From the NCBI RefSeq assembly GCF_026155325.1, contig NZ_JAPFPW010000018.1, forward strand, positions 1-62,601: 62,601 nucleotides of DNA. The letters are read 5' to 3'. The notes under the pieces were generated by a model. The model had not been told where the DNA came from and ran no database searches. It was given only the letters and a program-made list of their open reading frames with translations. A program made the position numbers and the translations under genes. Of the stretch, positions 1 through 62,601 are shown one piece after another. Numbering within the stretch: position 1 is the stretch's first letter; each line of letters begins with the position of its first letter. The stretch is from Desulfobotulus pelophilus (GTDB lineage: Bacteria > Desulfobacterota > Desulfobacteria > Desulfobacterales > ASO4-4).

Positions 1-3000
1 CACCATGGATGTTGCCCCAGGAGCTTAAGCCGAAAGCGCCGCTCTCAAGGTGGGTTTCAAAAAGCTCCCAGGCACCGGAGCTGCTTTCGTAACGATAGGC
101 CGAGGGCCTGCCGCTGCTGTCCCTTTTATGGATGAGAATGCGGTATCTGCCGCGGATGTAGGTACCCGTGCCGGACTTTTCATAGGCGTAGCCATTGAAG
201 AAAAGACGGGTGGGATCTTTGGCATCTTCGCCCTCACTTCCTTCAAAAACAGACCAAATGCGGCTGTGGATATTAAAATCCCAATTGCCGTAGCTGTAGT
301 TGCGCACAAGACCCAGACGGCCGCCCTGGGCCTGTACCCAGAGGTCCGTCTCACCATGGACGAACTCCCCCGTAAGGGGAAGAACAGAGGAACCCACGGG
401 AACGCAGCGGTACTTACCGCATTCGTCGGATGCCCAATGCACGCAGTCACCACATTCAGATTCTGCGGCAGCCCGACTGCCGCTGCCCGCATCCTGGCAG
501 GAGCCGGAAACCGATAGAGAGGCTCCCGTTGAAGAACCGCTCTCCCCTTCGCGCCCCCCTCCGGGTAAGGGATCACAACTGCCCTCATCCGTGGCGATCT
601 CCCTTGCCGCCGGTGTCCAGATACCGGAAGAACCCCAGCCACCACCTCCCATACCACCGCCCCAGCTGATGCCGCCGCCTCCCGGACTTCCCGGAGCAGG
701 CTGATGCGCCGATGTCCGCCAGGGGCGGGTAAAACAATGGGGTATTCTGCCGGAATAGGGGCAGCCATTGGCCGCCACTCCCTGGTAGGAGGTATAAACA
801 CAGGCCCGGTAGGCCCCTCCGCTGCCACCACCGCTTTCCATCTCATCCGCAGGATCCAGGCTACGAAGCGTCACAAGACGGTAGGGAATACGGATACTTT
901 CTTTGGCTCCCAGCATTGCAGGAACGCCCGACAAAAGCTGATACTGAATGTGGCTATCGTTTTCCGGGAGCTGCACTGCAAGATTATCCGCTGCGATCAG
1001 GCCGTGGTTGGTGCACACAAATTCACCGGTGAACACATCTCCGGCCTTCAGATCCGGAAGGGATATGGTTCCCGGCTCACACACCACTACAGGGGCTGGC
1101 ACATTGGTTTCATAAATCATGGTAAGAACAATGTCATAGCTGTCCTGCAGGGTGGTTTCAACTACGCGCCACTCCACCGTGACAAAATTGTACTCCAGAA
1201 ACAAAGCCTCGCTCACCGTTATGCCCGGCTTAATCCACACCCGGCCGGTAGTTTCCTGATGCCCCGCCGCACGGACCCGGTACTTGTAGATCCCTGCGGG
1301 AAGATCACGCAGCAGCGCTTCACCATGACCATCGCTTTTTGCATTAAAATGAAAAGACAGATTTTTCTCATGCTGCAAAACGATACTGGCATCCTTCAGA
1401 CCCTGTATGGCCTCATTGTCCGGCCCCAGGGAACCGGTATAGATATTCTGCACCTTGAACAGAACATGCCCCCGGCCATTCTGAGTTACGGACACATAAA
1501 ACGGAATGGATACTGCCGGATGATTGTCTGCTTCTGCCGTGAGAAAAAAGGTGTACAGACCTTCACGGGTTCTCAGGGGAGGAACCAGCGTAACCGGTAC
1601 ATCAAGGCTTTCCCCCGTACGGAGGAGGGAAGAAAGCCCTGTATGGTTAAGGATCACCCAGTCCGGAGCCTCACCACCGCCCTCTCCCTTCAGGGTAAAG
1701 CGCAGACCCTCCGCATCCGCAAGGCCCCTATTCGTAAAGCGAATGGTCTCAACGGGGTGATCACCCGGGACAAGCCCTGTTTCTCTGAAAGAAGGAAAAA
1801 CAAGCCGTGGCATGGCTTCCGTAAAGGAGATGTCCAGATGAACATGAGCCCAGGGCTTATGCCCCGTCTCTTCACTTACAAGACGGAGTATCAAAGAACC
1901 ATGCTCAGCCACCTGATTACTCCCGCTGATCCGAAGATGGACCCAAGCCTTTCTCCCTCCGTCCAGCACTTCAATGGGCGAACCTCCATCCCATGACAGG
2001 CCCTCCATAAAAGCATTGGCTGGCTGATCCGACTCATCATAAACAAACCGCAGATTGCTTACACCGGTTCCCTCCGCAACCTCAACCTGAATGGGGATAC
2101 TTTCCTCGTAGTTTTTCGGAAGAGTCAGGCGAATACGTGAAGGATACAGCCCCACCCGTGCGATGGTAAAGGCCGCCTGAACCGGCCGCTCCATAAGATC
2201 CGGGTGCAGAGCGGCCACCTCAAAGGTTCCCGATTCCTTTACCGTGGGCCGGAAGGTGTAGGAAAATGTGCCGTCAGAACCGCTGACCAGAGCGATCTTT
2301 CGCTCAAAACCCCTTTGCATGATAACGAGGTTCAGAGGGGTGTGGGGAAGATTCCGCCCGCTCGTCCGCTCATAGACCCTTCCTTCTATCTGCACGTCCT
2401 GATCATGGGCAAGCCTGGGAAAAACCGAAACCACCTCAGCTGCATAGGATGTCTCCACAAGGGTCACACCCACGGCGCTGCCAAAGCCCCGAAGTTCATG
2501 GGGATGATCCGTGGCAAAACCATGAAAAACACGATCTATTTCAAGCCTGAGAACAACATCATCTGGCGCGGACAGAGGGATGGGAAGCAGCAGCGGATTG
2601 GAGGTAAAGCGTTCTCCCGGAGGAATACGCACAAGACTCTGCCCAGTGGCAAGGGTATAAACGGACTCCCCCGTTGCCTGCAGAAAATTCACCACAGAAA
2701 GGGTGTTGTCATCACTGTCCGTCAGTCGAAACCGGATATCCTGCGAAGGATTTTTCCCAAAACTGCGGGCTGTCAGAATTTCCACATCTTCGCTGCCCGT
2801 ATTTTCAAGAAAGAAACGCACCTTCCCCGCCCCACCACGGATCATGTTTTCCGAACGAATACCTGCGGCCAGCATGCCTTCTCCCACAGCCATAGTCTGA
2901 GCCCGCCAAATCTGCGCCCGGATACCGGGTTCAGGATTCTGCTGAACCCTCAGCGACAGGGTTTCCCTGTCTTTTAATCCGGCATATCCCGGCACCACGA

Positions 3001-6000
3001 CAGGAACCCTGAGCGTTTCACCCGGAGACAGGTTAAAGGGACTGCTGCCATGATCCCGATTCCCTATTCCTGCCGCAAGTTCAAGTCCCGCAAGAGAAGA
3101 GGTACCCTTGTTTGTCACATCGCAAAAAAGGCGGTTCATGATACCACGACGCAGCAGGCTGTTATCAGAAAGCGCCACTTCAACAAGGGGGAGATGCACA
3201 CTCCGACCGGGGCTTTCTTCGCCGTTACCATCCACAGCCACAATATGATAAACTCGTTCATCACCGGTGTATCCCCTGTCTTCCATCTGATAAAAAATAA
3301 CAGGCTCCTCCCCTACCGGCATCAACTGCCCGGGCGGTCCCATGGACACCACAAAACCGGCAAAGCTGCCACCGGGATGGGTCCAGGAAAAAACGGGAAG
3401 CTCATCTTCGTTACGGCTTACAAGAAGTCTGTCCGGAGGAAGAAGATGGAAGTTGAGATAAACGGAACCGGAAGGAAAGGATTCATTTCCCGCACTGTCA
3501 ACAGCCGTTACGGCATAGGTATGATGGGTTGGCGAAGGGCTTGTATCCAGTGCCTGCTTCTCACCAAAAACCGCCTCTACGGGAAACAGCCCATCCGTGG
3601 AATCAATGACGGATCCATGGGAACGATACAGCCTGTGGGACACCACATGTGCGCCATCCCCTTTCCAACGGGCCTCTATACCCGATGGTAGCAGGTTGAG
3701 ACTCAGATCATAGGGGGCGGGGGGAAGGGAAACCAGTGCCAGAATCTCTGCGGGTTCCGAAAAAGCGCTTTCCGCCTCCTCACCATTTTCCCGTCTCAGG
3801 CTTGTCAGGACATAGGTATACCTCCCATCTTCCGCGACCCTGTCCTCAAAACCTTCTACATCGCCTTCCACCTCCCCGATCAGTGCAAAATCCCCGCGGC
3901 CGCCATCCCTCCTGTAAATCCTGCAACCGGAGCTTTCTTCCACCCTGCGCCAGCTCAGAGCCACACCGCCCCCCGGCAAAGCCCTTGCCTCCAATTCAGA
4001 AGGAGGCGCAAGGGGTGGGAGCTCACCGGCATACACCTGAAATCGATTGAGTGCGGCAATCTGCGAGCCTTCATTATCGAGAAGACAGCGGGCCAGAAAA
4101 ACAAAAGACAACATTTCTGGTTCAACCACACCCGCATCAAGGGGAAGATCCAGGTGTCCTTTCCAGGTTTCAGCATCACCGTGAACCGTACTTATCCTCC
4201 GGACATCAGCAACCTCTGTTTGCTTCCTGCCCTTTCCGAAAAGGAAAAAAGAAAATTCCGGGCTGCTGCCATCAGCCACCGCCTTATCCAGACCTGCGGT
4301 GAATTCCACGCGGAGAGGGCTGGCATTATTGTGAACGGGAGCAGCCGGGTCAAGGACAAGACGACGGACAACAGGACCATCCGTATCAATCTGCAGGCTC
4401 ATGCCAAGATCAATCTCCGTACCCCGGTTACCCACCAGATCCCTTGCGGAAAATACGGCCAGTGCCCGGCCTGACGGGGTGGATGCCTCCATATCAAAAT
4501 ACCCCTCATACTCAAGAGCACCGGTCTTTCTCAGCTCCATGGGAAAGGGCTGCCCTCCGTGCGGAGTGATCCCGAAAAAAGGTGCCGCCATCAAAGGCTC
4601 GCTCACCTGTATCCGGGCCCGTACGCGCCCCCGGCCAAAAGCACCGTTTACGGGATGAACCCTGCCATCGGATTCATAATATATACTGGCCCGCGGACCC
4701 GTACCATCCGATACAACGGAGACTTCTTCAGAAAGGGCACTTTCATTACCCGCTCTGTCTGTAACCGTAATACGGTAATACCAGAGCCCATCCTCCGGGG
4801 GCATGTCCCTGTAATGCAGACCCGCTATGGGCCTTGCGTTCACTCTGCCTGCCCCGCCCGCATCGGTAAAGGAAGCGGCACTGCGGTAAAGGGTATAACC
4901 GGCCATGTCTCTCTCATCACCCGCTGACCATGCAAGACGAACCCCTCCACCTTCCAGTGCCTCTGCGGAAAGCTTTGCGGGAGTAGACGGTACACTGACA
5001 TCAACTTCAATGGAAACAGGCTCACTCAATGGCCCCATACCCGACCGGTTAACGGCAGCAGCCTGAATGCTGTGACTGCCGGAAGCCAGAAGCAGGGTTA
5101 CCTCAAAATGCCCTTTCCGGTCCGGCACAAGGAGGCCTCCCCAGGCCTCTCCATTCAGGTAAAGCTGAATCCTGTTCTTCTCTTCCGTTTCACCCCTAAC
5201 CTGAATCTCCGTTCGGTTGACAATCCAGCCATTACGGGGTTCGCTAATCCGGGGAGCCGTAGGCAAATTCATCTGAATCCGGATATTTCTAGAAAAAGTA
5301 CTGATATTATTCAGGGAATCATGGGCAACGATACGGAAGGTATAAGAGCGGTCTTCCAGCTCATGGATATTCACGCGCCAGCTATAGGGACTTCCGTAAT
5401 CCGTATGGTGCAGCACATCATCCAGAAAAAACTCAATACGGCTGACACCCGAAGGATCTTCCGCCCGAAGACGGATCAGACCGGAATCTGCAATAACAAA
5501 TCCCTCTTCAAGGGGTCTTCCATCCATCATCACATCCATAATCAACGGCCCTTCTTCATCGGACTGCGGAGTTGCCCCAAGACTTTCCACATGGGGATTC
5601 TGCCCTCCCGAACGATTCACCGCTGCTACGGCCAGATAATAGGTCTCATGACTGGTAAGCCCTGCCACACCAGCCTGTGTACCCGTTACCACAAGAACCG
5701 GCTTCATCCCCTCCGTTGACGTAAAAGGGGCGGATGACTGGTACACCGCATAATGACGGAGGCTGCTTACGGGTTCCACCGGATCCCAGCGGAGCAGCAG
5801 AGTTTCTCCCTCAGGCCGTATACTCAGCCCCGAAGGATTGGAAAGCCAGGTATGAGCACCTGTGCTGACACCAAGACTTTCCATGCCCCGGCTATTCACA
5901 CTCCGGATCTGAAAGGTATAAGCCGATGCCTCCGCAAGCCCCACCTTTTCATAGGAGGTGGCATCCGCACCAAGGATTTCTGGTGTCAGACTGTTGTTAA

Positions 6001-9000
6001 AATAGATTCTGTACCCCTCAAGGTCGCTGTGCTGATTTTCCGGAGACTGCCAGGTAAAATACAGCCGGTCCGCAAAAGAATGAACGGAGAGATTGACCAC
6101 ATCCAGAGGAGCCTGCCTGTTCACGGGAATCGCCGACACGGGTGTCACTTCTTTCAGCATATTTCCCGCTTCATCCACAGCCACCACGGCAAACCAGTAG
6201 AGTCTTCCCCTGGCAAGATTCTGTACCACATAGGAAAAGATACCCGCATTCACCACGCCACAGGGTTCTCGATCTTCCACACTGGAAAAGGGAGTCGTTT
6301 CACAAAAAATCAGATACCGCTCAATATCTCCATGCAACGCTTCATTGTAACCGATCCAGTCCAGCAGGACCGTAGTACCGTTCCCGTCTCCACTGGCCGT
6401 CAGATTCTGAACGGAAGGAGGGGGTATATCATCAAAAACAATACGCACCCTGGCTTCAGGACTGACATTACCGGCCCTGTCCTTTGCGGTGAAAACAAAC
6501 TGGTTCAAACCCTGCTGCAACCGTACCCTGTGCTCCCATTGCAGAGCGGCTGTGTGCCCGGTGATAGGCTCTCCATTCATGGAAAGGGCAGAAAAAGCCT
6601 CCTTCTGGCCCCGGAGTATCTGGGTTATGGTGTGGGTTGGAGAAAAAACAGGTTCCACCACTGGCTGACCGGGTGCCACCCTATCCACCGTAAAGATGCG
6701 GGTAAAGCCAGACGCATTGGCCACTTTATCCACAAGAAGTCCCTCTACAGTATAGACATCATCGCTGAAATCCTGTTCCGGGACAAAGACCGCCGTATCT
6801 TCTGTCAGGGTCCATGTTCCCGGTACGGAGTTCTGCCTTTCGTTTTTTACCGTAAACCAGCTGTTTTCCGCGTCAAAGCCGACACCATGTTCCCTCCAGG
6901 AAAGAGAAATCCTTTCCGGAGAATAATTCAGAAAAGCTACGGCAGGTGCAAACGCTGTCAGGGCAGGGGGCATTACATCCACAAAAACATCCACCCAAAC
7001 GGGATCACTTGCCGCACCCGCCCTGCTGATCGTCTGGATCTCTAGATGATTTATTCCTTCATAAAGATTATCGGCGTGATATCCTGTCCAAAAATAAACA
7101 CTCCAAGGGCCACTTCCCGTAGCTGTCTTCGCAATAATTCTGTTTCCTCTGCGGATTCTTACCCAGGTATCGTCGTCCCGCTCACCTCTGAGGGTAATGT
7201 TCCGAATATTGGAATAATTAACCTCCGGACGGGGCAGGACAGGACCGGAAAATACACTGTCTCCTGTTATGACAGGCGAAGAAGGTCGATCCGGTTTGAT
7301 TGTAAACTCAAAAAAATAATCCTTATGGTTGCCTGCAAGGTCCGTAGCCCTGAGATCCATGCGGTAAAGCCCCGCATCCATGGGAAGGGTGGAGGGGATA
7401 AAGGAAAAGCAGTCTCCGCTCACCCGCCGGGTTCCGGGAATCAAACGCCCCTCCCTGCTCAGCACAAGGCTTTGCAGGGTAACCTCACTGTTCACACGCC
7501 CCCCATGGAGGTCCCTGATATGGGCATCCACTTGACTCACCTGATGGATCAGCGCCCCATGGGCAGGCGTACTGCTGTACATCTCCGGCGGCGTGGTATC
7601 GGCAATGCTACCAAGACTCACCTCATAACTATTGTTTCCCTCATCATCTTCAACAATATTATTGTATATATCCGCCACCACCCTGAGCACTGCAGGTCCC
7701 ACCCGGGCGGACCAGATGATGCCAAGCTGAATGGACTCCCCCGCTGCCAGCCCCTGAACATGGTGTCTCCCCACATGGCTGCCATTAACATAAAATCCCA
7801 CTTCAAAACGGGAAACAGCAGGTCCTGCGCCCTGATTTGTAATGGTAGCCGTCACCGCAACCTGCTGACCCGCTTCAATGCCCGCAGGAGGGTCCCATGA
7901 AAGATGGCTCACCACCAGATCCGCCTGCGCACCGGCTGTCGTAAAACGCCAGACAGGTCCATGAGTTTCCAAACCATGGCTGTTCCGGCTCACCACACGC
8001 CAGAAATAGGTGGTCTCCGGTTCGACTTCAAGGGAGAAGAAAGACCGGTCAAGACCTTCGGCCAGAACAGTAAGGCTGTTTTCATCTCTACCCCATAAAA
8101 GCAGGTAATGAACCTTCTCCTTTGGGTCAGGGTCCCCTCCATCCCACTCAAGCAAGATCTCTCTGCCGGGAAAAAGCAATTCTGCAGCTTCATCCAACGG
8201 CCGTGGATTCCGAGGCACAAAGGGCCTATCACTGATCATAGAATCGGGGGCACAGACACCGGGCTCCTCAAGCCATGGGTCTACCACCACATTCCCTGAT
8301 ACCCAATCCCCTGTATAACCAGGGCCATGGGGATCACCCCACCAGTTATGGGCAGCGATCACACCTTGACCACCCGTATGTTCCAGTCCACACTGCCTGT
8401 TTTGGATAAAATGATTATGCCGAATCACCGGATCAATAGTCATTTGCGCCGTAATACCAACCTCATTTTTTCTGATCGTGTTGCATTCAAGGGAAATATT
8501 GCTACTCTCTTGCCCATACAGTCGGATGCCGGAACCGGAACTATTCTGTATGGTACTGAAACGTATGGCAGGGCTGGAATAAAGAGCATATATATTTTGC
8601 CCTCCACCGTAGCCCCCATATTCCACAACAGCATGCTCCAGCACAGAATTCTCCCCCGCTGTCCGGTCAAAGAGAATCCCGCGCCAGAAACCAGAAAAGG
8701 GAAAAGGGGTATTGGCCGTAAAAAGGATAGGAGCATCGGTGGTTCCCCGGGCAATCAGTGCTCCGGGATCAGAATAATCATAGCGACTACCCACGCCAAG
8801 GGAAGAACCACTGTTGAAACGAAGCTCGGTGCCGGGCTCCAGAGTCAGGGTAGTGACACCCTCACGCCCATCCCTGCCCCGTACATACAGACCGGCAATA
8901 AGCGCATAGGGAATGGAAGATTGCCAGGTACTGCTGCGGCTCAGGCTGGAATCCCGCACCACAATGGCACTGTCTGCGTCCAGCCCCAGAAACTCCGCCC

Positions 9001-10972
9001 CTGCCACAAAAGCCCCCGTAAGGTCGGCAGGAAGGCGTACGGGAAAGGCATGGTTCCAGTACACCGTATTGGCATCAAAAAGAACTTCACCCCGCCCTTC
9101 AAAATCCAGACCATTGTGCAGGGTGCTGTTGTAGAGCACTCCTCCCACATCCCCGCTATAACGAAGATCATAGGCAAGATTCTCCGTAAAATGGCAGTAG
9201 GAAAGGGCAGGAGACGCATGACTGATAAAAACAGCAGGCCGGCCTCGCCTGCCCGCATGGGCCACCATGCAGTGGTCCATACGGCTGCCGGTCCCCTCAC
9301 TGCTGGCAAGAAACTGAATTTCCTGCCAGTAGCCGGGCACGGGTTCCCTGGTATTGGCCACAAACCGAATGGGAAAATCACTGCTGCCCCTTGCTATCAG
9401 AGCCCCCGGCTCCCCATTTGCGTTAGTGTTGCCAACAACAAAGGCAGTAGCAGCATTGAAACGAAGCTCGGTGCCGGGCTTCAGAGTCAGGGTGGTAACA
9501 CCCCTACCCCCATCCCTGCCCTGTACATACAGGCCGGAAATAAGCGCATAGGGAATGGAAGATTGCCAGATACTGCTGCGGCTCAGGTTGGGATCCCACA
9601 CCACAATGGCACTGTCTGCGTCCAGCCCCAGAAATTCCGCCCCTGCCACAAAGGGCCCCGTATTGTTCGCAGGAAGGCGCACGGGAAAGGCATGGTTCCA
9701 GTACACCGTATTGGCATCAAAAAGAACTTCACCCTGCCCCCCAAAATCCAGACCATTGTGCAGGGTGCTGTTGTAGAGCACTCCTCCCACATACCCGCTA
9801 TAACGAAGATCATAGGCAAGATTCTCCGTAAAATAGCAGGAGGAAAGGGCAGGAGACGCATGACTGATAAAAACAGCAGGTCGGCCTCCCCTGCCCGCAT
9901 GGGCCACCATGCAGTGGTCCATGCGGCTGCCGGTCCCCTCACTGCTGGGAAGAAACTGAATTTCCTGCCAGTAGCCGGGTACGGGCTCCCTGGTATTGGC
10001 CACAAACCGGATGGGAAAGGCACTGCTGCCCCTTGCTATCAGGGCTCCCGGCTCCCCATTTGCGTCTGTGCTTCCGATGACAAGGGAAAAACCAGTATTG
10101 AAGCGAAGCTCGGTGCCGGGCTCCAGAGTCAGGGTAGTGACACCCTCACGCCCATCCCTGCCCCGTACATACAGACCGGCAATAAGCGCATAGGGAATGG
10201 AAGATTGCCAGGTACTGCTGCGGCTCAGACTGGAATCCCACACCACAATGGCACTGTCTGCGTCCAGCCCCAGAAACTCAGCCCCTGCCACAAATGACCC
10301 CGTATTGTTCGCAGGAAGGCGCACGGGAAAGGCATGGTTCCAGTACACCGTATTGGCATCAAAAAGCACCTCACCCTGTCCCCTAAAATCCAGACCATTG
10401 TTCAGGATGCTGTTGTAGAGCACTCCTCCCACATCCCCGCTGTAACGAAGATCATAGGCAAGATTCTCCGTAAAATGGCAGAAAGACAGGAGCGGGGCCG
10501 CATGGTCTGCGGCAAGGGCAGGGACTCCACCTCTTCCCGCATGGGAAATAATGCTATGTTCCACACTTCCTTTTCCGGTTTTCTGAAAATGGATTCCCCT
10601 CCAGTATCCGGAGCCGGGTTCCGTACTGTGGGCCACAAAACGAATGGGCGCACCTTCACGGCCCCGGGCAATGAGGGCACCAGGATCACCGCTGCTGCCT
10701 CCAATCACAAGCTGAGCATGGGCATGAAAGCGCACTTCCACACCCGGCTCCAGAATCAGAGTAGTCACATCGTCATCCCCGTCCCTGCCACGGACAGTCA
10801 GGGTTGAAGTGACAATATAGGGGCTTCCTGCCAGACTCCATGTTGTATCTTTGGTAATGACACCGCTGACCATGGTTTCTGCAAAAGCGGCATTACTGAT
10901 AAACAATATGGAGAAGATCCATGCGATCCAGAGAAAAGGCCGTAACGATATACGACAACATGACGAAAACAT
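1..10972 (-). CDS. Giant exported Rhs/YD-type surface protein (3' end outside window)
   Basis: Read leftwards from ATG at 10972, the frame reaches the window edge in phase, giving at least 3,657 codons with no C terminus. I translated it by hand and sampled it rather than checking every codon. A GGGAG ribosome site lies about 10 bases upstream. Residues 1-31 form a signal peptide ending AFA. Next come ~214-residue units with beta-helix character (~55-820), an FN3-like domain (~905-1015), a CARDB-like domain (~1018-1125) and a long run of FN3/Ig-like and carboxypeptidase-regulatory-like domains to ~3400. A Gly-rich linker (~3425-3458) and a Cys-rich stretch follow, then from ~3530 a DUF6531-like Rhs entry (GEFVHGETDL). 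Rhs proteins usually carry YD-repeat shells and often a variable toxin tip; any such tip here would lie beyond the edge. It is the last visible gene of a four-gene minus-strand cluster, 61 bases after the rhodanese-like gene. A surface adhesin or contact-dependent effector role is inferred. Confidence 0.85.
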   Translation of the reverse strand, partial: MFSSCCRISLRPFLWIAWIFSILFISNAAFAETMVSGVITKDTTWSLAGSPYIVTSTLTVRGRDGDDDVTTLILEPGVEVRFHAHAQLVIGGSSGDPGALIARGREGAPIRFVAHSTEPGSGYWRGIHFQKTGKGSVEHSIISHAGRGGVPALAADHAAPLLSFCHFTENLAYDLRYSGDVGGVLYNSILNNGLDFRGQGEVLFDANTVYWNHAFPVRLPANNTGSFVAGAEFLGLDADSAIVVWDSSLSRSSTWQSSIPYALIAGLYVRGRDGREGVTTLTLEPGTELRFNTGFSLVIGSTDANGEPGALIARGSSAFPIRFVANTREPVPGYWQEIQFLPSSEGTGSRMDHCMVAHAGRGGRPAVFISHASPALSSCYFTENLAYDLRYSGYVGGVLYNSTLHNGLDFGGQGEVLFDANTVYWNHAFPVRLPANNTGPFVAGAEFLGLDADSAIVVWDPNLSRSSIWQSSIPYALISGLYVQGRDGGRGVTTLTLKPGTELRFNAATAFVVGNTNANGEPGALIARGSSDFPIRFVANTREPVPGYWQEIQFLASSEGTGSRMDHCMVAHAGRRGRPAVFISHASPALSYCHFTENLAYDLRYSGDVGGVLYNSTLHNGLDFEGRGEVLFDANTVYWNHAFPVRLPADLTGAFVAGAEFLGLDADSAIVVRDSSLSRSSTWQSSIPYALIAGLYVRGRDGREGVTTLTLEPGTELRFNSGSSLGVGSRYDYSDPGALIARGTTDAPILFTANTPFPFSGFWRGILFDRTAGENSVLEHAVVEYGGYGGGQNIYALYSSPAIRFSTIQNSSGSGIRLYGQESSNISLECNTIRKNEVGITAQMTIDPVIRHNHFIQNRQCGLEHTGGQGVIAAHNWWGDPHGPGYTGDWVSGNVVVDPWLEEPGVCAPDSMISDRPFVPRNPRPLDEAAELLFPGREILLEWDGGDPDPKEKVHYLLLWGRDENSLTVLAEGLDRSFFSLEVEPETTYFWRVVSRNSHGLETHGPVWRFTTAGAQADLVVSHLSWDPPAGIEAGQQVAVTATITNQGAGPAVSRFEVGFYVNGSHVGRHHVQGLAAGESIQLGIIWSARVGPAVLRVVADIYNNIVEDDEGNNSYEVSLGSIADTTPPEMYSSTPAHGALIHQVSQVDAHIRDLHGGRVNSEVTLQSLVLSREGRLIPGTRRVSGDCFSFIPSTLPMDAGLYRMDLRATDLAGNHKDYFFEFTIKPDRPSSPVITGDSVFSGPVLPRPEVNYSNIRNITLRGERDDDTWVRIRRGNRIIAKTATGSGPWSVYFWTGYHADNLYEGINHLEIQTISRAGAASDPVWVDVFVDVMPPALTAFAPAVAFLNYSPERISLSWREHGVGFDAENSWFTVKNERQNSVPGTWTLTEDTAVFVPEQDFSDDVYTVEGLLVDKVANASGFTRIFTVDRVAPGQPVVEPVFSPTHTITQILRGQKEAFSALSMNGEPITGHTAALQWEHRVRLQQGLNQFVFTAKDRAGNVSPEARVRIVFDDIPPPSVQNLTASGDGNGTTVLLDWIGYNEALHGDIERYLIFCETTPFSSVEDREPCGVVNAGIFSYVVQNLARGRLYWFAVVAVDEAGNMLKEVTPVSAIPVNRQAPLDVVNLSVHSFADRLYFTWQSPENQHSDLEGYRIYFNNSLTPEILGADATSYEKVGLAEASAYTFQIRSVNSRGMESLGVSTGAHTWLSNPSGLSIRPEGETLLLRWDPVEPVSSLRHYAVYQSSAPFTSTEGMKPVLVVTGTQAGVAGLTSHETYYLAVAAVNRSGGQNPHVESLGATPQSDEEGPLIMDVMMDGRPLEEGFVIADSGLIRLRAEDPSGVSRIEFFLDDVLHHTDYGSPYSWRVNIHELEDRSYTFRIVAHDSLNNISTFSRNIRIQMNLPTAPRISEPRNGWIVNRTEIQVRGETEEKNRIQLYLNGEAWGGLLVPDRKGHFEVTLLLASGSHSIQAAAVNRSGMGPLSEPVSIEVDVSVPSTPAKLSAEALEGGGVRLAWSAGDERDMAGYTLYRSAASFTDAGGAGRVNARPIAGLHYRDMPPEDGLWYYRITVTDRAGNESALSEEVSVVSDGTGPRASIYYESDGRVHPVNGAFGRGRVRARIQVSEPLMAAPFFGITPHGGQPFPMELRKTGALEYEGYFDMEASTPSGRALAVFSARDLVGNRGTEIDLGMSLQIDTDGPVVRRLVLDPAAPVHNNASPLRVEFTAGLDKAVADGSSPEFSFFLFGKGRKQTEVADVRRISTVHGDAETWKGHLDLPLDAGVVEPEMLSFVFLARCLLDNEGSQIAALNRFQVYAGELPPLAPPSELEARALPGGGVALSWRRVEESSGCRIYRRDGGRGDFALIGEVEGDVEGFEDRVAEDGRYTYVLTSLRRENGEEAESAFSEPAEILALVSLPPAPYDLSLNLLPSGIEARWKGDGAHVVSHRLYRSHGSVIDSTDGLFPVEAVFGEKQALDTSPSPTHHTYAVTAVDSAGNESFPSGSVYLNFHLLPPDRLLVSRNEDELPVFSWTHPGGSFAGFVVSMGPPGQLMPVGEEPVIFYQMEDRGYTGDERVYHIVAVDGNGEESPGRSVHLPLVEVALSDNSLLRRGIMNRLFCDVTNKGTSSLAGLELAAGIGNRDHGSSPFNLSPGETLRVPVVVPGYAGLKDRETLSLRVQQNPEPGIRAQIWRAQTMAVGEGMLAAGIRSENMIRGGAGKVRFFLENTGSEDVEILTARSFGKNPSQDIRFRLTDSDDNTLSVVNFLQATGESVYTLATGQSLVRIPPGERFTSNPLLLPIPLSAPDDVVLRLEIDRVFHGFATDHPHELRGFGSAVGVTLVETSYAAEVVSVFPRLAHDQDVQIEGRVYERTSGRNLPHTPLNLVIMQRGFERKIALVSGSDGTFSYTFRPTVKESGTFEVAALHPDLMERPVQAAFTIARVGLYPSRIRLTLPKNYEESIPIQVEVAEGTGVSNLRFVYDESDQPANAFMEGLSWDGGSPIEVLDGGRKAWVHLRISGSNQVAEHGSLILRLVSEETGHKPWAHVHLDISFTEAMPRLVFPSFRETGLVPGDHPVETIRFTNRGLADAEGLRFTLKGEGGGEAPDWVILNHTGLSSLLRTGESLDVPVTLVPPLRTREGLYTFFLTAEADNHPAVSIPFYVSVTQNGRGHVLFKVQNIYTGSLGPDNEAIQGLKDASIVLQHEKNLSFHFNAKSDGHGEALLRDLPAGIYKYRVRAAGHQETTGRVWIKPGITVSEALFLEYNFVTVEWRVVETTLQDSYDIVLTMIYETNVPAPVVVCEPGTISLPDLKAGDVFTGEFVCTNHGLIAADNLAVQLPENDSHIQYQLLSGVPAMLGAKESIRIPYRLVTLRSLDPADEMESGGGSGGAYRACVYTSYQGVAANGCPYSGRIPHCFTRPWRTSAHQPAPGSPGGGGISWGGGMGGGGWGSSGIWTPAAREIATDEGSCDPLPGGGREGESGSSTGASLSVSGSCQDAGSGSRAAAESECGDCVHWASDECGKYRCVPVGSSVLPLTGEFVHGETDLWVQAQGGRLGLVRNYSYGNWDFNIHSRIWSVFEGSEGEDAKDPTRLFFNGYAYEKSGTGTYIRGRYRILIHKRDSSGRPSAYRYESSSGAWELFETHLESGAFGLSSWGNIHG
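8821..10746 (-). repeat. 642-bp in-frame tandem repeat inside the giant Rhs-type gene
   Basis: The same sequence phase recurs at 8821, 9463 and 10105, exactly 642 bases (214 codons) apart. The first two copies match at roughly nine bases in ten by eye. The third copy is near-identical over its left 400 bases and diverges towards 10746, which encodes the N-terminal copy. Each unit encodes one beta-helix-like module. The unit length keeps the reading frame, so gain or loss of a copy would change protein length without breaking it. Confidence 0.9.
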
Positions 10973-11033
10973 GGCTTGGCAGCTCCCTTTTTCTGGCAGA
11001 GCCGAGGCCCTGCATCCCTTGGACAATAAGCTG

Positions 11034-11996
11034 TTAGTATTGGTGGACAGTCGGAGAGCATCCGTAATCTCCAACGGAACGCTTTTCTACGGGCCCCATA
11101 CCAGCCTGCTGCTTTCTGCGGTATTCCTCATAGCCTTTCCACCCTCCTGCCAGAAAATATACCTGCCTTATGCCTTCGGCCGAGACCCTTCTCTGCAGCA
11201 CAGCATTGTCCCGCCCATCCCCTGTTATGAGCACAAGGGGTCGCAGGAAAAAATTATCCCTCAACCCCAGCACATCCCGCAGGGCTTGCCCGCCATCGGA
11301 AGAAATGGAAGAAAGATTCAGCAATCCATGGAAAAAAGATGACGGCACCCTTTCCCCTTCCTCTTCTTTGACATAGATCATCAGAGGCTGCTCCCTCCCG
11401 AGTGATTCCGCAAAGAGATCCGGCGAAACCACAGCCAGACCATGACATGCAAAGGGATCTCCTGCCAAACGCCCGCCCCTTTCCTGCCAGGCAAGAAGTC
11501 CTCCTGCCAGAACCGATGCGCTGTAACCCGCCTTGTTCAGCTCTTCGCCCATAGAGACCGCAGCACCGAGGGAAAAGCCATTACCCACAAGAACTATGGA
11601 TTTTTTTTTCAAAAAAGATCTTGTCCGTATTCCATACAGCGGTACATTGATGGAATCTGGAATGTGACAGGACTCAAAGACATCTGCCGGGCGAGTATCC
11701 ATGAGCACAATTTGCCCTTCCCTATGCTGCGCCATTACCGTATCCACATCACTGAGCAGGGCCATCGGCACAGGGCTTGCCGGAAATTTCTTTGCCACAA
11801 GAACCTCTCCCCAACTGTTCCCGCAGAAAAAAAACAGAATCAGCATTCCGCCACAGCAGGTAAAAAACTGAAAAAAAGAGATCAAACCGCAAAGGCCCTC
11901 TTCCTGTAACGTTTTTTTCCCATGGCTCGGGAAGAAAAAGGAATAGGGCAAATAGCTGTCTTTCCATCCCTTTATCCGGTATCGTTCCGTCCTCAT
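11034..11996 (-). CDS. Exported tandem rhodanese-fold protein without catalytic cysteines
   Basis: 320 residues. Its ATG overlaps the stop of the preceding 1,677-residue gene as ATGA, so the two are probably translationally coupled. A hydrophobic stretch at ~38-62 looks like an uncleaved anchor or a late signal peptide; a start at Met51 is a possible alternative. Two rhodanese-like halves follow. The first has the LMDTR-x-DVFESCHIPDSINVPL signature (~98-120) and the turn LVGNGFS (~136-142). The second ends in a QVYFLAGGWKGYEEY-type element. In rhodaneses the active-site loop carries a catalytic Cys, but here the first loop has Gly (about 138) and the second reads LITGDGRDN. Sulfurtransferase activity is therefore unlikely and a binding or assembly role is more plausible (inference). 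It lies between two giant surface-protein genes. Confidence 0.75.
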   Translation of the reverse strand: MRTERYRIKGWKDSYLPYSFFFPSHGKKTLQEEGLCGLISFFQFFTCCGGMLILFFFCGNSWGEVLVAKKFPASPVPMALLSDVDTVMAQHREGQIVLMDTRPADVFESCHIPDSINVPLYGIRTRSFLKKKSIVLVGNGFSLGAAVSMGEELNKAGYSASVLAGGLLAWQERGGRLAGDPFACHGLAVVSPDLFAESLGREQPLMIYVKEEEGERVPSSFFHGLLNLSSISSDGGQALRDVLGLRDNFFLRPLVLITGDGRDNAVLQRRVSAEGIRQVYFLAGGWKGYEEYRRKQQAGMGPVEKRSVGDYGCSPTVHQY

Positions 11997-14900
11997 CGCA
12001 GCAGTTCCCCAATGAAACAGGCACCGGACTCATCCGGATCCAGATTCAGGGTAACCAGAACATCCCCATTTACCTTTACGAGATCCGTAGAGTACAGCGC
12101 ACCGCCATATTCCAGCTGCAGCCTGTACTTTCCTTCTGGCAGATAAAAAACCGCCTGCCCATCCTCTGTGGTTTCTTCCTCCTGCCCCAGCCAGACATCC
12201 CCGCTACCGTACAGGCGAACGGAAAGCCCGCCCATCGGAGCTCCTGACCCACTCAGAACGAAAAGGATAAGCCTGCCTCCACCACCGTTGATCAGAGCAC
12301 TCCCCCTCCCCTCATCGGGAACGTCCACAACAGCGCTCCAGTACGACTCCCCTGCCATCTCCGCCCGAAAAACAAACGCTGCCCCCGCCGGAAGCAGAAA
12401 ACTCGCCCTGCCATCATCATCCGTCAGACCGTGTCGTTCCCTGTAAGCCCTGTTGTCTCCGTGGAGATAAACGGGAATATTTTTTGCCGGAACCCGGCTT
12501 CCCACCCCTTCCATGGTAACCACATCCACATCTACGGAATTATGGGCAATACCTATTCTGGATTCCACCATACCGGGTATCTCCACCACATCGCTCCAGA
12601 ATGAATGGCCCAGATAATCCACACGTATACGATAACGACCACCAGCAAGATCAAACCCTGCCCTGCCGGTACCATCCGTCAGCCCGAACTGCCCCATGTC
12701 CGCGCCATGCAGACTGAAAAGATGACAGGCAACTCCTGTCAGAGGTTCACCGCTGTCACTTTCCACCTTCAGGCTGAAATTGCCCGAACCCGTGGACAAT
12801 CCGGTGGTATGGGAGTGACTTGCCACAAGATTTTTTTCCCCGCTCCAGATCTCTTCTCCCAGATGATCCACCATGAAGCGATAGGATCCTTCCGGAATCC
12901 TGAATCCGCAGTACCCGTCCGCATCCGTCAATCCATCCACGCCCAGACTTTCCCCATCTTCCCTGCAGACAACAACCCTGGCTCCGGCAAGAGCTTTTCC
13001 TGCGCTGGTAACACCAACCCGCACATCCGCCATGGGTACAGGGATTTCCCCGTCTTCCCATAAGAAAAGACCACTTCCATATACCCGGCCCAGGTATTCC
13101 ACCCTTGCCTCATATTCTTTTTCCGGCAAATCAAATACAACATGTCCGGCAGCATCACTTATCTGGTAAATCCCCACGGCTTCCCCCCCGTCCGTAAAAA
13201 GATTCACCTCCACCCCGGAAAGGGGACTCTCTTCCTCCAGGAAACGTCCTTTCAGAGAAACCATCACCTCCCGATGGGGAATAAAAACGCTTCGGCGGGT
13301 TTTCGTTCCATGACTCACGGACTCATGGAAACGATGCCCCTTCCACAGTATTTCCGCCCTGTACTCTCCGGCCGGCAGGTGAAAGGACACAAATCCATCA
13401 CCATCTGTGCAACCGTCCAAACCGGGGAACCCCTCTTCCGAATCCATGCGGACCAAAGCGCCGACTATGGGTTCATGGGGTGACTTTCCAAGGTAAAGAA
13501 CCACACTGCCATCACTGGCAGGCAGGGCAACCACCTGCATGGTCTCATCCCCTTCTCCAACCCGTACAGCATCTGTCCATATAAAGTGTCCGTCCAGCTC
13601 CGCCCGGAAGAGAAACTTACCTCCGACAGGAAGCAGGAAAACAGCGTTACCCTCTCCGTCCGTAAGCACAGACTCATCCCGGCAAAGCCCGTCTTCCGTA
13701 CAGATAGAAACGGGTATTCCGGCCAGACCTCCTCCGGATCCGAGAACCGTAACCGCAACCCTTTTCTCCGAAAGAATCATTTTGAACGAGGCGGTGCCCG
13801 GGGAAAAAAACTCTTCCGACCAGAAACCATTTCCCATATAGGTCACTCGGAAACGATATATCCCTTCTGTAAGGCATTCTTCAGAAAAATGAGCCTGACC
13901 AAAAGCATCGGTAACAACGGCTTCTACCGGAACCATGGATCCCTGCGCAAACACTTCCGCCCCAAGACCGGTAAGCAGACGGCCCTGATCCGTCACTACG
14001 GACAACACCAGAGCCTCCGGTCCTTCGGTGTAGCGTTCCGTGAAAACCGCGCTCCGGTTCCCTGCCCTGTCAATGGCCATGAAACGCAGGGTGGTATCAG
14101 CTGTGATGAGAAGGGGATCCCCGTACAAGGCTGCTGCTTCTGAAGGCTCACTGCCATCGAGTGTGTAGTAGATAAATGCGTCCTCATCCACCTCAAGGAC
14201 CACGGAGAGTGTTTCCCTGAAACGGCAACCGGCGGGAACAGCAATGGGTTTGGGCGGGGTTTGATCAATGATGACAGGAAAGGGGCAGAATACCCTTGAA
14301 AAAGTTCCCGAACCACGGATTATGGCATAAAGAAAAAAGGTTCCTTCAAGACCGGCCGTGTCCCATAGAAAGACACCTGATTCGCCATCCGTATCCTTTT
14401 CTATACGGCCCCGGGCAGGAACACCTTCATCGGGATAGCCCCTGTCCGTATAATAAAAGACAAGCTCATCATCCTGCAGACCGTCAAAAGTCCAGCCAAC
14501 AGAAATCTCCGGGCCTGGAGTATGCACAGGGCTTTCCGGTGACAGAAAGGAAAACCCGGAGGCCCCCTCCGCAATCGTCCCATGAACCTTAGCAAAAAAA
14601 GCACCCGTTTCCGACCAGCTGCCCGCTGGCCCACTGCCATCCACGACCTGCACCCGCCAGTAATACCAGCGGCTGGATCTAAGGGGGGCATACCCGAACC
14701 AGAAAAGATCTTCTGTCAGGGTATGGGCTACCAGACGGGTCAGCTCCGGATCTTCATAAAGTTCAAAACGATATCGCACCGACCCATGGGACTGAATCTC
14801 AGGATCCCTTACGGGATGTACGGCCAGAACCGGAACGCCCCCCCTGACCCAGGCTCCTTTCCCAGGATTTCTCAGCTCAGGCGCAGGAAGGACTATTGGT

Positions 14901-17026
14901 ACGGCTGTCCCAGAATCCTCATCCTGCCCCCCCGACCACCCCTTGCCTTCCGTATCCACGCCAAAATACCCATAAGTCCATAGGCTGCTGCCGGTGTGAT
15001 CGGAAGCCCTGACGCGCCAGTAATAAAAAGATTCGTCCTGAAGCGGAAAATCCACCACAGCACCGACCCTTTCTTCTCCATGGCAAGCCAGGGACTGCGA
15101 CCATACTTTCTGCCGGAAAGTACGGTCATCAAACACTTCAAAGGTATAAATAACGGGATCCTTTTCCGGGTCTGGGCTGCCTGCAATCACAAGTTCCGGA
15201 TTCAGTGAGGAAACGGCCACACCCTTGCCCGGACTGATTATCACAGGAGCCCCGGGTACATTCTGCGGAGTGGTGGGATCAAAACCATTCAGATATTCAT
15301 CAAGGTCTGAAATACCATCGCCGTCATAGTCACCGGTGCCGTCACGGTCCAGACTGCCGAAATACTCCAGCTCCCAGGCATCCGGCATACCATCACCATC
15401 CCTGTCCGTCTCTGAACCGATACGGATCTTTACCCTGCGTGCTGCTTCCAGCCCACTCTCACTAGCCATAAACCGTACGGAATAATCACCGGCCTGCCCG
15501 AAAAACGGCGTCCAGTCAAAAACACCACTACCATCTTCCCTGTCCACAAAAACGGCTCCCACCGGAAGGCGATCTGTGGAGAGAGCAGGAAAACCACCAG
15601 GTGATGAGACGGTCTGTACCAGAAAGGAAAGAGGCTGGCCTTCGCTGCCCTCCTTATCCGGTATGAAGGCGATGGCAGGAGGAACCGGTACGGTCTCCGG
15701 ATCCTGATAAACCAGGGAGTAAACACCTGTGGTATTAAAATCAAAAATATTCACACTGTACTGCCATGGCCCCCTGCCCTCTCTGGTTTTGGAAAGCCAG
15801 ATATTCTGAGGTCGTATCCGCTTGCCATCGGATCGTATGGCCCCCTTGATGGCCATACGGCCCTGCTCGGGATCCGGTATCTGTGCATAGACAAAGCCAT
15901 CGGCTGACGGCATTGTCAGCCGGACAGATCCTGCACCGGAGCCGGTAAGGGCCGCGTAGGCAGAAAGATCGGAAACAGCAGAATCAACCGTATCGGATTC
16001 ATACACCCGCAGCACATCATCATCTCTGGCCAGAAAATCCTCTATGGAGTCCCGACCGGGAGCATCCACAAGCACACTGCGCACAAGGGTACGGGTATTA
16101 ACGGCTTCGATGAGAGAAGTCATCTGTCCGCCCAAGGCATCCGCATGGGAAAACTCCGCGTCAAAGCCCACCATGCGACCAGTGAGGGAAGACGTCATTA
16201 TCCAGCGGGCAACTCCCGAACCTCCCGGAGCAATATCACCCAAATCCGCAAGAAGGGTTTCTGCCGCCGGCTCCCCATTTACCCGCACCCCTTCAATATG
16301 AAAACCGATAAACAAACCGAGATCATTATCAACAATTCGGGGCTGTGCGGACTGCACCCTCAGAGAACGGGCATACCCATGTCCCCCGTTCCGGATCCGC
16401 AGGCCAAGTTCAAAGGGCAAAGGTTCCTCCACAGTGCTGGTCCATGGGTCATTACCGAAAACATCCACCGGCAGAAAATAATCCAGAACAAGAGCTGGCA
16501 TGGGTTTGACGTAAATACAATCCGGTGCGACCTCTATGGTTTCACTCTTGCCTGCAGCTGTGTAGGAAAGGGTTGCTCCCACAAAATAAAGGGTGCCGCT
16601 TTCCCGCCCACCGGAAGCCCCGGGGGCAGGGATAATAAGCCAGTGAATATCTGCCGATGTTTCCGGGGCCACCTTGCCCCTGCCACTGACATCACTGATA
16701 TGGTTCATGGTCTCCGTACGAATAAAAAAAAGGGCTCCCGTATCATCAGGATCGGAAGAAGCCCGAACCGGCCTGCCGCTTTCATCGCTGAAATGAACCT
16801 CAACGGTAACATTTTCAATGGAAGCATGGGCAAGGCCATTGTTGATACGCATATGGGCATCAAAGGCCTGCCGCTCCAGGGTCAGTTCCTGCCGGATCTC
16901 AATTTTCACCGTTGCGCAGAGGGAACGGGCACAGATACTCTGCGGATCAGTCAAAAACAGACCCCCTGCAACAAAAAGCCAGAACAAAACGGGCCGGAAC
17001 CCGGAAGACAGAATGTGCCTGATCAT
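11993..17026 (-). CDS. 1,677-residue exported multidomain surface protein with eight carboxypeptidase-regulatory-like repeats
   Basis: A signal peptide occupies about residues 1-33. The N-terminal ~400 residues are beta-rich and I do not recognise them. Then come an Ig/He_PIG-like domain (~455-535), a thrombospondin-type-3-like acidic repeat (~538-580, DRDGDGMPD and DYDGDGISD, likely Ca2+ binding), several FN3-like modules marked by YYWRV, and a chitobiase-C-like module with YYTLDGSEPS (~930-990). From ~1010 to the end there are eight ~80-residue modules of the carboxypeptidase-regulatory/SpaA type. Each shows a loop DG, then LTD..G.A.F.LP.G.YR, then a Y-L/M-G-x-x-FWS element. No sorting signal or membrane anchor is visible at the C terminus. 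The gene starts 49 bases after the transglutaminase-like gene and overlaps the rhodanese-like gene by 4 bases. A long secreted or surface stalk is inferred; substrate and partner are unknown. Confidence 0.85.
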   Translation of the reverse strand: MIRHILSSGFRPVLFWLFVAGGLFLTDPQSICARSLCATVKIEIRQELTLERQAFDAHMRINNGLAHASIENVTVEVHFSDESGRPVRASSDPDDTGALFFIRTETMNHISDVSGRGKVAPETSADIHWLIIPAPGASGGRESGTLYFVGATLSYTAAGKSETIEVAPDCIYVKPMPALVLDYFLPVDVFGNDPWTSTVEEPLPFELGLRIRNGGHGYARSLRVQSAQPRIVDNDLGLFIGFHIEGVRVNGEPAAETLLADLGDIAPGGSGVARWIMTSSLTGRMVGFDAEFSHADALGGQMTSLIEAVNTRTLVRSVLVDAPGRDSIEDFLARDDDVLRVYESDTVDSAVSDLSAYAALTGSGAGSVRLTMPSADGFVYAQIPDPEQGRMAIKGAIRSDGKRIRPQNIWLSKTREGRGPWQYSVNIFDFNTTGVYSLVYQDPETVPVPPAIAFIPDKEGSEGQPLSFLVQTVSSPGGFPALSTDRLPVGAVFVDREDGSGVFDWTPFFGQAGDYSVRFMASESGLEAARRVKIRIGSETDRDGDGMPDAWELEYFGSLDRDGTGDYDGDGISDLDEYLNGFDPTTPQNVPGAPVIISPGKGVAVSSLNPELVIAGSPDPEKDPVIYTFEVFDDRTFRQKVWSQSLACHGEERVGAVVDFPLQDESFYYWRVRASDHTGSSLWTYGYFGVDTEGKGWSGGQDEDSGTAVPIVLPAPELRNPGKGAWVRGGVPVLAVHPVRDPEIQSHGSVRYRFELYEDPELTRLVAHTLTEDLFWFGYAPLRSSRWYYWRVQVVDGSGPAGSWSETGAFFAKVHGTIAEGASGFSFLSPESPVHTPGPEISVGWTFDGLQDDELVFYYTDRGYPDEGVPARGRIEKDTDGESGVFLWDTAGLEGTFFLYAIIRGSGTFSRVFCPFPVIIDQTPPKPIAVPAGCRFRETLSVVLEVDEDAFIYYTLDGSEPSEAAALYGDPLLITADTTLRFMAIDRAGNRSAVFTERYTEGPEALVLSVVTDQGRLLTGLGAEVFAQGSMVPVEAVVTDAFGQAHFSEECLTEGIYRFRVTYMGNGFWSEEFFSPGTASFKMILSEKRVAVTVLGSGGGLAGIPVSICTEDGLCRDESVLTDGEGNAVFLLPVGGKFLFRAELDGHFIWTDAVRVGEGDETMQVVALPASDGSVVLYLGKSPHEPIVGALVRMDSEEGFPGLDGCTDGDGFVSFHLPAGEYRAEILWKGHRFHESVSHGTKTRRSVFIPHREVMVSLKGRFLEEESPLSGVEVNLFTDGGEAVGIYQISDAAGHVVFDLPEKEYEARVEYLGRVYGSGLFLWEDGEIPVPMADVRVGVTSAGKALAGARVVVCREDGESLGVDGLTDADGYCGFRIPEGSYRFMVDHLGEEIWSGEKNLVASHSHTTGLSTGSGNFSLKVESDSGEPLTGVACHLFSLHGADMGQFGLTDGTGRAGFDLAGGRYRIRVDYLGHSFWSDVVEIPGMVESRIGIAHNSVDVDVVTMEGVGSRVPAKNIPVYLHGDNRAYRERHGLTDDDGRASFLLPAGAAFVFRAEMAGESYWSAVVDVPDEGRGSALINGGGGRLILFVLSGSGAPMGGLSVRLYGSGDVWLGQEEETTEDGQAVFYLPEGKYRLQLEYGGALYSTDLVKVNGDVLVTLNLDPDESGACFIGELLR

Positions 17027-17075
17027 TGCAAGCCCCTTTTCCAGCCATCAGCCAAATGGCCCCTATCCCTTATAC

Positions 17076-18038
17076 CTACCGGTTCAGCCCAACCCGGAGA
17101 CCCGTCCCTTCAAGCTGCAGTACAAGCGAGCGCTCCTGTATCTCCGATGGACGGGAAACATGAAAAGCAATATAATTGTCTTCCCGCTCCATAAAACGCT
17201 TCTGCTGGGGATCCGCCACTCGCCACTGGCCTTCATAAAAAAATTCAGCCCAGTTGTGATAATTTCCGAGATCCAGTGCCTGACTGTCACTCACCATGAA
17301 ACCACCCATCATCCGGGAAGGGATACCGATGGCGCGGCAAAGGGCGACAAACAGAGAAGCAAACTCCGTACAGTCTCCCCTTCTCTGTTCAAGGGCAAAA
17401 AGAGCCCCTCCGGTTTTTCCTGCATATCCCGTATAAACAATATGCTCACTCACCCATGAAAAAAAATTTTCTATGGTCTGAAGAGAGGAAACGGACTCCA
17501 GCGAGGCCGCCAGGGCTCTGATCTCTTCATGGTCAGACTCCATGAACGGCTCCGGAGCGAGGTAGGAATCCAGATCCGTACCCATAAACTCCAGAGGCTC
17601 TTCCCGAAGTTCCACAGCCGTTCGTATACGAAAAATCCTTGTTGCAAACGGAGGGATCTCCTCCCATCGGAAAACCATCACATTCTCCGCCGGTGGATCG
17701 CTACGCATCTCATAAGGATGATCGGCACGAAGCCCCACACGGCTTTGAAATGACGTTGCACTCAAAGGGGAAAGAACATGAAGTTCTCCATGGGAAATGA
17801 CTTCATTCGATATATTTCTCAGGGAAAGGACATAGGCCAGATGAATGGTTCGTGCCCGCTGCTCGGATACCCCTGTGGACACATCCTCCTTCTCATGACC
17901 CGGCCTATGGATCCGTTCACCTGCGATGAGAAACAGGAGAATCAACGATCCAAGGGCGGCACAAAGCAGACTTTTTTTTGTGAGAAAAGACATGGCAAAC
18001 CATTCAAAAGAAGCATACTGCATGCGGGATGAATTCAC
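17076..18038 (-). CDS. Membrane-anchored transglutaminase-like cysteine peptidase family protein
   Basis: 320 residues from a GTG start; ATG codons at residues 6 and 16 are alternatives and none has a clear ribosome site. A single hydrophobic segment (~23-40) should anchor it in the inner membrane with the rest in the periplasm. The C-terminal half holds the transglutaminase-core triad: Cys223 (RRGDCTEFAS), His261 (NYHNWAEFF) and Asp276 (RVADPQQ), in the usual order and spacing. Family members act as peptidases, amidases or crosslinkers. As first gene of a cluster with two giant exported proteins, processing or crosslinking of those proteins is an attractive but unproven role. A terminator-like hairpin sits 53 bases upstream of the start. 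Confidence 0.85.
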   Translation of the reverse strand: MNSSRMQYASFEWFAMSFLTKKSLLCAALGSLILLFLIAGERIHRPGHEKEDVSTGVSEQRARTIHLAYVLSLRNISNEVISHGELHVLSPLSATSFQSRVGLRADHPYEMRSDPPAENVMVFRWEEIPPFATRIFRIRTAVELREEPLEFMGTDLDSYLAPEPFMESDHEEIRALAASLESVSSLQTIENFFSWVSEHIVYTGYAGKTGGALFALEQRRGDCTEFASLFVALCRAIGIPSRMMGGFMVSDSQALDLGNYHNWAEFFYEGQWRVADPQQKRFMEREDNYIAFHVSRPSEIQERSLVLQLEGTGLRVGLNR

Positions 18039-18090
18039 TCATAATCAGGACGAAGCAGGCCGAAACCCCAGAACGCCTATATACCAAGCA

Positions 18091-18118
18091 ATAAAAAAGC
18101 CACCCGTGACGGTGGCCC
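18091..18118 (-). terminator. Rho-independent terminator or attenuator-like hairpin
   Basis: Stem GCCACC (18099-18104) pairs with GGTGGC (18111-18116). Read on the minus strand it is followed by six T. It would end transcripts from the efflux permease, or act as an attenuator in the leader of the transglutaminase-like gene, whose start lies 53 bases further on. Confidence 0.65.
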
Positions 18119-18203
18119 AGTAAAAAAACAAATTGCGAATAAAATACAGCTCATTGCGGGACAAAAAATCGCACATCAAACCTGATTTTTCAACAAAAGA
18201 AGA

Positions 18204-18240
18204 GCGACGTGACAATTATCGTCAAAAGTCGCCGTTTTTT
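18204..18240. terminator. Nested inverted repeat, possible terminator or operator
   Basis: GCGAC (18204-18208) pairs with GTCGC (18228-18232), and inside it TGAC (18210-18213) pairs with GTCA (18221-18224). On the plus strand a T6 run follows; on the minus strand a T-rich but interrupted tract follows. It lies just beyond the permease stop, so a termination role is likely. The symmetric TGAC/GTCA core could also be a protein site. Confidence 0.45.
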
Positions 18241-18321
18241 GTCAAGCCGTTCTTTCACAAAAAACAGGATCTCCGACACCCTCTCATTCCCTTCCACCCC
18301 TGAAGACTTTGTGACCAAGCC

Positions 18322-19449
18322 CTATCCGTGACAATGCCCTTCGCATGAACAGGAACTCCTGCCTCCCCGCCACTGTTGCCACTGACGCGCTCCCAGATTC
18401 CAGACAAAAAGAATCAGGAGTATCAACGCCGCTGCCAAACCGAACAGGCCTGAGTCTTCTTCAGCCGCCCCATGCCAGCCCTGCACACCTCCCGTCAGAG
18501 CATAAAACCAGTCAGCGGCCATACCCATGACAAAAGCACAGACCACAATCCCTCCCACATGCACCATGGCCACAGACCGGCCGAGAATACGAGAAATCAC
18601 AGTAAAGGAGGCCGCGTTGATGGCAGGACCTGCCAGAAGAAAAACCAGAGCCGCTCCGGGATTCAGCCCTTTCATTACCAGAGCTGCGGCAATGGGCGTC
18701 GATGCCGTGGCGCATACATAAAGAGGCACGGAAACGGCCAGCATGGCGAGCATAGCCAGCAGAGGATTACCCAGCCAGGTACTGACCATGTCCGGTGTCA
18801 CAAAAACGGAAATGGCACCGGCAATAAGAAGACCAAAGAAAAACCAGATGGCAATATCCCCAAAAAGATCACCAAAGGCAAAAACCATTCCCATCTTCAG
18901 GCGCGATGCCACAGACAAAGTGACCGCCTCCGGCTTGCAGCAGGCGCTCCGGCAAAGCTCCCCTTGCGGAATCCCTTCCATCTGCCCTGCCACTGATACG
19001 GCTTCTTTGTGCAGGCTTTCTACCCTGCCTTCTTTCCAGCGATCCACTAACTGTATGATACCACCGGTGAACAGGGCCGTGATAAAAGCGGAAAAAGGCC
19101 GGATTACGGCCATAAAAGGATCCAGCAGTGCCCAGGTCACCGCAATGGAGTCTGCACCGGTTTCGGGTGTAGCTATCAAAAACGAAGAGGTTTCTCCCCT
19201 TCCTGCCCCCTGCTCCCGAAGCCCTGCCGCCGTAGGCAATACCCCGCAGCTGCAAAGGGGCAGGGGTATACCTAAGAGACAGGCTTTCACAACGCCCGAA
19301 AATCTCCTGCTACCAAGATGCCGGGCCACAAGAGTGTCCGGCAGAAAAGCCTTCAGCAGACCAGCCAGCATAAATCCCAGTAATATATAAGGAGCGGATG
19401 CCACCAGAACATACCAGCTAGCCTTAATGATTTCCTCCACCCAGACCAT
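18322..19449 (-). CDS. SO_0444-family Cu/Zn efflux permease
   Basis: 375 residues, polytopic. I chose ATG at 19449 because AAAGGAG lies 6 bases upstream; the longer frame to 19518 has no comparable site and would run into the operator. The conserved PLPLCSCGVLPTA motif and the second-half CATASTPIAAALV segment are typical of this permease family, known for export of divalent metals. A Cys pair in the central cytoplasmic loop (CRSACCKPE) and a C-terminal SSCSCEGHCHG tail look like metal-binding sites. The gene follows a CadC/SmtB-type repressor gene, and its promoter overlaps a perfect operator, so metal-induced expression is likely. Which metal is moved cannot be read from the sequence; Zn, Cd or Cu are the candidates. 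Confidence 0.85.
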   Translation of the reverse strand: MVWVEEIIKASWYVLVASAPYILLGFMLAGLLKAFLPDTLVARHLGSRRFSGVVKACLLGIPLPLCSCGVLPTAAGLREQGAGRGETSSFLIATPETGADSIAVTWALLDPFMAVIRPFSAFITALFTGGIIQLVDRWKEGRVESLHKEAVSVAGQMEGIPQGELCRSACCKPEAVTLSVASRLKMGMVFAFGDLFGDIAIWFFFGLLIAGAISVFVTPDMVSTWLGNPLLAMLAMLAVSVPLYVCATASTPIAAALVMKGLNPGAALVFLLAGPAINAASFTVISRILGRSVAMVHVGGIVVCAFVMGMAADWFYALTGGVQGWHGAAEEDSGLFGLAAALILLILFVWNLGARQWQQWRGGRSSCSCEGHCHG

Positions 19450-19495
19450 ATTCTCTCCTTTATGATTGTGAAACAGACCAAACCAAGCGCACAAA

Positions 19496-19525
19496 TGAAC
19501 ATATGAAAAAACGTTCATATGTTCA
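19496..19525 (-). promoter_or_regulatory. ArsR/SmtB-type operator overlapping the permease promoter
   Basis: TGAACATATGAA (19496-19507) and TTCATATGTTCA (19514-19525) form a perfect 12-6-12 inverted repeat, the size and half-site (ATATGAA) expected for ArsR/SmtB repressors. On the minus strand TTGAAC (19526-19521) and TATGTT (19503-19498) are spaced 17 bases and make a plausible -35/-10 pair. Bound repressor would therefore cover the promoter. Confidence 0.8.
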
Positions 19526-19572
19526 AGAAAAAAAACTTCCCTCCCTTTTTTTTACGAACCAGGCCCGGGTCG

Positions 19573-19932
19573 TTACTCGGCTACATGATCTTCTGCCTGC
19601 TGCAACAGGGTGACAATGTGAGCATCATCCAGACTGTAGACAACGTTTTTACCCTCTTTCCGGAATTTAACGATGCGGGCAGAACGAAGTACCCGGAGCT
19701 GGTGAGAAACGGCAGAAGAACTCATGGAAAGAAGCTCGGCAATATCACAGACACAAAGATCCGAAAAACTTAATGATTTTAAAATACGCACCCGACCTGG
19801 ATCTCCCATGGCCTTAAAAAGTTCCGCCATACGAAAAAGGGTACCATCACCGGGCATCTGTGCGGCAACCTCTGCCACAACTTCCCCATGTACACAGATT
19901 TCTCCGCAGAACTCTTCGGTTTTATCTTCCAT
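19573..19932 (-). CDS. CadC/SmtB-type ArsR-family metal-sensing repressor
   Basis: 119 residues. Start chosen at ATG 19932, preceded by AGGAGG; the longer frame to 19965 lacks such a site. A winged helix occupies most of the protein, with recognition helix SMSSSAVSHQLRVLR. The LCVCDI motif at the start of helix 3 is the classic CadC/ArsR metal-box pair of cysteines, and the N-terminal CGEIC supplies the two further cysteines that CadC-type sensors use for Cd/Pb/Zn. Such proteins leave DNA when metal binds. The gene is upstream of the permease on the same strand, with the operator between the two, so the permease is the obvious target. Confidence 0.88.
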   Translation of the reverse strand: MEDKTEEFCGEICVHGEVVAEVAAQMPGDGTLFRMAELFKAMGDPGRVRILKSLSFSDLCVCDIAELLSMSSSAVSHQLRVLRSARIVKFRKEGKNVVYSLDDAHIVTLLQQAEDHVAE

Positions 19933-20283
19933 ATATATCCTCCTGCCTGCCCATGCAGCTGCCAATCCCTGCTGTATTCATAGCATGAGATAAGATGAAT
20001 GCAAAAGCCCAACAGGTCTCAACCCATATGGACAGCGGATAAACAGCAGGTCCGCAAACAGCAGAATCATAATAACCACGCAAACCGCAACCGTGCACCA
20101 TCACGGCGGATAAAGGGATCTTCCACCGCATCCAAGCATAAAAACGATTTACTTTCCAAAAGTTTTACCCTTTGGGCTGGTCAATCGACAATGTCTCCTT
20201 TATAGTCATGCGTGTCAGGTTACGGCCTGCTTACTCCAACCCGGGCCCAATGGTCCCAACGAACCAACAAGGAAGTTCTCCCC
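19933..20283. promoter_or_regulatory. Divergent intergenic region with candidate repressor promoter
   Basis: For the minus-strand repressor gene, TTGCAT (20004-19999) and TATGAA (19982-19977) are spaced 16 bases and form a reasonable sigma-70-type promoter. I see no clear promoter, riboswitch or repeat for the plus-strand HDOD gene in the remaining ~280 bases. Confidence 0.35.
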
Positions 20284-21246
20284 GTGGAAATTCATTGCCC
20301 AGCATGCAAAAAAAAATACACCCTGCCCCGAGGAGCCAAAACCGGACCAGCCGCACACCTTCCCTGCCCTGCATGCGGCAACCCCATCCCGCTTCAGCAG
20401 GAGACAGCTCCACCGCGCTTCATGAGTAAAGAAAAACTCATCCAGGAAGCCGGAGCGCTGCCACCCATGCCGGAAATTCTCATACGGGCAAAAAACATAG
20501 TAGACTCTCCCTACTCGGACATTCGGGATCTGGCACAGATTCTTGAAAAAGATCAGGCCATGACAACAAGACTGCTCAAGCTTGCCAACTCGGCATACTA
20601 TGGTCTCCGTCACCCTGTGGATTCTGCACATAAAGCCTGCCTCGTCCTCGGCGAACAGACCCTTCTGCAGATGATCACGCTGGTGAGCACGTCACGGCTT
20701 TTCTCCAACAGTCTGGATGGCTACGATCTGGAAGCAGCCACTGTCTTTTCCCACGTCCTTTTTGTTGCCCTCGCTTCCAGGGAAATCTGCCGCCTCCGCT
20801 TCAAGGATCTTGAAAAAAGCGCCTTTGCCGCCGGGCTGCTCCACGATGCGGGTATGCTGATTCTGGATCAACATATCCGTAAAAACAAACAGGCTTACCA
20901 AAAACTTCGAGCAGACGGCATGCCCCAGCATCTTGCCGAAAAAAAGCTCTTTGGCTATGATCATGGGGAAATCGGTCACGATTTCTGTCTGAACTGGAAT
21001 GTACCGCCTGAACAGGCCCTTGCCATTCACTGGCACCATGAACCCGATCAAAGCCAGACCCCTTTGGCCCACGTTCTTTATGTCGCGGATATGCTGGCAT
21101 GGCAGGATCCGGATCGCCTGCCCAGTGAGGATATTGCAGGATCAAGCATGGACATGATAAACCTTTCCGATGAAGAACTGGAAGTCATCCGCTGTGACGT
21201 ATGGCAGGATGTCGCCCAGATTGCAGCCGACATCCTCATTTCCTGA
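20284..21246 (+). CDS. HDOD-domain signalling protein with N-terminal zinc ribbon
   Basis: 320 residues from GTG at 20284, preceded by AAGGAAG; an in-frame GTG at 20212 would add an unconvincing 24 residues. Residues 1-35 are a zinc-ribbon-like segment with Cys5/Cys8 and Cys28/Cys31 (CPAC...CPAC), of the MJ0042 type. From ~50 the HDOD domain follows, with ALPPMPEI, AMTTRLLKLANSAYYG and LLHDAGMLIL. HDOD proteins act in signal transduction and cell-cycle or motility control, usually without nucleotide hydrolysis. The RibD-C gene begins 15 bases downstream, so they may share a transcript, although a functional link is not obvious. Confidence 0.85.
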   Translation: MEIHCPACKKKYTLPRGAKTGPAAHLPCPACGNPIPLQQETAPPRFMSKEKLIQEAGALPPMPEILIRAKNIVDSPYSDIRDLAQILEKDQAMTTRLLKLANSAYYGLRHPVDSAHKACLVLGEQTLLQMITLVSTSRLFSNSLDGYDLEAATVFSHVLFVALASREICRLRFKDLEKSAFAAGLLHDAGMLILDQHIRKNKQAYQKLRADGMPQHLAEKKLFGYDHGEIGHDFCLNWNVPPEQALAIHWHHEPDQSQTPLAHVLYVADMLAWQDPDRLPSEDIAGSSMDMINLSDEELEVIRCDVWQDVAQIAADILIS

Positions 21247-21261
21247 CCATCGGGCAGACCA

Positions 21262-21915
21262 ATGCTGACAAGCTTTCTCATTGCAGCCACAACCCTTTGC
21301 GGACATATCGGTCCCTGTCCCTTCTCCAGCCCGGAAGACAGGCAGCATCTGGAACTCTGGCGGGACCGGACAGACGCCAGTCTCATGGGAGCCTCAACCC
21401 TCCGGAATGCAGACCCTGAAATGAGGGGCAGCAACCGTATCCTGCACCCCGGCCGCATCCGGGCTCTTATAACGGCATCAGGCCATATCCCCTTTGATCA
21501 TCGCAGCATTTTCACAACAGGTCCGCCACCCCTGATCTTTACCCGGGCAAACCTCAGGGATTCCCTGCAGGAACATGCCGGAAGCCGGGCGGAAGTCCTG
21601 GCTGCCAACGAAAAAAACGGCTCTCTGGATATCCACCATATCCGTGCCATCCTGGAAAAAAGGGGCTGCCGGTCTCTCCTCGTGGAAGGCGGAGGTGGCC
21701 TCAACCGAAGTGCTCTGGAACAGGATGCGGTGGATGAACTCCTTCTGACCCTCTGCCCTGTTCTCTATGGAAAGGGTAATGCCGTACCGTTGATTCGCAG
21801 GGCCCCCACCCCCATGGACCGGTGGTCCTGGCAGCTTCTGGAGCACAAAACCGGAACGGCTGGTGAAATTTTTCTTCGCTACGCACGGAAACAGATGGCA
21901 GCAACCGCTTTCTAA
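21262..21915 (+). CDS. RibD C-terminal-type (dihydrofolate-reductase-fold) reductase
   Basis: 217 residues, without the deaminase half of RibD. The family pattern is clear: DASLMGASTLRN (~38-50), ILHPGRIRALITASG in mid-protein, and LLVEGGGGLNRSAL with DELLLTLCPVLYGKG in the C-terminal third, which forms the NADPH/substrate pocket. Standalone members reduce ribitylamino-pyrimidines or pterins. It follows the HDOD gene closely and precedes a PP-loop ATPase, a glycosyltransferase and FolE2/MptA. That context favours a pterin or pyrimidine substrate other than the standard riboflavin intermediate (inference). The ribosome site is weak. Confidence 0.8.
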   Translation: MLTSFLIAATTLCGHIGPCPFSSPEDRQHLELWRDRTDASLMGASTLRNADPEMRGSNRILHPGRIRALITASGHIPFDHRSIFTTGPPPLIFTRANLRDSLQEHAGSRAEVLAANEKNGSLDIHHIRAILEKRGCRSLLVEGGGGLNRSALEQDAVDELLLTLCPVLYGKGNAVPLIRRAPTPMDRWSWQLLEHKTGTAGEIFLRYARKQMAATAF

Positions 21916-21970
21916 TGGATCCGTGCATCCCGGCGGCAGCCTCTCTAGGCCGCTAAAGAAAGGAACAACC

Positions 21971-22711
21971 ATGCCCTCTCCCCTTGCCATTCTTTTTTCA
22001 GGCGGCAGCGATTCCCTTGCCCTCTACGCCATGGCTGCCTGCGGATCTCACAAAAAAATTCCCCCGGCCTCCCACGTTCATCTGGTCACCCTGCTCAATG
22101 GCATGTCCCGTTTTCCGCACTTTACTAAAAACCGGCTCCAGACAGCCCGAGAGCTGCTGGACAGACAGAACCCCGGGCCTCCCACTCCCTGCTTTCACGT
22201 AGAACTGGACTCCGGCCGACTTTTTCAGGAACTCTGGCTGGATCGTTACGAAACCCTCATGCCCCGTTACAAAGGGAAAAATCTCGTTTGTGTTGCCTGC
22301 AAACTCGCCATGCACACACGAACCCTGCTGTACTGCCTTGATCACAAAATCCCTCTCATGCTTGCAGGCTACACCCTGAAACAGTCCTTCTACCCGGAAC
22401 AGACTCCTGCTTTCATGGAACGCATGCAAGCCCTCAGCCTCCGCTTTGGGGTGACAACTTCCTTTCCCGTATATGAAGAGTTCTCCGACACCGGGATCTG
22501 TCGTCACTTCCTTGAAGATCAGGGACTCCCTTCCAGCGGCGGTGGTGAACGTAAATGTCTTTTCTCCCAGACCCGAACCACAGCCACTGAAAAGGAAACA
22601 GCTCAGTATCTTGATGACCTGCTTCCCTTGATATCCGCCTATATCCGAAAACGATCCCAGGGCGATGTGACCGGAGCAGCGGCTGTCTTCACCGATCTGG
22701 ACGAGGCCTGA
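21971..22711 (+). CDS. PP-loop (N-type ATP pyrophosphatase) family protein
   Basis: 246 residues from ATG 21971, preceded by AAAGGA. The P-loop-like SGGSDS motif at residues 10-15 is the ATP-pyrophosphatase signature. Downstream are a CVACK motif, a hydrophobic LMLAGYTLKQSFYPEQT segment, and further cysteines (TGICRHF, GERKCLF). Family members adenylate a substrate carbonyl before amidation, thiolation or ligation (for example QueC, TilS, GMP synthase). The cysteine pattern does not match QueC as I know it, so I leave the substrate open. Its position between a RibD-C reductase and FolE2/MptA suggests work on a pterin- or deazapurine-like compound; this is inference only. Confidence 0.7.
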   Translation: MPSPLAILFSGGSDSLALYAMAACGSHKKIPPASHVHLVTLLNGMSRFPHFTKNRLQTARELLDRQNPGPPTPCFHVELDSGRLFQELWLDRYETLMPRYKGKNLVCVACKLAMHTRTLLYCLDHKIPLMLAGYTLKQSFYPEQTPAFMERMQALSLRFGVTTSFPVYEEFSDTGICRHFLEDQGLPSSGGGERKCLFSQTRTTATEKETAQYLDDLLPLISAYIRKRSQGDVTGAAAVFTDLDEA

Positions 22712-22740
22712 GCATACGGAATTCCGGGAAAGGAGGCGTC

Positions 22741-23595
22741 ATGGTCCCATCCCTTCTCCCCCTGCCTTTCACCCTTTCCTGCATCATACCCTCCAAAAAC
22801 CGAATAAAGCTTCTGCCAAGGGCCCTGAACAGCATCAAAGCCCAGCACCCGGCACCAGATCTTTTTCATTTTCCTGAAATTCTTGTGGTAGATGACGGAT
22901 CCTCCGATGGAACGGCTTCCATGCTGGCCACAGATTTTCCCGAAGTAATCGTAGTCCGCACCAAAGGCATTGGTCCGGGTCCGGCCCGGAATGTCGGTGC
23001 AAAGGCCGCAAAAGGAGATATTCTCTTTTTTCTGGACTCCGATGACATCTGGCTGCCTGCACACCTGCAGAGTCTGAGCCCCTGCTTTTTCAATGACAGC
23101 TCCTTTGCCTGCAGCAGAGCCTTCAACCATAACCTTGTGGGAGGGAAAAATTTTACCATTCCTGACACGGACGTGGATCTTTCCCGAAACGCTTTTTCCC
23201 GTATGCTCCAGTGGTGTGATATGGTACCTTCCGCTTTTGCCATACGAAAAGACACCTTTCTTGCCACAGGGGGCTTTCCGTCTGTGGGCTGGGGAGAAGA
23301 CTGGCTTTTTTTCCTTGAACTCTGCGCAAGGCAAAAGCTATGCTTTATTCCTGACATTACCGTTGAGCGTACCCTGCACACAGAAAGTCTTTGCACGGAC
23401 CAACAACTTAAGCAGCATATTCTCACCATGCTGGACAGGCTGAAGGCTGCCGTATCCATCCTTCCGGGCTCAGGCCCGGAAAATCAGGCGCACTTTCTGG
23501 CCCTACAGAAACTTGCTTCGGAAAGAGGAGACGCATGGAGAAGCATTCAGGACTTTTATACTGCTGCCAAAGAAGCGGGGCTGACGGCCCCATGA
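22741..23595 (+). CDS. Family 2 glycosyltransferase
   Basis: 284 residues, with strong ribosome site AAAGGAGG upstream of ATG 22741. This is a GT-A fold: CIIPSKNR at the N terminus, VVDDGSSDGT (UDP-sugar binding), GPGPARNVGAKAAKGD, the LDSDD metal motif, and the acceptor-side GWGEDWLFFLELC typical of GT2. No membrane segment is present, so it should be cytoplasmic. Its stop overlaps the next start as ATGA, coupling it to folE2/mptA. A glycosylated pterin or other small molecule is conceivable from context, but a role in surface glycans cannot be excluded. Confidence 0.85.
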   Translation: MVPSLLPLPFTLSCIIPSKNRIKLLPRALNSIKAQHPAPDLFHFPEILVVDDGSSDGTASMLATDFPEVIVVRTKGIGPGPARNVGAKAAKGDILFFLDSDDIWLPAHLQSLSPCFFNDSSFACSRAFNHNLVGGKNFTIPDTDVDLSRNAFSRMLQWCDMVPSAFAIRKDTFLATGGFPSVGWGEDWLFFLELCARQKLCFIPDITVERTLHTESLCTDQQLKQHILTMLDRLKAAVSILPGSGPENQAHFLALQKLASERGDAWRSIQDFYTAAKEAGLTAP

Positions 23596-24485
23596 TTTCC
23601 GATGAGGATCACACCCGGGTGCTGGCCACCTGTACGGACATTCCGGAAGAAGCGCCGGATTTCCGCCTTCCCATTGACGGCGTGGGCATTGGCAACAAAA
23701 CGGTGTGGATAAAACTGCCCAGTGGTCTCACCCCCTTTGGCGCCGACATCCGGGTCAACCTTCCTGGACGGATCAAGGGGATCCACATGTCCCGTATTGA
23801 AGCCGTTATCAGTGAACTTCTGGAAAAAGAATTTGCCGACATCGGTTTATATGCCGCTGCCCTTGCCGAAGGCGTTCTCGAGACCCAGGAAGGCGACAGA
23901 GCCGATGTCCGCATTGAGGGCAAGCTCCCCATACTGCAGAAAACTCCGGCCAGTCGCAGAATTTCGCTGGACACACTGGACGTTTCCGCCAGGGCACTCG
24001 TCTTTTCTTCAGCCGGACACAGCACCAGCCGTGTGACCGTATCCGCAGGGGTCCACCACATTACCGCCTGCCCCTGTACTCAGGCATACAACCGGGTCCT
24101 CTTTAAAACGGACACGGAGCTTCCTCTGATTACCCACTCCCAGCGTTCCTTCACAAGGCTCTCCATGGAAAGACATGGGGATGTGCCCCGCTTTTCCGAT
24201 CTTTTTGACTGCCTCAACGCAGGTCTCCATGTAACGTCTGATCTGCTGAAACGCACCGATGAAGCCGAAATGGTGCTCAAAGCCCACACCACCCCTCAGT
24301 TTGCAGAAGACACCACAAGGGAAACGGCCAGACAGGCTGGACTCCGTTTCGGAAAAATTCTTCCGGCCAGCACCCTTGTCAGTATCCGTTCCGACAGCCT
24401 GGAAAGCATCCATACCCATGACGTGATCGCCAGCATCCACACCACCATGGGGGATATTCTTTCCGTGCTGGAAGAAAATAACTGA
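23592..24485 (+). CDS. folE2: GTP cyclohydrolase, FolE2/MptA type (COG1469)
   Basis: 297 residues from ATG 23592, which overlaps the preceding stop as ATGA; the in-frame ATG at 23535 would give a 19-residue extension lying inside the glycosyltransferase gene. Landmarks: VGIGNKTVWIKLPSG (~35-50), NLPGRIKGIHMSRIE, the active-site-region Cys motif ITACPCTQ, and THSQRS, which resembles the THNQR motif of archaeal MptA. The family opens the GTP imidazole ring to give a dihydroneopterin triphosphate (FolE2) or its 2',3'-cyclic phosphate (MptA). The enzymes are not Zn-dependent in the way FolE is and can use other divalent metals. The sequence alone does not say which product is made. Confidence 0.88.
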   Translation: MISDEDHTRVLATCTDIPEEAPDFRLPIDGVGIGNKTVWIKLPSGLTPFGADIRVNLPGRIKGIHMSRIEAVISELLEKEFADIGLYAAALAEGVLETQEGDRADVRIEGKLPILQKTPASRRISLDTLDVSARALVFSSAGHSTSRVTVSAGVHHITACPCTQAYNRVLFKTDTELPLITHSQRSFTRLSMERHGDVPRFSDLFDCLNAGLHVTSDLLKRTDEAEMVLKAHTTPQFAEDTTRETARQAGLRFGKILPASTLVSIRSDSLESIHTHDVIASIHTTMGDILSVLEENN

Positions 24486-24828
24486 TTACAGGTAATTGTT
24501 CAGCACAGTTTAATCTGAAAATCCACTGCAGTAATTGCAGCAGCTTCGTACTATTGCAAGGCACCTTGGTCGTTTCGAATCAGAGCTGTGAAGGCCTGTA
24601 CAAAAGAAGCGGCCAACTGTCTGAGCCTCCACAAAGGCAGCGTGCGGAAGCCTGCCATGGCAATCAAAAAGCTTATCCTGCCTTGTGGCGGGGAGTTTTT
24701 GCCGCTTCCGTACAGGGCCAAGAAGCTCTACGAATAAGATTGCGTCACGGGCACATAGTCTGGGTGCCTGTGCCTCTATCTGGCAGGTATGGCACCTGAA
24801 AAATTGTGCTGAACAGTTACGATTACAG
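24484..24828. mobile_element. IS66-type MITE with 8-bp target-site duplication
   Basis: The left end GTAATTGTTCAGCACAGTTT (24492-24511) and the reverse complement of the right end (24801-24820) match at 18 of 20 bases. Both ends are flanked directly by GATTACAG (24484-24491 and 24821-24828), an exact 8-bp duplication. Ends beginning GTAA plus an 8-bp duplication are the hallmarks of IS66-family elements. The 329-bp body has no convincing transposase gene, so it is non-autonomous. It fills the spacer between folE2 and the metal-uptake operon. Confidence 0.85.
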
Positions 24829-24870
24829 AAAAACACTGAAAACACCGCCCATAAAAAGGAAGCCAGAACC

Positions 24871-25806
24871 ATGACTCTCTGTTCAGGAACCCACCGTTTT
24901 GTGAGCTTTTTTCTTGCCCTCCTGATTTCAGCGGCCCTCATGCCAGCCGCCCACGGGGAAACACCTCGCCGCATTGTGGCCTCCACAACGCAAATTGCGG
25001 ATTTTGCCAGAAACATTACCGGAGACCGATGGGAGGTTCACAGCATTCTGGCAGCCGGTGCCGACCCGCACACCTACACCCCTACGCCACGGGATGCGGA
25101 AAGGGTTGCCCGTGCCGATCTTGTGCTCCAGAACGGTCTGATGCTGGAGGGTAAAAACTGGATGGAAACACTCGCACGATCCAGCGGCAGGCCCCTTGTG
25201 ACCTGCACCGATGGCATCCCACCCCTTGAGTTGGAGGAAGAAGGCGAAAGTATCCTCGACCCCCATGCCTGGTTTTCTCCTAAAAATGCTGCCATCTATG
25301 TGCGCAACATTCTAAAAGCCGTTTCCGATATGGACCCCGAAGGACGGGAACTTTTTGAGGCCAGAGCAGAACTCTATCTCCAGCAGCTCCGGGTTCTGGA
25401 CACATGGATACGAGCAAACGTTGCCACCATCCCACCTGAAAAAAGACTTCTTGTCACCAGCCACGATGCCTTTAACTATTTCTGCAGGGAATACCGCTTC
25501 AATCCCCAGAACAACTACCTGAGTATGGCTCCGGTGGGCTGGTCAACGGGAGGCGAAGTCGGAGCCGGCTCCACACCGGCCAGACTCCGTCAGGTCATGG
25601 AAAGCATCCGGGAAATGGGAGCTCCGGCCATTTTTGTGGAAACCAGTGTCAATCCAGGACAGATACGGGAAATAGCCACACAGGCAGGTATCCGCGTTGG
25701 TGGTTCCCTCTATTCCGATGCCATGGGGCCTCCGGGCAGCGCCGGTGAAACCTACATCGGCATGATGCGGGAGAACACCCTGACCATTGTGAATGCTCTC
25801 CGATAA
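24871..25806 (+). CDS. Zn/Mn ABC transporter substrate-binding protein (TroA/ZnuA family)
   Basis: 311 residues from ATG 24871 after AAGGA; the longer frame would start inside the MITE. A signal peptide runs to about residue 29 (AAHG). Metal-ligand positions of the cluster A-I binding proteins are all present: His67 (DPHTYTP), His132 (DPHAWFSP), His198 (TSHDAFNYF) and Asp283 (YSDAMG). In this family a His third ligand is typical of Zn or mixed Zn/Mn binders (TroA, ZnuA), while Mn-specific members usually have Glu there. There is no His-rich loop. It heads an operon with a small membrane protein, an ATPase and a permease. The inserted MITE directly upstream may have displaced or supplied its promoter. 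Confidence 0.88.
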   Translation: MTLCSGTHRFVSFFLALLISAALMPAAHGETPRRIVASTTQIADFARNITGDRWEVHSILAAGADPHTYTPTPRDAERVARADLVLQNGLMLEGKNWMETLARSSGRPLVTCTDGIPPLELEEEGESILDPHAWFSPKNAAIYVRNILKAVSDMDPEGRELFEARAELYLQQLRVLDTWIRANVATIPPEKRLLVTSHDAFNYFCREYRFNPQNNYLSMAPVGWSTGGEVGAGSTPARLRQVMESIREMGAPAIFVETSVNPGQIREIATQAGIRVGGSLYSDAMGPPGSAGETYIGMMRENTLTIVNALR

Positions 25807-25819
25807 GAAAGGCCCCGAA

Positions 25820-26302
25820 GTGAACCGTTTTTCCACCGTCATTCTTGTATGGCTTTTCTGCGCTGCCACAACATGGCTTGTGCTGTCCGGGCCGGGCAGC
25901 ACAAAGCCCACCACGACACCCATGGACAGAAGCCATGGAGAACTGCCCCTGCGCAGCCTACGGATGGAAATCAGCACCACCCTTGATCTGTCCGAAGACC
26001 CCTTTACCCTGGATTCTTCACTCCCCTCCGGCCTGCTAGTGCATGAAAATGGCAGGGGTATCTACAGCATCAGGGATCTTGCTGCGAAGAAAACCCCCAT
26101 ACGGCTCACCATCCGCCCCGGCCCCCATGAAACGGAGTACAGCGTTCGGGCATCAGGGGATACGGCCCTTCACGGACCAGCAGCCTTACGGGTACGCATT
26201 CTTGACAGGACGACTGTCATCAAAGACAAAACGGCATGGAGCAGCGATGGCCCCCTTCATATTTTTATGGTTCTTCCGGCATCAAAAGAGAGGCAGCCAT
26301 GA
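25820..26302 (+). CDS. Small single-pass membrane or exported protein of the metal-uptake operon
   Basis: 160 residues from GTG 25820, preceded by AAAGG; an alternative ATG at 25793 overlaps the previous gene. One hydrophobic segment (~5-22) is followed by a polar, probably periplasmic domain with no motif I recognise (LRSLRMEISTTLDL, IRLTIRPGPHETEYSV). Its stop overlaps the ATPase start as ATGA. Position between binding protein and ATPase suggests an accessory part of the transporter. Function unknown. Confidence 0.65.
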   Translation: MNRFSTVILVWLFCAATTWLVLSGPGSTKPTTTPMDRSHGELPLRSLRMEISTTLDLSEDPFTLDSSLPSGLLVHENGRGIYSIRDLAAKKTPIRLTIRPGPHETEYSVRASGDTALHGPAALRVRILDRTTVIKDKTAWSSDGPLHIFMVLPASKERQP

Positions 26303-27039
26303 ATGATATCATGCCAGCCATCCGGGTCCGCCACCTTACGGTAAGCTACGGCCTGCGCCCGGCCCTTCTGGATGTGAATCTCGATATTCCCCAAGGGGCA
26401 CTGGTGGGCATTCTTGGCCCCAATGGAGCGGGAAAATCCACCCTCATCAAAGCCCTCATGGGTTTTGTTCAAAAAGACGTGGGCAGGGTGGAAATCATGG
26501 GAGAACCAGCAGAAAAAGCAAAGGGCCGTATGGCCTACGTACCCCAGCGCAGCTCCGTTGACTGGGATTTTCCCATCACCGTCGAAGAAGTGACCCTGAT
26601 GGGCCGCTATGGCCGGATTCCCTGGTATCGGAATCCCGGGAAAAAAGACAGGGAAGCCGTACGCAGAGCCCTGTGTACAGTTCGTATGGAAGACTTCAGC
26701 CAGAGACAGATCGGTGCCCTTTCCGGTGGCCAGCAGCAGCGGGTTTTCATGGCAAGGGCGCTTTGTCAGGGGGCCGGGATTCTTCTTCTGGACGAACCCT
26801 TTGCCGGTGTGGATGCGGTAACGGAAAAGGCCATTCTGGGTGTACTGAAAGAGTCTCAGGAACAGGGCCTTACCCTGGTGGTGGTTCACCACGATCTGGC
26901 CACGGCAGCCAGCTATTTTGACCGGATTGCCCTGATCAAGCAGAGACTAGTGGCCTTTGGAAAACCGGAGGATGTACTCCGAAAAGAACTTCTCACAGAG
27001 GTTTATGAAGGACAGATGCAGAGCTTTACCGGTCTGTAA
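26299..27039 (+). CDS. Zn/Mn ABC transporter ATPase (TroB/ZnuC family)
   Basis: 246 residues from ATG 26299, which overlaps the preceding stop as ATGA; GAGAGG lies upstream. The ABC motifs are complete: Walker A GPNGAGKST, Q-loop YVPQRSSVDWDFPITVEEV, signature LSGGQQQR, Walker B ILLLDEPFAGVD and switch HHD. The YVPQRSSVDWDFP stretch is characteristic of Mn/Zn importers. It should energise the permease encoded 93 bases downstream. Confidence 0.92.
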   Translation: MNDIMPAIRVRHLTVSYGLRPALLDVNLDIPQGALVGILGPNGAGKSTLIKALMGFVQKDVGRVEIMGEPAEKAKGRMAYVPQRSSVDWDFPITVEEVTLMGRYGRIPWYRNPGKKDREAVRRALCTVRMEDFSQRQIGALSGGQQQRVFMARALCQGAGILLLDEPFAGVDAVTEKAILGVLKESQEQGLTLVVVHHDLATAASYFDRIALIKQRLVAFGKPEDVLRKELLTEVYEGQMQSFTGL

Positions 27040-27132
27040 AAAAACGGAAACCGCTGGCCCACCCAGAAAAACAGCCTGACAGGTAGAAATACAGACCATC
27101 CGTCATACAACCTGAATAAACAAGGACACACC

Positions 27133-28683
27133 ATGCTGGCCGATCTTGCAAGCCACCTTCCCGGACCCCTGTCCCACCTTTTCTTCATCAAAGCCATCAT
27201 GGCCGCCATTCTGGTGGCTCTGGTCTGCGGTGTTACGGGCTGCCTTGTCATCCTTCGAAAAATGAGTTTTCTCGGAGACGCCATCTCCCATGCCATGATA
27301 GCGGGTGTGGCCGCAGGCTATCTCATCATGAAACTTCTTTTCGGTGTGGAAGCCCATGCCCCCGCCATGCTTTTCGGTGCCCTTATGGCCGCCGTGGTGA
27401 CGGTAGGTCTCATCCACTTTGTTTCCAGTGTTTCCCGCATCAAGGAAGATACGGCCATCGGCATTATGTACACCGGCATTTTTGCCTTAGGTGTTGTCAT
27501 GGTTTCCCTTTTCAGGGACCATATTCATATTGATATCATGCATTTCATCATGGGGGATGTGCTGGCTGTTTCCGATGGAGACATCCTGCTTGCGGCCTTT
27601 GTCTGCGGCATTGTCCTCACCCTGATTCTCCTCTTCTTCCGCCACTTTCAGGCTTCGGCCTTTGACCCGGTCATGGCTGCTGCCATCGGCATTCCCGTAG
27701 GCATTTTCCACGGCCTGTTAACCCTCTGCGTCAGTCTTGTGGTGGTGGTGGGCGTGGGCATGGTCGGGGTTATTCTTGTTGTGGGACTTCTCATCACCCC
27801 GGCAGCCACAGCCTATCTGCTCACCAACAGGCTGGACCGCATGATGATACTGGCCGCTCTCTTTGCCGTAAACGGAGCCATCTGCGGACTTTTCATGGCC
27901 TATGCCATGGATGTGGCAGGTGGCGGAGCCATCATGCTTTTTCTCACCCTGCAGTTTCTTGCCGTACTTATGATCGCTCCGGAACACGGCATCCTTACCC
28001 GCTACATCCGCAAAATCCGCCATATTCCTGATAAAACCACAGAAGACATACTGGCCGGACTTCTACGCAAAGATCCCATGGGGCTTGCACCCGCATCCCT
28101 TCTTGAATCGGCAGGAACGGGAATACGGCTGGGACGCGCTCTGGCCCGGCTTGCAAGCGAGGGACATATCACCCAGGAAACGGATCTAGTACACCTCAGC
28201 CCCAAAGGCAGAGAAAAAGCCCTTGCCCTCCGAAGATCTCACAGAATATGGGAATCCTACCTGGCCCATGCCGGTGTGGAGCAGGAAAAAATCCACGAAA
28301 AAGCCCATGAACTGGAGCATATCCATGATCCGGATGTGCTGAAAAATCTCGACGATCTGCTGGGTCATCCCATGACAGACCCCCATGGCAGCGAAATACC
28401 CCAGGATCCCTGCCTGCACAAAAAAGGCTTTCTGTTCAGCTCAAGCCTCCTCAGGCCGGGACAGCAGGCCAGAGTCCGGACAGTTCCGGATTCCCTTAGC
28501 GATCAGATCAGAGAAGACATGGGCCTGTTCCTCCATGCACGGGATAAGGATGGCGAAAAATGGGAATTCCTCCTCCCCTCCGGCGAACCCTTTGTACTGG
28601 ATCATGCTTCTGCGGACGCCCTTGTGGTGGAAATGGATGAAAAAAGCTGCCACCCGAACTTTTCGCAGAAAAAGCAGGCTTGA
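27133..28683 (+). CDS. Metal ABC permease fused to a DtxR/MntR-like metalloregulator domain
   Basis: 516 residues, nearly twice the normal ~280-residue permease. Residues 1-~295 form a standard ABC-3 permease with eight or nine membrane segments (GVTGCLVILRKMSFLGDAIS, GVGMVGVILVVGLLITPAATAYLL). From ~300 the protein continues into a cytoplasmic winged-helix region (EDILAGLLRKD...ALARLASEGHITQ). A DtxR-type dimerisation and metal-binding segment follows, with AHELEHIHD and LGHPMTDPHGSEIP, keeping the Glu/His ligands of the MntR primary site. The end is an SH3-like tail (~430-505). I believe similar fusions are annotated elsewhere. Whether the domain binds DNA or gates transport by sensing internal metal is unknown. 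Confidence 0.88.
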   Translation: MLADLASHLPGPLSHLFFIKAIMAAILVALVCGVTGCLVILRKMSFLGDAISHAMIAGVAAGYLIMKLLFGVEAHAPAMLFGALMAAVVTVGLIHFVSSVSRIKEDTAIGIMYTGIFALGVVMVSLFRDHIHIDIMHFIMGDVLAVSDGDILLAAFVCGIVLTLILLFFRHFQASAFDPVMAAAIGIPVGIFHGLLTLCVSLVVVVGVGMVGVILVVGLLITPAATAYLLTNRLDRMMILAALFAVNGAICGLFMAYAMDVAGGGAIMLFLTLQFLAVLMIAPEHGILTRYIRKIRHIPDKTTEDILAGLLRKDPMGLAPASLLESAGTGIRLGRALARLASEGHITQETDLVHLSPKGREKALALRRSHRIWESYLAHAGVEQEKIHEKAHELEHIHDPDVLKNLDDLLGHPMTDPHGSEIPQDPCLHKKGFLFSSSLLRPGQQARVRTVPDSLSDQIREDMGLFLHARDKDGEKWEFLLPSGEPFVLDHASADALVVEMDEKSCHPNFSQKKQA

Positions 28684-28952
28684 ATTGCCTGAAAAGCAAT
28701 GATAGGCTTCTGTATACTTAGGTATCATCACACTGTGCCCCAATGGGAAATCCGTAACGACCATCCCTGCCACCGGGCCAGAAAAAATGGCTGAACCACC
28801 TTTTGTCGCTTATTTCGCAGGGTCTGACAGACTCTCTGACCAACTGGCCGCCCTGCGGAGGTCTCCGGCGGCAGGCCATCACAACTCCCCAACCCTTCTG
28901 CCTTATGATGCCGCAATGAAGGGTCAACATCCTACTGAAAACAGGGTTTTTC

Positions 28953-30308
28953 ATGAAAACTCTCTTTATTCCCAACGGCCATAACCCTGACCTCCGGGGC
29001 AACCCCGAGGCCAGCATCATCCACCTGCCCAGGCCTTCCCGTCTGGCAGTGGTTCCTTCGGCCTTTCCCTTTGTCAAACCCCGGCTGCAGGTCAAAGAAG
29101 GGGACAGGGTTTCCCTCGGCAGCTCCCTTTTTGAGGATAAAAGAAGGCCGGAACTCCGCTTTCTCTCCCCCGGCGGCGGCACCATTGAAACCATCGTCTT
29201 CGGCCCCAGACGCATTGTCACTGCCATCATCATCCGTCTCGATGAAAAGGAAGAAAGGGAATTCTTTCAACCCCTTGAGAACGAAGATCTTGAAACCATG
29301 GACAGGGAAGAACTGGTGCAGCATCTGGTAAAGGGCGGTCTCTGGCCGCTCTTTCGCAGTCTCCCCTTCCGGGCCATTGCAGACACCAAAGAGCTTCCGG
29401 ACACCCTCTATGTACGCATGGATTCTCACCAGCCCTTTTCCGCCCTGCCCGAAGCCTATCTTCAGGGACACCTGGAAGCTTTCCGCTTCGGTATCCGGGT
29501 TCTCAAAAAACTGGCAGGCCAGCTTGCCGTCTACACCTGTGCGGAACAGCACAGCTTTGTGCTCAATGAATGCCAGGGCGTGGTCAACCATACGGTCTTT
29601 GGCCGTTACCCGGCCCAGGATCCGGGAGTGGTTCACTACCACCTCAGGAAAAAAGGAAATACCGGAAAAGCCTGGTTCATTACAGGAGAAGATGTGCTGC
29701 TCATTGCCCATCTTCTGGAAACGGGCACCTATCCGGGCGAACGCACCTATGCCATGGGTGGAACCGGCCTTGCCAGCCCCTGCCATGTTCGTACACGATT
29801 CGGCGCTCCCGTCTCCCATCTTATTGAAGCCTGTGATCCTCTGGAAGGGAATTTCAGAAATATTGCAGGCGGCCTCTTCAGGGGCAGAAATGCCGGTCAG
29901 GAAGGTTTCATGTCCATGTATGAGACCAGCCTTGTCCGCATACCCGAAGGAAAGGAAAAAGAGTACTTTGGTTTTCTGAGACCGGGGCTTAGCAAAAACA
30001 GCGTGTCCCGAACCTTTCTTTCCGCCCTTTTCAACCGCCCGGCAAGGGTGGACTGCAACACCCACGGAGAGGAAAGGGCCTGCATCAACTGCGGTACCTG
30101 CACAAGACTCTGCCCGGTGGAAATGCTCCCCCAGTTTACCATGAAGGCCCTGCATGCCGATGCCATTGAAGAAGCCCTGGCCCACGGCCTGCTGGACTGT
30201 GTTCAGTGCGGGCTCTGTGCCTATGCCTGCCCTTCCAAAATTGATCTTTCCGGAATTTTTGGCAGTGCTCGGGAAAAACTGTATCAGGAACAGCAGAAAG
30301 GGGCCTGA
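28953..30308 (+). CDS. nqrA: Na+-translocating NADH:quinone reductase subunit A with two ferredoxin-type motifs
   Basis: 451 residues. The N-terminal part (SIIHLPRPSRLAVVPSAFPF, RPELRFLSPGGGTIETIVFG) and the middle (TYPGERTYAMGG, FRNIAGGLFRG, VSRTFLSAL) are typical NqrA, the cytoplasmic subunit near the quinone side. The unusual part is the C terminus, with Cys377/380/383/387 (CINCGTCTRLCP) and Cys416/419/422/426 (CVQCGLCAYACP). These are two full C-x2-C-x2-C-x3-C-P motifs such as RnfC uses for [4Fe-4S] clusters; the well-studied Vibrio NqrA binds no such clusters. First gene of the nqr operon, 2 bases from nqrB; the ribosome site is weak. Confidence 0.92.
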   Translation: MKTLFIPNGHNPDLRGNPEASIIHLPRPSRLAVVPSAFPFVKPRLQVKEGDRVSLGSSLFEDKRRPELRFLSPGGGTIETIVFGPRRIVTAIIIRLDEKEEREFFQPLENEDLETMDREELVQHLVKGGLWPLFRSLPFRAIADTKELPDTLYVRMDSHQPFSALPEAYLQGHLEAFRFGIRVLKKLAGQLAVYTCAEQHSFVLNECQGVVNHTVFGRYPAQDPGVVHYHLRKKGNTGKAWFITGEDVLLIAHLLETGTYPGERTYAMGGTGLASPCHVRTRFGAPVSHLIEACDPLEGNFRNIAGGLFRGRNAGQEGFMSMYETSLVRIPEGKEKEYFGFLRPGLSKNSVSRTFLSALFNRPARVDCNTHGEERACINCGTCTRLCPVEMLPQFTMKALHADAIEEALAHGLLDCVQCGLCAYACPSKIDLSGIFGSAREKLYQEQQKGA

Positions 30309-30310
30309 CC

Positions 30311-31483
30311 ATGCAGCGTTGGATAAGAAGTTTTTTTGATACCCACAGGCCCAAATTTGAAAAAGAGGGCAGACTCCACCGCTATCACGGACTGTTTGAA
30401 GCCTTTGAGACCATTTTCTTTCTTCCGGACAGCACCACATCCCAAAGCCCCCACATCCGGGACAGTCTGGATCTCAAACGCTTCATGAGTATTGTGATTC
30501 TTGCCATTGTTCCCGTTACCCTGTTTGGCATTTACAATACGGGCTACTACGCCTGTCTCGCTGCAGGAGAGTCCACAGCCTTTATTCCTTCTTTCATGCA
30601 GGGGCTTTTTATCTTCATACCCCTTCTGGTGGTCAGCTACGGAGTGGGCTTTTTCTGGGAAGCCCTGTTCGCCGTCCGAAGGGGCCATGGAATCAGTGAA
30701 GGCTTTCTGGTCTCCGGCCTGCTCTACCCCCTTATCCTGCCACCGGATCTGCCCCTGTGGCAGGCCGCCATCGGCATCAGCTTCGGCGTGGTCATCGGCA
30801 AGGAAATTTTCGGCGGCACGGGCCGCAACCTTCTCAACCCCGCCCTCACGGCCAGAGCCTTTGTCTTTTTCGCCTATCCCGGTCAGATGTCCGGAGATGC
30901 CGTGTGGATTTCCGGCGGTGCCACGGATGCGGTTTCCGGTGCCACAGCCCTTGCCATCAGCGCCCAGGCCGAACCCGGATCCCAGATTCCCGCCATGCTG
31001 GATCAGGCAGGGCTGGGGCTTTTTGAACTGTTTGTGGGCCGAACTCCGGGCAGTATCGGCGAAACCTCAGCCCTGCTCTGCATTGTGGGTGCCCTCATCC
31101 TGATCATAACAGGCGTTGCCAACTGGCGGATCATGGTGGGAGGCGTGCTGGGCGTTCTGGGAACGGGCATGCTCCTCAATCAGCTGGCCACAGGCTCCTT
31201 TGCAGCGGCCATGGCCCTGCCCGCTTACTACCACCTTGTCATGGGTGGCTTTGCCTTTGGCATTGTCTTTATGGCAACGGACCCGGTGTCGGCACCGGGC
31301 ACGGATGCAGCCCGGTGGCTCTACGGCTTTCTCATCGGTGCCCTGACCGTGCTGATACGGGTTTTCAACCCTGCCTATCCCGAAGGCACCATGCTGGCCA
31401 TTCTCTTTATGAACCTGTTTGCACCGCTTCTGGACCACTTTGTCATCCAGATCCGGCTGAGAAAGAGGATATCCCATGTCTGA
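30311..31483 (+). CDS. nqrB: Na+-translocating NADH:quinone reductase subunit B
   Basis: 390 residues, polytopic, close to the usual ~410. It carries the covalent-FMN site SGATAL with Thr212 as the flavinylated residue and the family segments GTGRNLLNPALTARAFVFFAYP, YHLVMGGFAFGIVFMATDPVSAP and FNPAYPEGTMLAILFMNLFAPLLDH. NqrB is the main membrane subunit, carrying riboflavin and FMN and forming the sodium path. It starts 2 bases after nqrA and overlaps nqrC by 8 bases, consistent with tight coupling. Confidence 0.95.
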   Translation: MQRWIRSFFDTHRPKFEKEGRLHRYHGLFEAFETIFFLPDSTTSQSPHIRDSLDLKRFMSIVILAIVPVTLFGIYNTGYYACLAAGESTAFIPSFMQGLFIFIPLLVVSYGVGFFWEALFAVRRGHGISEGFLVSGLLYPLILPPDLPLWQAAIGISFGVVIGKEIFGGTGRNLLNPALTARAFVFFAYPGQMSGDAVWISGGATDAVSGATALAISAQAEPGSQIPAMLDQAGLGLFELFVGRTPGSIGETSALLCIVGALILIITGVANWRIMVGGVLGVLGTGMLLNQLATGSFAAAMALPAYYHLVMGGFAFGIVFMATDPVSAPGTDAARWLYGFLIGALTVLIRVFNPAYPEGTMLAILFMNLFAPLLDHFVIQIRLRKRISHV

Positions 31484-32180
31484 AAGCCGATCCATCCGCT
31501 TTACCTTATACCTCTGCCTTGTCTGCAGCATTCTTCTCACCGCAGCGGCCACGGGACTGAAACCCAGACAGGATGCCAATGCAAGGCTGGATCGCCAGAA
31601 GAACGTACTTAAGGCCGCAGGACTTCTTCCGGAAGACCAAAAATTCACAGCCACGGAAGTAGAGGCCCTTTTCTCAAAACGCATACGGGCTGTGGCAGCA
31701 GACGCTGAAGGCAGGCCTGTGGAAGAAGGCGGGGATAAGACCCTTGTTTTTTTCCTGAAAACGGACAGCAACGGCACAATCAGCGAGGGCTACATTCTCC
31801 GCCTTGAATCCAGAGGGCTCTGGGGGAAAATATACGGCTACCTCGCCCTGGAAGCGGACGGCGTAGAGATATCCGGTTTTACGGTGTACGCCCATCAGGA
31901 AACCCCGGGCCTTGGCGGAGACATTGAAAGCAGGTCTTTTCAGCAGAGCTTTACCGGCAGACGCATTCTGGACGAGAACAACACCTTCCGTGGCCTGCGG
32001 GTGGCCAAGGGAAAGGCATCTTCCGATGATCCCCACAGCGTGGACGGCATTTCCGGTGCCACCTTAACGGGCAACTACCTTTCCGAAGGCATCATGGATG
32101 TACTGAAAAGATTTGAACCCGTATCCGCCCGGTTCCGGGCTGGTGAGGGCGACGGCTATCTGATGGAGGAGACCCCATGA
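31476..32180 (+). CDS. nqrC: Na+-translocating NADH:quinone reductase subunit C
   Basis: 234 residues with one N-terminal membrane segment (~9-27) and a periplasmic FMN-binding domain. The flavin attachment motif SGATLT (Thr196) follows DGI, as in all NqrC/RnfG proteins, and [12 protein letters not shown] is the other family landmark. A covalent flavin transferase (ApbE) would be needed for FMN attachment; none is encoded in this window. Overlaps nqrB by 8 bases and nqrD by 4. Confidence 0.95.
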
Positions 32181-32809
32181 GTCTGAAAAGCAGTCCCTAC
32201 TATAAAGCCCTTACGGAACCCATACTGGGCAACAACCCCATCAACATTCAGATGCTGGGCATATGCTCCGCCCTTGCCGTAACCGTACAGCTGAACACGG
32301 CCATTGTCATGGGCCTTTCCATGACCTTTGTCACGGCATTCGCAAGCCTCATCGTATCTTCCATGCGCCGCCACATTCCCCGTAACATCCGTATTATTGT
32401 GGAGCTTTTTGTCATATCCAGCCTTGTCATTCTCACGGATCAGGTGCTCAAAGCCTTTCTCTATGATATCAGCAAGCAGCTTTCCGTCTTTGTGGGACTG
32501 ATCATCACCAACTGTGCCGTCATGGGCCGTGCCGAAACCTATGCCCTGGGCAACCCCCCCGGTCTCTCCTTCTGTGACGGGCTGGGAAACGGTCTGGGCT
32601 ACTCCCTCGTGCTGGTGGGCGTTGCCTTTATTCGGGAACTTTTCGGCTCCGGCTCCCTTTTCGGACGGCAGATCGTCCCGGATGCCCTGTATCGGGCAGG
32701 ATACAGCGACATGGGCTTCATGCTGCTGGCTCCTGCGGCCTTCATCATCATAGGGCTTTTTGTCTGGTTCCAGAAAGCTGTGCTGCAGAAAGACGAAGGA
32801 AAAGGATAA
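32177..32809 (+). CDS. nqrD: Na+-translocating NADH:quinone reductase subunit D
   Basis: 210 residues with about six membrane segments. Family landmarks are [18 protein letters not shown], the half-channel [39 protein letters not shown], and the [13 protein letters not shown] motif. The conserved Cys in TNCAVMG helps hold the Fe-S centre between NqrD and NqrE in the enzyme structures. Its start overlaps nqrC as ATGA. The normal next gene, nqrE, is separated by about 640 bases holding two foreign-looking genes. Confidence 0.95.
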
Positions 32810-32815
32810 AAGCTT

Positions 32816-33085
32816 ATGCCTACCCTGCTCCAAAAATCCGGTAAAAAAGTCCATTTTGACGATCATTATCTCCATGTGGATCTTAGGGATGGCCGCAGAA
32901 TATCAACGCCCCTCAAATGGTATCCCGAACTTGAAACAGCATCTTTACGATCCATCAGAAATTATCAGTTTATATGCGATGCTACTGGCATTGAGTGGCC
33001 GGATCTTGATTACCATCTGAGCATTGAGGGTATGCTGCCACTGCCTTACATTTTCACAGGTAGTAAGAAAAAAGGACCGGAATAA
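32816..33085 (+). CDS. DUF2442 family protein inserted in the nqr operon
   Basis: 89 residues. The DUF2442 pattern is clear: VHFDDHYLHVDLRDGRRIS, PLKWYPELETAS, then FICDATGIEWPDLDYHLSIEGML. Family members are small proteins commonly found beside toxin-antitoxin-type partners; their biochemical role is not established. It begins 6 bases after nqrD and its stop abuts the next start, so it is translated from the nqr transcript. It has no known connection with Na+-NQR. Confidence 0.85.
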   Translation: MPTLLQKSGKKVHFDDHYLHVDLRDGRRISTPLKWYPELETASLRSIRNYQFICDATGIEWPDLDYHLSIEGMLPLPYIFTGSKKKGPE

Positions 33086-33399
33086 TGAAAGACCTGCAGA
33101 GGAAGATCATACAGCAGGAAGATATACTGAACTGCATGCGGGATTTCAAAAACCGCAGACAAGATGAATATTTCATACTGAAAATAGGCGTTTTTGGTTC
33201 CGTTGCCCGCAATGATATCAAAGAAGAAAGCGACATTGATGTGGTCGTGGAACTGAAAAAACCGGATCTTTTCTCCCTCATTGGCATCAAACAGGAACTG
33301 GAGGAGCATCTGCACAGAAAGGTGGATGTGGTCCGGTACAGACAAGGCATGAATGCCTTCCTGAAAACAAGGATAGACAGGGAAGCCCTGTATGTATGA
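33085..33399 (+). CDS. MNT-type minimal nucleotidyltransferase (antitoxin family)
   Basis: 104 residues. The Pol-beta nucleotidyltransferase core is intact: IGVFGSVARNDIKEESDIDVVVEL, with the GS-x10-DxD catalytic motif, then LIGIKQELEEHLHRKVDVVRY and the ending REALYV typical of MNT proteins. In MNT/HEPN pairs the MNT protein is the antitoxin and AMPylates the HEPN toxin. Here no full HEPN gene follows, only a 24-codon frame at 33392. It overlaps the DUF2442 gene by one base and lies inside the nqr operon. Confidence 0.88.
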   Translation: MKDLQRKIIQQEDILNCMRDFKNRRQDEYFILKIGVFGSVARNDIKEESDIDVVVELKKPDLFSLIGIKQELEEHLHRKVDVVRYRQGMNAFLKTRIDREALYV

Positions 33400-33466
33400 C
33401 AGTGTGATCACCGGCATGGAGAAGATGCGGTTTTTTATGAAAAGGAGTCCATGGTGGAAAATCTGA
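33392..33466 (+). pseudogene. 24-codon frame, possible truncated HEPN toxin start
   Basis: An ATG overlapping the MNT stop by 8 bases opens a 24-codon frame beginning M-Y-D. This is where a HEPN partner normally starts, often with a similar opening. It stops after 24 codons inside the nqrE start region. The AAAGGAG site for nqrE lies within it. It may be a deletion remnant of a HEPN gene or chance. Confidence 0.25.
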
Positions 33467-34062
33467 TGGGTATTTTTCTCAATTCTGTTTTTGTGGGCAA
33501 TATTCTTTTGGCCTACTTCCTTGGCATGTGCTCCTTTGTGGCCGTTTCCGGCAACCTGAAAACCGCAACGGGGCTGGGTTTTGCCGTTATTTTTGTTCTG
33601 GCCATCACCACGCCGGTGAACTGGTTCATCCATCATTATCTGCTGGCACCGGGTGCCCTGGCCTGGGCTGGGTTGCCGGACGTGGATCTGAATTTTTTAC
33701 GGTTCATCACCTTCATAGCCTCCATTGCCGCCATGGTACAGATTGTGGAAATGGTCATAGAACGCATATCCCAGGCCCTTTATACGGCGCTTGGGGTCTT
33801 TCTGCCGCTGATCGCCGTTAACTGCGCCATTCTGGGAACCTCCCTTTTCATGGTGGAAAGAAACTATAATTTCAATGAATCCCTTGTTTTTGGCTTAGGG
33901 TCTGGAACGGGCTGGTTTCTGGCCATTGTGGCCATGGCTTCCCTGCGTCAGAAGCTGCGCTACGCCGATCTTCCCTACGGCCTTGAAGGCTATGGCATCA
34001 CCATGATCGTCTCAGGACTCATGGCCATGGGTTTCATGATTTTTTCCGGCATAGCCCTGTAA
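33451..34062 (+). CDS. nqrE: Na+-translocating NADH:quinone reductase subunit E
   Basis: 203 residues with six membrane segments. Landmarks: [22 protein letters not shown], the [10 protein letters not shown] segment, and [18 protein letters not shown], whose Cys pairs with that of NqrD at the intramembrane Fe-S centre; also [24 protein letters not shown]. The start at 33451 has AAAGGAG six bases upstream. It is separated from nqrD by the DUF2442 and MNT genes but followed normally by nqrF after 18 bases. Confidence 0.95.
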
Positions 34063-34080
34063 ACAATAAGGAGAAAGACC

Positions 34081-35295
34081 ATGATCTTTCTTGTAAGTTT
34101 TGTGGTGTTCACGGGCGTCACCCTTTCTTTGGTGCTGCTGCTTCTTTTTGTGGAATCAAGGCTGGTTAAAAAAGAGGACAGCCGTATTCTCATAAATGGG
34201 GATGAAGACAAAAGTATTACGGTGTCCACCGGCAGCACCCTCCTGAGCAGCCTTGTGAGTCAGGGCATCCTCCTGCCCTCGGCCTGTGGCGGGGGCGGCA
34301 CCTGCGCCATGTGCAAATGCAAGGTTCTGGAAGGCGGCGGTGACGTCCTGCCCACGGAACTTTCCCACCTGAGCCGTAAGGAAAAAGCGGAAGGTATCCG
34401 CCTTGCCTGCCAGCTCAAAGTGCGCAACAACCTGTCCATCGCCATTCCGGAAGAAATTTTCAGCATCAGAAAGTACCATGCCACGGTGGTATCCAACCGA
34501 AGCGTTGGCACCTACATCAAAGAACTTCTTCTCAAAGTGGATCCAGATGAAGACTTCTCCTTTGAGGCGGGCCAGTACATACAGATTGACATTCCCGAAT
34601 ATAAGCTTTCTTTTTCAGATTTTTCCATTCCCACGACCTATGTGGATGACTGGGACAAATACCAGTTATGGAACATCAAAGCCCGGTCTGAAGAAAGGGT
34701 GTTCCGTGCCTATTCCCTTGCCAATCCTCCCTATGAGGACCAGCCACGGCTCACCGTCCGCATTGCCACACCACCCGAAGACCAGCCCGATGCACCTCCT
34801 GGAGTGGGATCTTCTTTTATATTCAACCTCAAGGAAGGCGAGAAAATCACCTTCAGCGGTCCCTACGGAGATTTTCTCGTAAAGGATTCCGAAAAAGAAA
34901 TATGCTTTGTGGGGGGCGGTGCGGGCATGGCACCCATGCGCAGCCATATTCTGCATCAGCTCAATACCCTGCATACAAAACGAAAAATCACCTTCTGGTA
35001 CGGAGCAAGGTCCAGAAGGGAAATGTTCTATGATGATGATTTTAAATCCCTTAGGGAAAAATATCCCAACTTCCATTATCAGGTGGCACTCTCCGAACCC
35101 CTGCCCGAAGATCAGTGGGATGGACCCACGGGCTTTATCCATCAGGTTTTGTATGAAAGCTACCTGAAAAAGCACGAAGATCCTTCTGAAATTGAGTATT
35201 ATCTCTGCGGACCTCCTGTAATGGTGGACGCAGTGGTGGATATTTTGTGGAACCTGGGAGTGGAAGAAGAGATGATCGCCTATGACAAGTTTTAG
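34081..35295 (+). CDS. nqrF: Na+-translocating NADH:quinone reductase subunit F (NADH dehydrogenase subunit)
   Basis: 404 residues, the usual length. One N-terminal membrane anchor (~3-24) is followed by a [2Fe-2S] ferredoxin domain with Cys69, Cys75, Cys78 and Cys110. Next is an FAD domain (RAYSLANPPYED) and an NADH domain (GGGAGMAPMRSHI, FWYGARSRREMFYDDDF, YYLCGPPVMVDAV). It takes electrons from NADH and passes them via FAD and 2Fe-2S to the membrane subunits. Ribosome site AAGGAG upstream. Last gene of the nqr operon. Confidence 0.96.
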   Translation: MIFLVSFVVFTGVTLSLVLLLLFVESRLVKKEDSRILINGDEDKSITVSTGSTLLSSLVSQGILLPSACGGGGTCAMCKCKVLEGGGDVLPTELSHLSRKEKAEGIRLACQLKVRNNLSIAIPEEIFSIRKYHATVVSNRSVGTYIKELLLKVDPDEDFSFEAGQYIQIDIPEYKLSFSDFSIPTTYVDDWDKYQLWNIKARSEERVFRAYSLANPPYEDQPRLTVRIATPPEDQPDAPPGVGSSFIFNLKEGEKITFSGPYGDFLVKDSEKEICFVGGGAGMAPMRSHILHQLNTLHTKRKITFWYGARSRREMFYDDDFKSLREKYPNFHYQVALSEPLPEDQWDGPTGFIHQVLYESYLKKHEDPSEIEYYLCGPPVMVDAVVDILWNLGVEEEMIAYDKF

Positions 35296-35400
35296 CCTGC
35301 CTGTTCAACATATTGTATTCTGACATGCCCGCGCCTTACAAGTCAGGTTGTAGCTTAATCAGAATCCGCGCACCCATCCGGTGAAGTAAGGAGACCCTGC

Positions 35401-37740
35401 ATGCTTTCTGTCCGGAACTGCACCCGCTGTCTTCTCGGCCTTCTGCTTCTTCTATCTTCCCCTGCACTGGCCATACCCACCCTTCAGCTCGCTGTGCTTG
35501 CGGATGCGGACACCCCTGAAATCCAGTCCTTTGTGGATCAGGTGCTCAGGGAAAGCCGTATCCTTGCGGGACAGAAAACAGATATCCTCCTTGCGGAAAA
35601 CGGCTTCCTTGCCACGGGCAGTCAGGCCACGGATATTCTGGCCGCCCACAACCTGCTGGAGGAAAGAAAGGATGTGGATCTGATTCTGGCTCTTGGCGGT
35701 TTTTGTGCCCCCGTTCTGGCAGAGCGTTCTGCTTTTGCCAAACCCCTCATAGCCATCGGCATTGTGGATGCAAGGCTCCAGAAAATCTCCTTCTCGGATC
35801 AGGGAAGCTCCGGCATCCCCCATTTCACCTACCTCATCACGCCCAATACCCTGGAAACCGACATCCGGAGCTTCCACCGCATGACAGCCTTCCAGCGCCT
35901 TGCCATCCTCGTGGAGACACCCATACTGAAAGAGGATGCCATCCGGGAAGGCCTTGACGGTCTGGCCCTGGCTCTGGGAGCCGATTTTCTCTATCCCGAG
36001 GCTACCGATGCAGCCCGTCCCGCCACCATACCCGAAAATGCCGATGCCGTAATTCTGGGAAGCCTGTACCGTCATCCTCAGGCTTTCAGGGAAGAGGTGA
36101 TTCAGGAAGCCATTCGAAGAAAACTCCCCCTTTTTTCCCTGAAGGGTGAATCCGATGTCCTCAGGGGTGCTCTGACGGGCCGTATACCCGATAGCCAGCG
36201 CCAGCAAATGGCCCGCCTCATGGCTCTGCGTATTGAAAGTGTCCTTTCCGGTGGAGATCTCAGCCGCATTCCCGTAACCATAGAGCTGGATACGCACATG
36301 TACCTGAATCTGGCAACAGCAAAGGCCATCGACTTTTCCCCTCCATGGAATATTCTCACCGAAGCCCGTATCAGCGTTCCCGCTCCCCGTACGGCCCAGG
36401 AATTCAGTCTCACGGATCTCCTGACGGAAGCCCTGCTCAGTCACAACTCCATCCTTCAGGCGGAAGAAAACCTCCAGACCGCCAAAGCGGACAGCCGTGC
36501 CACAAAAGCCGCCCGTCTGCCCAGTCTCGGAACGGAAATACGGGGCCAGTTGCAGGACAGGGACCATAGCATTGGTGGCGCATCTGAAACAACAGCCGAA
36601 ATCGCAGCCAGTGTCCGGCAGATCATCTTTGCCGATCAGATCGATTCCGCTGTTTATACGGGCGAGCGAAAAAAGGATCAGGCCGCCGCCCGCCTGGAGC
36701 AGGCAAGGCTGGATGCCATCCTGGACGTGGGATCTGCCTCTCTCGAACTGCTGCGCAGCATCAGTCTTTTGCGTATCCGTGAAGATACGGCGGGGCACAC
36801 CCGGAATAACCTTGATATTGCCAGGCAACGCAGGGAAGTCGGGTATACGGGCAGAGCGGAAGTACTCCGATGGGAAAATGCCCTGGCAAGGGCAAGGCAG
36901 AATCTCCTTGCCGCAGGGATTGCCGTACAACAGGCGGAAAACAGTCTCAAACGCCGTCTGGGCTGGCCCCTGGACCGGGAAATCAACATCCGAGACACCA
37001 GTGAACAGGAACGTTTTTTCTCCGCAACAGGTGATATTCCTCTGGCAAAGGAAATCAGAACACCCAAAGCCCTTTCCCGCTTTTCCCTTTTTCTGGAAAA
37101 AGAAGCGGAAGGACTACGACCTGAAGTGCTCGTTCTTGATGCGGCGCTGGCGGCTTCCAGACGGGAAGAGCGCTATCACAGAAGACGGCCCTACACCCCT
37201 GAGGTAGCTATGGCCGCCGGTGCCACCCACGTACTGGACCGCAGCGGTAAAGGCTCCCACATCCCCATCCCCTCTGACGATTGCTGGCAGGTGGGCATTC
37301 AGGCCTCCTGGACCCTGTACAGCGGAGGAGAAATCCGTGCTTCCATGACGGCAGCTCAGGCGGGAATCCGCCGTCTTGAACTGGAAAAAGAAGAGACACT
37401 GCGTCGTATAAGGGAAGATGTGCGTAACCGCCTCAGCGATGTGGCAGCCGCTTTTTTTGACCTTGATTTTGCAGCACAGGCAGCCGATGCCGCCAGAGCA
37501 AACCTTGAACTGGTCCAGGATGCCTATACCAAGGGTGAAGCTTCCATTGTAGATCTTATGGATGCGCGGAATGCGGATATCGAGGCCAGAGAAATCCAGG
37601 CCGGTGTCCATTATGCCCTTCTGATGGCAAGACTGAAACTGCAGCACGCCGCTGGATTCTACCCGGCCCTTTCATCTCCGCAGACCCTTGAAGCCTTTCT
37701 GGACCGATACCGGGCCTATGCAAAGGGCCACACTCCCTGA
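35401..37740 (+). CDS. TolC-family outer-membrane protein with N-terminal periplasmic-binding-type domain
   Basis: 779 residues, far longer than TolC (~450-490). Signal peptide to ~24 (PALA). Residues ~28-330 resemble an ABC sugar/amino-acid-binding fold of the COG2984 type: LQLAVLADADTPEIQSFVDQ, LILALGGFCAPVL, AFQRLAILVETP, ENADAVILGSLY. From ~345 the outer-membrane efflux repeats begin (TDLLTEALLSHNSILQAEENLQTAK) and end with KGEASIVDLMDARNADIEAREIQAGVHYALLMARLKLQHAAG. Ribosome site TAAGGAG. An RND adaptor and pump follow ~290 bases downstream, so it should be their exit duct. The role of the binding-type domain is unknown. Confidence 0.85.
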   Translation: MLSVRNCTRCLLGLLLLLSSPALAIPTLQLAVLADADTPEIQSFVDQVLRESRILAGQKTDILLAENGFLATGSQATDILAAHNLLEERKDVDLILALGGFCAPVLAERSAFAKPLIAIGIVDARLQKISFSDQGSSGIPHFTYLITPNTLETDIRSFHRMTAFQRLAILVETPILKEDAIREGLDGLALALGADFLYPEATDAARPATIPENADAVILGSLYRHPQAFREEVIQEAIRRKLPLFSLKGESDVLRGALTGRIPDSQRQQMARLMALRIESVLSGGDLSRIPVTIELDTHMYLNLATAKAIDFSPPWNILTEARISVPAPRTAQEFSLTDLLTEALLSHNSILQAEENLQTAKADSRATKAARLPSLGTEIRGQLQDRDHSIGGASETTAEIAASVRQIIFADQIDSAVYTGERKKDQAAARLEQARLDAILDVGSASLELLRSISLLRIREDTAGHTRNNLDIARQRREVGYTGRAEVLRWENALARARQNLLAAGIAVQQAENSLKRRLGWPLDREINIRDTSEQERFFSATGDIPLAKEIRTPKALSRFSLFLEKEAEGLRPEVLVLDAALAASRREERYHRRRPYTPEVAMAAGATHVLDRSGKGSHIPIPSDDCWQVGIQASWTLYSGGEIRASMTAAQAGIRRLELEKEETLRRIREDVRNRLSDVAAAFFDLDFAAQAADAARANLELVQDAYTKGEASIVDLMDARNADIEAREIQAGVHYALLMARLKLQHAAGFYPALSSPQTLEAFLDRYRAYAKGHTP

Positions 37741-37803
37741 AAGCGGCCCTTTGCATACAGTCTCAAGCAAAAAAGCAGCCAGAAAAATACCGAAACTCTC
37801 AGG

Positions 37804-37845
37804 GTAACAATTCATCATAATGATATTGTTACTATTGATCATTAT
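37804..37845. promoter_or_regulatory. Nested AT-rich palindromes, candidate operator for the RND genes
   Basis: GTAACAA (37804-37810) pairs with TTGTTAC (37826-37832) around an imperfectly symmetric ATCATAATGAT core. A second overlapping dyad is formed by ATAATGAT (37817-37824) and ATCATTAT (37838-37845). The block is strikingly AT-rich against its surroundings and lies upstream of the RND adaptor gene. A TetR/MarR-like repressor site is a reasonable guess; no regulator gene is nearby. Confidence 0.45.
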
Positions 37846-37967
37846 AATTTTAAACACGTACTTCGCACACAAAACACCCTGACTGTTTGTAAGAGTGCCG
37901 CGCAATGGTTTCGAGCAAACGGTAGTTCTCCGAGCATCCGATTTAAGGCCTTTGAGTTACCAAGGGG

Positions 37968-37987
37968 AAATTCTGCTGAACAGGTAC
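37968..37987. repeat. Solitary IS66-type inverted-repeat end
   Basis: AAATTCTGCTGAACAGGTAC matches the right end of the 24.5-kb MITE at 18 of 20 bases. No matching left end with an 8-bp duplication is seen nearby; a sequence GTAAGAG... at about 37890 is only weakly similar. It may be the remnant of a decayed element upstream of the RND adaptor gene. Confidence 0.5.
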
Positions 37988-38025
37988 GTTTTTACAAACT
38001 TTCAGCCCTCAGGCAAGGAATGCCC

Positions 38026-39126
38026 ATGAAAACACCTTTTCTTCCCATTGCCCTGTCCATCTTCCTTCTCCTTTCCGGCTGCGGTCGAAAAGAGGAAGAA
38101 ATGCCGCCGGAACTGCGACCTGTCCGCTATGAAATCCTTACACGACAGGGACTGCAGGAAACCCGGACCTTTACGGGTCAGGCAAGGCCCGCTTCCGAAA
38201 TCCGTCTTGGCTTCCGTATTGGCGGCCAGATTGTTGATCTGCCCGTAAAAATGGGAGAGGCCATTCTTCAGGGGCAGCTTATCGCCCGGCTGGATGACAG
38301 CGATGACCGCCTGACCCTCTCGGAGCTTCAGGCTGTGCTGGAAAACACAAAAGCTCAGAGAGACACGGCGTCAGCAGCACTGGACAGGGTCCGCAGCCTC
38401 TATGCCAGAGACAATGTCCCCCTGAGCGAATACGAAAGTGCCAAAAGCCGTTTTGCGGCCGCATCCGCCGACCATGAGGCAACCCTGCAACGGATAGCCC
38501 TTCAGAAAAGCAGACTTTCCTACGCACGCCTTGTATCCCCCGCAGCAGGCCGTATTGCCAGTGTGGATGTGGAAAAAAACGAGAATGTTCAGGCTGGCGC
38601 CACCATAGCGACCCTCAGCACCGACGATGCCATGCTGGTACGTACCGGCATCCCCGAAGCCTATATCAGTCGGATTCACACCGGTGACCGGGTGCAGGCC
38701 CGGTTCAGTACCCTTCCGGAAAGTCTTTTTACGGGTAGGGTTTATGAGGTTTCCTATGTGAGCGATGCCCAGTCCACCTATCCGGTAACCGTACGCATCC
38801 TTGAACCGGATCCCCGTATCCGGCCGGGCATGTCGGCCGATCTTACCTTCCGCCTCCGTGACAGCTCCCGGGACAGCAGCATACTCGTGCCCCTTTTTGC
38901 TGTCATGGAAAATCCTCAGGGCCGTTTTGTCTGGGTTCTGCAGGCCGGTGAAACGGAAGGAACCGGTATTGTTCACCGCAGACCCGTCACCCCGGGTACC
39001 CTTATGGGCGACAGAATGGAGATCACAGAAGGGCTTTCCGCCGGAGACAAAGTGGTCACAGCCGGAGTCTCCCGCCTCACCGATGGGATGATAGTCCGCT
39101 ATGATGACCCGGAGACCATGCCATGA
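38026..39126 (+). CDS. RND efflux periplasmic adaptor (membrane-fusion lipoprotein)
   Basis: 366 residues from ATG 38026, preceded by AAGGA; ATG 38020 is the alternative. Lipobox LLSGC gives lipidated Cys19. HlyD/AcrA architecture: lipoyl half QARPASEIRLGFRIGGQIVDLPVKMGE (read in parts), an alpha-hairpin (~75-140), second lipoyl half YARLVSPAAGRIASVDVEKNENV, then beta-barrel and membrane-proximal domains. It should link the RND pump to the TolC-like protein upstream. Its stop overlaps the pump start as ATGA. Confidence 0.92.
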   Translation: MKTPFLPIALSIFLLLSGCGRKEEEMPPELRPVRYEILTRQGLQETRTFTGQARPASEIRLGFRIGGQIVDLPVKMGEAILQGQLIARLDDSDDRLTLSELQAVLENTKAQRDTASAALDRVRSLYARDNVPLSEYESAKSRFAAASADHEATLQRIALQKSRLSYARLVSPAAGRIASVDVEKNENVQAGATIATLSTDDAMLVRTGIPEAYISRIHTGDRVQARFSTLPESLFTGRVYEVSYVSDAQSTYPVTVRILEPDPRIRPGMSADLTFRLRDSSRDSSILVPLFAVMENPQGRFVWVLQAGETEGTGIVHRRPVTPGTLMGDRMEITEGLSAGDKVVTAGVSRLTDGMIVRYDDPETMP

Positions 39127-42100
39127 ACATGACAAAAACAGCCGTGGATAACCGCTGGCTGACCATCACCCTCATTGCGGTTCTGCTTCTGGGCGGCTTT
39201 CAGAGCTTCCGGGCCATGCCCAAGGATGACATGCCTCCCTTTCTGATACGCAGCGTCAGTATCGTCACCTCCTTTCCCGGAGCTTCACCTGAAAGGGTGG
39301 AACAGCTGGTGACCGATCCCATTGAAAAAGCGGTTCAGGAAATATCACAGGTGGATTATATTTCTTCCGAATCCAGGCCCGGCGTTTCTGTCATTACGGT
39401 GAACCTCAAGGAAAGTGAATATGATTTACGACCCATTTTCGACCACATACGACGCAAAGTGGATGAAGTCCGCCCCCTTCTTCCCGAAGACTCATCTCCC
39501 ACTGTCAATGATGAACTGGGAGATGTTTTCGGTATTCTCATCGGCATTACGGGAGAAGGCTTTACCTTTGCAGAGCTGAAAAAAATCAGCGATGAGGTAC
39601 GGGACAGACTCATCAAACTGCCGGAAGTGGCCAGGGTTGAAATCCGGGGAGAGCAGCCGGAACGGATCTATATTACCTACGATGAAGCACGGCTCAGCAG
39701 TCTGGGGCTTTCGCACAGCCACATTGCCGCCATGATTCAGGCCACCAACATTATTTTTCCCGGTGGCAACGTTACCATAGGTCAAAACCGTATCAGCCTG
39801 GAACCTTCTGGCAACTTCGAAAACATTGAGGATCTCAAAAATCTTATCATATCCCAGCCGGGCAGCCCCCTTATCCTCAGGCTCAGGGATGTGGCCCGTA
39901 TCGAAAGAGGATATATGGACCCGCCGGACAACCACGTTCGCATTAACGGTATACCCGGCATGGTACTCGGCTGCTCCCTGAAAAAAGAGGGGAATATTCT
40001 GGAAATGGGTGGGGCCATTGACCGGGAAATCAGGGAAATGGAAAAGATCTATCCCCATGGCGTTACCTTTATCCGGGTTGCTTCCCAGGATACCAAGGTA
40101 AACACAGCTATCCGGAATTTCACCGGTAATCTTATTCAGAGTGTGGTGGTGGTCCTTGCCACCATGTTTCTTTTCCTCGGACTGCGAACGGGCTTTGTGG
40201 TTTCATCCCTCATCCCTTCCGCCATTCTCTGCACATTTTTCGTCATGTCCTTTCTGGGAGTGGGTCTGAATCAGGTTTCGCTTGCTTCCCTCATCATTGC
40301 CCTCGGCATGCTCGTAGACAATGCCATTGTTATGAGTGAAGCCATGATGGTACGCATGGAATCCGGAGAAAAAAAACTGGATGCCGCCCTCGCTGCTTCC
40401 AGGGAGCTGGCCATCCCCCTTCTGGTTTCTTCCCTCACAACGGCTGCTGCCTTCGTCAGTTTTTATCTGGCCAACTCCGTTATGGGCGAAATCATGGGCC
40501 AGCTTTTTCTGGTGGTCAGTACGGCCCTGCTGGCCTCATGGCTTCTGTCCTTAAGCCTTATTCCCATGTTGGCCATGCAATGGATACGGGTAACCAAATC
40601 AAAAAAGGAAGAAACCGGACCCATTGCCCGCATCCGGAATCAGTATGAAACAATTCTGATACGTGTACTGAAAAAACCAAAAACCTTTGCTTTGTGCACA
40701 GCCCTGCTCTTTATTGCCAGCCTCGGTCTTTTCCGTTTTATCCCCTTCGTATTTTTTGCAGACAGCGATACCCCCATGATCAGTGCCAACCTGGAACTGC
40801 CGGTCGGCGTGGACATCTCCCTTACAGACCAGGTGACCAGAGAGCTGGAAACTTTTATTCAAAACGAGCTACTGGCGGAACATAAGGGCAAAGGTGTCAC
40901 CCATTTTGCCGCCTTTGTGGGCAAAGGGGCTCCCAAATACGACCTGGGCTACAGACCTCCGGAAAGCGCTCCCTACACAGCCCATATTCTCCTCAACACC
41001 ACAGGCGATGATGTGAATGATGCGGTGAAAAATGCGGTCTATGATTTTGCCCTGAACCATTTTCCCGATGTCACGGCCAAGGTTTCCCGGCTGAAAAGTG
41101 GTGGCGGATCGGAGAAGCCCATTGCCATCCGCATCACAGGCGATGACCCGGAACGGCTTTATGCCCTCGGGGAAAGGGTGAAGACAAAGCTGCGCAGTAT
41201 TCAGGGCACCCGCAATGTAGCAGACGACTGGGGCCTTCGGTCCCGGAAGTTCAGGATTCTCATTGATCAGAACCGGGCCCACCTGGCAGGGCTCAGCAGC
41301 CAGGATGTGGCAGCCAGTCTGCAGACACTGCTTTCAGGCTCAGCCACTGGTATTTACAGGGAAAAAGAGCATAACATTCCCATTATCATGATCCGGGAAA
41401 ATCCAGGCATCATGGACATAGCAGCGCTGGAGGGCTTACCGGTTCACAGTCCGTCCACGGGAAGAAGTGTTCCCTTAAAGCAGGTGGCAGACATTGAACT
41501 GGTCTGGGAACCAGCTAAAATTCTTCGCAGGGACCTGCACCGTACCCTTACGGTAAGCTCGGAAACCGCAGGGAACATCACGGCAGCTGCCGTAATGGCC
41601 TCCATGAAACCCTGGCTGACGGAAGATGCCCGGGAATGGGGCAGGGGTTATGGTTATGAACTGGGCGGTGAAGCCGAAGACAGTGCCAAGGCCATGGGAG
41701 CTGTCATGGAAAAACTTCCTATCTCCTTTTTTGTCATTATCCTCCTGCTCATTGCCCAGTTCAACTCCATCAAAAAACCCCTCATCGTACTTCTCACCAT
41801 TCCTCTGGGTATAACCGGTGTGGCACTCGGGCTTTTTGTTTTTCGCTCAAGCTTCGGTTTCATGGCCTTTCTCGGGGTAATCAGCCTGGCAGGTATCGTT
41901 ATCAACAATGCCATTGTACTCCTTGATCGCATCCGCATTGAAAAGGAGGAAAACGGACTTACACCGGAACAGGCCGTTGTAACAGCGGCCTGCCAGCGTT
42001 TCCGCCCCATTCTGCTGACCACCGCCACCACGGCCTTAGGCCTTATTCCCCTGTGGATCGGCGGGGGTCCCATGTGGCAGCCCATGGCCATCACCATTTT

Positions 42101-42266
42101 TTCCGGTCTGATCTTTGCCACCGTGATCACCCTTCTTTTTGTACCGGTCTGTTACAGCCTATTTTATGGCCTCCGGCCGGAAAAATCAGCCTCCGGAATG
42201 CCGGAAAACAGGAATGATTCCAAACAAGGGAAAAAAAACATTGACTTCCATGCTTATGGGGCGTAA
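39123..42266 (+). CDS. RND-superfamily efflux pump
   Basis: 1,047 residues, typical AcrB-family length. Landmarks: N-terminal membrane segment, FPGASPERVEQLVTDPIEKA in the first porter loop, TM4 GMLVDNAIVMSEAMM, and the second-half GFMAFLGVISLAGIVINNAIVLLDR plus FRPILLTTATTALGLIPLW. In proton-driven multidrug pumps TM4 usually carries two adjacent Asp (VDD); here it is VDN, so the relay has one Asp in that pair. Substrate cannot be predicted. Coupled to the adaptor by ATGA overlap; the tRNA gene begins 16 bases after the stop. Confidence 0.93.
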   Translation: MNMTKTAVDNRWLTITLIAVLLLGGFQSFRAMPKDDMPPFLIRSVSIVTSFPGASPERVEQLVTDPIEKAVQEISQVDYISSESRPGVSVITVNLKESEYDLRPIFDHIRRKVDEVRPLLPEDSSPTVNDELGDVFGILIGITGEGFTFAELKKISDEVRDRLIKLPEVARVEIRGEQPERIYITYDEARLSSLGLSHSHIAAMIQATNIIFPGGNVTIGQNRISLEPSGNFENIEDLKNLIISQPGSPLILRLRDVARIERGYMDPPDNHVRINGIPGMVLGCSLKKEGNILEMGGAIDREIREMEKIYPHGVTFIRVASQDTKVNTAIRNFTGNLIQSVVVVLATMFLFLGLRTGFVVSSLIPSAILCTFFVMSFLGVGLNQVSLASLIIALGMLVDNAIVMSEAMMVRMESGEKKLDAALAASRELAIPLLVSSLTTAAAFVSFYLANSVMGEIMGQLFLVVSTALLASWLLSLSLIPMLAMQWIRVTKSKKEETGPIARIRNQYETILIRVLKKPKTFALCTALLFIASLGLFRFIPFVFFADSDTPMISANLELPVGVDISLTDQVTRELETFIQNELLAEHKGKGVTHFAAFVGKGAPKYDLGYRPPESAPYTAHILLNTTGDDVNDAVKNAVYDFALNHFPDVTAKVSRLKSGGGSEKPIAIRITGDDPERLYALGERVKTKLRSIQGTRNVADDWGLRSRKFRILIDQNRAHLAGLSSQDVAASLQTLLSGSATGIYREKEHNIPIIMIRENPGIMDIAALEGLPVHSPSTGRSVPLKQVADIELVWEPAKILRRDLHRTLTVSSETAGNITAAAVMASMKPWLTEDAREWGRGYGYELGGEAEDSAKAMGAVMEKLPISFFVIILLLIAQFNSIKKPLIVLLTIPLGITGVALGLFVFRSSFGFMAFLGVISLAGIVINNAIVLLDRIRIEKEENGLTPEQAVVTAACQRFRPILLTTATTALGLIPLWIGGGPMWQPMAITIFSGLIFATVITLLFVPVCYSLFYGLRPEKSASGMPENRNDSKQGKKNIDFHAYGA

Positions 42267-42282
42267 TGTCCGGACTCGTTGC

Positions 42283-42359
<77 letters not shown>

Positions 42360-42368
42360 AAAAAATAA

Positions 42369-42399
42369 AGGCTTACGGTTCAGACCGTAAGCCTTTTTA
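42369..42399 (+). terminator. Rho-independent terminator of the tRNA-fMet transcript
   Basis: A perfect 11-bp stem AGGCTTACGGT/ACCGTAAGCCT (42369-42379 with 42384-42394) with a TCAG loop is followed by T-rich TTTTAT. It starts 9 bases after the tRNA CCA end. Confidence 0.92.
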
Positions 42400-42478
42400 T
42401 ATTTCTGTCACCACAATCTTTCAGCCATGCAAACCTTAGATCAGAAAAATTGCATGATCAGATTTTGCGCTTGCCTGC

Positions 42479-42499
42479 GGGCACCCGTAAAGGGTGCCC
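42479..42499. other. Strong hairpin without T tract between converging genes
   Basis: GGGCACCC (42479-42486) pairs perfectly with GGGTGCCC (42492-42499) around a 5-base loop. It lies between the tRNA terminator and the end of the minus-strand DUF1566 gene. Neither side has a T run, so it is not a standard terminator; it could protect an mRNA 3' end. Confidence 0.5.
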
Positions 42500-42548
42500 T
42501 TGCAACTCTGGAGCCGTGAAAACCTTAGGGGCAGGTCCAAAAAAAAAA

Positions 42549-43436
42549 TTACAGCCCGCTGTCCCTCACCAGCCGTACACATTTTTCATTGCTTTTATCA
42601 CCGCTCCGGCTGCTGCCGTAGTGGAAAAACACCACCTTCGCCGATCCCGGATTAAAGGCATCTTCGGATGAAGTCCAAAACCATGTACTGGGCGTATTGG
42701 GAAAGGCCGGTTCCAGAACGGCTGGCCTCCGGTAGATACCCTCACAGGGCTGCCCCGTGGTATTCCAGTGGTCCGGGTAACCGGAACTGCAGAAAACAAT
42801 GGAAATCAACTCTTCGGCCGCAGGCACGCGCCAGTCCTTTTTCCCGGCATAGCCACCGCTCATATTGAACGCCCTGGCCCTGTCCATGGCCCTTGTCCAG
42901 GAATCGGCTTCGGCAACACCCACGCAGCTTTCCCCATCCCATTCCTGCCCCAGACTGCAACGCATCCACTGCAGGCCTGTTTCCAGGTCCGTAAGGGTTC
43001 CGTTACCATTATCATAATACCGATCCGTAAAAGCCCTTTCCATATAAAGAAGGGCGGCATTCTGCATGCCCGCTTCCGTCAGCCGTTTTTCCATGGAAAG
43101 CATCAGGTGCTGCTCCGTGCTGGCACCCACAAAAACATCCTCGCGGATGGTGTAATACTCCATTTCCGCATCTATGGGCCGGTACCCCTCCACCCGATAA
43201 AAACCTTTTTCCAGTCGAATACTGAAAGACCGGCTTTCCATTTCAGGCGTATTCCCCCTGCGTTGTCCATCAATAAAGATCTGTGCATCACCGGGACGGG
43301 AGGCAATATGCAGCACACCATACTCCTTCTCTCCCGTACAGGCCACAAGCAGCAGCCAGCATCCCAGAAGGAAAAATCCCCCGCGAAAGAACCGATCAGA
43401 CACAGAATTTGTATCCTGTCTGCCAAAGCAATTCAC
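42549..43436 (-). CDS. Lipoprotein with PEGA-like and DUF1566 (Lcl C-terminal) domains
   Basis: 295 residues. Lipobox LLVAC places the lipidated Cys at 33. Residues ~38-105 are PEGA-like (VLHIASRPGDAQIFIDGQRRGNTP...GFYRVEGYRP). From ~140 the DUF1566 domain follows, with NGTLTDLETGLQWMRC, KKDWRVPAAEELISIV, TWFWTSSED and CVRLVRDSGL. Such proteins are surface or periplasmic; DUF1566 has a C-type-lectin/FGE-like fold and usually a binding role. The start overlaps the OsmC stop as ATGA. Confidence 0.88.
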   Translation of the reverse strand: MNCFGRQDTNSVSDRFFRGGFFLLGCWLLLVACTGEKEYGVLHIASRPGDAQIFIDGQRRGNTPEMESRSFSIRLEKGFYRVEGYRPIDAEMEYYTIREDVFVGASTEQHLMLSMEKRLTEAGMQNAALLYMERAFTDRYYDNGNGTLTDLETGLQWMRCSLGQEWDGESCVGVAEADSWTRAMDRARAFNMSGGYAGKKDWRVPAAEELISIVFCSSGYPDHWNTTGQPCEGIYRRPAVLEPAFPNTPSTWFWTSSEDAFNPGSAKVVFFHYGSSRSGDKSNEKCVRLVRDSGL

Positions 43437-43885
43437 AATTGCAATCCCTCCACAGGGTCCGACTCATTTTTTGCACGGCCATCCGGCTGTTCCCATATAA
43501 CATGAATTTTCACATCCGGCCCGAGACTACGTGTAACAGGACACAATCCCGCTGCACGCTCCAGCTTTCTTTGCAGAGACACATCCAGCATACAGGGAGG
43601 CCGTATCTTCACAGAAAAACCGGCTATACGCCGGGGAGAATCCGCCATTTCTTTTTCAATATCCAGAGAAAAAGCAGCGGTATCATAACCGGATCGCTCC
43701 AGCATACTCTCCATGACAGCCAGCATACAGGTGCCAAGAGCTGCCCCCACAAGATCTGTGGGTGAAGGCAGGGGTTTCCCTCCGGTACAGGAAGCAGAAG
43801 CCTGTACCGAAATGGCGGTGTCAACGCCCTCTTTCCGAAAAAGATACTCTCCTTTTCCAAGCCCTGCTACACGGATTGCTGCCAT
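43433..43885 (-). CDS. OsmC/Ohr-family peroxiredoxin-like protein
   Basis: 150 residues from ATG 43885, with AGGGGG seven bases upstream; a GTG two codons earlier is less likely. The two family cysteines are present: Cys53 (GTCMLAVME) and Cys115 (GLCPVTRS). SPTDLVGAALGTC and FSVKIRPP are typical of the YhfA-like OsmC branch. These reduce organic hydroperoxides or bind small molecules. Coupled to the downstream lipoprotein gene. Confidence 0.9.
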   Translation of the reverse strand: MAAIRVAGLGKGEYLFRKEGVDTAISVQASASCTGGKPLPSPTDLVGAALGTCMLAVMESMLERSGYDTAAFSLDIEKEMADSPRRIAGFSVKIRPPCMLDVSLQRKLERAAGLCPVTRSLGPDVKIHVIWEQPDGRAKNESDPVEGLQL

Positions 43886-44246
43886 GGGCACCCCCTGAAA
43901 ACGACTATTGATTATCGAGCGGCACCATACCCAAATTTTCTGACATTGTTAACCCCTAAAAATCATTTCATGCAAACGGACAAACATAAAAACCTACTTT
44001 TACTAACTATTCAAACTGCCACCGGGAAGAAGAGGCCCCTTACCTTCAGGAAGGGAATGGAGGCTCCTTGCCGGACAAAAAAACAGGATGTCGCAATTCC
44101 TTACCCGATATGACAGCGCAAAGGAATTTCCTGCCACCCCGAAAAAAACCTGCCCCTTACCGCCATGAACCCGGGATAAAAAAGCCTTATCGCCCCTGCC
44201 GGACAGGATGAAGCCACACTCCCTTCACAAACCACCGGATTCATTG
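43886..44246. other. 361-base intergenic stretch without recognisable gene
   Basis: It lies between the OsmC start and the tgt stop, both on the minus strand. I see only weak promoter-like and hairpin-like patches, no terminator with a clean T tract, no tRNA and no repeat. Confidence 0.5.
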
Positions 44247-45365
44247 TCAGCGATTTTTCCGATATCTCTCCAGCCATTCCCGCTTAAAGGATTCGAAACG
44301 ATTCTCCTCTATGGCCACGCGAATATCTGTCATAAGATCCTGATAAAAAGTAAGATTATGAATGGTCGCAAGGGTTTCTGCCAGAGGGTCGCCGGAAAAG
44401 AAAAGATACCGGAGAACCATACGGGAAAACGTACGGCAGGTATAACAGGAACAATGCGTATCCAGAGGATACCGGTCTTTACGGAAATTTTTGTTTTTAA
44501 TACGTAATTTCCCCATACGGGTGAAAAGGGTCCCCTGGCGGGCATAGCGGGTGGGAATGACACAGTCAAACATATCCATACCCTGATGAACGGCCTCCAG
44601 AATATCCTCAGGGAGTCCCACTCCCATAAGGTAACGCGGCAGATCTTCGGGCAGACAGGGTGCTGTCACACTCACAACACGGCGCATAAGATCAAAACCC
44701 TCTCCCACACTCACGCCGCCGATGGCAAATCCGTCAAAGGGAATGGAGGTAATCTCCTTTGCACTTTTCCGTCTCAGGTCATCATAAATGCCTCCCTGCA
44801 CGATACCGAAAAGGAACTGATGCTCCTGCAGTGCGGATGCCCGGCATCTTCTTGCCCACGCCGTTGTCAGTGCCAGGGATTCTTCCACATATTTCCGGTC
44901 TGCCGTATGGGAAACGCATTCATCAAAAGCCATCACAATATCCGCACCCAGATCCCGCTGAATTTCCATGGACCTTTCCGGTGTCAGCTGAACCCTTTCT
45001 CCTTCTTCTTCATAGGAGAAGGTCACACCCTCATCACTGATCACGCGATCCGGCAGAGAGAACACCTGAAAACCACCCGAGTCCGTAAGAATGGTCTGAT
45101 TCCACCCCATGAAGCGGTGAAGTCCTCCCACATATTTCACGGATGCAAGACGATCACCCAGAGAGAGGTGATAGGTATTGGCCAGAAGAACCTGAGACCC
45201 GCTTTCCTCCACATCTTTTGCAGGCGTTGAATGAACATAGCCTGCCGTTCCCACGGGCATGAACGCCGGTGTCTGCACCGACCCGTGGTGGGTGGTGAAC
45301 TCTCCCCTCCGGGCACCGCTTTTGTCCTTTGCAAGCATTGTAAACTGAATATCTTTTTGCGCCAT
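44247..45365 (-). CDS. tgt: Queuine/preQ1 tRNA-ribosyltransferase
   Basis: 372 residues from ATG 45365 after AAGGAAAA; the longer frame to 45524 adds residues unlike Tgt. All landmarks are present: TDSGGFQVFSL with the catalytic Asp region, FGIVQGG, PRYLMGVGLPEDILEAV, FDCVIPTRYARQGTLFT, and the zinc site CSCYTCRTFSRM followed by IHNL. It exchanges guanine 34 for preQ1 in tRNAs with GUN anticodons during queuosine synthesis. No other queuosine genes adjoin it; the PP-loop gene at 22 kb is not clearly QueC. Confidence 0.97.
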   Translation of the reverse strand: MAQKDIQFTMLAKDKSGARRGEFTTHHGSVQTPAFMPVGTAGYVHSTPAKDVEESGSQVLLANTYHLSLGDRLASVKYVGGLHRFMGWNQTILTDSGGFQVFSLPDRVISDEGVTFSYEEEGERVQLTPERSMEIQRDLGADIVMAFDECVSHTADRKYVEESLALTTAWARRCRASALQEHQFLFGIVQGGIYDDLRRKSAKEITSIPFDGFAIGGVSVGEGFDLMRRVVSVTAPCLPEDLPRYLMGVGLPEDILEAVHQGMDMFDCVIPTRYARQGTLFTRMGKLRIKNKNFRKDRYPLDTHCSCYTCRTFSRMVLRYLFFSGDPLAETLATIHNLTFYQDLMTDIRVAIEENRFESFKREWLERYRKNR

Positions 45366-45649
45366 GCGCTTTTTCCTTTCCAACCAAGCTGATAGAAAAA
45401 TAAATAAAAGACAGCAAACACCGGCCGACTCCCATTCCGGAGAAAGGAAGCCCTCCCCCATGCCGACTGCCTCCGCTTCGCAGCGGTCTGATGCAGCAAA
45501 GAGCTGCCCCCATTTTACACCCAAAAGACATTCCGCTGTTCCGCTGCATGCCGTTTACAAAAGAGACGGTTTTCGTTACCGTAGGGCTCCAACGGAGAAA
45601 GACTCTCCGACGTGCTCATAACCTGCAACCTCCAGATACGGAAAACAAC

Positions 45650-46288
45650 ATGCTTCGCTCTGTGCTTGTTCTTCTTTTACTCTTCACTTTCACCGGCCCG
45701 GCCCTTGCCGGGGAAAAAACAGTTCAGGCCATGGAAGCCCGGTATCAGGGGCTGTGTTTTTCAGCACGCTTTCACCAGATATCCGTTCTCAGCGCCATGA
45801 ACATTTCGGAAAAAGCCGAAGGGAGGGTTATCTTTGCCCATCCAGGACGTATGCGCTGGGAATATGAGACTCCGGAACCCAGACTGATTCTCACGGACGG
45901 CACCACCCTGTGGATCCATTCCCCCCTTGAAAAAGAAGTGCTCACAGGTGCGGCAGAACCTTACTTCGGCAAGGGCAAGGGAGGCCGCTTTCTTTCTGAC
46001 ATGTCCTCTCTGCGTGAGGATTTTACCTACACCCGCATTTCTGAACCGGGCATCCGCCCTGTCCGGATCCGCTTTCTGCCCAACAATCCGGAACCGGGCC
46101 TTACGGAACTTTTCATTGAAGCAGAAGAATCCACAGGTCTCATTACGGGCATAGAAACCGTCAATGCCTATGGAGATGTCACACGCATCCGCTTTTTTGG
46201 TGAAGAGCACCATACCGGATGTAAAGAAGCCATGTTTCATTTTGTCATTCCGGAAGGAAACCGCCAGTTTGAACTGGGAGAACCATGA
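45650..46288 (+). CDS. lolA: LolA-family outer-membrane lipoprotein carrier
   Basis: 212 residues from ATG 45650, chosen because a signal peptide starts there (MLRSVLVLLLLF...PALA); the longer frame to 45491 lacks one. LolA pattern: LCFSARFHQISVL, GRVIFAHPGRMRWEYETPEP, ILTDGTTLWIHSPLEKEV, and C-terminal FIEAEESTGLITGIETVNAYGD read in parts. It ferries lipoproteins across the periplasm. The ribosome site is weak. Lies 284 bases from the divergent tgt start. Confidence 0.88.
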   Translation: MLRSVLVLLLLFTFTGPALAGEKTVQAMEARYQGLCFSARFHQISVLSAMNISEKAEGRVIFAHPGRMRWEYETPEPRLILTDGTTLWIHSPLEKEVLTGAAEPYFGKGKGGRFLSDMSSLREDFTYTRISEPGIRPVRIRFLPNNPEPGLTELFIEAEESTGLITGIETVNAYGDVTRIRFFGEEHHTGCKEAMFHFVIPEGNRQFELGEP

Positions 46289-46424
46289 ACCCACCCGGAG
46301 CTTCTTTTAAAACAATCCCAAAGAAACCTTGGAAAGCGTTTCCTTTTACAGGAAATAACAGGACAAAAAAAGGAAACTTTTCGTATAAAATTCACTTCCA
46401 TAAGAAAACAACAGGATTGCTCAC

Positions 46425-47321
46425 ATGAAAGATATCATTCGTCAGCTTGCCAGAAAGAAAAATGCCATTATTCTGGCCCATAACTATGTGCCGTCAGACA
46501 TTCAGGATGTTGCCGATCTTTGTGGAGATTCTCTGGAACTGAGCCTGAAGGCAGCTGAAACAGACGCGGATATCATTGTCTTTTGTGGTGTCCGCTTCAT
46601 GGCAGAAACGGCAGCCATTCTCTCCCCGGAAAAAACCGTTCTCCTCCCGGTGGAAGATGCCGGCTGCCCCATGGCGGATATGGTAACGCCGGAAACTCTG
46701 AGACAACGGAAAGCCCAGCTCCCCGGCATTCCGGTGGTGACCTATGTCAATTCCACAGCCGCTGTCAAAGCCCTTTCCGACATCTGCTGCACCTCCGCCA
46801 ATGTACTTCAGGTTGTGGAAAGCCTTGACAGCAAAGAAATTCTTATGACTCCAGACCGCAATCTCGCCCTCTACGCAGCCAGTCATACATCGAAAACCAT
46901 TCACCTCTGGGAAGGTTTCTGTCCCTTCCACAACACCCTCACCCGTCAGGACGTCATGGAAGCCCGCAAACAGCATCCGGAAGCCCTTTTCATTGCTCAC
47001 CCCGAGTGTCCTCCGGAAGTACTGCTCATGGCGGATGCCATCAGCAGTACTTCCGGCATGATCCGTATGGCCAGAGAATCCGATCACAGAGAATTCATCA
47101 TCGGAACGGAAACGGGTCTCCTCCATCCTCTTCAGCAGGCCTGTCCGGAAAAGGCCTTTTATCCCGCCAGCACAAACATGTTCTGTCCGGACATGAAAAA
47201 AATAAGCCTTGCAATCCTTGCCTCCACCCTGGAGAAAGAATCCGGCAGAGTGCAGGTTTCGGAAGATATACGCCTGCCTGCCCTCAAGGCCGTAAAGCGT
47301 ATGATGGCCCTCAAAGGATAA
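46425..47321 (+). CDS. nadA: Quinolinate synthase A
   Basis: 298 residues, the usual short form. It condenses iminoaspartate with dihydroxyacetone phosphate to quinolinate in NAD synthesis. The three [4Fe-4S] ligands are in place: Cys81 (EDAGCPMADM), Cys166 (WEGFCPFHN) and Cys254 (NMFCPDMKK). LAHNYVPSDIQDVAD, VTYVNSTAAVKALSD and TETGLLH are further signatures. No nadB or nadC adjoins. A terminator follows. Upstream at 46331-46343 a GGAAA-GCG-TTTCC dyad could be a regulatory site. Confidence 0.96.
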   Translation: MKDIIRQLARKKNAIILAHNYVPSDIQDVADLCGDSLELSLKAAETDADIIVFCGVRFMAETAAILSPEKTVLLPVEDAGCPMADMVTPETLRQRKAQLPGIPVVTYVNSTAAVKALSDICCTSANVLQVVESLDSKEILMTPDRNLALYAASHTSKTIHLWEGFCPFHNTLTRQDVMEARKQHPEALFIAHPECPPEVLLMADAISSTSGMIRMARESDHREFIIGTETGLLHPLQQACPEKAFYPASTNMFCPDMKKISLAILASTLEKESGRVQVSEDIRLPALKAVKRMMALKG

Positions 47322-47343
47322 CCATAAAGGACAAGATACACAC

Positions 47344-47385
47344 AAGGCCCCTCTGACGGAATTTCCGCGTAAGGGGCCTTTTTTT
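47344..47385 (+). terminator. Rho-independent terminator after nadA
   Basis: AAGGCCCC (47344-47351) pairs with GGGGCCTT (47373-47380), with a smaller CGGAA/TTCCG pairing inside, followed by a run of seven T. Confidence 0.88.
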
Positions 47386-47426
47386 AGGGACAGGGACCGT
47401 GCCTTTCCCTTCCTACCCTGACAAAG

Positions 47427-47945
47427 CTAATAGTCCATACGGGTTTTCATCATAAAGTGCCCCGCATCATCCATGGCCTGTACATGACGATGCCCTGTCC
47501 TTGGAATTTCAATCAGGATACAAGGCCATGTAAACACCTGTGTGACAGGGCTTCCGGGAGAAGGCCTCAGAAGACGAATCCTTAGAATAGCCGTATCACC
47601 AACCGTTTCAAACTCCGTAGATGTCAGACGGATACCATACCCGCCCGTATTTTTCCGGCCCAGCCCGAGAAGGAGCACACCCTTTTCGGTAAAGTCCACA
47701 TTATCCAGACGAAAAGCCGCATCTGCGCAAATCTGCCCATGACTTTCATGCAAAGCGCCCATATCTTCCGGGCTGCCGATCCATACTCCAAAGGGCTCAT
47801 CACTGTAAAAACCGCAGTTACTGCCATGATACAGCACATTCACCACCGGAGGTGCTCCCATTGTTTTGGTACCGGAAAAACAGCCACTCACAAGTAGACT
47901 GATTACCAGAATGCCACCGAGAGCCCGCCATGGTTTCTGCTTCAT
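47427..47945 (-). CDS. Lipoprotein with PrcB C-terminal-like domain
   Basis: 172 residues from ATG 47945, chosen for the signal peptide and a GGGAAAAG site upstream. Lipobox LLVSGC gives lipidated Cys22. The mid-protein VLLLGLGRKNTGGYGIRL matches the PrcB_C signature (hydrophobic strand, then TGGY). The family is named for PrcB, which stabilises the PrcA protease in Treponema. No protease gene is adjacent. Role uncertain; location outer- or inner-membrane periplasmic face. Confidence 0.7.
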   Translation of the reverse strand: MKQKPWRALGGILVISLLVSGCFSGTKTMGAPPVVNVLYHGSNCGFYSDEPFGVWIGSPEDMGALHESHGQICADAAFRLDNVDFTEKGVLLLGLGRKNTGGYGIRLTSTEFETVGDTAILRIRLLRPSPGSPVTQVFTWPCILIEIPRTGHRHVQAMDDAGHFMMKTRMDY

Positions 47946-48062
47946 GATGCTTTTCCCTTTCCCGAGCATAAAAAGCCATGAAATGGTAAAAAATACAAAA
48001 TTTTCCAACCAGAATCAAGACCCGCTCACAACCGGATATTCTCTGTGGAGCAACCGTGTCAC

Positions 48063-48797
48063 CTATTCAAAATCCTCCGGGATATCCGCATTGGTGTGAA
48101 CCTTCTGCACATCATCATTATCCTCAAGCATTTCCATGAGCTTCACCATCTGCTGAGCATCCTTGCCCTCCAGACGGGTCATGGTCTGGGGAATCATACA
48201 GACTTCCGCCATGGAAAAAGCAAATCCAGTTGCCTCCAATGCATCCCGAACCGTTTCAAAATCCTGGGGTCCTGTAATAATCTCAAAACAGTCTTCTTCT
48301 TCCCGTATATCTTCTGCTCCAGCATCAAGGGCTGCTTCCATAAGAGATTCTTCCTCAACGGCCCCTTTGTCCACCACCATCAGTCCTTTTTTATCAAACA
48401 TCCAGGCCACGCAACCATTGGCACCCAGGTTACCACCGCATTTACTGAAGGCATGACGCACTTCGCCTACGGTACGGTTCTTGTTATCCGTCATCACCTC
48501 CACAATCACCGCTGCGCCGCTGGGACCATAGCCTTCATAGGTGATCTCTTCGTAGTTGGCACCGTCCAGATCACCTATACCTTTTTTAATAGCCCTTTCA
48601 ATATTATCTTTGGGCATATTTTCCCCACGAGCCGCAATGGTTGCCGTACGCAGCCTCGGGTTGCTGGCAGGGTCCCCTCCCCCTATACGCGCAGCCACCA
48701 TGATTTCTTTGGCCAGCTTGGTAAAAATTTTCCCTCTACGGATATCTTCCTTACCCTTTTTATGACGTATGTTCGCCCACTTACTGTGCCCTGCCAT
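48063..48797 (-). CDS. yebC: YebC/PmpR (TACO1) family protein
   Basis: 244 residues. [18 protein letters not shown] at the N terminus, [46 protein letters not shown] and [10 protein letters not shown] are near-invariant in this family. Members were described as transcription regulators and more recently as factors that relieve ribosome stalling. The rlmE gene lies 55 bases upstream on the same strand. Confidence 0.97.
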
Positions 48798-48852
48798 TCA
48801 CTCCTCCACTGCAGCTGCACATGCCAGCTGCATTGTAATGTTGTCATTCCCA

Positions 48853-49488
48853 TCAGAGTCTTTTGGAAAAACCCATACCCAGCACATAAATTTCCCGGCT
48901 CTGCTTCCGGCAACTTTTGGGCTTAAAAATACGCTGTTTTTCAAAAAGCCTTTTCACATCCGCCAAAAAGGAATCAAATCCCCGTCCCTGAAAAATCTTA
49001 CAAACAAAATATCCACCCGGCTTCAGCACCTCTGAGGCAAGAAGAAGGGCTGCTTCCGCAAGCGCCGCCGAGCGCAGGGCATCCACATCTCCCATTCCTG
49101 TGGTGGCTGGAGCCATATCACTCAGCACCCCATGAACTCCTCCCCCTGCCCATTCACGAATTTGGGGCGAAAGGTCATAAATATCGCCCACCACGGCCTG
49201 AGCCTGAGGTGGCAGCCCCAAATTTACCGGCGTCAGGTCCACGCCCAGTACAGCTCCATTTTCGCCCGCTTCTTCAGCGGCATACTGCAGCCAGGATCCC
49301 GGAGCACATCCCAGATCCATAATTCGCTGTCCTTTTGCCAGAATACCGTATTTTGCCTGTATCTCTTTCAGCTTATACACCGACCTTGCCGCGTAATTTT
49401 CCTTGCGGGCCAGCCGTGTATAATGATCTTCCCAGGAGTTTGCCGGATTTTTTGCAGGCATTCCTCCTTTTGCTTTTTTCACCGCCAT
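48853..49488 (-). CDS. rlmE: 23S rRNA 2'-O-methyltransferase RlmE/FtsJ
   Basis: 211 residues from ATG 49488, preceded by GGAG at five bases; an earlier in-frame start at 49527 is less likely. The K-D-K-E tetrad is intact: Lys39, Asp114 (SDMAP), Lys154 (CKIFQG) and Glu189 (SREIYV). The SAM site reads MDLGCAPGSW. It methylates U2552 of 23S rRNA in E. coli. Followed closely by yebC. Confidence 0.95.
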   Translation of the reverse strand: MAVKKAKGGMPAKNPANSWEDHYTRLARKENYAARSVYKLKEIQAKYGILAKGQRIMDLGCAPGSWLQYAAEEAGENGAVLGVDLTPVNLGLPPQAQAVVGDIYDLSPQIREWAGGGVHGVLSDMAPATTGMGDVDALRSAALAEAALLLASEVLKPGGYFVCKIFQGRGFDSFLADVKRLFEKQRIFKPKSCRKQSREIYVLGMGFSKRL

Positions 49489-49658
49489 GGGACTCCATTC
49501 CAGACAATAGGAAAGCCAGCGGGGCAACCCCCCGTTTTCATGTTCCCTTCGTGCCTTTTATCCATGGGCTCACACCTCACAATACCCTGAAAAATTTACC
49601 CATTGCCCTACACATACCACCTTACAGAAGCGAGATGAAGTTTTTTTCAATGACAGTT

Positions 49659-51011
49659 TCAGAACAACCTTTCCATGGCATCCTCCACCGTTTTTACACC
49701 TTCCAGAGTCAATCCATCGGGAGCCTGAATCCGTTTCGCCGAAGAAAAAGGTACCAGGCAACGGGTGAATCCCATTTTCAGTGCTTCTCCCATCCGGGTC
49801 TCCAGATGACTCACGGCTCTGACCTCGCCCGTGAGTCCCACCTCACCCAGAACCACCGTCTTGCCATCCACGGCCCGGTCCAGAAAGCTGGAAGCCAGTG
49901 CCGCTACAACACCCATATCGACGGCCGGCTCATCCACCCTTACCCCGCCAGCCACATTCATGAAAATATCATGGCCGGCAAGATTCAGCCCCACTTTTTT
50001 TTCCAGTACTGCCGCCAGAAGGGCAACCCGGTTGCTGTCAAGACCTGCAATGGTCCGTCGAGGAGAACCCGCCCCTGTTCCCGTTACCAGAGCCTGCAGC
50101 TCAACCAGAATAGGACGGGTTCCTTCCATACTGGTTGTGACCACGGAGCCTGCGGCAGCCTGGGGTCTTTCTGCAAGAAAAACAGCCGAAGGATTGCCCA
50201 CCTCCCGCAATCCCGCTTCCTGCATCTCAAACACTCCGATTTCATTGGTGGAACCAAACCTGTTTTTAACGGCCCTCAGGATACGGAAAACATGATTCCG
50301 ATCCCCTTCAAAATACAGAACGGTATCCACCATATGCTCCAGCAGACGGGGTCCCGCAATGGCACCATCTTTAGTGACGTGCCCCACCAGCAGAGTTGGA
50401 ATGCCAATGCGTTTGGCAAAGACCATAAGCCTGAGGGTAGCTTCCCTGACCTGGGAAACACTTCCCGGCGCAGAAGACAGCTCTGGGCTGAACATGGTCT
50501 GTATGGAATCAATCACCAGAACATCGGGCTTTCTCGATTCAGCCAGCTGCAGAACCCTTTCCACCTCCGTTTCCGCTGCCACAAGAATACCCGGCCTGAC
50601 AGCGTCCAGACGTTCGGAACGCAACCGGATCTGGCGGACAGACTCCTCACCGGAAACATAGAGAACTTCCTTGCCCATACCAGCAAGCCCTGCAAGGGTC
50701 TGCAGCATAAGGGTGGATTTACCTATGCCCGGATCCCCTCCAATGAGTACCAGACTACCGGCAACCAAACCACCTCCCAGCACACGGTCCAGCTCCGCAA
50801 TACCCGTCCGGATGCGTTTTTCCGCATCCAGAGGTATGCTGTCCATGGGAAACACCTGCAGGTCCAAAGCTTTCTGCCCCCTTGAGGGAACTTCCCGTTC
50901 TTCAAGAAAACTGTCCCAGCCATCACACTCCGGGCATCGGCCCATCCAGCGCGGAGCCCTGTGACCACAGGCCTGACATACGAAAATACTCTTCTGATTT
51001 TTCTTCATCAT
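49659..51011 (-). CDS. radA: DNA repair protein RadA/Sms
   Basis: 450 residues, usual length. Zinc finger Cys12/15/26/29 (VCQACG...GRCPEC), RecA-like core with Walker A GGDPGIGKST and DVLVIDSIQTMFS, the RadA-specific KNRFGSTNEIGVFEM, and a C-terminal Lon-like domain (LNLAGHDIFMNVAGGVRVDEPA). It promotes branch migration in recombination. Divergent from the PHP-family gene; start codon ATG 51011 or 51008. Confidence 0.97.
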   Translation of the reverse strand: MMKKNQKSIFVCQACGHRAPRWMGRCPECDGWDSFLEEREVPSRGQKALDLQVFPMDSIPLDAEKRIRTGIAELDRVLGGGLVAGSLVLIGGDPGIGKSTLMLQTLAGLAGMGKEVLYVSGEESVRQIRLRSERLDAVRPGILVAAETEVERVLQLAESRKPDVLVIDSIQTMFSPELSSAPGSVSQVREATLRLMVFAKRIGIPTLLVGHVTKDGAIAGPRLLEHMVDTVLYFEGDRNHVFRILRAVKNRFGSTNEIGVFEMQEAGLREVGNPSAVFLAERPQAAAGSVVTTSMEGTRPILVELQALVTGTGAGSPRRTIAGLDSNRVALLAAVLEKKVGLNLAGHDIFMNVAGGVRVDEPAVDMGVVAALASSFLDRAVDGKTVVLGEVGLTGEVRAVSHLETRMGEALKMGFTRCLVPFSSAKRIQAPDGLTLEGVKTVEDAMERLF

Positions 51012-51168
51012 TTGACCCCCAGCATCAATCAGGCTAGTGTTCTTTGGGGCATCATCCGCAGGCAGTCAAACAACCCTGTCTCTTCAGAAACACCATACAG
51101 ATCGCAAAAGACAGCCCCTCCCCAACCCGAAGATAACAGAAACAGGTCCTGCTTCAGAGGAAAAAACC

Positions 51169-51987
51169 ATGCTTGACTATCATGTTCATACTCCCCTGTG
51201 CAAGCATGCCACAGGGACTCCCGCCGCCATGGTACGGGCAGCCGTGGCAAAAGGCCTGCAAGAGGTAGCCTTTCTGGATCACCTGACCCTTCCTCCCCTG
51301 CCCACGGATCACAGCATGACCCTTAAAGACATCCCTTTTTATCTCAATACGATCCGGGAACTGACCCATGCATGGGAAGGCCGCATCCGTGTCCTTGCCG
51401 GACTGGAGATAGATTTTCACCCGGATTGTCTGCCAACCCTGCGGACCGTATGCAACAGCTTTGATCTGGATATTGTGGGGGGGTCTGTTCACTTTGTGAA
51501 CGGCCATAATATTGCCAGCCGCAGCGGGATAAAAACCTGGGCAGCCCTGCCCCCCCTGCCCCTTTACCATGCCTACATCGACACCATGGAAGCCTTGGTG
51601 GATGCCGATTTATGTGATATGCTCTGCCACCTTGACCTCATGGATAAATTTGCCCCCCTCCTTTCGCACGAGCAGAGACAGGAAATCGATAGCCGCATGA
51701 ACAACCTTCTCAGCCTTGTTGCCCGCAAACAAACGGTTGTGGAAGTCAATGGATCCGGCATGGATCAGCCCAAGGGCCATCCCTACCCGTCCCCTTCCCT
51801 TCTGGCGGCCTGCCATGAAAAAGGTATTCCCGTTACCCTTTCCTCCGATGCCCACAATCCTTTTTCCGTTGGACGCCACAACCAGGCACTTCTTGGCTAT
51901 ATCCGGCAAGCCGGCTATAAGGCCATCACAAAATTTTACGGACGCAAACCCCATTCCATGATCCTGACAGAAGGAGGCCAGCCATGA
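51169..51987 (+). CDS. PHP-family phosphoesterase (histidinol-phosphatase HisK-like)
   Basis: 272 residues from ATG 51169, preceded by AGAGGAAAA; the in-frame extension to 51037 reads into intergenic DNA. Metal-binding motifs of the PHP fold are visible: DYHVHTPLCKHA at the N terminus, FLDHLTLPP, AGLEIDFHPD, GSVHFVNG, CHLDLMDKF and SSDAHNPFSVGR. Closest in pattern to HisK histidinol-phosphate phosphatase, but no his genes are nearby, so substrate is uncertain. Overlaps the next start as ATGA. Confidence 0.82.
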   Translation: MLDYHVHTPLCKHATGTPAAMVRAAVAKGLQEVAFLDHLTLPPLPTDHSMTLKDIPFYLNTIRELTHAWEGRIRVLAGLEIDFHPDCLPTLRTVCNSFDLDIVGGSVHFVNGHNIASRSGIKTWAALPPLPLYHAYIDTMEALVDADLCDMLCHLDLMDKFAPLLSHEQRQEIDSRMNNLLSLVARKQTVVEVNGSGMDQPKGHPYPSPSLLAACHEKGIPVTLSSDAHNPFSVGRHNQALLGYIRQAGYKAITKFYGRKPHSMILTEGGQP

Positions 51988-52928
51988 ACAGCACGCCCCC
52001 CCTTTTTCCTCGCAGACAGAAATCACAGGGCATAATCCGAAATTTTTTCGCTGTAACAGGTATCGTCTTCTCCTTGTTCTTCTTTTTTTCCGCCGGAGCC
52101 TCGGAAAGATCCGCCCCGCAGGATCCGGAATTTGTCCCCGTTCTGCACCAGCTTCTGACCGATGGCGTGGACGCAGGCCTTTTGCAAAATGTTTTTGCAC
52201 ACCCGGATATGCGCTTCCATGTCGACATACCGGCCCTTTTTTTCATTATTCAGGAAAGCAGGCTGGACTACGATCAGTTTTCCCGGCCACAACCCGTTCA
52301 GCAGGCCAGAAACTACATGGAAACCCACGGGGAAATCCTCAACCGTGCTGAACAGATTTATGGTGTACCTCCTGACATCCTTACGGCCCTGCTTCTGGTT
52401 GAAACCCGTCTGGGAACCTTTATGGGAAGATACTCTGCCGCAGCCAGCCTTGCCAGCATTGCCGCCATGGCATCCCCGGATGTGCAGGAGCAGCTCTGGG
52501 AAAAAGTAAAAGACAATACCCGCTACAGCGACAGGGAGTCTTTCCGGAAAAGGGCTGAGAACAGAGCCGCATGGGCACAAAAAGAGCTGGCACCGCTCCT
52601 GCGTTACGCCGAAACCAAGGGAGTTCACGCTGCTGAAATCAAGGGTTCCTATGCCGGAGCGGTAGGCATCTGCCAGTTCATGCCCTCCAACATCGAACCC
52701 TATGCCGCAGACGGTGACGGGGATGGCATAATCCGCCTGAGCACCCATGAAGATGCTATTTTCAGTGCGGCCCGCTACCTTAAGGAGCACGGATGGCAAA
52801 GGGAAATGACTACAAATGAGCAGGAAAGAATTCTTCTGACCTATAACCGGAGCCGCCCTTACGCGCAGGCGATTCTGACGGTATCAGAAAAACTTAGGGA
52901 TACAAAAGACGTATTACCGATGAAGTAA
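51984..52928 (+). CDS. Lytic murein transglycosylase, MltB family
   Basis: 314 residues with a hydrophobic signal or anchor at ~20-40. The MltB/SLT-2 core is evident: YGVPPDILTALLLVETRLGTFMGRY contains the catalytic Glu in LVETRLG, followed by AGAVGICQFMPSNIEPYAADGDGDG and ARYLKEHGW (quoted here as landmarks). It cleaves peptidoglycan glycan strands to anhydro-muropeptides. No lipobox is seen, so it may be soluble periplasmic or anchored. Confidence 0.88.
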   Translation: MNSTPPLFPRRQKSQGIIRNFFAVTGIVFSLFFFFSAGASERSAPQDPEFVPVLHQLLTDGVDAGLLQNVFAHPDMRFHVDIPALFFIIQESRLDYDQFSRPQPVQQARNYMETHGEILNRAEQIYGVPPDILTALLLVETRLGTFMGRYSAAASLASIAAMASPDVQEQLWEKVKDNTRYSDRESFRKRAENRAAWAQKELAPLLRYAETKGVHAAEIKGSYAGAVGICQFMPSNIEPYAADGDGDGIIRLSTHEDAIFSAARYLKEHGWQREMTTNEQERILLTYNRSRPYAQAILTVSEKLRDTKDVLPMK

Positions 52929-53056
52929 AAAATCTGCTGTTCTGGAGGGATCATGCCACACGGCTCTACCAAAGCCATGACTGTGGACCGATGGGATTAT
53001 TGATGGCTGTGCAACTATTTATATGATAACGATTTGTCGGAAAGGATTATATATCG

Positions 53057-53269
53057 ATGGAAACGGTTCTTGTGTGGGTTGGCTTAGGATTTCTTTTTCT
53101 CATACTGACCAATCTGGCTTTTTTTGATGTACTGCGAAGGGATTTCGGGTCAAAGGGAAAAAAAGCGTTATGGGGTATAATCGCTCTCATCCCTTTTATC
53201 GGATGTATCCTGTATGTCACCATCGGCATGCGACTTGGCAGGCGTCTTCCTCCGGAAACCACCACCTGA
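53057..53269 (+). CDS. Small PLDc_N-type membrane protein
   Basis: 70 residues, two membrane segments (~5-24 and ~37-57) joined by a basic loop (RRDFGSKGKKALWG). The ALIPFIGCILYVTIG motif is the phospholipase-D N-terminal (PLDc_N) domain, here alone. Standalone copies are common and of unknown function. It ends 15 bases before cbiK. Confidence 0.75.
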   Translation: METVLVWVGLGFLFLILTNLAFFDVLRRDFGSKGKKALWGIIALIPFIGCILYVTIGMRLGRRLPPETTT

Positions 53270-53284
53270 ACCAAAGGAAACCGA

Positions 53285-54076
53285 ATGTCACGGACTCCCG
53301 TTATCCTCACAGCCTTTGGCACCCGCAACAAAACAAAAGAAACAACAGATTTTATTGAAAATTATTTCCGGAAAACCTTCCCCTCCTGTGAATTTCACTG
53401 GGCTTTTTCCGCCAGAAGTGTCCAGAAAAACCGACATCAGGGCACCCCTCCCCCCCCGGAAAAAGTATTGCAGGAACTGGCTGACCAGGGGCATTCAGGA
53501 GCCGTGATCCAATCCCTTCATGTGGTCTGCGCCGCAGAATTTCATAAACTGATTCCCCTCTGCAGAAATGCGCCCCTTGCTACCCAGCTGAGCCTGCCCC
53601 TCCTTGCCTCCGTGGAAGACTGCAGAGCCGCCGCCTGCGCACTGAAGCCTGCCGTCGAAAGCCTTGCTTCCGATACAGCTGCCGTACTGGCCCTGCACGG
53701 TTCCTCCCATCCGGGAGGCACTCTGTTCCATCTTATGGGCAGAATCTTTATGGAAACCTGTGGAGACCGGGCTTTTTTCGGAATGATAGAAGGGGAACCC
53801 GGCAAAGAAGCAATCGCCCGCCGCATTGGCAAGGCAGGGTTCACAAAAGCGCATATTTTTCCCTTTACCCTTATCACGGGCATCCACGTTGAAAAAGACC
53901 TTGCAGGCCCGGAAGATTCCTGGAAAACGGCCTTTCTTGCAGCGGGCATCACACCAGCCATTGATTGCCGCAGCCTTGGCAGACACCCCGCTATCCTGGA
54001 CATCTTCGGCTCCCATCTGAGAAAAACCCTGGATGCAACGATGGGAACCGGGCCTACACCTCAAGAATTTCCATAA
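53285..54076 (+). CDS. cbiK: Sirohydrochlorin cobaltochelatase, CbiK type
   Basis: 263 residues, cytoplasmic form without an obvious signal peptide. Family landmarks: ILTAFGTRNKTKETTDF, the first metal-site His in QSLHVVCAAEFHKL, the second in LALHGSSHPGG, and FPFTLITGIHVEKDLAG. CbiK inserts Co2+ (or Fe2+ for siroheme) into sirohydrochlorin, the entry to anaerobic cobalamin synthesis. No other cobalamin genes or cobalamin riboswitch are seen nearby. Its last 23 bases overlap the end of the convergent DUF3141 gene. Confidence 0.9.
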   Translation: MSRTPVILTAFGTRNKTKETTDFIENYFRKTFPSCEFHWAFSARSVQKNRHQGTPPPPEKVLQELADQGHSGAVIQSLHVVCAAEFHKLIPLCRNAPLATQLSLPLLASVEDCRAAACALKPAVESLASDTAAVLALHGSSHPGGTLFHLMGRIFMETCGDRAFFGMIEGEPGKEAIARRIGKAGFTKAHIFPFTLITGIHVEKDLAGPEDSWKTAFLAAGITPAIDCRSLGRHPAILDIFGSHLRKTLDATMGTGPTPQEFP

Positions 54077-56222
54077 TACGATTCAACAATTTCTCTTCGG
54101 CAGGATCCACAACCAGATCCGAAAGGGCCAGACACTGGGCCATTTCAACCACACTGAAACGATCAGAAGGGTCTTCCAGTAGTATGGGCAAGGCTTCCAT
54201 GGCAGCTGCCGGATCCATTTCCAGAATACGGGACTGCTCTCTTACAAGCTCCCGGATACGGGAATCGGGTAAATTGGCGGTTTTGGGGTGGTTACGGATC
54301 AACTCCAGCAATACGGTTATTTCCTCCTGATGCACAACTCCATCCGCTCCGGCAACGGCCACAAGAACTCTCACCAGCGCCTCGGAAAAACCACCTCTGG
54401 TAATTTTTTCCCGAAAGAACCCATCCTCAGCACTGCGCCATGCTGCTTCATGGGGCCTTTTATCCGGCCCTGCATCTGCCAGAGCCACTTGGGAAGCGGA
54501 CACCATGCGCACAAAAGGATTGCTGTAAATCAGCATAAAAAATTGCTCTTCCGCCGTTTCCTTCAGCCGGGTGACCATATCCATACAGGTCGCCATGCTA
54601 TTCACGAAGCTCTCTTCCATTTCACGAAAAAGATTGGTTCCGGGTGCAGGGGAACGATACTGGCGGACGGAACGGGCCGCCAGTTTCACAGGCAGCATCA
54701 TGGGGTTGATGTCAGCAAGCACCATACGCAGAAAACGCTGGGGATGATGCATCCGTATGAAAGCCGCCGACTGAGGCGTTACCATCTGACGGATCCATGG
54801 CTGAACAAAACTGCGGTAGCAGAGATCGTTTACCTTTGAAATTTCCGCCACAGGATAAAAATCCAGCTCATCTTCCACGCCATCATCCAAAGACTCAATA
54901 TCCTGAAAGGTTCTCGATTCAAAACGCACCTTGTAAGCTTTATCCGAATACCGCGGATCACCCTTCTCAATGATCATCTCATAAAGGCCGGGGGCAAGAT
55001 AATCCACCATATCAATACTACCAATAATCTCGGAATGTTCCTTTTCCGCAACCCGGTCCGATACAAACAGCCCGATATGGCCCACATTTTCATGCACCAT
55101 ATAAATAATCACCTGCTGCTGATGCTTGACCTCCTCCAGACTGCCCCAGACCTTCAGAATCCAGTTCAATGCCTGCTGGGGAGGGGTAACGTTATCGCCG
55201 TCAGAAGAAAACAAAACGATGGGATCTTCCAGCTCCCGGAGGTCAATCCGTTTACCCTCCTGAAAACTTACTTCGCCCAGCTCCAGCTGATTCTCAATGA
55301 AAAGATGCTGAATCATGAAACGGATTTCTTCCGAAGTCATGAGATAATAGCTGCTCCACCATCTTGAAAAATCACGAAACCGCTCACCCTCCGTATCCAC
55401 GTGACCATACAGCCTGTAAGGACTTCGGAGATAGGCTTCCGCCGGATCCAGGGCCTCGTGACCCGAAGCAAGGTTCGCACCATCAAAAAATCCGCCCCCC
55501 AGATCGCTGAAAAGCTCCACGCTCCAGACACCGCCGACCAGCCCTGCTTTATAACGCACCACATGGCGGCCCCGTACTCCGGCCCAATAGGAAATGGGAG
55601 ATCCGTTCAACACCAGGGGACCCGCCAGATTGGGACGATCCGCACTCATCAGCGCCACCGCCCAGCCCGCCTGACTGTTACCAATGATACTGGGCTTGCC
55701 GCTCTCCGGATGCAGTCTGGTCACTTCTTCAATAAACCGTATTTCCGCATTTTTCACATCTTCCAGGGTCTGTCCCGGAACTGGCTCGGGAAAAAACAGA
55801 ATAAAATAGACAGGATGCCCCTTATCCAGAGCAATGCCAACCTCAGACGCCCGTTTCGAACCTCCAAGGCCCGGAGCATTACCGGAGCGGGGATCAATCA
55901 CGACCACCGGCCTTCGGTCATGTCCAAAACTGACTTTCGGGCTTTTCTTTCGCTCTCCCTTGCAACGCCGGTCCCTCATCCGTACCAGAGCATAGTTCAC
56001 AGGCCGCTCGAAGGAGCGACCGTCCATGACCATTTCATAGGGAAAAAACAGTACCGGAGGCTGGCCGTCGGCAAGATACTGAAAAAAATCATTACCGTGC
56101 TCACGCAGAATATCCCAGAAAAGAAGGGTGCGCTGGGAAGCATCCACCGTGTAGTCCACAAAATCCAGACCACTGTTTGCCAGAGGAAGCATGTCTGCTA
56201 TTCGGGAAAAATCCTGTGCCAT
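54054..56222 (-). CDS. DUF3141 alpha/beta-hydrolase-like protein with TerB-like C terminus
   Basis: 722 residues. The first ~500 match the DUF3141 family, distantly related to polyhydroxyalkanoate synthases: VDASQRTLLFWDILREHGND, PPVLFFPYEMVMDGR, VVVIDPRSGNAPG, nucleophile turn IGNSQAGWAV, VLFSSDGDNVTPPQQAL, HENVGHIGLFVSD. Residues ~630-722 resemble a TerB-like helical bundle (LVAVAGADGVVHQEEITVLL). Function of the family is not established. It converges with cbiK, overlapping by 23 bases, and lies 32 bases after NAD kinase on the same strand. Confidence 0.85.
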   Translation of the reverse strand: MAQDFSRIADMLPLANSGLDFVDYTVDASQRTLLFWDILREHGNDFFQYLADGQPPVLFFPYEMVMDGRSFERPVNYALVRMRDRRCKGERKKSPKVSFGHDRRPVVVIDPRSGNAPGLGGSKRASEVGIALDKGHPVYFILFFPEPVPGQTLEDVKNAEIRFIEEVTRLHPESGKPSIIGNSQAGWAVALMSADRPNLAGPLVLNGSPISYWAGVRGRHVVRYKAGLVGGVWSVELFSDLGGGFFDGANLASGHEALDPAEAYLRSPYRLYGHVDTEGERFRDFSRWWSSYYLMTSEEIRFMIQHLFIENQLELGEVSFQEGKRIDLRELEDPIVLFSSDGDNVTPPQQALNWILKVWGSLEEVKHQQQVIIYMVHENVGHIGLFVSDRVAEKEHSEIIGSIDMVDYLAPGLYEMIIEKGDPRYSDKAYKVRFESRTFQDIESLDDGVEDELDFYPVAEISKVNDLCYRSFVQPWIRQMVTPQSAAFIRMHHPQRFLRMVLADINPMMLPVKLAARSVRQYRSPAPGTNLFREMEESFVNSMATCMDMVTRLKETAEEQFFMLIYSNPFVRMVSASQVALADAGPDKRPHEAAWRSAEDGFFREKITRGGFSEALVRVLVAVAGADGVVHQEEITVLLELIRNHPKTANLPDSRIRELVREQSRILEMDPAAAMEALPILLEDPSDRFSVVEMAQCLALSDLVVDPAEEKLLNRIMEILEV

Positions 56223-56254
56223 AATATCCTCGCTGGTTACATTGTTAACAAACC

Positions 56255-57103
56255 TTAAATTCTTTCTCCGCTCCAGCGCAATTTAGCCTTCAGAACATCA
56301 AAATAACGCTGATCCGGCAGGGTGATCATCCGTACCGGTATTTCCGCACGGACAACGGAAAGACTGTCTCCATGCTGCAGGGCATGGCCGGACTGACCAT
56401 CACATGTCAGCATGATATCCTCTGAAGACCGGGGATCCAGCCGAACGGTCACCCGCACGCCATCGGGGAGAATCAGCGGCCGGTTGGTCAGCGTAAAAGG
56501 ACAGATCGGAGTCAGGAGAATGGCCTTCAGAAAGGGATGGACCACCGGCCCGCCTGCTGCCATGGAATAGGCGGTGGAGCCAGTAGGCGTTGCAATGATA
56601 AGACCATCCCCCGTGTAGGTAGTAAGGTAGCGGCCGTCTATTTCCGTGCGAACTCTGGCCAGACGGGCCAAAGCACCCTTGGAAATCACCACATCATTCA
56701 GAACCCTTTCCTCCAGCAGCACCTGCCCCCCCCTGTGAAGACTCACCCGGAGACACATTCTCTCTTCAGCCGTGTAGTACCCCTCCAGAACGGCATCCGC
56801 AATTTCGTAAAGACGGTCTTCCACCACTTCCGCCAGAAACCCCACCTCACCGAATTTGACGCCAAGAAGCGGTACACCCCGGTTACCGATCCATCGGGCA
56901 GCAGAAAGAAAGGTTCCATCACCTCCCAGCGCAAAAACTACCTCCACCTCTGATGGTGCGCCGCAATAGGAAAGAACCTCCTCTCCGGAAGCGGAGTGCC
57001 GTACCACCTTCAGTCCCCGGTTTGCCAGCCAGACACTGAAAGCATCGGCTGTTTTCTGAGCCTGTTCATCCTCCTTCACGATCAGCCCCACGGTCGCGGC
57101 CAT
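56255..57103 (-). CDS. nadK: NAD kinase
   Basis: 282 residues from ATG 57103, with AAGGAGG upstream; the extension to 57220 is not supported. Motifs: GGDGT (Asp62 is the catalytic acid), GVKFGEVGFLAEV, VLNDVVISKG, TGDGLIIATPTGSTAYSMAA and NRPLILPDG. It phosphorylates NAD to NADP. Divergent from livK; the DUF3141 gene follows after 32 bases. Confidence 0.96.
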   Translation of the reverse strand: MAATVGLIVKEDEQAQKTADAFSVWLANRGLKVVRHSASGEEVLSYCGAPSEVEVVFALGGDGTFLSAARWIGNRGVPLLGVKFGEVGFLAEVVEDRLYEIADAVLEGYYTAEERMCLRVSLHRGGQVLLEERVLNDVVISKGALARLARVRTEIDGRYLTTYTGDGLIIATPTGSTAYSMAAGGPVVHPFLKAILLTPICPFTLTNRPLILPDGVRVTVRLDPRSSEDIMLTCDGQSGHALQHGDSLSVVRAEIPVRMITLPDQRYFDVLKAKLRWSGERI

Positions 57104-57202
57104 GCATGCCTCCTTATTATGTAAGCTACTGCAGCATAACGGGTTCACCGGGCTGCGTAAAGACAATTTCCAACGTTGTGCCGGAAGAAAAACGCTTTCT
57201 CC

Positions 57203-57231
57203 TTGACGCCCCATCTCCACTTAACTATTTT
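57203..57231 (+). promoter_or_regulatory. Candidate sigma-70-type promoter of the liv operon
   Basis: TTGACG (57203-57208) and TATTTT (57226-57231) are spaced exactly 17 bases, 58 bases ahead of the livK start. The -35 is near consensus, the -10 moderate. Confidence 0.5.
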
Positions 57232-57288
57232 TATCTTTTATCCGTTTTCAGGTATGGTTCACCCAACCCCATGAGGAGGAAAATCTCC

Positions 57289-58425
57289 ATGAAATCCTTT
57301 GTCAGGCTGTCATGTAGCATGGTCCTGGTTCTTCTTGCCACGACCTTCTTTGTTTCCTGCGGTAAAAAGACCGAAGATGAAGTCATCAAAATCGGGTATG
57401 GCGGTGCCCTCTCCGGTGATCTCGCCTCCTACGGCATTCCCAGCAGGCGGGCGGCTGAACTGGTTATCAAAAATATCAATGCCGGTGGCGGGCTTCTGGG
57501 AAGACAGGTTGTCCTGCTGGCAGAAGATGATGTCTGCCGCCCTGAGGTGGCCACCAACACAGCTACGAAACTTGCCACCGAAGGTGTTGTTGCCGTTATC
57601 GGCCACATCTGCTCAGGAGCCACCATTTCAGCTCTTGGCATTTACAACAGTACCAACACGGTCTGCATCTCCCCATCGGCCACCAGCCCGGAAATCACCC
57701 AAAGCGGAGACTACCCTGTCTTCTTCCGCACCATTGCTCCGGATGATGCTCAGGCAAGACTGCAGGTGGACTTTGCCCTGGACACCCTCGGCCTTGAAAG
57801 AATTGCCATCCTCCATGACCGTGGCGACTACGGCCGGGGACTTGCGGAATTTGCACGTAAATTCATCCAGGAATCCGGTCAGGCAGAAGTCGTTCTGTAT
57901 GAGGGAATTACCACGGGTGCCATGGACTACACCTCCGTTGTTCAAAATATCCGCAGATCCCAGGCCGATGCCGTCATTTACGGAGGCTACCACCCTGAAG
58001 CATCCAAACTCGTGATGCAGATGCGCAACAGCGACATGAAAACCCTCTTTATTTCCGCAGACGGCGTCAAAGATGACACCTTTATCCGTGTTGCCGGCGA
58101 GTACGCAGAAGGCGTGTATGCCACAGGACCCGTTGACGTATCCGAGAACCCGCTGGCCGTTGCTGCCCGTGAAGAGCACCGGCAGACCTATGGCGATGAT
58201 CCCGGAGCATTCTTTTTAAATGCCTATGCAGCCAGCATGGCACTGATGAATGCCATTGAAAAAGCCGGGGCCACGGACGCTGCATCCATCATGAATGCCC
58301 TGCGCAGCGAGTACATAGACACACCCCTCGGCAACATCAGCTTTGATGAGAAAGGGGATGCCATTGGCGTTGGCTTTTCCATGTATCAGGTGCAGGACGG
58401 TGTCTATGTTGAGCTGAAAGAATAA
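57289..58425 (+). CDS. livK: Branched-chain amino acid ABC transporter binding lipoprotein
   Basis: 378 residues from ATG 57289 with GAGGAGGA upstream. Lipobox FFVSC gives lipidated Cys24, so it is anchored rather than free periplasmic. Leu/Ile/Val-binding fold: IKIGYGGALSGDLASYG, INAGGGLLGRQVVLLAEDD, GHICSGATISA, FFRTIAPDDAQA, ILHDRGDYGRGLA. First gene of a complete livKHMGF set. Substrate could be a branched-chain amino acid or another small carboxylate or amide such as urea. Confidence 0.93.
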   Translation: MKSFVRLSCSMVLVLLATTFFVSCGKKTEDEVIKIGYGGALSGDLASYGIPSRRAAELVIKNINAGGGLLGRQVVLLAEDDVCRPEVATNTATKLATEGVVAVIGHICSGATISALGIYNSTNTVCISPSATSPEITQSGDYPVFFRTIAPDDAQARLQVDFALDTLGLERIAILHDRGDYGRGLAEFARKFIQESGQAEVVLYEGITTGAMDYTSVVQNIRRSQADAVIYGGYHPEASKLVMQMRNSDMKTLFISADGVKDDTFIRVAGEYAEGVYATGPVDVSENPLAVAAREEHRQTYGDDPGAFFLNAYAASMALMNAIEKAGATDAASIMNALRSEYIDTPLGNISFDEKGDAIGVGFSMYQVQDGVYVELKE

Positions 58426-58464
58426 ATAAAACCTGCGGAACAAATACCTTTTGCAGGTAAGAAA

Positions 58465-58494
58465 TTCATACCGGGGGCTTGCTCCCGGTATGAA
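58465..58494 (+). other. livK-livH intercistronic hairpin 1
   Basis: Perfect 11-bp stem TTCATACCGGG/CCCGGTATGAA (58465-58475 with 58484-58494), 39 bases after the livK stop, with no T tract after it. Such a stem can shield the upstream message from exonucleases and raise binding protein over permease levels. Confidence 0.75.
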
Positions 58495-58558
58495 AATAAT
58501 ATATTGGCAGCACGTTGGCAAAAGGTTGGACCAGAACAGAACGGTCAGGGCTGGGCCC

Positions 58559-58587
58559 GGAAAGGGAAAAACTTTTTTTCCCTTTCC
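58559..58587 (+). other. livK-livH intercistronic hairpin 2
   Basis: Perfect 13-bp purine/pyrimidine stem GGAAAGGGAAAAA/TTTTTCCCTTTCC (58559-58571 with 58575-58587) with a 3-base loop. It contains a T run in its own right arm. Located 105 bases before the livH start; may cause partial termination. Confidence 0.7.
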
Positions 58588-58691
58588 AGGCTCCGTCACC
58601 CATCGGACCTTCTGAAAAAGATTCATCCGCCGGAGATTTCCTGTCCGGAATCTTCTTTGACGCTCATAAACCAACATGGGAAATCTGCACC

Positions 58692-59594
58692 ATGGAACAG
58701 TTTCTTGAATATTTCCTCAGCGGCCTCACCCGAGGCAGCATCTACGCCCTCATCGCCCTCGGCTACACGATGGTGTACGGTATCATAGGGCTTATCAATT
58801 TTGCCCATGGTGAAATTTATATGATAGGCGCCTTCACCGCCCTCATCGCTGCCACCGCCCTCACCATTCTCGGATTCCCTCCACTGGCCGTTCTGCTCCT
58901 TGCCGGCCTTGCCGCAGTTATATGGGCATCCGCCTATGGATTCACCATTGAAAAAGTGGCCTACAAGCCCTTACGGGGAGCCCAACGCCTTTCCCCTCTG
59001 ATCAGTGCCATCGGGATGTCCATTTTTCTGCAAAATTATGTCATGCTGGCCCAGACTTCCGATTTTCTCCGCTTCCCCTCCCTTATTCCGGAATTCCAGT
59101 GGCTGGCTCCCTGGTCCCATATCATGAACACCTCCCGGTTCATTATCCTGGCCACGGCTGCGGTTGCCATGGTTTTTCTCACTCTCCTTATCAGGTACAC
59201 CCGTACGGGAAAAGCCATGCGCGCCACATCCCAGGACAGAGAAATGGCCCTTCTTGTGGGCGTGAATGTGGACCGCGTCATCTCCAGCACCTTCATCATC
59301 GGATCCTCCCTTGCTGCCGTGGGAGGGGTGCTGATAGCCTCCCATATCGGACAGATCAACTACTATGTCGGCTTCATTGCCGGACTGAAGGCCTTTACCG
59401 CGGCCGTTCTCGGCGGTATAGGGTCCATTCCCGGTGCTGTTCTGGGAGGGCTGATACTCGGATGGACCGAAAGTTTTGCCACGGGCTATGTTTCATCCGA
59501 ATATGAAGATGTCTTTGCCTTTGCCCTGCTGGTACTGATTCTGATCTTCCGCCCCGCTGGCATCCTTGGTAAAAACAACACCCAGAAAGTCTGA
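58692..59594 (+). CDS. livH: Branched-chain amino acid ABC permease LivH
   Basis: 300 residues with about eight membrane segments. The family opening GLTRGSIYALIALGYTMVYGIIGLINFAHGE and the EAA-like cytoplasmic loop RYTRTGKAMRATSQDREMALLVG are clear. The C terminus LLVLILIFRPAGILG is typical. It pairs with LivM to form the pore. The ribosome site is weak, fitting expression below livK. Confidence 0.95.
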   Translation: MEQFLEYFLSGLTRGSIYALIALGYTMVYGIIGLINFAHGEIYMIGAFTALIAATALTILGFPPLAVLLLAGLAAVIWASAYGFTIEKVAYKPLRGAQRLSPLISAIGMSIFLQNYVMLAQTSDFLRFPSLIPEFQWLAPWSHIMNTSRFIILATAAVAMVFLTLLIRYTRTGKAMRATSQDREMALLVGVNVDRVISSTFIIGSSLAAVGGVLIASHIGQINYYVGFIAGLKAFTAAVLGGIGSIPGAVLGGLILGWTESFATGYVSSEYEDVFAFALLVLILIFRPAGILGKNNTQKV

Positions 59595-59604
59595 TGAGGT
59601 TGGT

Positions 59605-60825
59605 ATGTCTGGTCTTGATGAAGTCAAAAAATCGCTTACTGCCGCAGTCTGGTTCATGTTTCTCACGTTTCCCATCATGGTTGTCCGAGTCCGGCCTCTG
59701 GACAGAACCATTGAATGGCGATGGGACAACATGATTTACGTGGGCCTTAGCGTTTTCTTCGGATCCTTTCTATGGCGAAAAATGCTCCGACGCAAGGAAA
59801 TGGGACTCCGAAGACAGGCCATGGGAGAAGACAGCAGGAGGCAAAATTTCCTTCAGAAAGCAGCGGGGAATCGCCGGTTCCTTGTGCCTGCCACGATGGG
59901 CATTCTGGTTATCACCCTTCTCTTTCCCCACCTTGTGAATCCTTATCAGATCAGTATCATGACCCTGGCCCTCATTTACGTGGTATTGGGTCTGGGGCTG
60001 AATATCGTTGTGGGGCAGGCAGGACTTTTAAACCTTGGCTATGTTGCTTTTTTTGCCGTGGGGGCTTATTCTTATGCCCTTCTGAATCAGCACTTCGGGC
60101 TGGGATTCTGGATCTGCCTGCCCATCGGAGCTTCCCTTGCCGCCCTTTTCGGCATCCTGCTTGCACTGCCCGTTCTTCGGCTCCGGGGGGACTATCTTGC
60201 CATTGTCACCCTCGGCTTCGGAGAAATCACCCGCATTGTTCTGGAAAACTGGGGAGCCTTTTCCGGTGGCCCCATTGGCATCCGGAACATACCCAGGCCG
60301 GAATTTTTCGGCATGACATTCAGCCTCAGCGAAGCCATTACCTTTATCTACTACATCATGATTGCAGCGGTTATTTTTACTGTTTTTGTGATCAACCGGC
60401 TCCAGAACTCCCGTCTGGGAAGGGCCTGGGTAGCCCTTCGTGAAGACGAGATTGCCTGCCAGGCCATGGGCATTGACAAAGCCCGAGTCAAACTCTCCGC
60501 CTTTGCTCTGGGTGCCATGTGGGCAGGTATGGCTGGCGTTATTTTCGCTGGATACAACACCTATATCAACCCGAAAAGCTTTACCTTTATGGAATCTGTC
60601 ATCATTCTTTCCATTGTTGTTCTGGGCGGAATGGGCTCTATCCTGGGGGTCATTCTGGGTGGACTCATCATGATCCTTCTGCCTGAATACCTCCGGGAGG
60701 TAGGACACTACCGCATGCTGATCTTTGGTGCCGCCATGATTGTGATGATGGTCTTCCGGCCCCAGGGCCTGATACAGGGTAAACGCAAAGCATATCAATT
60801 CCAACGAGACAAAAAGGCAGCCTGA
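59605..60825 (+). CDS. livM: Branched-chain amino acid ABC permease LivM
   Basis: 406 residues from ATG 59605, with GATGAGG upstream; the ATG at 59566 lies inside livH. An N-terminal part with two membrane segments (~1-100) precedes the canonical core: YVVLGLGLNIVVGQAGLLNLGYVAFFAVGAY, RLRGDYLAIVTLGFGEI, GRAWVALREDEIACQAMGID (landmarks). Ends VFRPQGLIQGKRK. LivG begins 5 bases after the stop. Confidence 0.95.
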   Translation: MSGLDEVKKSLTAAVWFMFLTFPIMVVRVRPLDRTIEWRWDNMIYVGLSVFFGSFLWRKMLRRKEMGLRRQAMGEDSRRQNFLQKAAGNRRFLVPATMGILVITLLFPHLVNPYQISIMTLALIYVVLGLGLNIVVGQAGLLNLGYVAFFAVGAYSYALLNQHFGLGFWICLPIGASLAALFGILLALPVLRLRGDYLAIVTLGFGEITRIVLENWGAFSGGPIGIRNIPRPEFFGMTFSLSEAITFIYYIMIAAVIFTVFVINRLQNSRLGRAWVALREDEIACQAMGIDKARVKLSAFALGAMWAGMAGVIFAGYNTYINPKSFTFMESVIILSIVVLGGMGSILGVILGGLIMILLPEYLREVGHYRMLIFGAAMIVMMVFRPQGLIQGKRKAYQFQRDKKAA

Positions 60826-60829
60826 GCCC

Positions 60830-61624
60830 ATGGAACCCATTTTACAAGTACACAACCTCACCATGGATTTTGGTGGCCTCAGGGCCCTGAACCGGGTGAA
60901 ACTGGATATCAGAGAGGGTGAAATTGTGGCCCTGATAGGCCCCAATGGTGCGGGTAAAACCACCTTTTTTAACTGCATCACGGGCATTTACAAGCCCACG
61001 GGTGGCGACATCACCATCACCCCACCGGGAAAAAACAGCCTGCGCATCAATGGCATGAAAGCCAACCGGGTAACGGAAAAAGGACTGGCCAGAACCTTTC
61101 AAAATATCCGGCTTTTCCCCAACATGACCGTTTTGGAAAATGTGCTGATAGGACGTCATGTCCGGACCCGCTCGGGTATACTGGGTGCCATCTTCCGTCC
61201 TCCTTCCGTCAAAAAAGAGGAAAGGGAAACCGCAGAGCACTGCTATGAACTTTTGCGGAAGGTGAACCTCGCCCCCCAGGTGAACGAGCTGGCCAAAAAC
61301 CTTTCCTACGGAGCACAGAGACGCCTGGAAATTGCACGGGCCATGGCAACGGACCCTTTTCTGCTGCTTCTGGATGAACCGGCTGCGGGGATGAACGCCA
61401 TGGAAACTCTGGAGCTTGACCAGTTAATCCGGAGAATACGGGAAGAGGACAGAATCAGCATTCTCCTCATTGAGCATGACATGAAACTGGTCATGAATAT
61501 CTCTGAGCGTATTTTTGTCATGGACTATGGTTCCAAAATCGCCGAAGGCTCTCCCATGGAGATCAAACAGAACCCCCTTGTCATCAAAGCCTATCTCGGA
61601 GAGGAAACCCATGCTGACGATTGA
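60830..61624 (+). CDS. livG: Branched-chain amino acid ABC ATPase LivG
   Basis: 264 residues. Walker A GPNGAGKTT, signature LSYGAQRRLEIARAMAT, Walker B LLLLDEPAAGMN and switch IEHDMKLVM. The GLARTFQNIRLFPNMTVLENVLIG stretch is characteristic of LivG. Overlaps livF by 14 bases. Confidence 0.96.
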   Translation: MEPILQVHNLTMDFGGLRALNRVKLDIREGEIVALIGPNGAGKTTFFNCITGIYKPTGGDITITPPGKNSLRINGMKANRVTEKGLARTFQNIRLFPNMTVLENVLIGRHVRTRSGILGAIFRPPSVKKEERETAEHCYELLRKVNLAPQVNELAKNLSYGAQRRLEIARAMATDPFLLLLDEPAAGMNAMETLELDQLIRRIREEDRISILLIEHDMKLVMNISERIFVMDYGSKIAEGSPMEIKQNPLVIKAYLGEETHADD

Positions 61625-62315
61625 AGGCATCGATACATACTACGGCAATATACGGGCCTTAAAAAATATCTCCATTGAAATTTCCGAGGGGGAAATTGTG
61701 GCTCTCATCGGAGCCAATGGCGCGGGTAAAACCACTACCCTCAAGTCCATTTCCGGCATCACTCCGCCCAGAAACGGACGTATCCGTTTTATGGATCAGG
61801 ATATTCACCACTGTCCACCTGAAAAAATTGTTGCCATGGGATTGTGCCATGTACCCGAAGGCCGCCATATTTTCCCCCAGCTGACGGTACTGGAAAACCT
61901 TGAAATGGGGGCCTTTCTCCGCAGGGACAAAACCGGCATACGGCAGGATCTGGACTATATCCTTTCCCTGTTCCCCATCCTTGCCCAACGCCGCAAGCAG
62001 GCAGGAGGCACCCTTTCCGGCGGTGAACAGCAGATGCTGGCCATATCCAGAGCCCTGATGGGACGTCCCAAACTCCTGCTTCTCGATGAGCCATCCCTTG
62101 GACTCGCCCCACTAATTATCAAGCAAATATTTGAAATAATAGAAAAAATCAACAAGGATGGCACAACCATATTTCTCATTGAACAAAATGCCAATCTGGC
62201 CTTAAAAAGCTCCCACAGAGGCTATGTCATGGAAAACGGAGAAATCAGCCTTTCGGATACGGCAGGCAATCTTCTGAAAAATGAAGATGTAAAAAAAGCC
62301 TATCTGGGCATCTGA
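61611..62315 (+). CDS. livF: Branched-chain amino acid ABC ATPase LivF
   Basis: 234 residues from ATG 61611, with GAGGAAA upstream inside livG. Walker A GANGAGKTT, signature LSGGEQQMLAISRALM, Walker B LLLLDEPSLGLAP, switch IEQNANLAL. VPEGRHIFPQLTVLENLEMG is the LivF signature stretch. Ends the operon; no clear terminator follows before the intron-like sequence. Confidence 0.96.
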   Translation: MLTIEGIDTYYGNIRALKNISIEISEGEIVALIGANGAGKTTTLKSISGITPPRNGRIRFMDQDIHHCPPEKIVAMGLCHVPEGRHIFPQLTVLENLEMGAFLRRDKTGIRQDLDYILSLFPILAQRRKQAGGTLSGGEQQMLAISRALMGRPKLLLLDEPSLGLAPLIIKQIFEIIEKINKDGTTIFLIEQNANLALKSSHRGYVMENGEISLSDTAGNLLKNEDVKKAYLGI

Positions 62316-62382
62316 AATCCGGCCCGCCCTCTCTGGCAGAAAGAACCGCAGAACAACTCTGCTGCGCACGGGCATACGCCAG

Positions 62383-62601
62383 AATCGAGCAGGATAGCGC
62401 AGAAGGCCCACTCTGCTGACGTCCTCTCACAAAACGGTGCGTACGGGCCTCGTCCACGGCTCCTGTTCCATCTTATCCCATTTTATGGGGAAAGTTCCTG
62501 TTTGTGCTTCGTTTCTTCATTCAATGCTTACTGCCTGTTCGCTCCGATTCTTCTGCGGAGGGAAGGCTCCTTTTATCCGTTTCCGGCAATATACGCCTTC
62601 G
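62383..62601 (-). mobile_element. 3' end of a group II intron (domains V-VI), 5' part outside the window
   Basis: On the minus strand GGAGCCGTGGACGAGGCCCG (62464-62445) continues to GTACGCACCGTTTTG. This closely resembles the 34-nt domain V hairpin, beginning GAGCCG and closing near CACGGTTC in intact introns; here the returning arm has a mismatch. Next is a GTGAGAGG-type linker, a CAGCAGA/TCTGC stem like domain VI, and CTCGATT ending near 62383, where I place the intron boundary. Upstream (62470-62601) two short open frames could be the tail of a maturase, but I cannot confirm it. Downstream of livF, in opposite orientation. Confidence 0.6.

What the first reader, a model, noticed from the sequence alone, without database searches (positions are those of the whole stretch)
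1..18038. Four-gene cluster of giant exported proteins with a transglutaminase and a dead rhodanese
Two very large exported proteins (1,677 and more than 3,650 residues) are co-directional and tightly packed with a membrane-anchored transglutaminase-like enzyme (intact Cys-His-Asp) and an exported rhodanese-fold protein. One junction is an ATGA overlap and the other gaps are 49 and 61 bases. I know of no named system with this set. A working model is that the transglutaminase processes or crosslinks the giants on the surface and the rhodanese-fold protein acts as an assembly factor.
Basis: partly seen in the sequence, partly recalled or inferred. Interest (0 to 1): 0.8.

Follow-up and report, generated by a model that had tools for sequence, protein, structure and literature searches.

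The report
Rhs toxin locus with export helpers
The four genes look like part of a widespread and apparently undescribed kind of bacterial weapon locus: a giant exported Rhs-type toxin carrier, a giant Ig-like partner, a transglutaminase-like enzyme and a rhodanese-like protein that has lost its usual active site.

Summary
In detail: four co-directional genes (TG, giant 1, rhodanese, giant 2) at 2-18038, minus strand, with the stated gaps. The window starts at a contig end, so giant 2 is truncated.

The set is conserved. Of 389 genomes of the class, 46 carry the giant-1 N-terminal module, 35 the rhodanese and 32 both; 26 of the 32 have them within 20 kb. In 80 loci (partly the same genomes) order varies, but every TG (46) and rhodanese (37) found is on the cluster's strand.

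Longer homologues of giant 2 carry Rhs shells with hypervariable tails. At most 8 of 35 tails match a catalytic toxin family and 6 a pretoxin HINT domain. Many are followed by a small gene, one a barstar beside a barnase-like tail. I read the cluster as a Sec-exported Rhs polymorphic-toxin locus rather than a surface cross-linking system.

Fourteen beta/gammaproteobacterial loci have a T2SS-like operon beside the giants and no TG or rhodanese; one Elusimicrobia contig runs T2SS-rhodanese-TG-giant 1. T2SS export is likely but untested.

The TG triad is invariant (49 of 49). The rhodanese never has its catalytic Cys (0 of 48) but usually has a C-terminal CxxC. Their roles are inference.

The parts
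17076..18038 (-). TG: transglutaminase-like protein with an N-terminal hydrophobic segment, 320 aa, triad Cys223/His261/Asp276
   Evidence: PF01841 3.2e-20; triad invariant in 49 of 49 aligned proteins, window included
11993..17026 (-). giant 1 (G1), 1677 aa: N-terminal hydrophobic segment, conserved N-terminal module, then Ig-like/Cna_B-like repeats
15107..16921 (-). G1N: conserved ~605-aa module of giant 1; tandem Ig-like domains plus TSP3-like end; invariant Cys37 near the expected mature N terminus
   Evidence: 44-row alignment, 55% mean column identity; Cys in 44 of 44; AF2 pLDDT 88.4; PDB matches are mostly Ig-type domain arrays
11034..11996 (-). ROD: tandem rhodanese-fold protein without the catalytic Cys; C-terminal Cys313 aligns with the first Cys of the family CxxC
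   Evidence: fold predicted for the G040 relative
2..10972 (-). giant 2, at least 3657 aa, cut by the contig end: N-terminal hydrophobic segment, beta-helix region, fn3/CARDB/Ig-like stalk, start of an Rhs part
   Evidence: contig end; sister-species copy runs on into RHS repeats (L031, RHS_repeat 1.2e-15)
725..6877 (-). G2: stalk of giant 2 (residues about 1400-3450) shared with other loci; a gene separate from RHS in many gamma/beta loci
   Evidence: coverage profile: 18 to 33 of 57 loci per 100-residue bin over this part
2..577 (-). start of the Rhs part of giant 2 (residues 3500-3691); the shell and any toxin tail are missing from the assembly

Best explanation
The cluster is a Sec-exported Rhs polymorphic-toxin locus. 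Giant 2 is the toxin carrier: a long beta-helix/Ig-like stalk (G2) joined to an Rhs shell whose hypervariable C-terminal tail would be the toxin. Here the tail is lost at the contig end. Giant 1 is its Ig-like partner. SHOWN by comparison: a conserved gene set with permuted order, Rhs shells on longer homologues, toxin-type tails and immunity-type genes in a part of them, G2 and RHS fused in some lineages and split in others, and TG and ROD as same-strand accessory genes. INFERRED: giants 1 and 2 form one extracellular complex; they cross the inner membrane by Sec; a type II secretion system carries the folded complex across the outer membrane; TG, with an intact triad and a likely membrane anchor, modifies or trims the giants in the periplasm; the catalytically dead tandem rhodanese, with its C-terminal CxxC (one Cys here), acts as a binding or thiol-handling assembly factor. 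My odds are about 0.8 for 'Rhs polymorphic-toxin locus', 0.5 for T2SS export, and 0.3 for the particular roles of TG and ROD.
For: Co-occurrence: G1N in 46, ROD in 35, both in 32 of 389 genomes (Fisher 1.8e-32); 26 of 32 within 20 kb. Without the 8 genomes that brought the families in: 24 both, 3 ROD only, 14 G1N only, 340 neither, p = 3.7e-25. In 80 loci, TG is in 46 (46 of 46 same strand, median gap 24.5 bp) and ROD in 37 (37 of 37 same strand). In 30 class-set G1N loci with 1.5-kb flanks, TG is in 23. Rhs tails: 35 scanned, PT-HINT in 6, HNH in 2, and GH-E, Ribonuclease, PLA2, NucA/B and (weakly, 7e-4) GIY-YIG in one each. A small ORF begins between 75 bp before and 50 bp after the Rhs stop in 21 of 28 genes (80-locus set) and 4 of 8 (class set). 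Of 24 such ORFs, one is Barstar, beside the barnase-like tail of L076; others match SUKH and ankyrin. Toxin-type tails beside ROD: L168 PT-HINT (TG also present), L186 PLA2; L181 resembles L186. The sister-species giant 2 enters RHS repeats. T2SS-like genes (two or more of E, F, D) in 16 of 80 loci, incl. L091 and L079 with TG and ROD; 16 loci hold a secretin-like hit against 0.8 expected.
Against: The window itself contains no toxin tail or immunity gene. Most tails have no catalytic toxin match (at most 8 of 35; none for L167, L171, L175, L178, L181, L185), and most of the 24 small ORFs match no known immunity family. No chance level was computed for the small ORFs. 4 of 8 class-set giants have none, and the Cys-rich tails of L036 and L074 have no small ORF after them. 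T2SS genes were not identified in this window among the ORFs I scanned, and no secretin lies in it; the genus has several secretins elsewhere anyway. The T2SS-linked loci are mostly one related group, so few independent events; TG and ROD are absent from that group. The two locus sets overlap in genomes. No experiment bears on TG or ROD.
Confidence: 0.7

Rival explanations
1. A surface adhesin/matrix system: giants 1 and 2 are cell-surface fibres, TG cross-links them by isopeptide bonds, and the dead rhodanese is an assembly chaperone. Rhs is only a structural end piece.
For: Ig-like, fn3, CARDB, PKD and Cna_B-type repeats typical of surface proteins; intact TG triad; many Rhs tails without a recognised toxin domain and some without a neighbouring small gene.
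Against: Toxin- and immunity-type domains in a part of the relatives, including ROD- or TG/ROD-linked loci. TG is absent where G1N and its N-terminal Gln residues are still conserved.
Confidence: 0.2
2. TG and rhodanese are linked passengers (operon hitch-hikers), not part of the mechanism; only the giants are a unit.
For: TG and ROD are missing from the T2SS-linked group and from other loci (32 of 80 without either, some on short contigs).
Against: 46 of 46 TG and 37 of 37 ROD on the same strand, 43 and 33 of them within 300 bp; ROD genomes nearly always have G1N (32 of 35); shared over Desulfobacterota, Gammaproteobacteria and Elusimicrobia.
Confidence: 0.07
3. A tripartite Tc-like (ABC) toxin relative acting on eukaryotes.
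For: Several giant exported parts with an Rhs shell; a PLA2-type tail in L186 and a related one in L181.
Against: No Tc-type domain among the Pfam matches of the parts scanned; Barstar and SUKH immunity-type genes point to bacterial targets.
Confidence: 0.03

Closest known systems
Rhs/YD-repeat polymorphic toxins (Zhang et al. 2012, PMC3482391; passages seen)
   Same: Signal peptide, Rhs shell, HINT, variable nuclease/RNase tails, SUKH/barstar/ankyrin-type immunity genes.
   Different: That paper's table gives no signature neighbour genes for the T2SS/Sec-dependent class; here there is a conserved set (G1N, TG, ROD or T2SS genes) and a ~2000-residue G2 stalk.
N-terminal inactive transglutaminase domains of Rhs toxins (same paper)
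   Same: A transglutaminase fold linked to Rhs toxins.
   Different: There it is fused and has lost catalytic residues; here it is a separate protein with the triad kept in 49 of 49.
Xanthomonas perforans Bcn-A (PMC7259588; abstract and passages seen)
   Same: Rhs bacteriocin with accessory ORFs and an immunity gene; activity lost in an xpsD (T2SS secretin) mutant background.
   Different: Its helper ORFs are small (124, 100, 290 aa); the passages seen mention no rhodanese or Ig-like giant, and 'transglutaminase' does not occur in the text. No sequence comparison was made here.
Tandem-domain rhodaneses / sulfurtransferases
   Same: Fold (Foldseek hits 1yt8, 6mxv, 1urh).
   Different: Catalytic loop Cys absent in 48 of 48; instead a C-terminal CxxC in 34 of 48.
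Protein-glutamine gamma-glutamyltransferase 6g49 (that this is the periplasmic domain of TgpA is recalled)
   Same: Transglutaminase-like domain.
   Different: Weak similarity (1.4e-4); no toxin linkage known to me.

Membership tests
Rhs polymorphic toxin system | Rhs/YD repeats and RHS core | tested here: met
   In relatives: RHS_repeat and RHS in the five giant-2 C termini scanned and in the G040 giant 2, plus RHS_repeat in the sister-species copy. In the window itself only the start of this part is present.
Rhs polymorphic toxin system | Hypervariable C-terminal toxin tail | tested here: met
   In relatives: tails vary (13% mean column identity over 35) and some match PT-HINT, HNH, GH-E, RNase, PLA2, though most have no catalytic match. 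Not testable in the window, whose contig ends first.
Rhs polymorphic toxin system | Cognate immunity gene directly downstream | tested here: inconclusive
   Small ORF at the Rhs stop in 21 of 28 and 4 of 8 relatives, no chance control; immunity-type domains in a few of 24. Not visible in the window.
Rhs polymorphic toxin system | Toxicity and immunity shown in cells | not testable with these tools
   Needs experiment.
T2SS-exported proteins | Export lost without the T2SS secretin | not testable with these tools
   Only gene linkage: 16 of 80 loci, L091 and L079.
Active transglutaminase | Cys-His-Asp triad | tested here: met
   49 of 49.
Active transglutaminase | Transamidation rather than proteolysis | not testable with these tools
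   Needs assay; the nearest solved relative by sequence is named a putative cysteine protease (3isr).
Rhodanese (sulfurtransferase) | Rhodanese fold | tested here: met
   PF00581 2.5e-13; AF2 model of the G040 copy and Foldseek.
Rhodanese (sulfurtransferase) | Catalytic Cys in the active-site loop | tested here: not met
   0 of 48 in the column aligned with the Cys of 3nhv.
Tc (ABC) toxin complex | TcA/TcB-type domains | tested here: inconclusive
   None among the Pfam matches of the parts scanned; no dedicated search was made.

The most novel reading that the evidence does not exclude
A dedicated toxin-delivery machine that has not been described: an Rhs toxin carrier and an Ig-like giant are assembled in the periplasm by a covalent cross-linker (TG) and a repurposed, catalytically dead rhodanese that handles thiols through a C-terminal CxxC arm and the one invariant Cys of giant 1. 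The folded complex then leaves through its own or a recruited type II secretion system, as the one-strand T2SS-ROD-TG-G1 array in L091 suggests.
Probability: 0.2. Interest if true: 0.85.

Novelty: new variant of a known kind. Interest (0 to 1): 0.62.

Why it matters
How Sec-exported Rhs toxins of Gram-negative bacteria leave the cell and are assembled is, to my knowledge, largely open; the 2012 survey lists no signature neighbour genes for them. This set gives a marker module (G1N) found in at least 152 places of a genome collection, three kinds of helper gene to delete, and named cultured strains among its carriers for the test. A rhodanese family without the catalytic Cys in any of 48 members, yet with a C-terminal CxxC in most, is a surprise in itself.

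Tried and rejected
The rest of the window's giant 2 was sought in its own genome with the G040 Rhs region and with the sister-species end. The hits were a separate Rhs locus on G000:C3 and one chance-level match on C7 (E 0.56), so the missing end was not found in the assembly. DUF6531 (PF20148) gave no hit in the own genome.

A TG-specific Gln substrate at the giant-1 N terminus (Q11/Q18 of the module) was considered. Both are invariant in 44 of 44 rows, but the rows include TG-less loci, so this is not evidence for cross-linking.

Fusion of RHS with G1N in L085 was considered as proof of contact and set aside: the frame holds a masked stretch between the two parts.

The idea that a particular secretin of the genus goes with the cluster was looked at: G000 and G001 share a secretin that G002, which has no cluster, seems to lack. 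Three genomes prove nothing. Fold search of G1N gave mostly generic Ig arrays. A leader/attenuator upstream of TG was checked: the window's hairpin is not conserved in the sister species.

Literature. All-term searches found no paper, and 43 found one: PMC13274458 (abstract and passages), which lists rhodanese, transglutaminase and RHS genes among unrelated mutated genes. Looser searches matched 17, 36 and 65 papers, of which I saw 15, 15 and 12 in the listing; none of the listed titles or abstract starts describes this set. PMC10318531 (passages) was irrelevant. The library holds only open-licence PMC papers.

Counting choices. Of 152 relatives only the best 80 were returned and used. These overlap in genomes with the 389-genome class set (same contigs, e.g. 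L039 = G001:C37, L064 = G311:C76), so the sets are not independent. L085 (masked bases), the piece L169 that duplicates L170, and L036 were left out of the 35 tails; L178 and L181 have no tail by my motif and were scanned. Six of the 80 loci show none of TG, ROD, RHS, G2 or two or more T2SS genes, all on contigs of 12.7 kb or less. Presence lists for the Fisher tests were transcribed by hand at E < 1e-40. L036 has no downstream ORF entry in the script; its giant 2 is followed by G1 after 25 bp. Four RODs counted without a C-terminal Cys include L184, whose CxxC lies just outside the script's limit, and L095, cut by its contig.
Full report
1. Observation. Pfam finds Transglut_core in the 320-aa TG, Rhodanese in the 320-aa ROD, Ig/Cna_B-type domains in giant 1, and beta-helix, CARDB, fn3 and Ig-type domains in giant 2. 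The window is the whole contig C18 of a 3.66-Mb, 86-contig genome and starts at the contig end, so giant 2 is cut by the assembly. The same-genus genome G001 has the cluster on a contig of 25,476 bases, the length of the Desulfobotulus alkaliphilus ASO4-4 contig found (71% identity over G1N). The window is therefore probably from that genus (inference).

2. Conservation. A search with ROD over 58 related genomes and phmmer on fetched stretches showed TG-G1-ROD-giant 2 in the same order in G001, G027 and G054. G040 has ROD-TG-giant 2-G1, and G017 has ROD-TG near a contig end. G055 and G039 are partial. The first ~605 residues of giant 1 (G1N) are the best conserved part (71% mean column identity over 5 rows against 43% for ROD and 48% for TG; 55% over 44 rows). 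Over 389 genomes of the class, G1N (E < 1e-40) is in 46, ROD in 35, both in 32; Fisher p = 1.8e-32, and 26 of the 32 have them on one contig within 20 kb. Leaving out the 8 genomes through which the families were first found still gives p = 3.7e-25. Genomes are related, so these p-values overstate independence. In 30 class-set G1N loci with 1.5-kb flanks, 23 have a TG. The same-genus genome G002 has neither G1N nor ROD at these thresholds. No homologue of the window's upstream gene P0005 lies in the G001 stretch, so the cluster may be an accessory island.

3. Wider family. A scan of genome contigs with the G1N alignment found 152 relatives, 80 returned: Desulfobacterota, Thiotrichaceae, Methylococcaceae, Xanthomonadales-type genera, Betaproteobacteria, Elusimicrobia, Lentisphaerae and others. 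In these 80, TG occurs in 46, ROD in 37, both in 35, and RHS or G2 in 45. All 46 TG and 37 ROD are on the strand of the cluster, with median gaps of 24.5 and 0 bp. In many gamma/beta loci giant 2 is split into a G2 gene and an RHS gene; in the two Lentisphaerae loci (L103, L114) and in the Desulfobacterota copies with their ends in hand it is one gene. Fusion in some lineages and splitting in others suggests that G2 and RHS work together.

4. Giant 2 is probably an Rhs toxin carrier. The D. alkaliphilus copy runs on into RHS repeats (RHS_repeat 1.2e-15). Copies with their ends in hand (L167, L168, L175, L178, L186) have RHS repeats and the RHS core. Tails after the core are hypervariable. Pfam on 35 tails gives PT-HINT in 6, HNH in 2, and GH-E, Ribonuclease, PLA2, NucA/B and (weakly) GIY-YIG in one each; catalytic toxin families thus match at most 8 of 35. 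A small ORF sits at the Rhs stop (-75 to +50 bp) in 21 of 28 genes of the 80-locus set and 4 of 8 of the class set; L178, outside that count, has one after 38 bp. No chance level was computed. Of 24 such ORFs, one is Barstar, beside the one barnase-like tail (L076). Others match SUKH, ankyrin, DUF4265 and DUF7668; most match nothing informative. Toxin-type tails beside ROD are PT-HINT (L168; TG present in that genome's cluster, L146), PLA2 (L186; no TG in that stretch) and a relative of the latter at Desulfatitalea alkaliphila (L181, TG and ROD type; 31% identity, 1e-15, part of it in the Rhs core). Against: the tails of L167, L171, L175, L178, L181 and L185 have no Pfam toxin match of their own, and L036 and L074 have Cys-rich tails with no downstream small ORF.

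5. Export. In 14 beta/gammaproteobacterial loci (Luteimonas, Pseudoxanthomonas, Rhodanobacter, Dyella, Polaromonas, Rubrivivax, Rhizobacter and others) G1N is followed on the same strand by T2SS-like genes (T2F and T2E in all 14, a secretin in 13; L113 has a second RHS gene in between), without TG or ROD. Pfam confirms T2SSF and T2SSE and, in three of three scanned, a secretin with a Cohesin domain. L091 (Elusimicrobia) has T2SSE, a T2SSF-like frame, an N_methyl pilin, T2SSK, a PilN/PilM-like protein and another ORF, then ROD, TG and G1N, all on one strand. L079 has T2SSC-D-E-F divergent from TG-G1N-ROD. Sixteen of the 80 loci (1.18 Mb) hold a secretin-like hit against 0.8 expected from the secretin density of six genomes. 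The two counts used different search methods, and relatedness is not corrected. X. perforans Bcn-A, an Rhs bacteriocin, loses activity in an xpsD mutant background (PMC7259588, passages), which makes T2SS export of an Rhs toxin credible. The window's genome has four secretins, none in the window.

6. TG and ROD. TG keeps Cys, His and Asp in 49 of 49 aligned proteins. 42 of 49 have a hydrophobic N-terminal segment. Nearest solved structures by sequence are 3isr and 6g49. ROD folds as two rhodanese domains (AF2 on the G040 copy, pLDDT 85.6; Foldseek to tandem rhodaneses). The loop position of the catalytic Cys is never Cys in 48. Instead a C-terminal CxxC is present in 34 of 48 and a single C-terminal Cys in 10, including the window. 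Another Cys, on the next helix, is in 38 of 48 but is Gly in the window. G1N has one invariant Cys (44 of 44), also in ROD-less loci. A thiol link between ROD and giant 1 is therefore possible but not indicated specifically.

7. Mechanism. Shown by comparison: a conserved Rhs locus, toxin-type in a part of its members, with an Ig-like giant partner and dedicated accessory genes. Inferred: that the window's copy is a toxin, periplasmic maturation by TG and ROD, complex formation, T2SS export. AF2 and Foldseek say only that G1N looks like an array of Ig-like domains.

8. Novelty. The toxin kind is known (PMC3482391, passages). That paper reports inactive TG domains fused to Rhs toxins and lists no signature neighbours for the T2SS/Sec class. 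The literature searches named under Tried and rejected found no description of this set, within an open-licence library and capped listings. I rate it a new variant of a known kind.

Noticed in passing
window 18097-18118 (-): Terminator-like hairpin with a T-run between the efflux gene and TG; either the upstream gene's terminator or a leader/attenuator of the long operon. Not conserved in D. alkaliphilus.
   Followed up: partly
G000:C3:231415-238883: A second Rhs locus in the same genome: a 2850-codon open frame followed by shorter Rhs frames (496, 361), which looks like orphan tips.
   Followed up: no
L169-L172 (G145:C1:995500-1073600): Two copies of the G1 and giant-2 pair close together in one genome, one giant 2 of roughly 7,000 residues by arithmetic over two loci, plus a third G1-ROD-TG set at 2.63 Mb.
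   Followed up: partly
L058:15420-18286: In Desulfoluna spongiiphila a Rce1-like protein and an Lgt-peptidase C25 fusion lie between giant 1 and the rhodanese.
   Followed up: no
window 27133-28683: ABC-3 type permease fused to an iron-dependent-repressor metal-binding domain (Fe_dep_repr_C).
   Followed up: no
window 18322-19965: SO_0444-type Cu/Zn efflux permease with a Cys/His-rich C terminus, next to an ArsR-family regulator.
   Followed up: no
contig ends G000:C18, G001:C37, G027:C1, G017:C98, G039:C731: Contigs break at or inside the cluster in several drafts, so such loci may be under-reported in short-read genomes.
   Followed up: no
L079:7687-8577: LuxR-type regulator with an autoinducer-binding domain beside the T2SS and TG-G1-ROD cluster; a hint of density control.
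   Followed up: no
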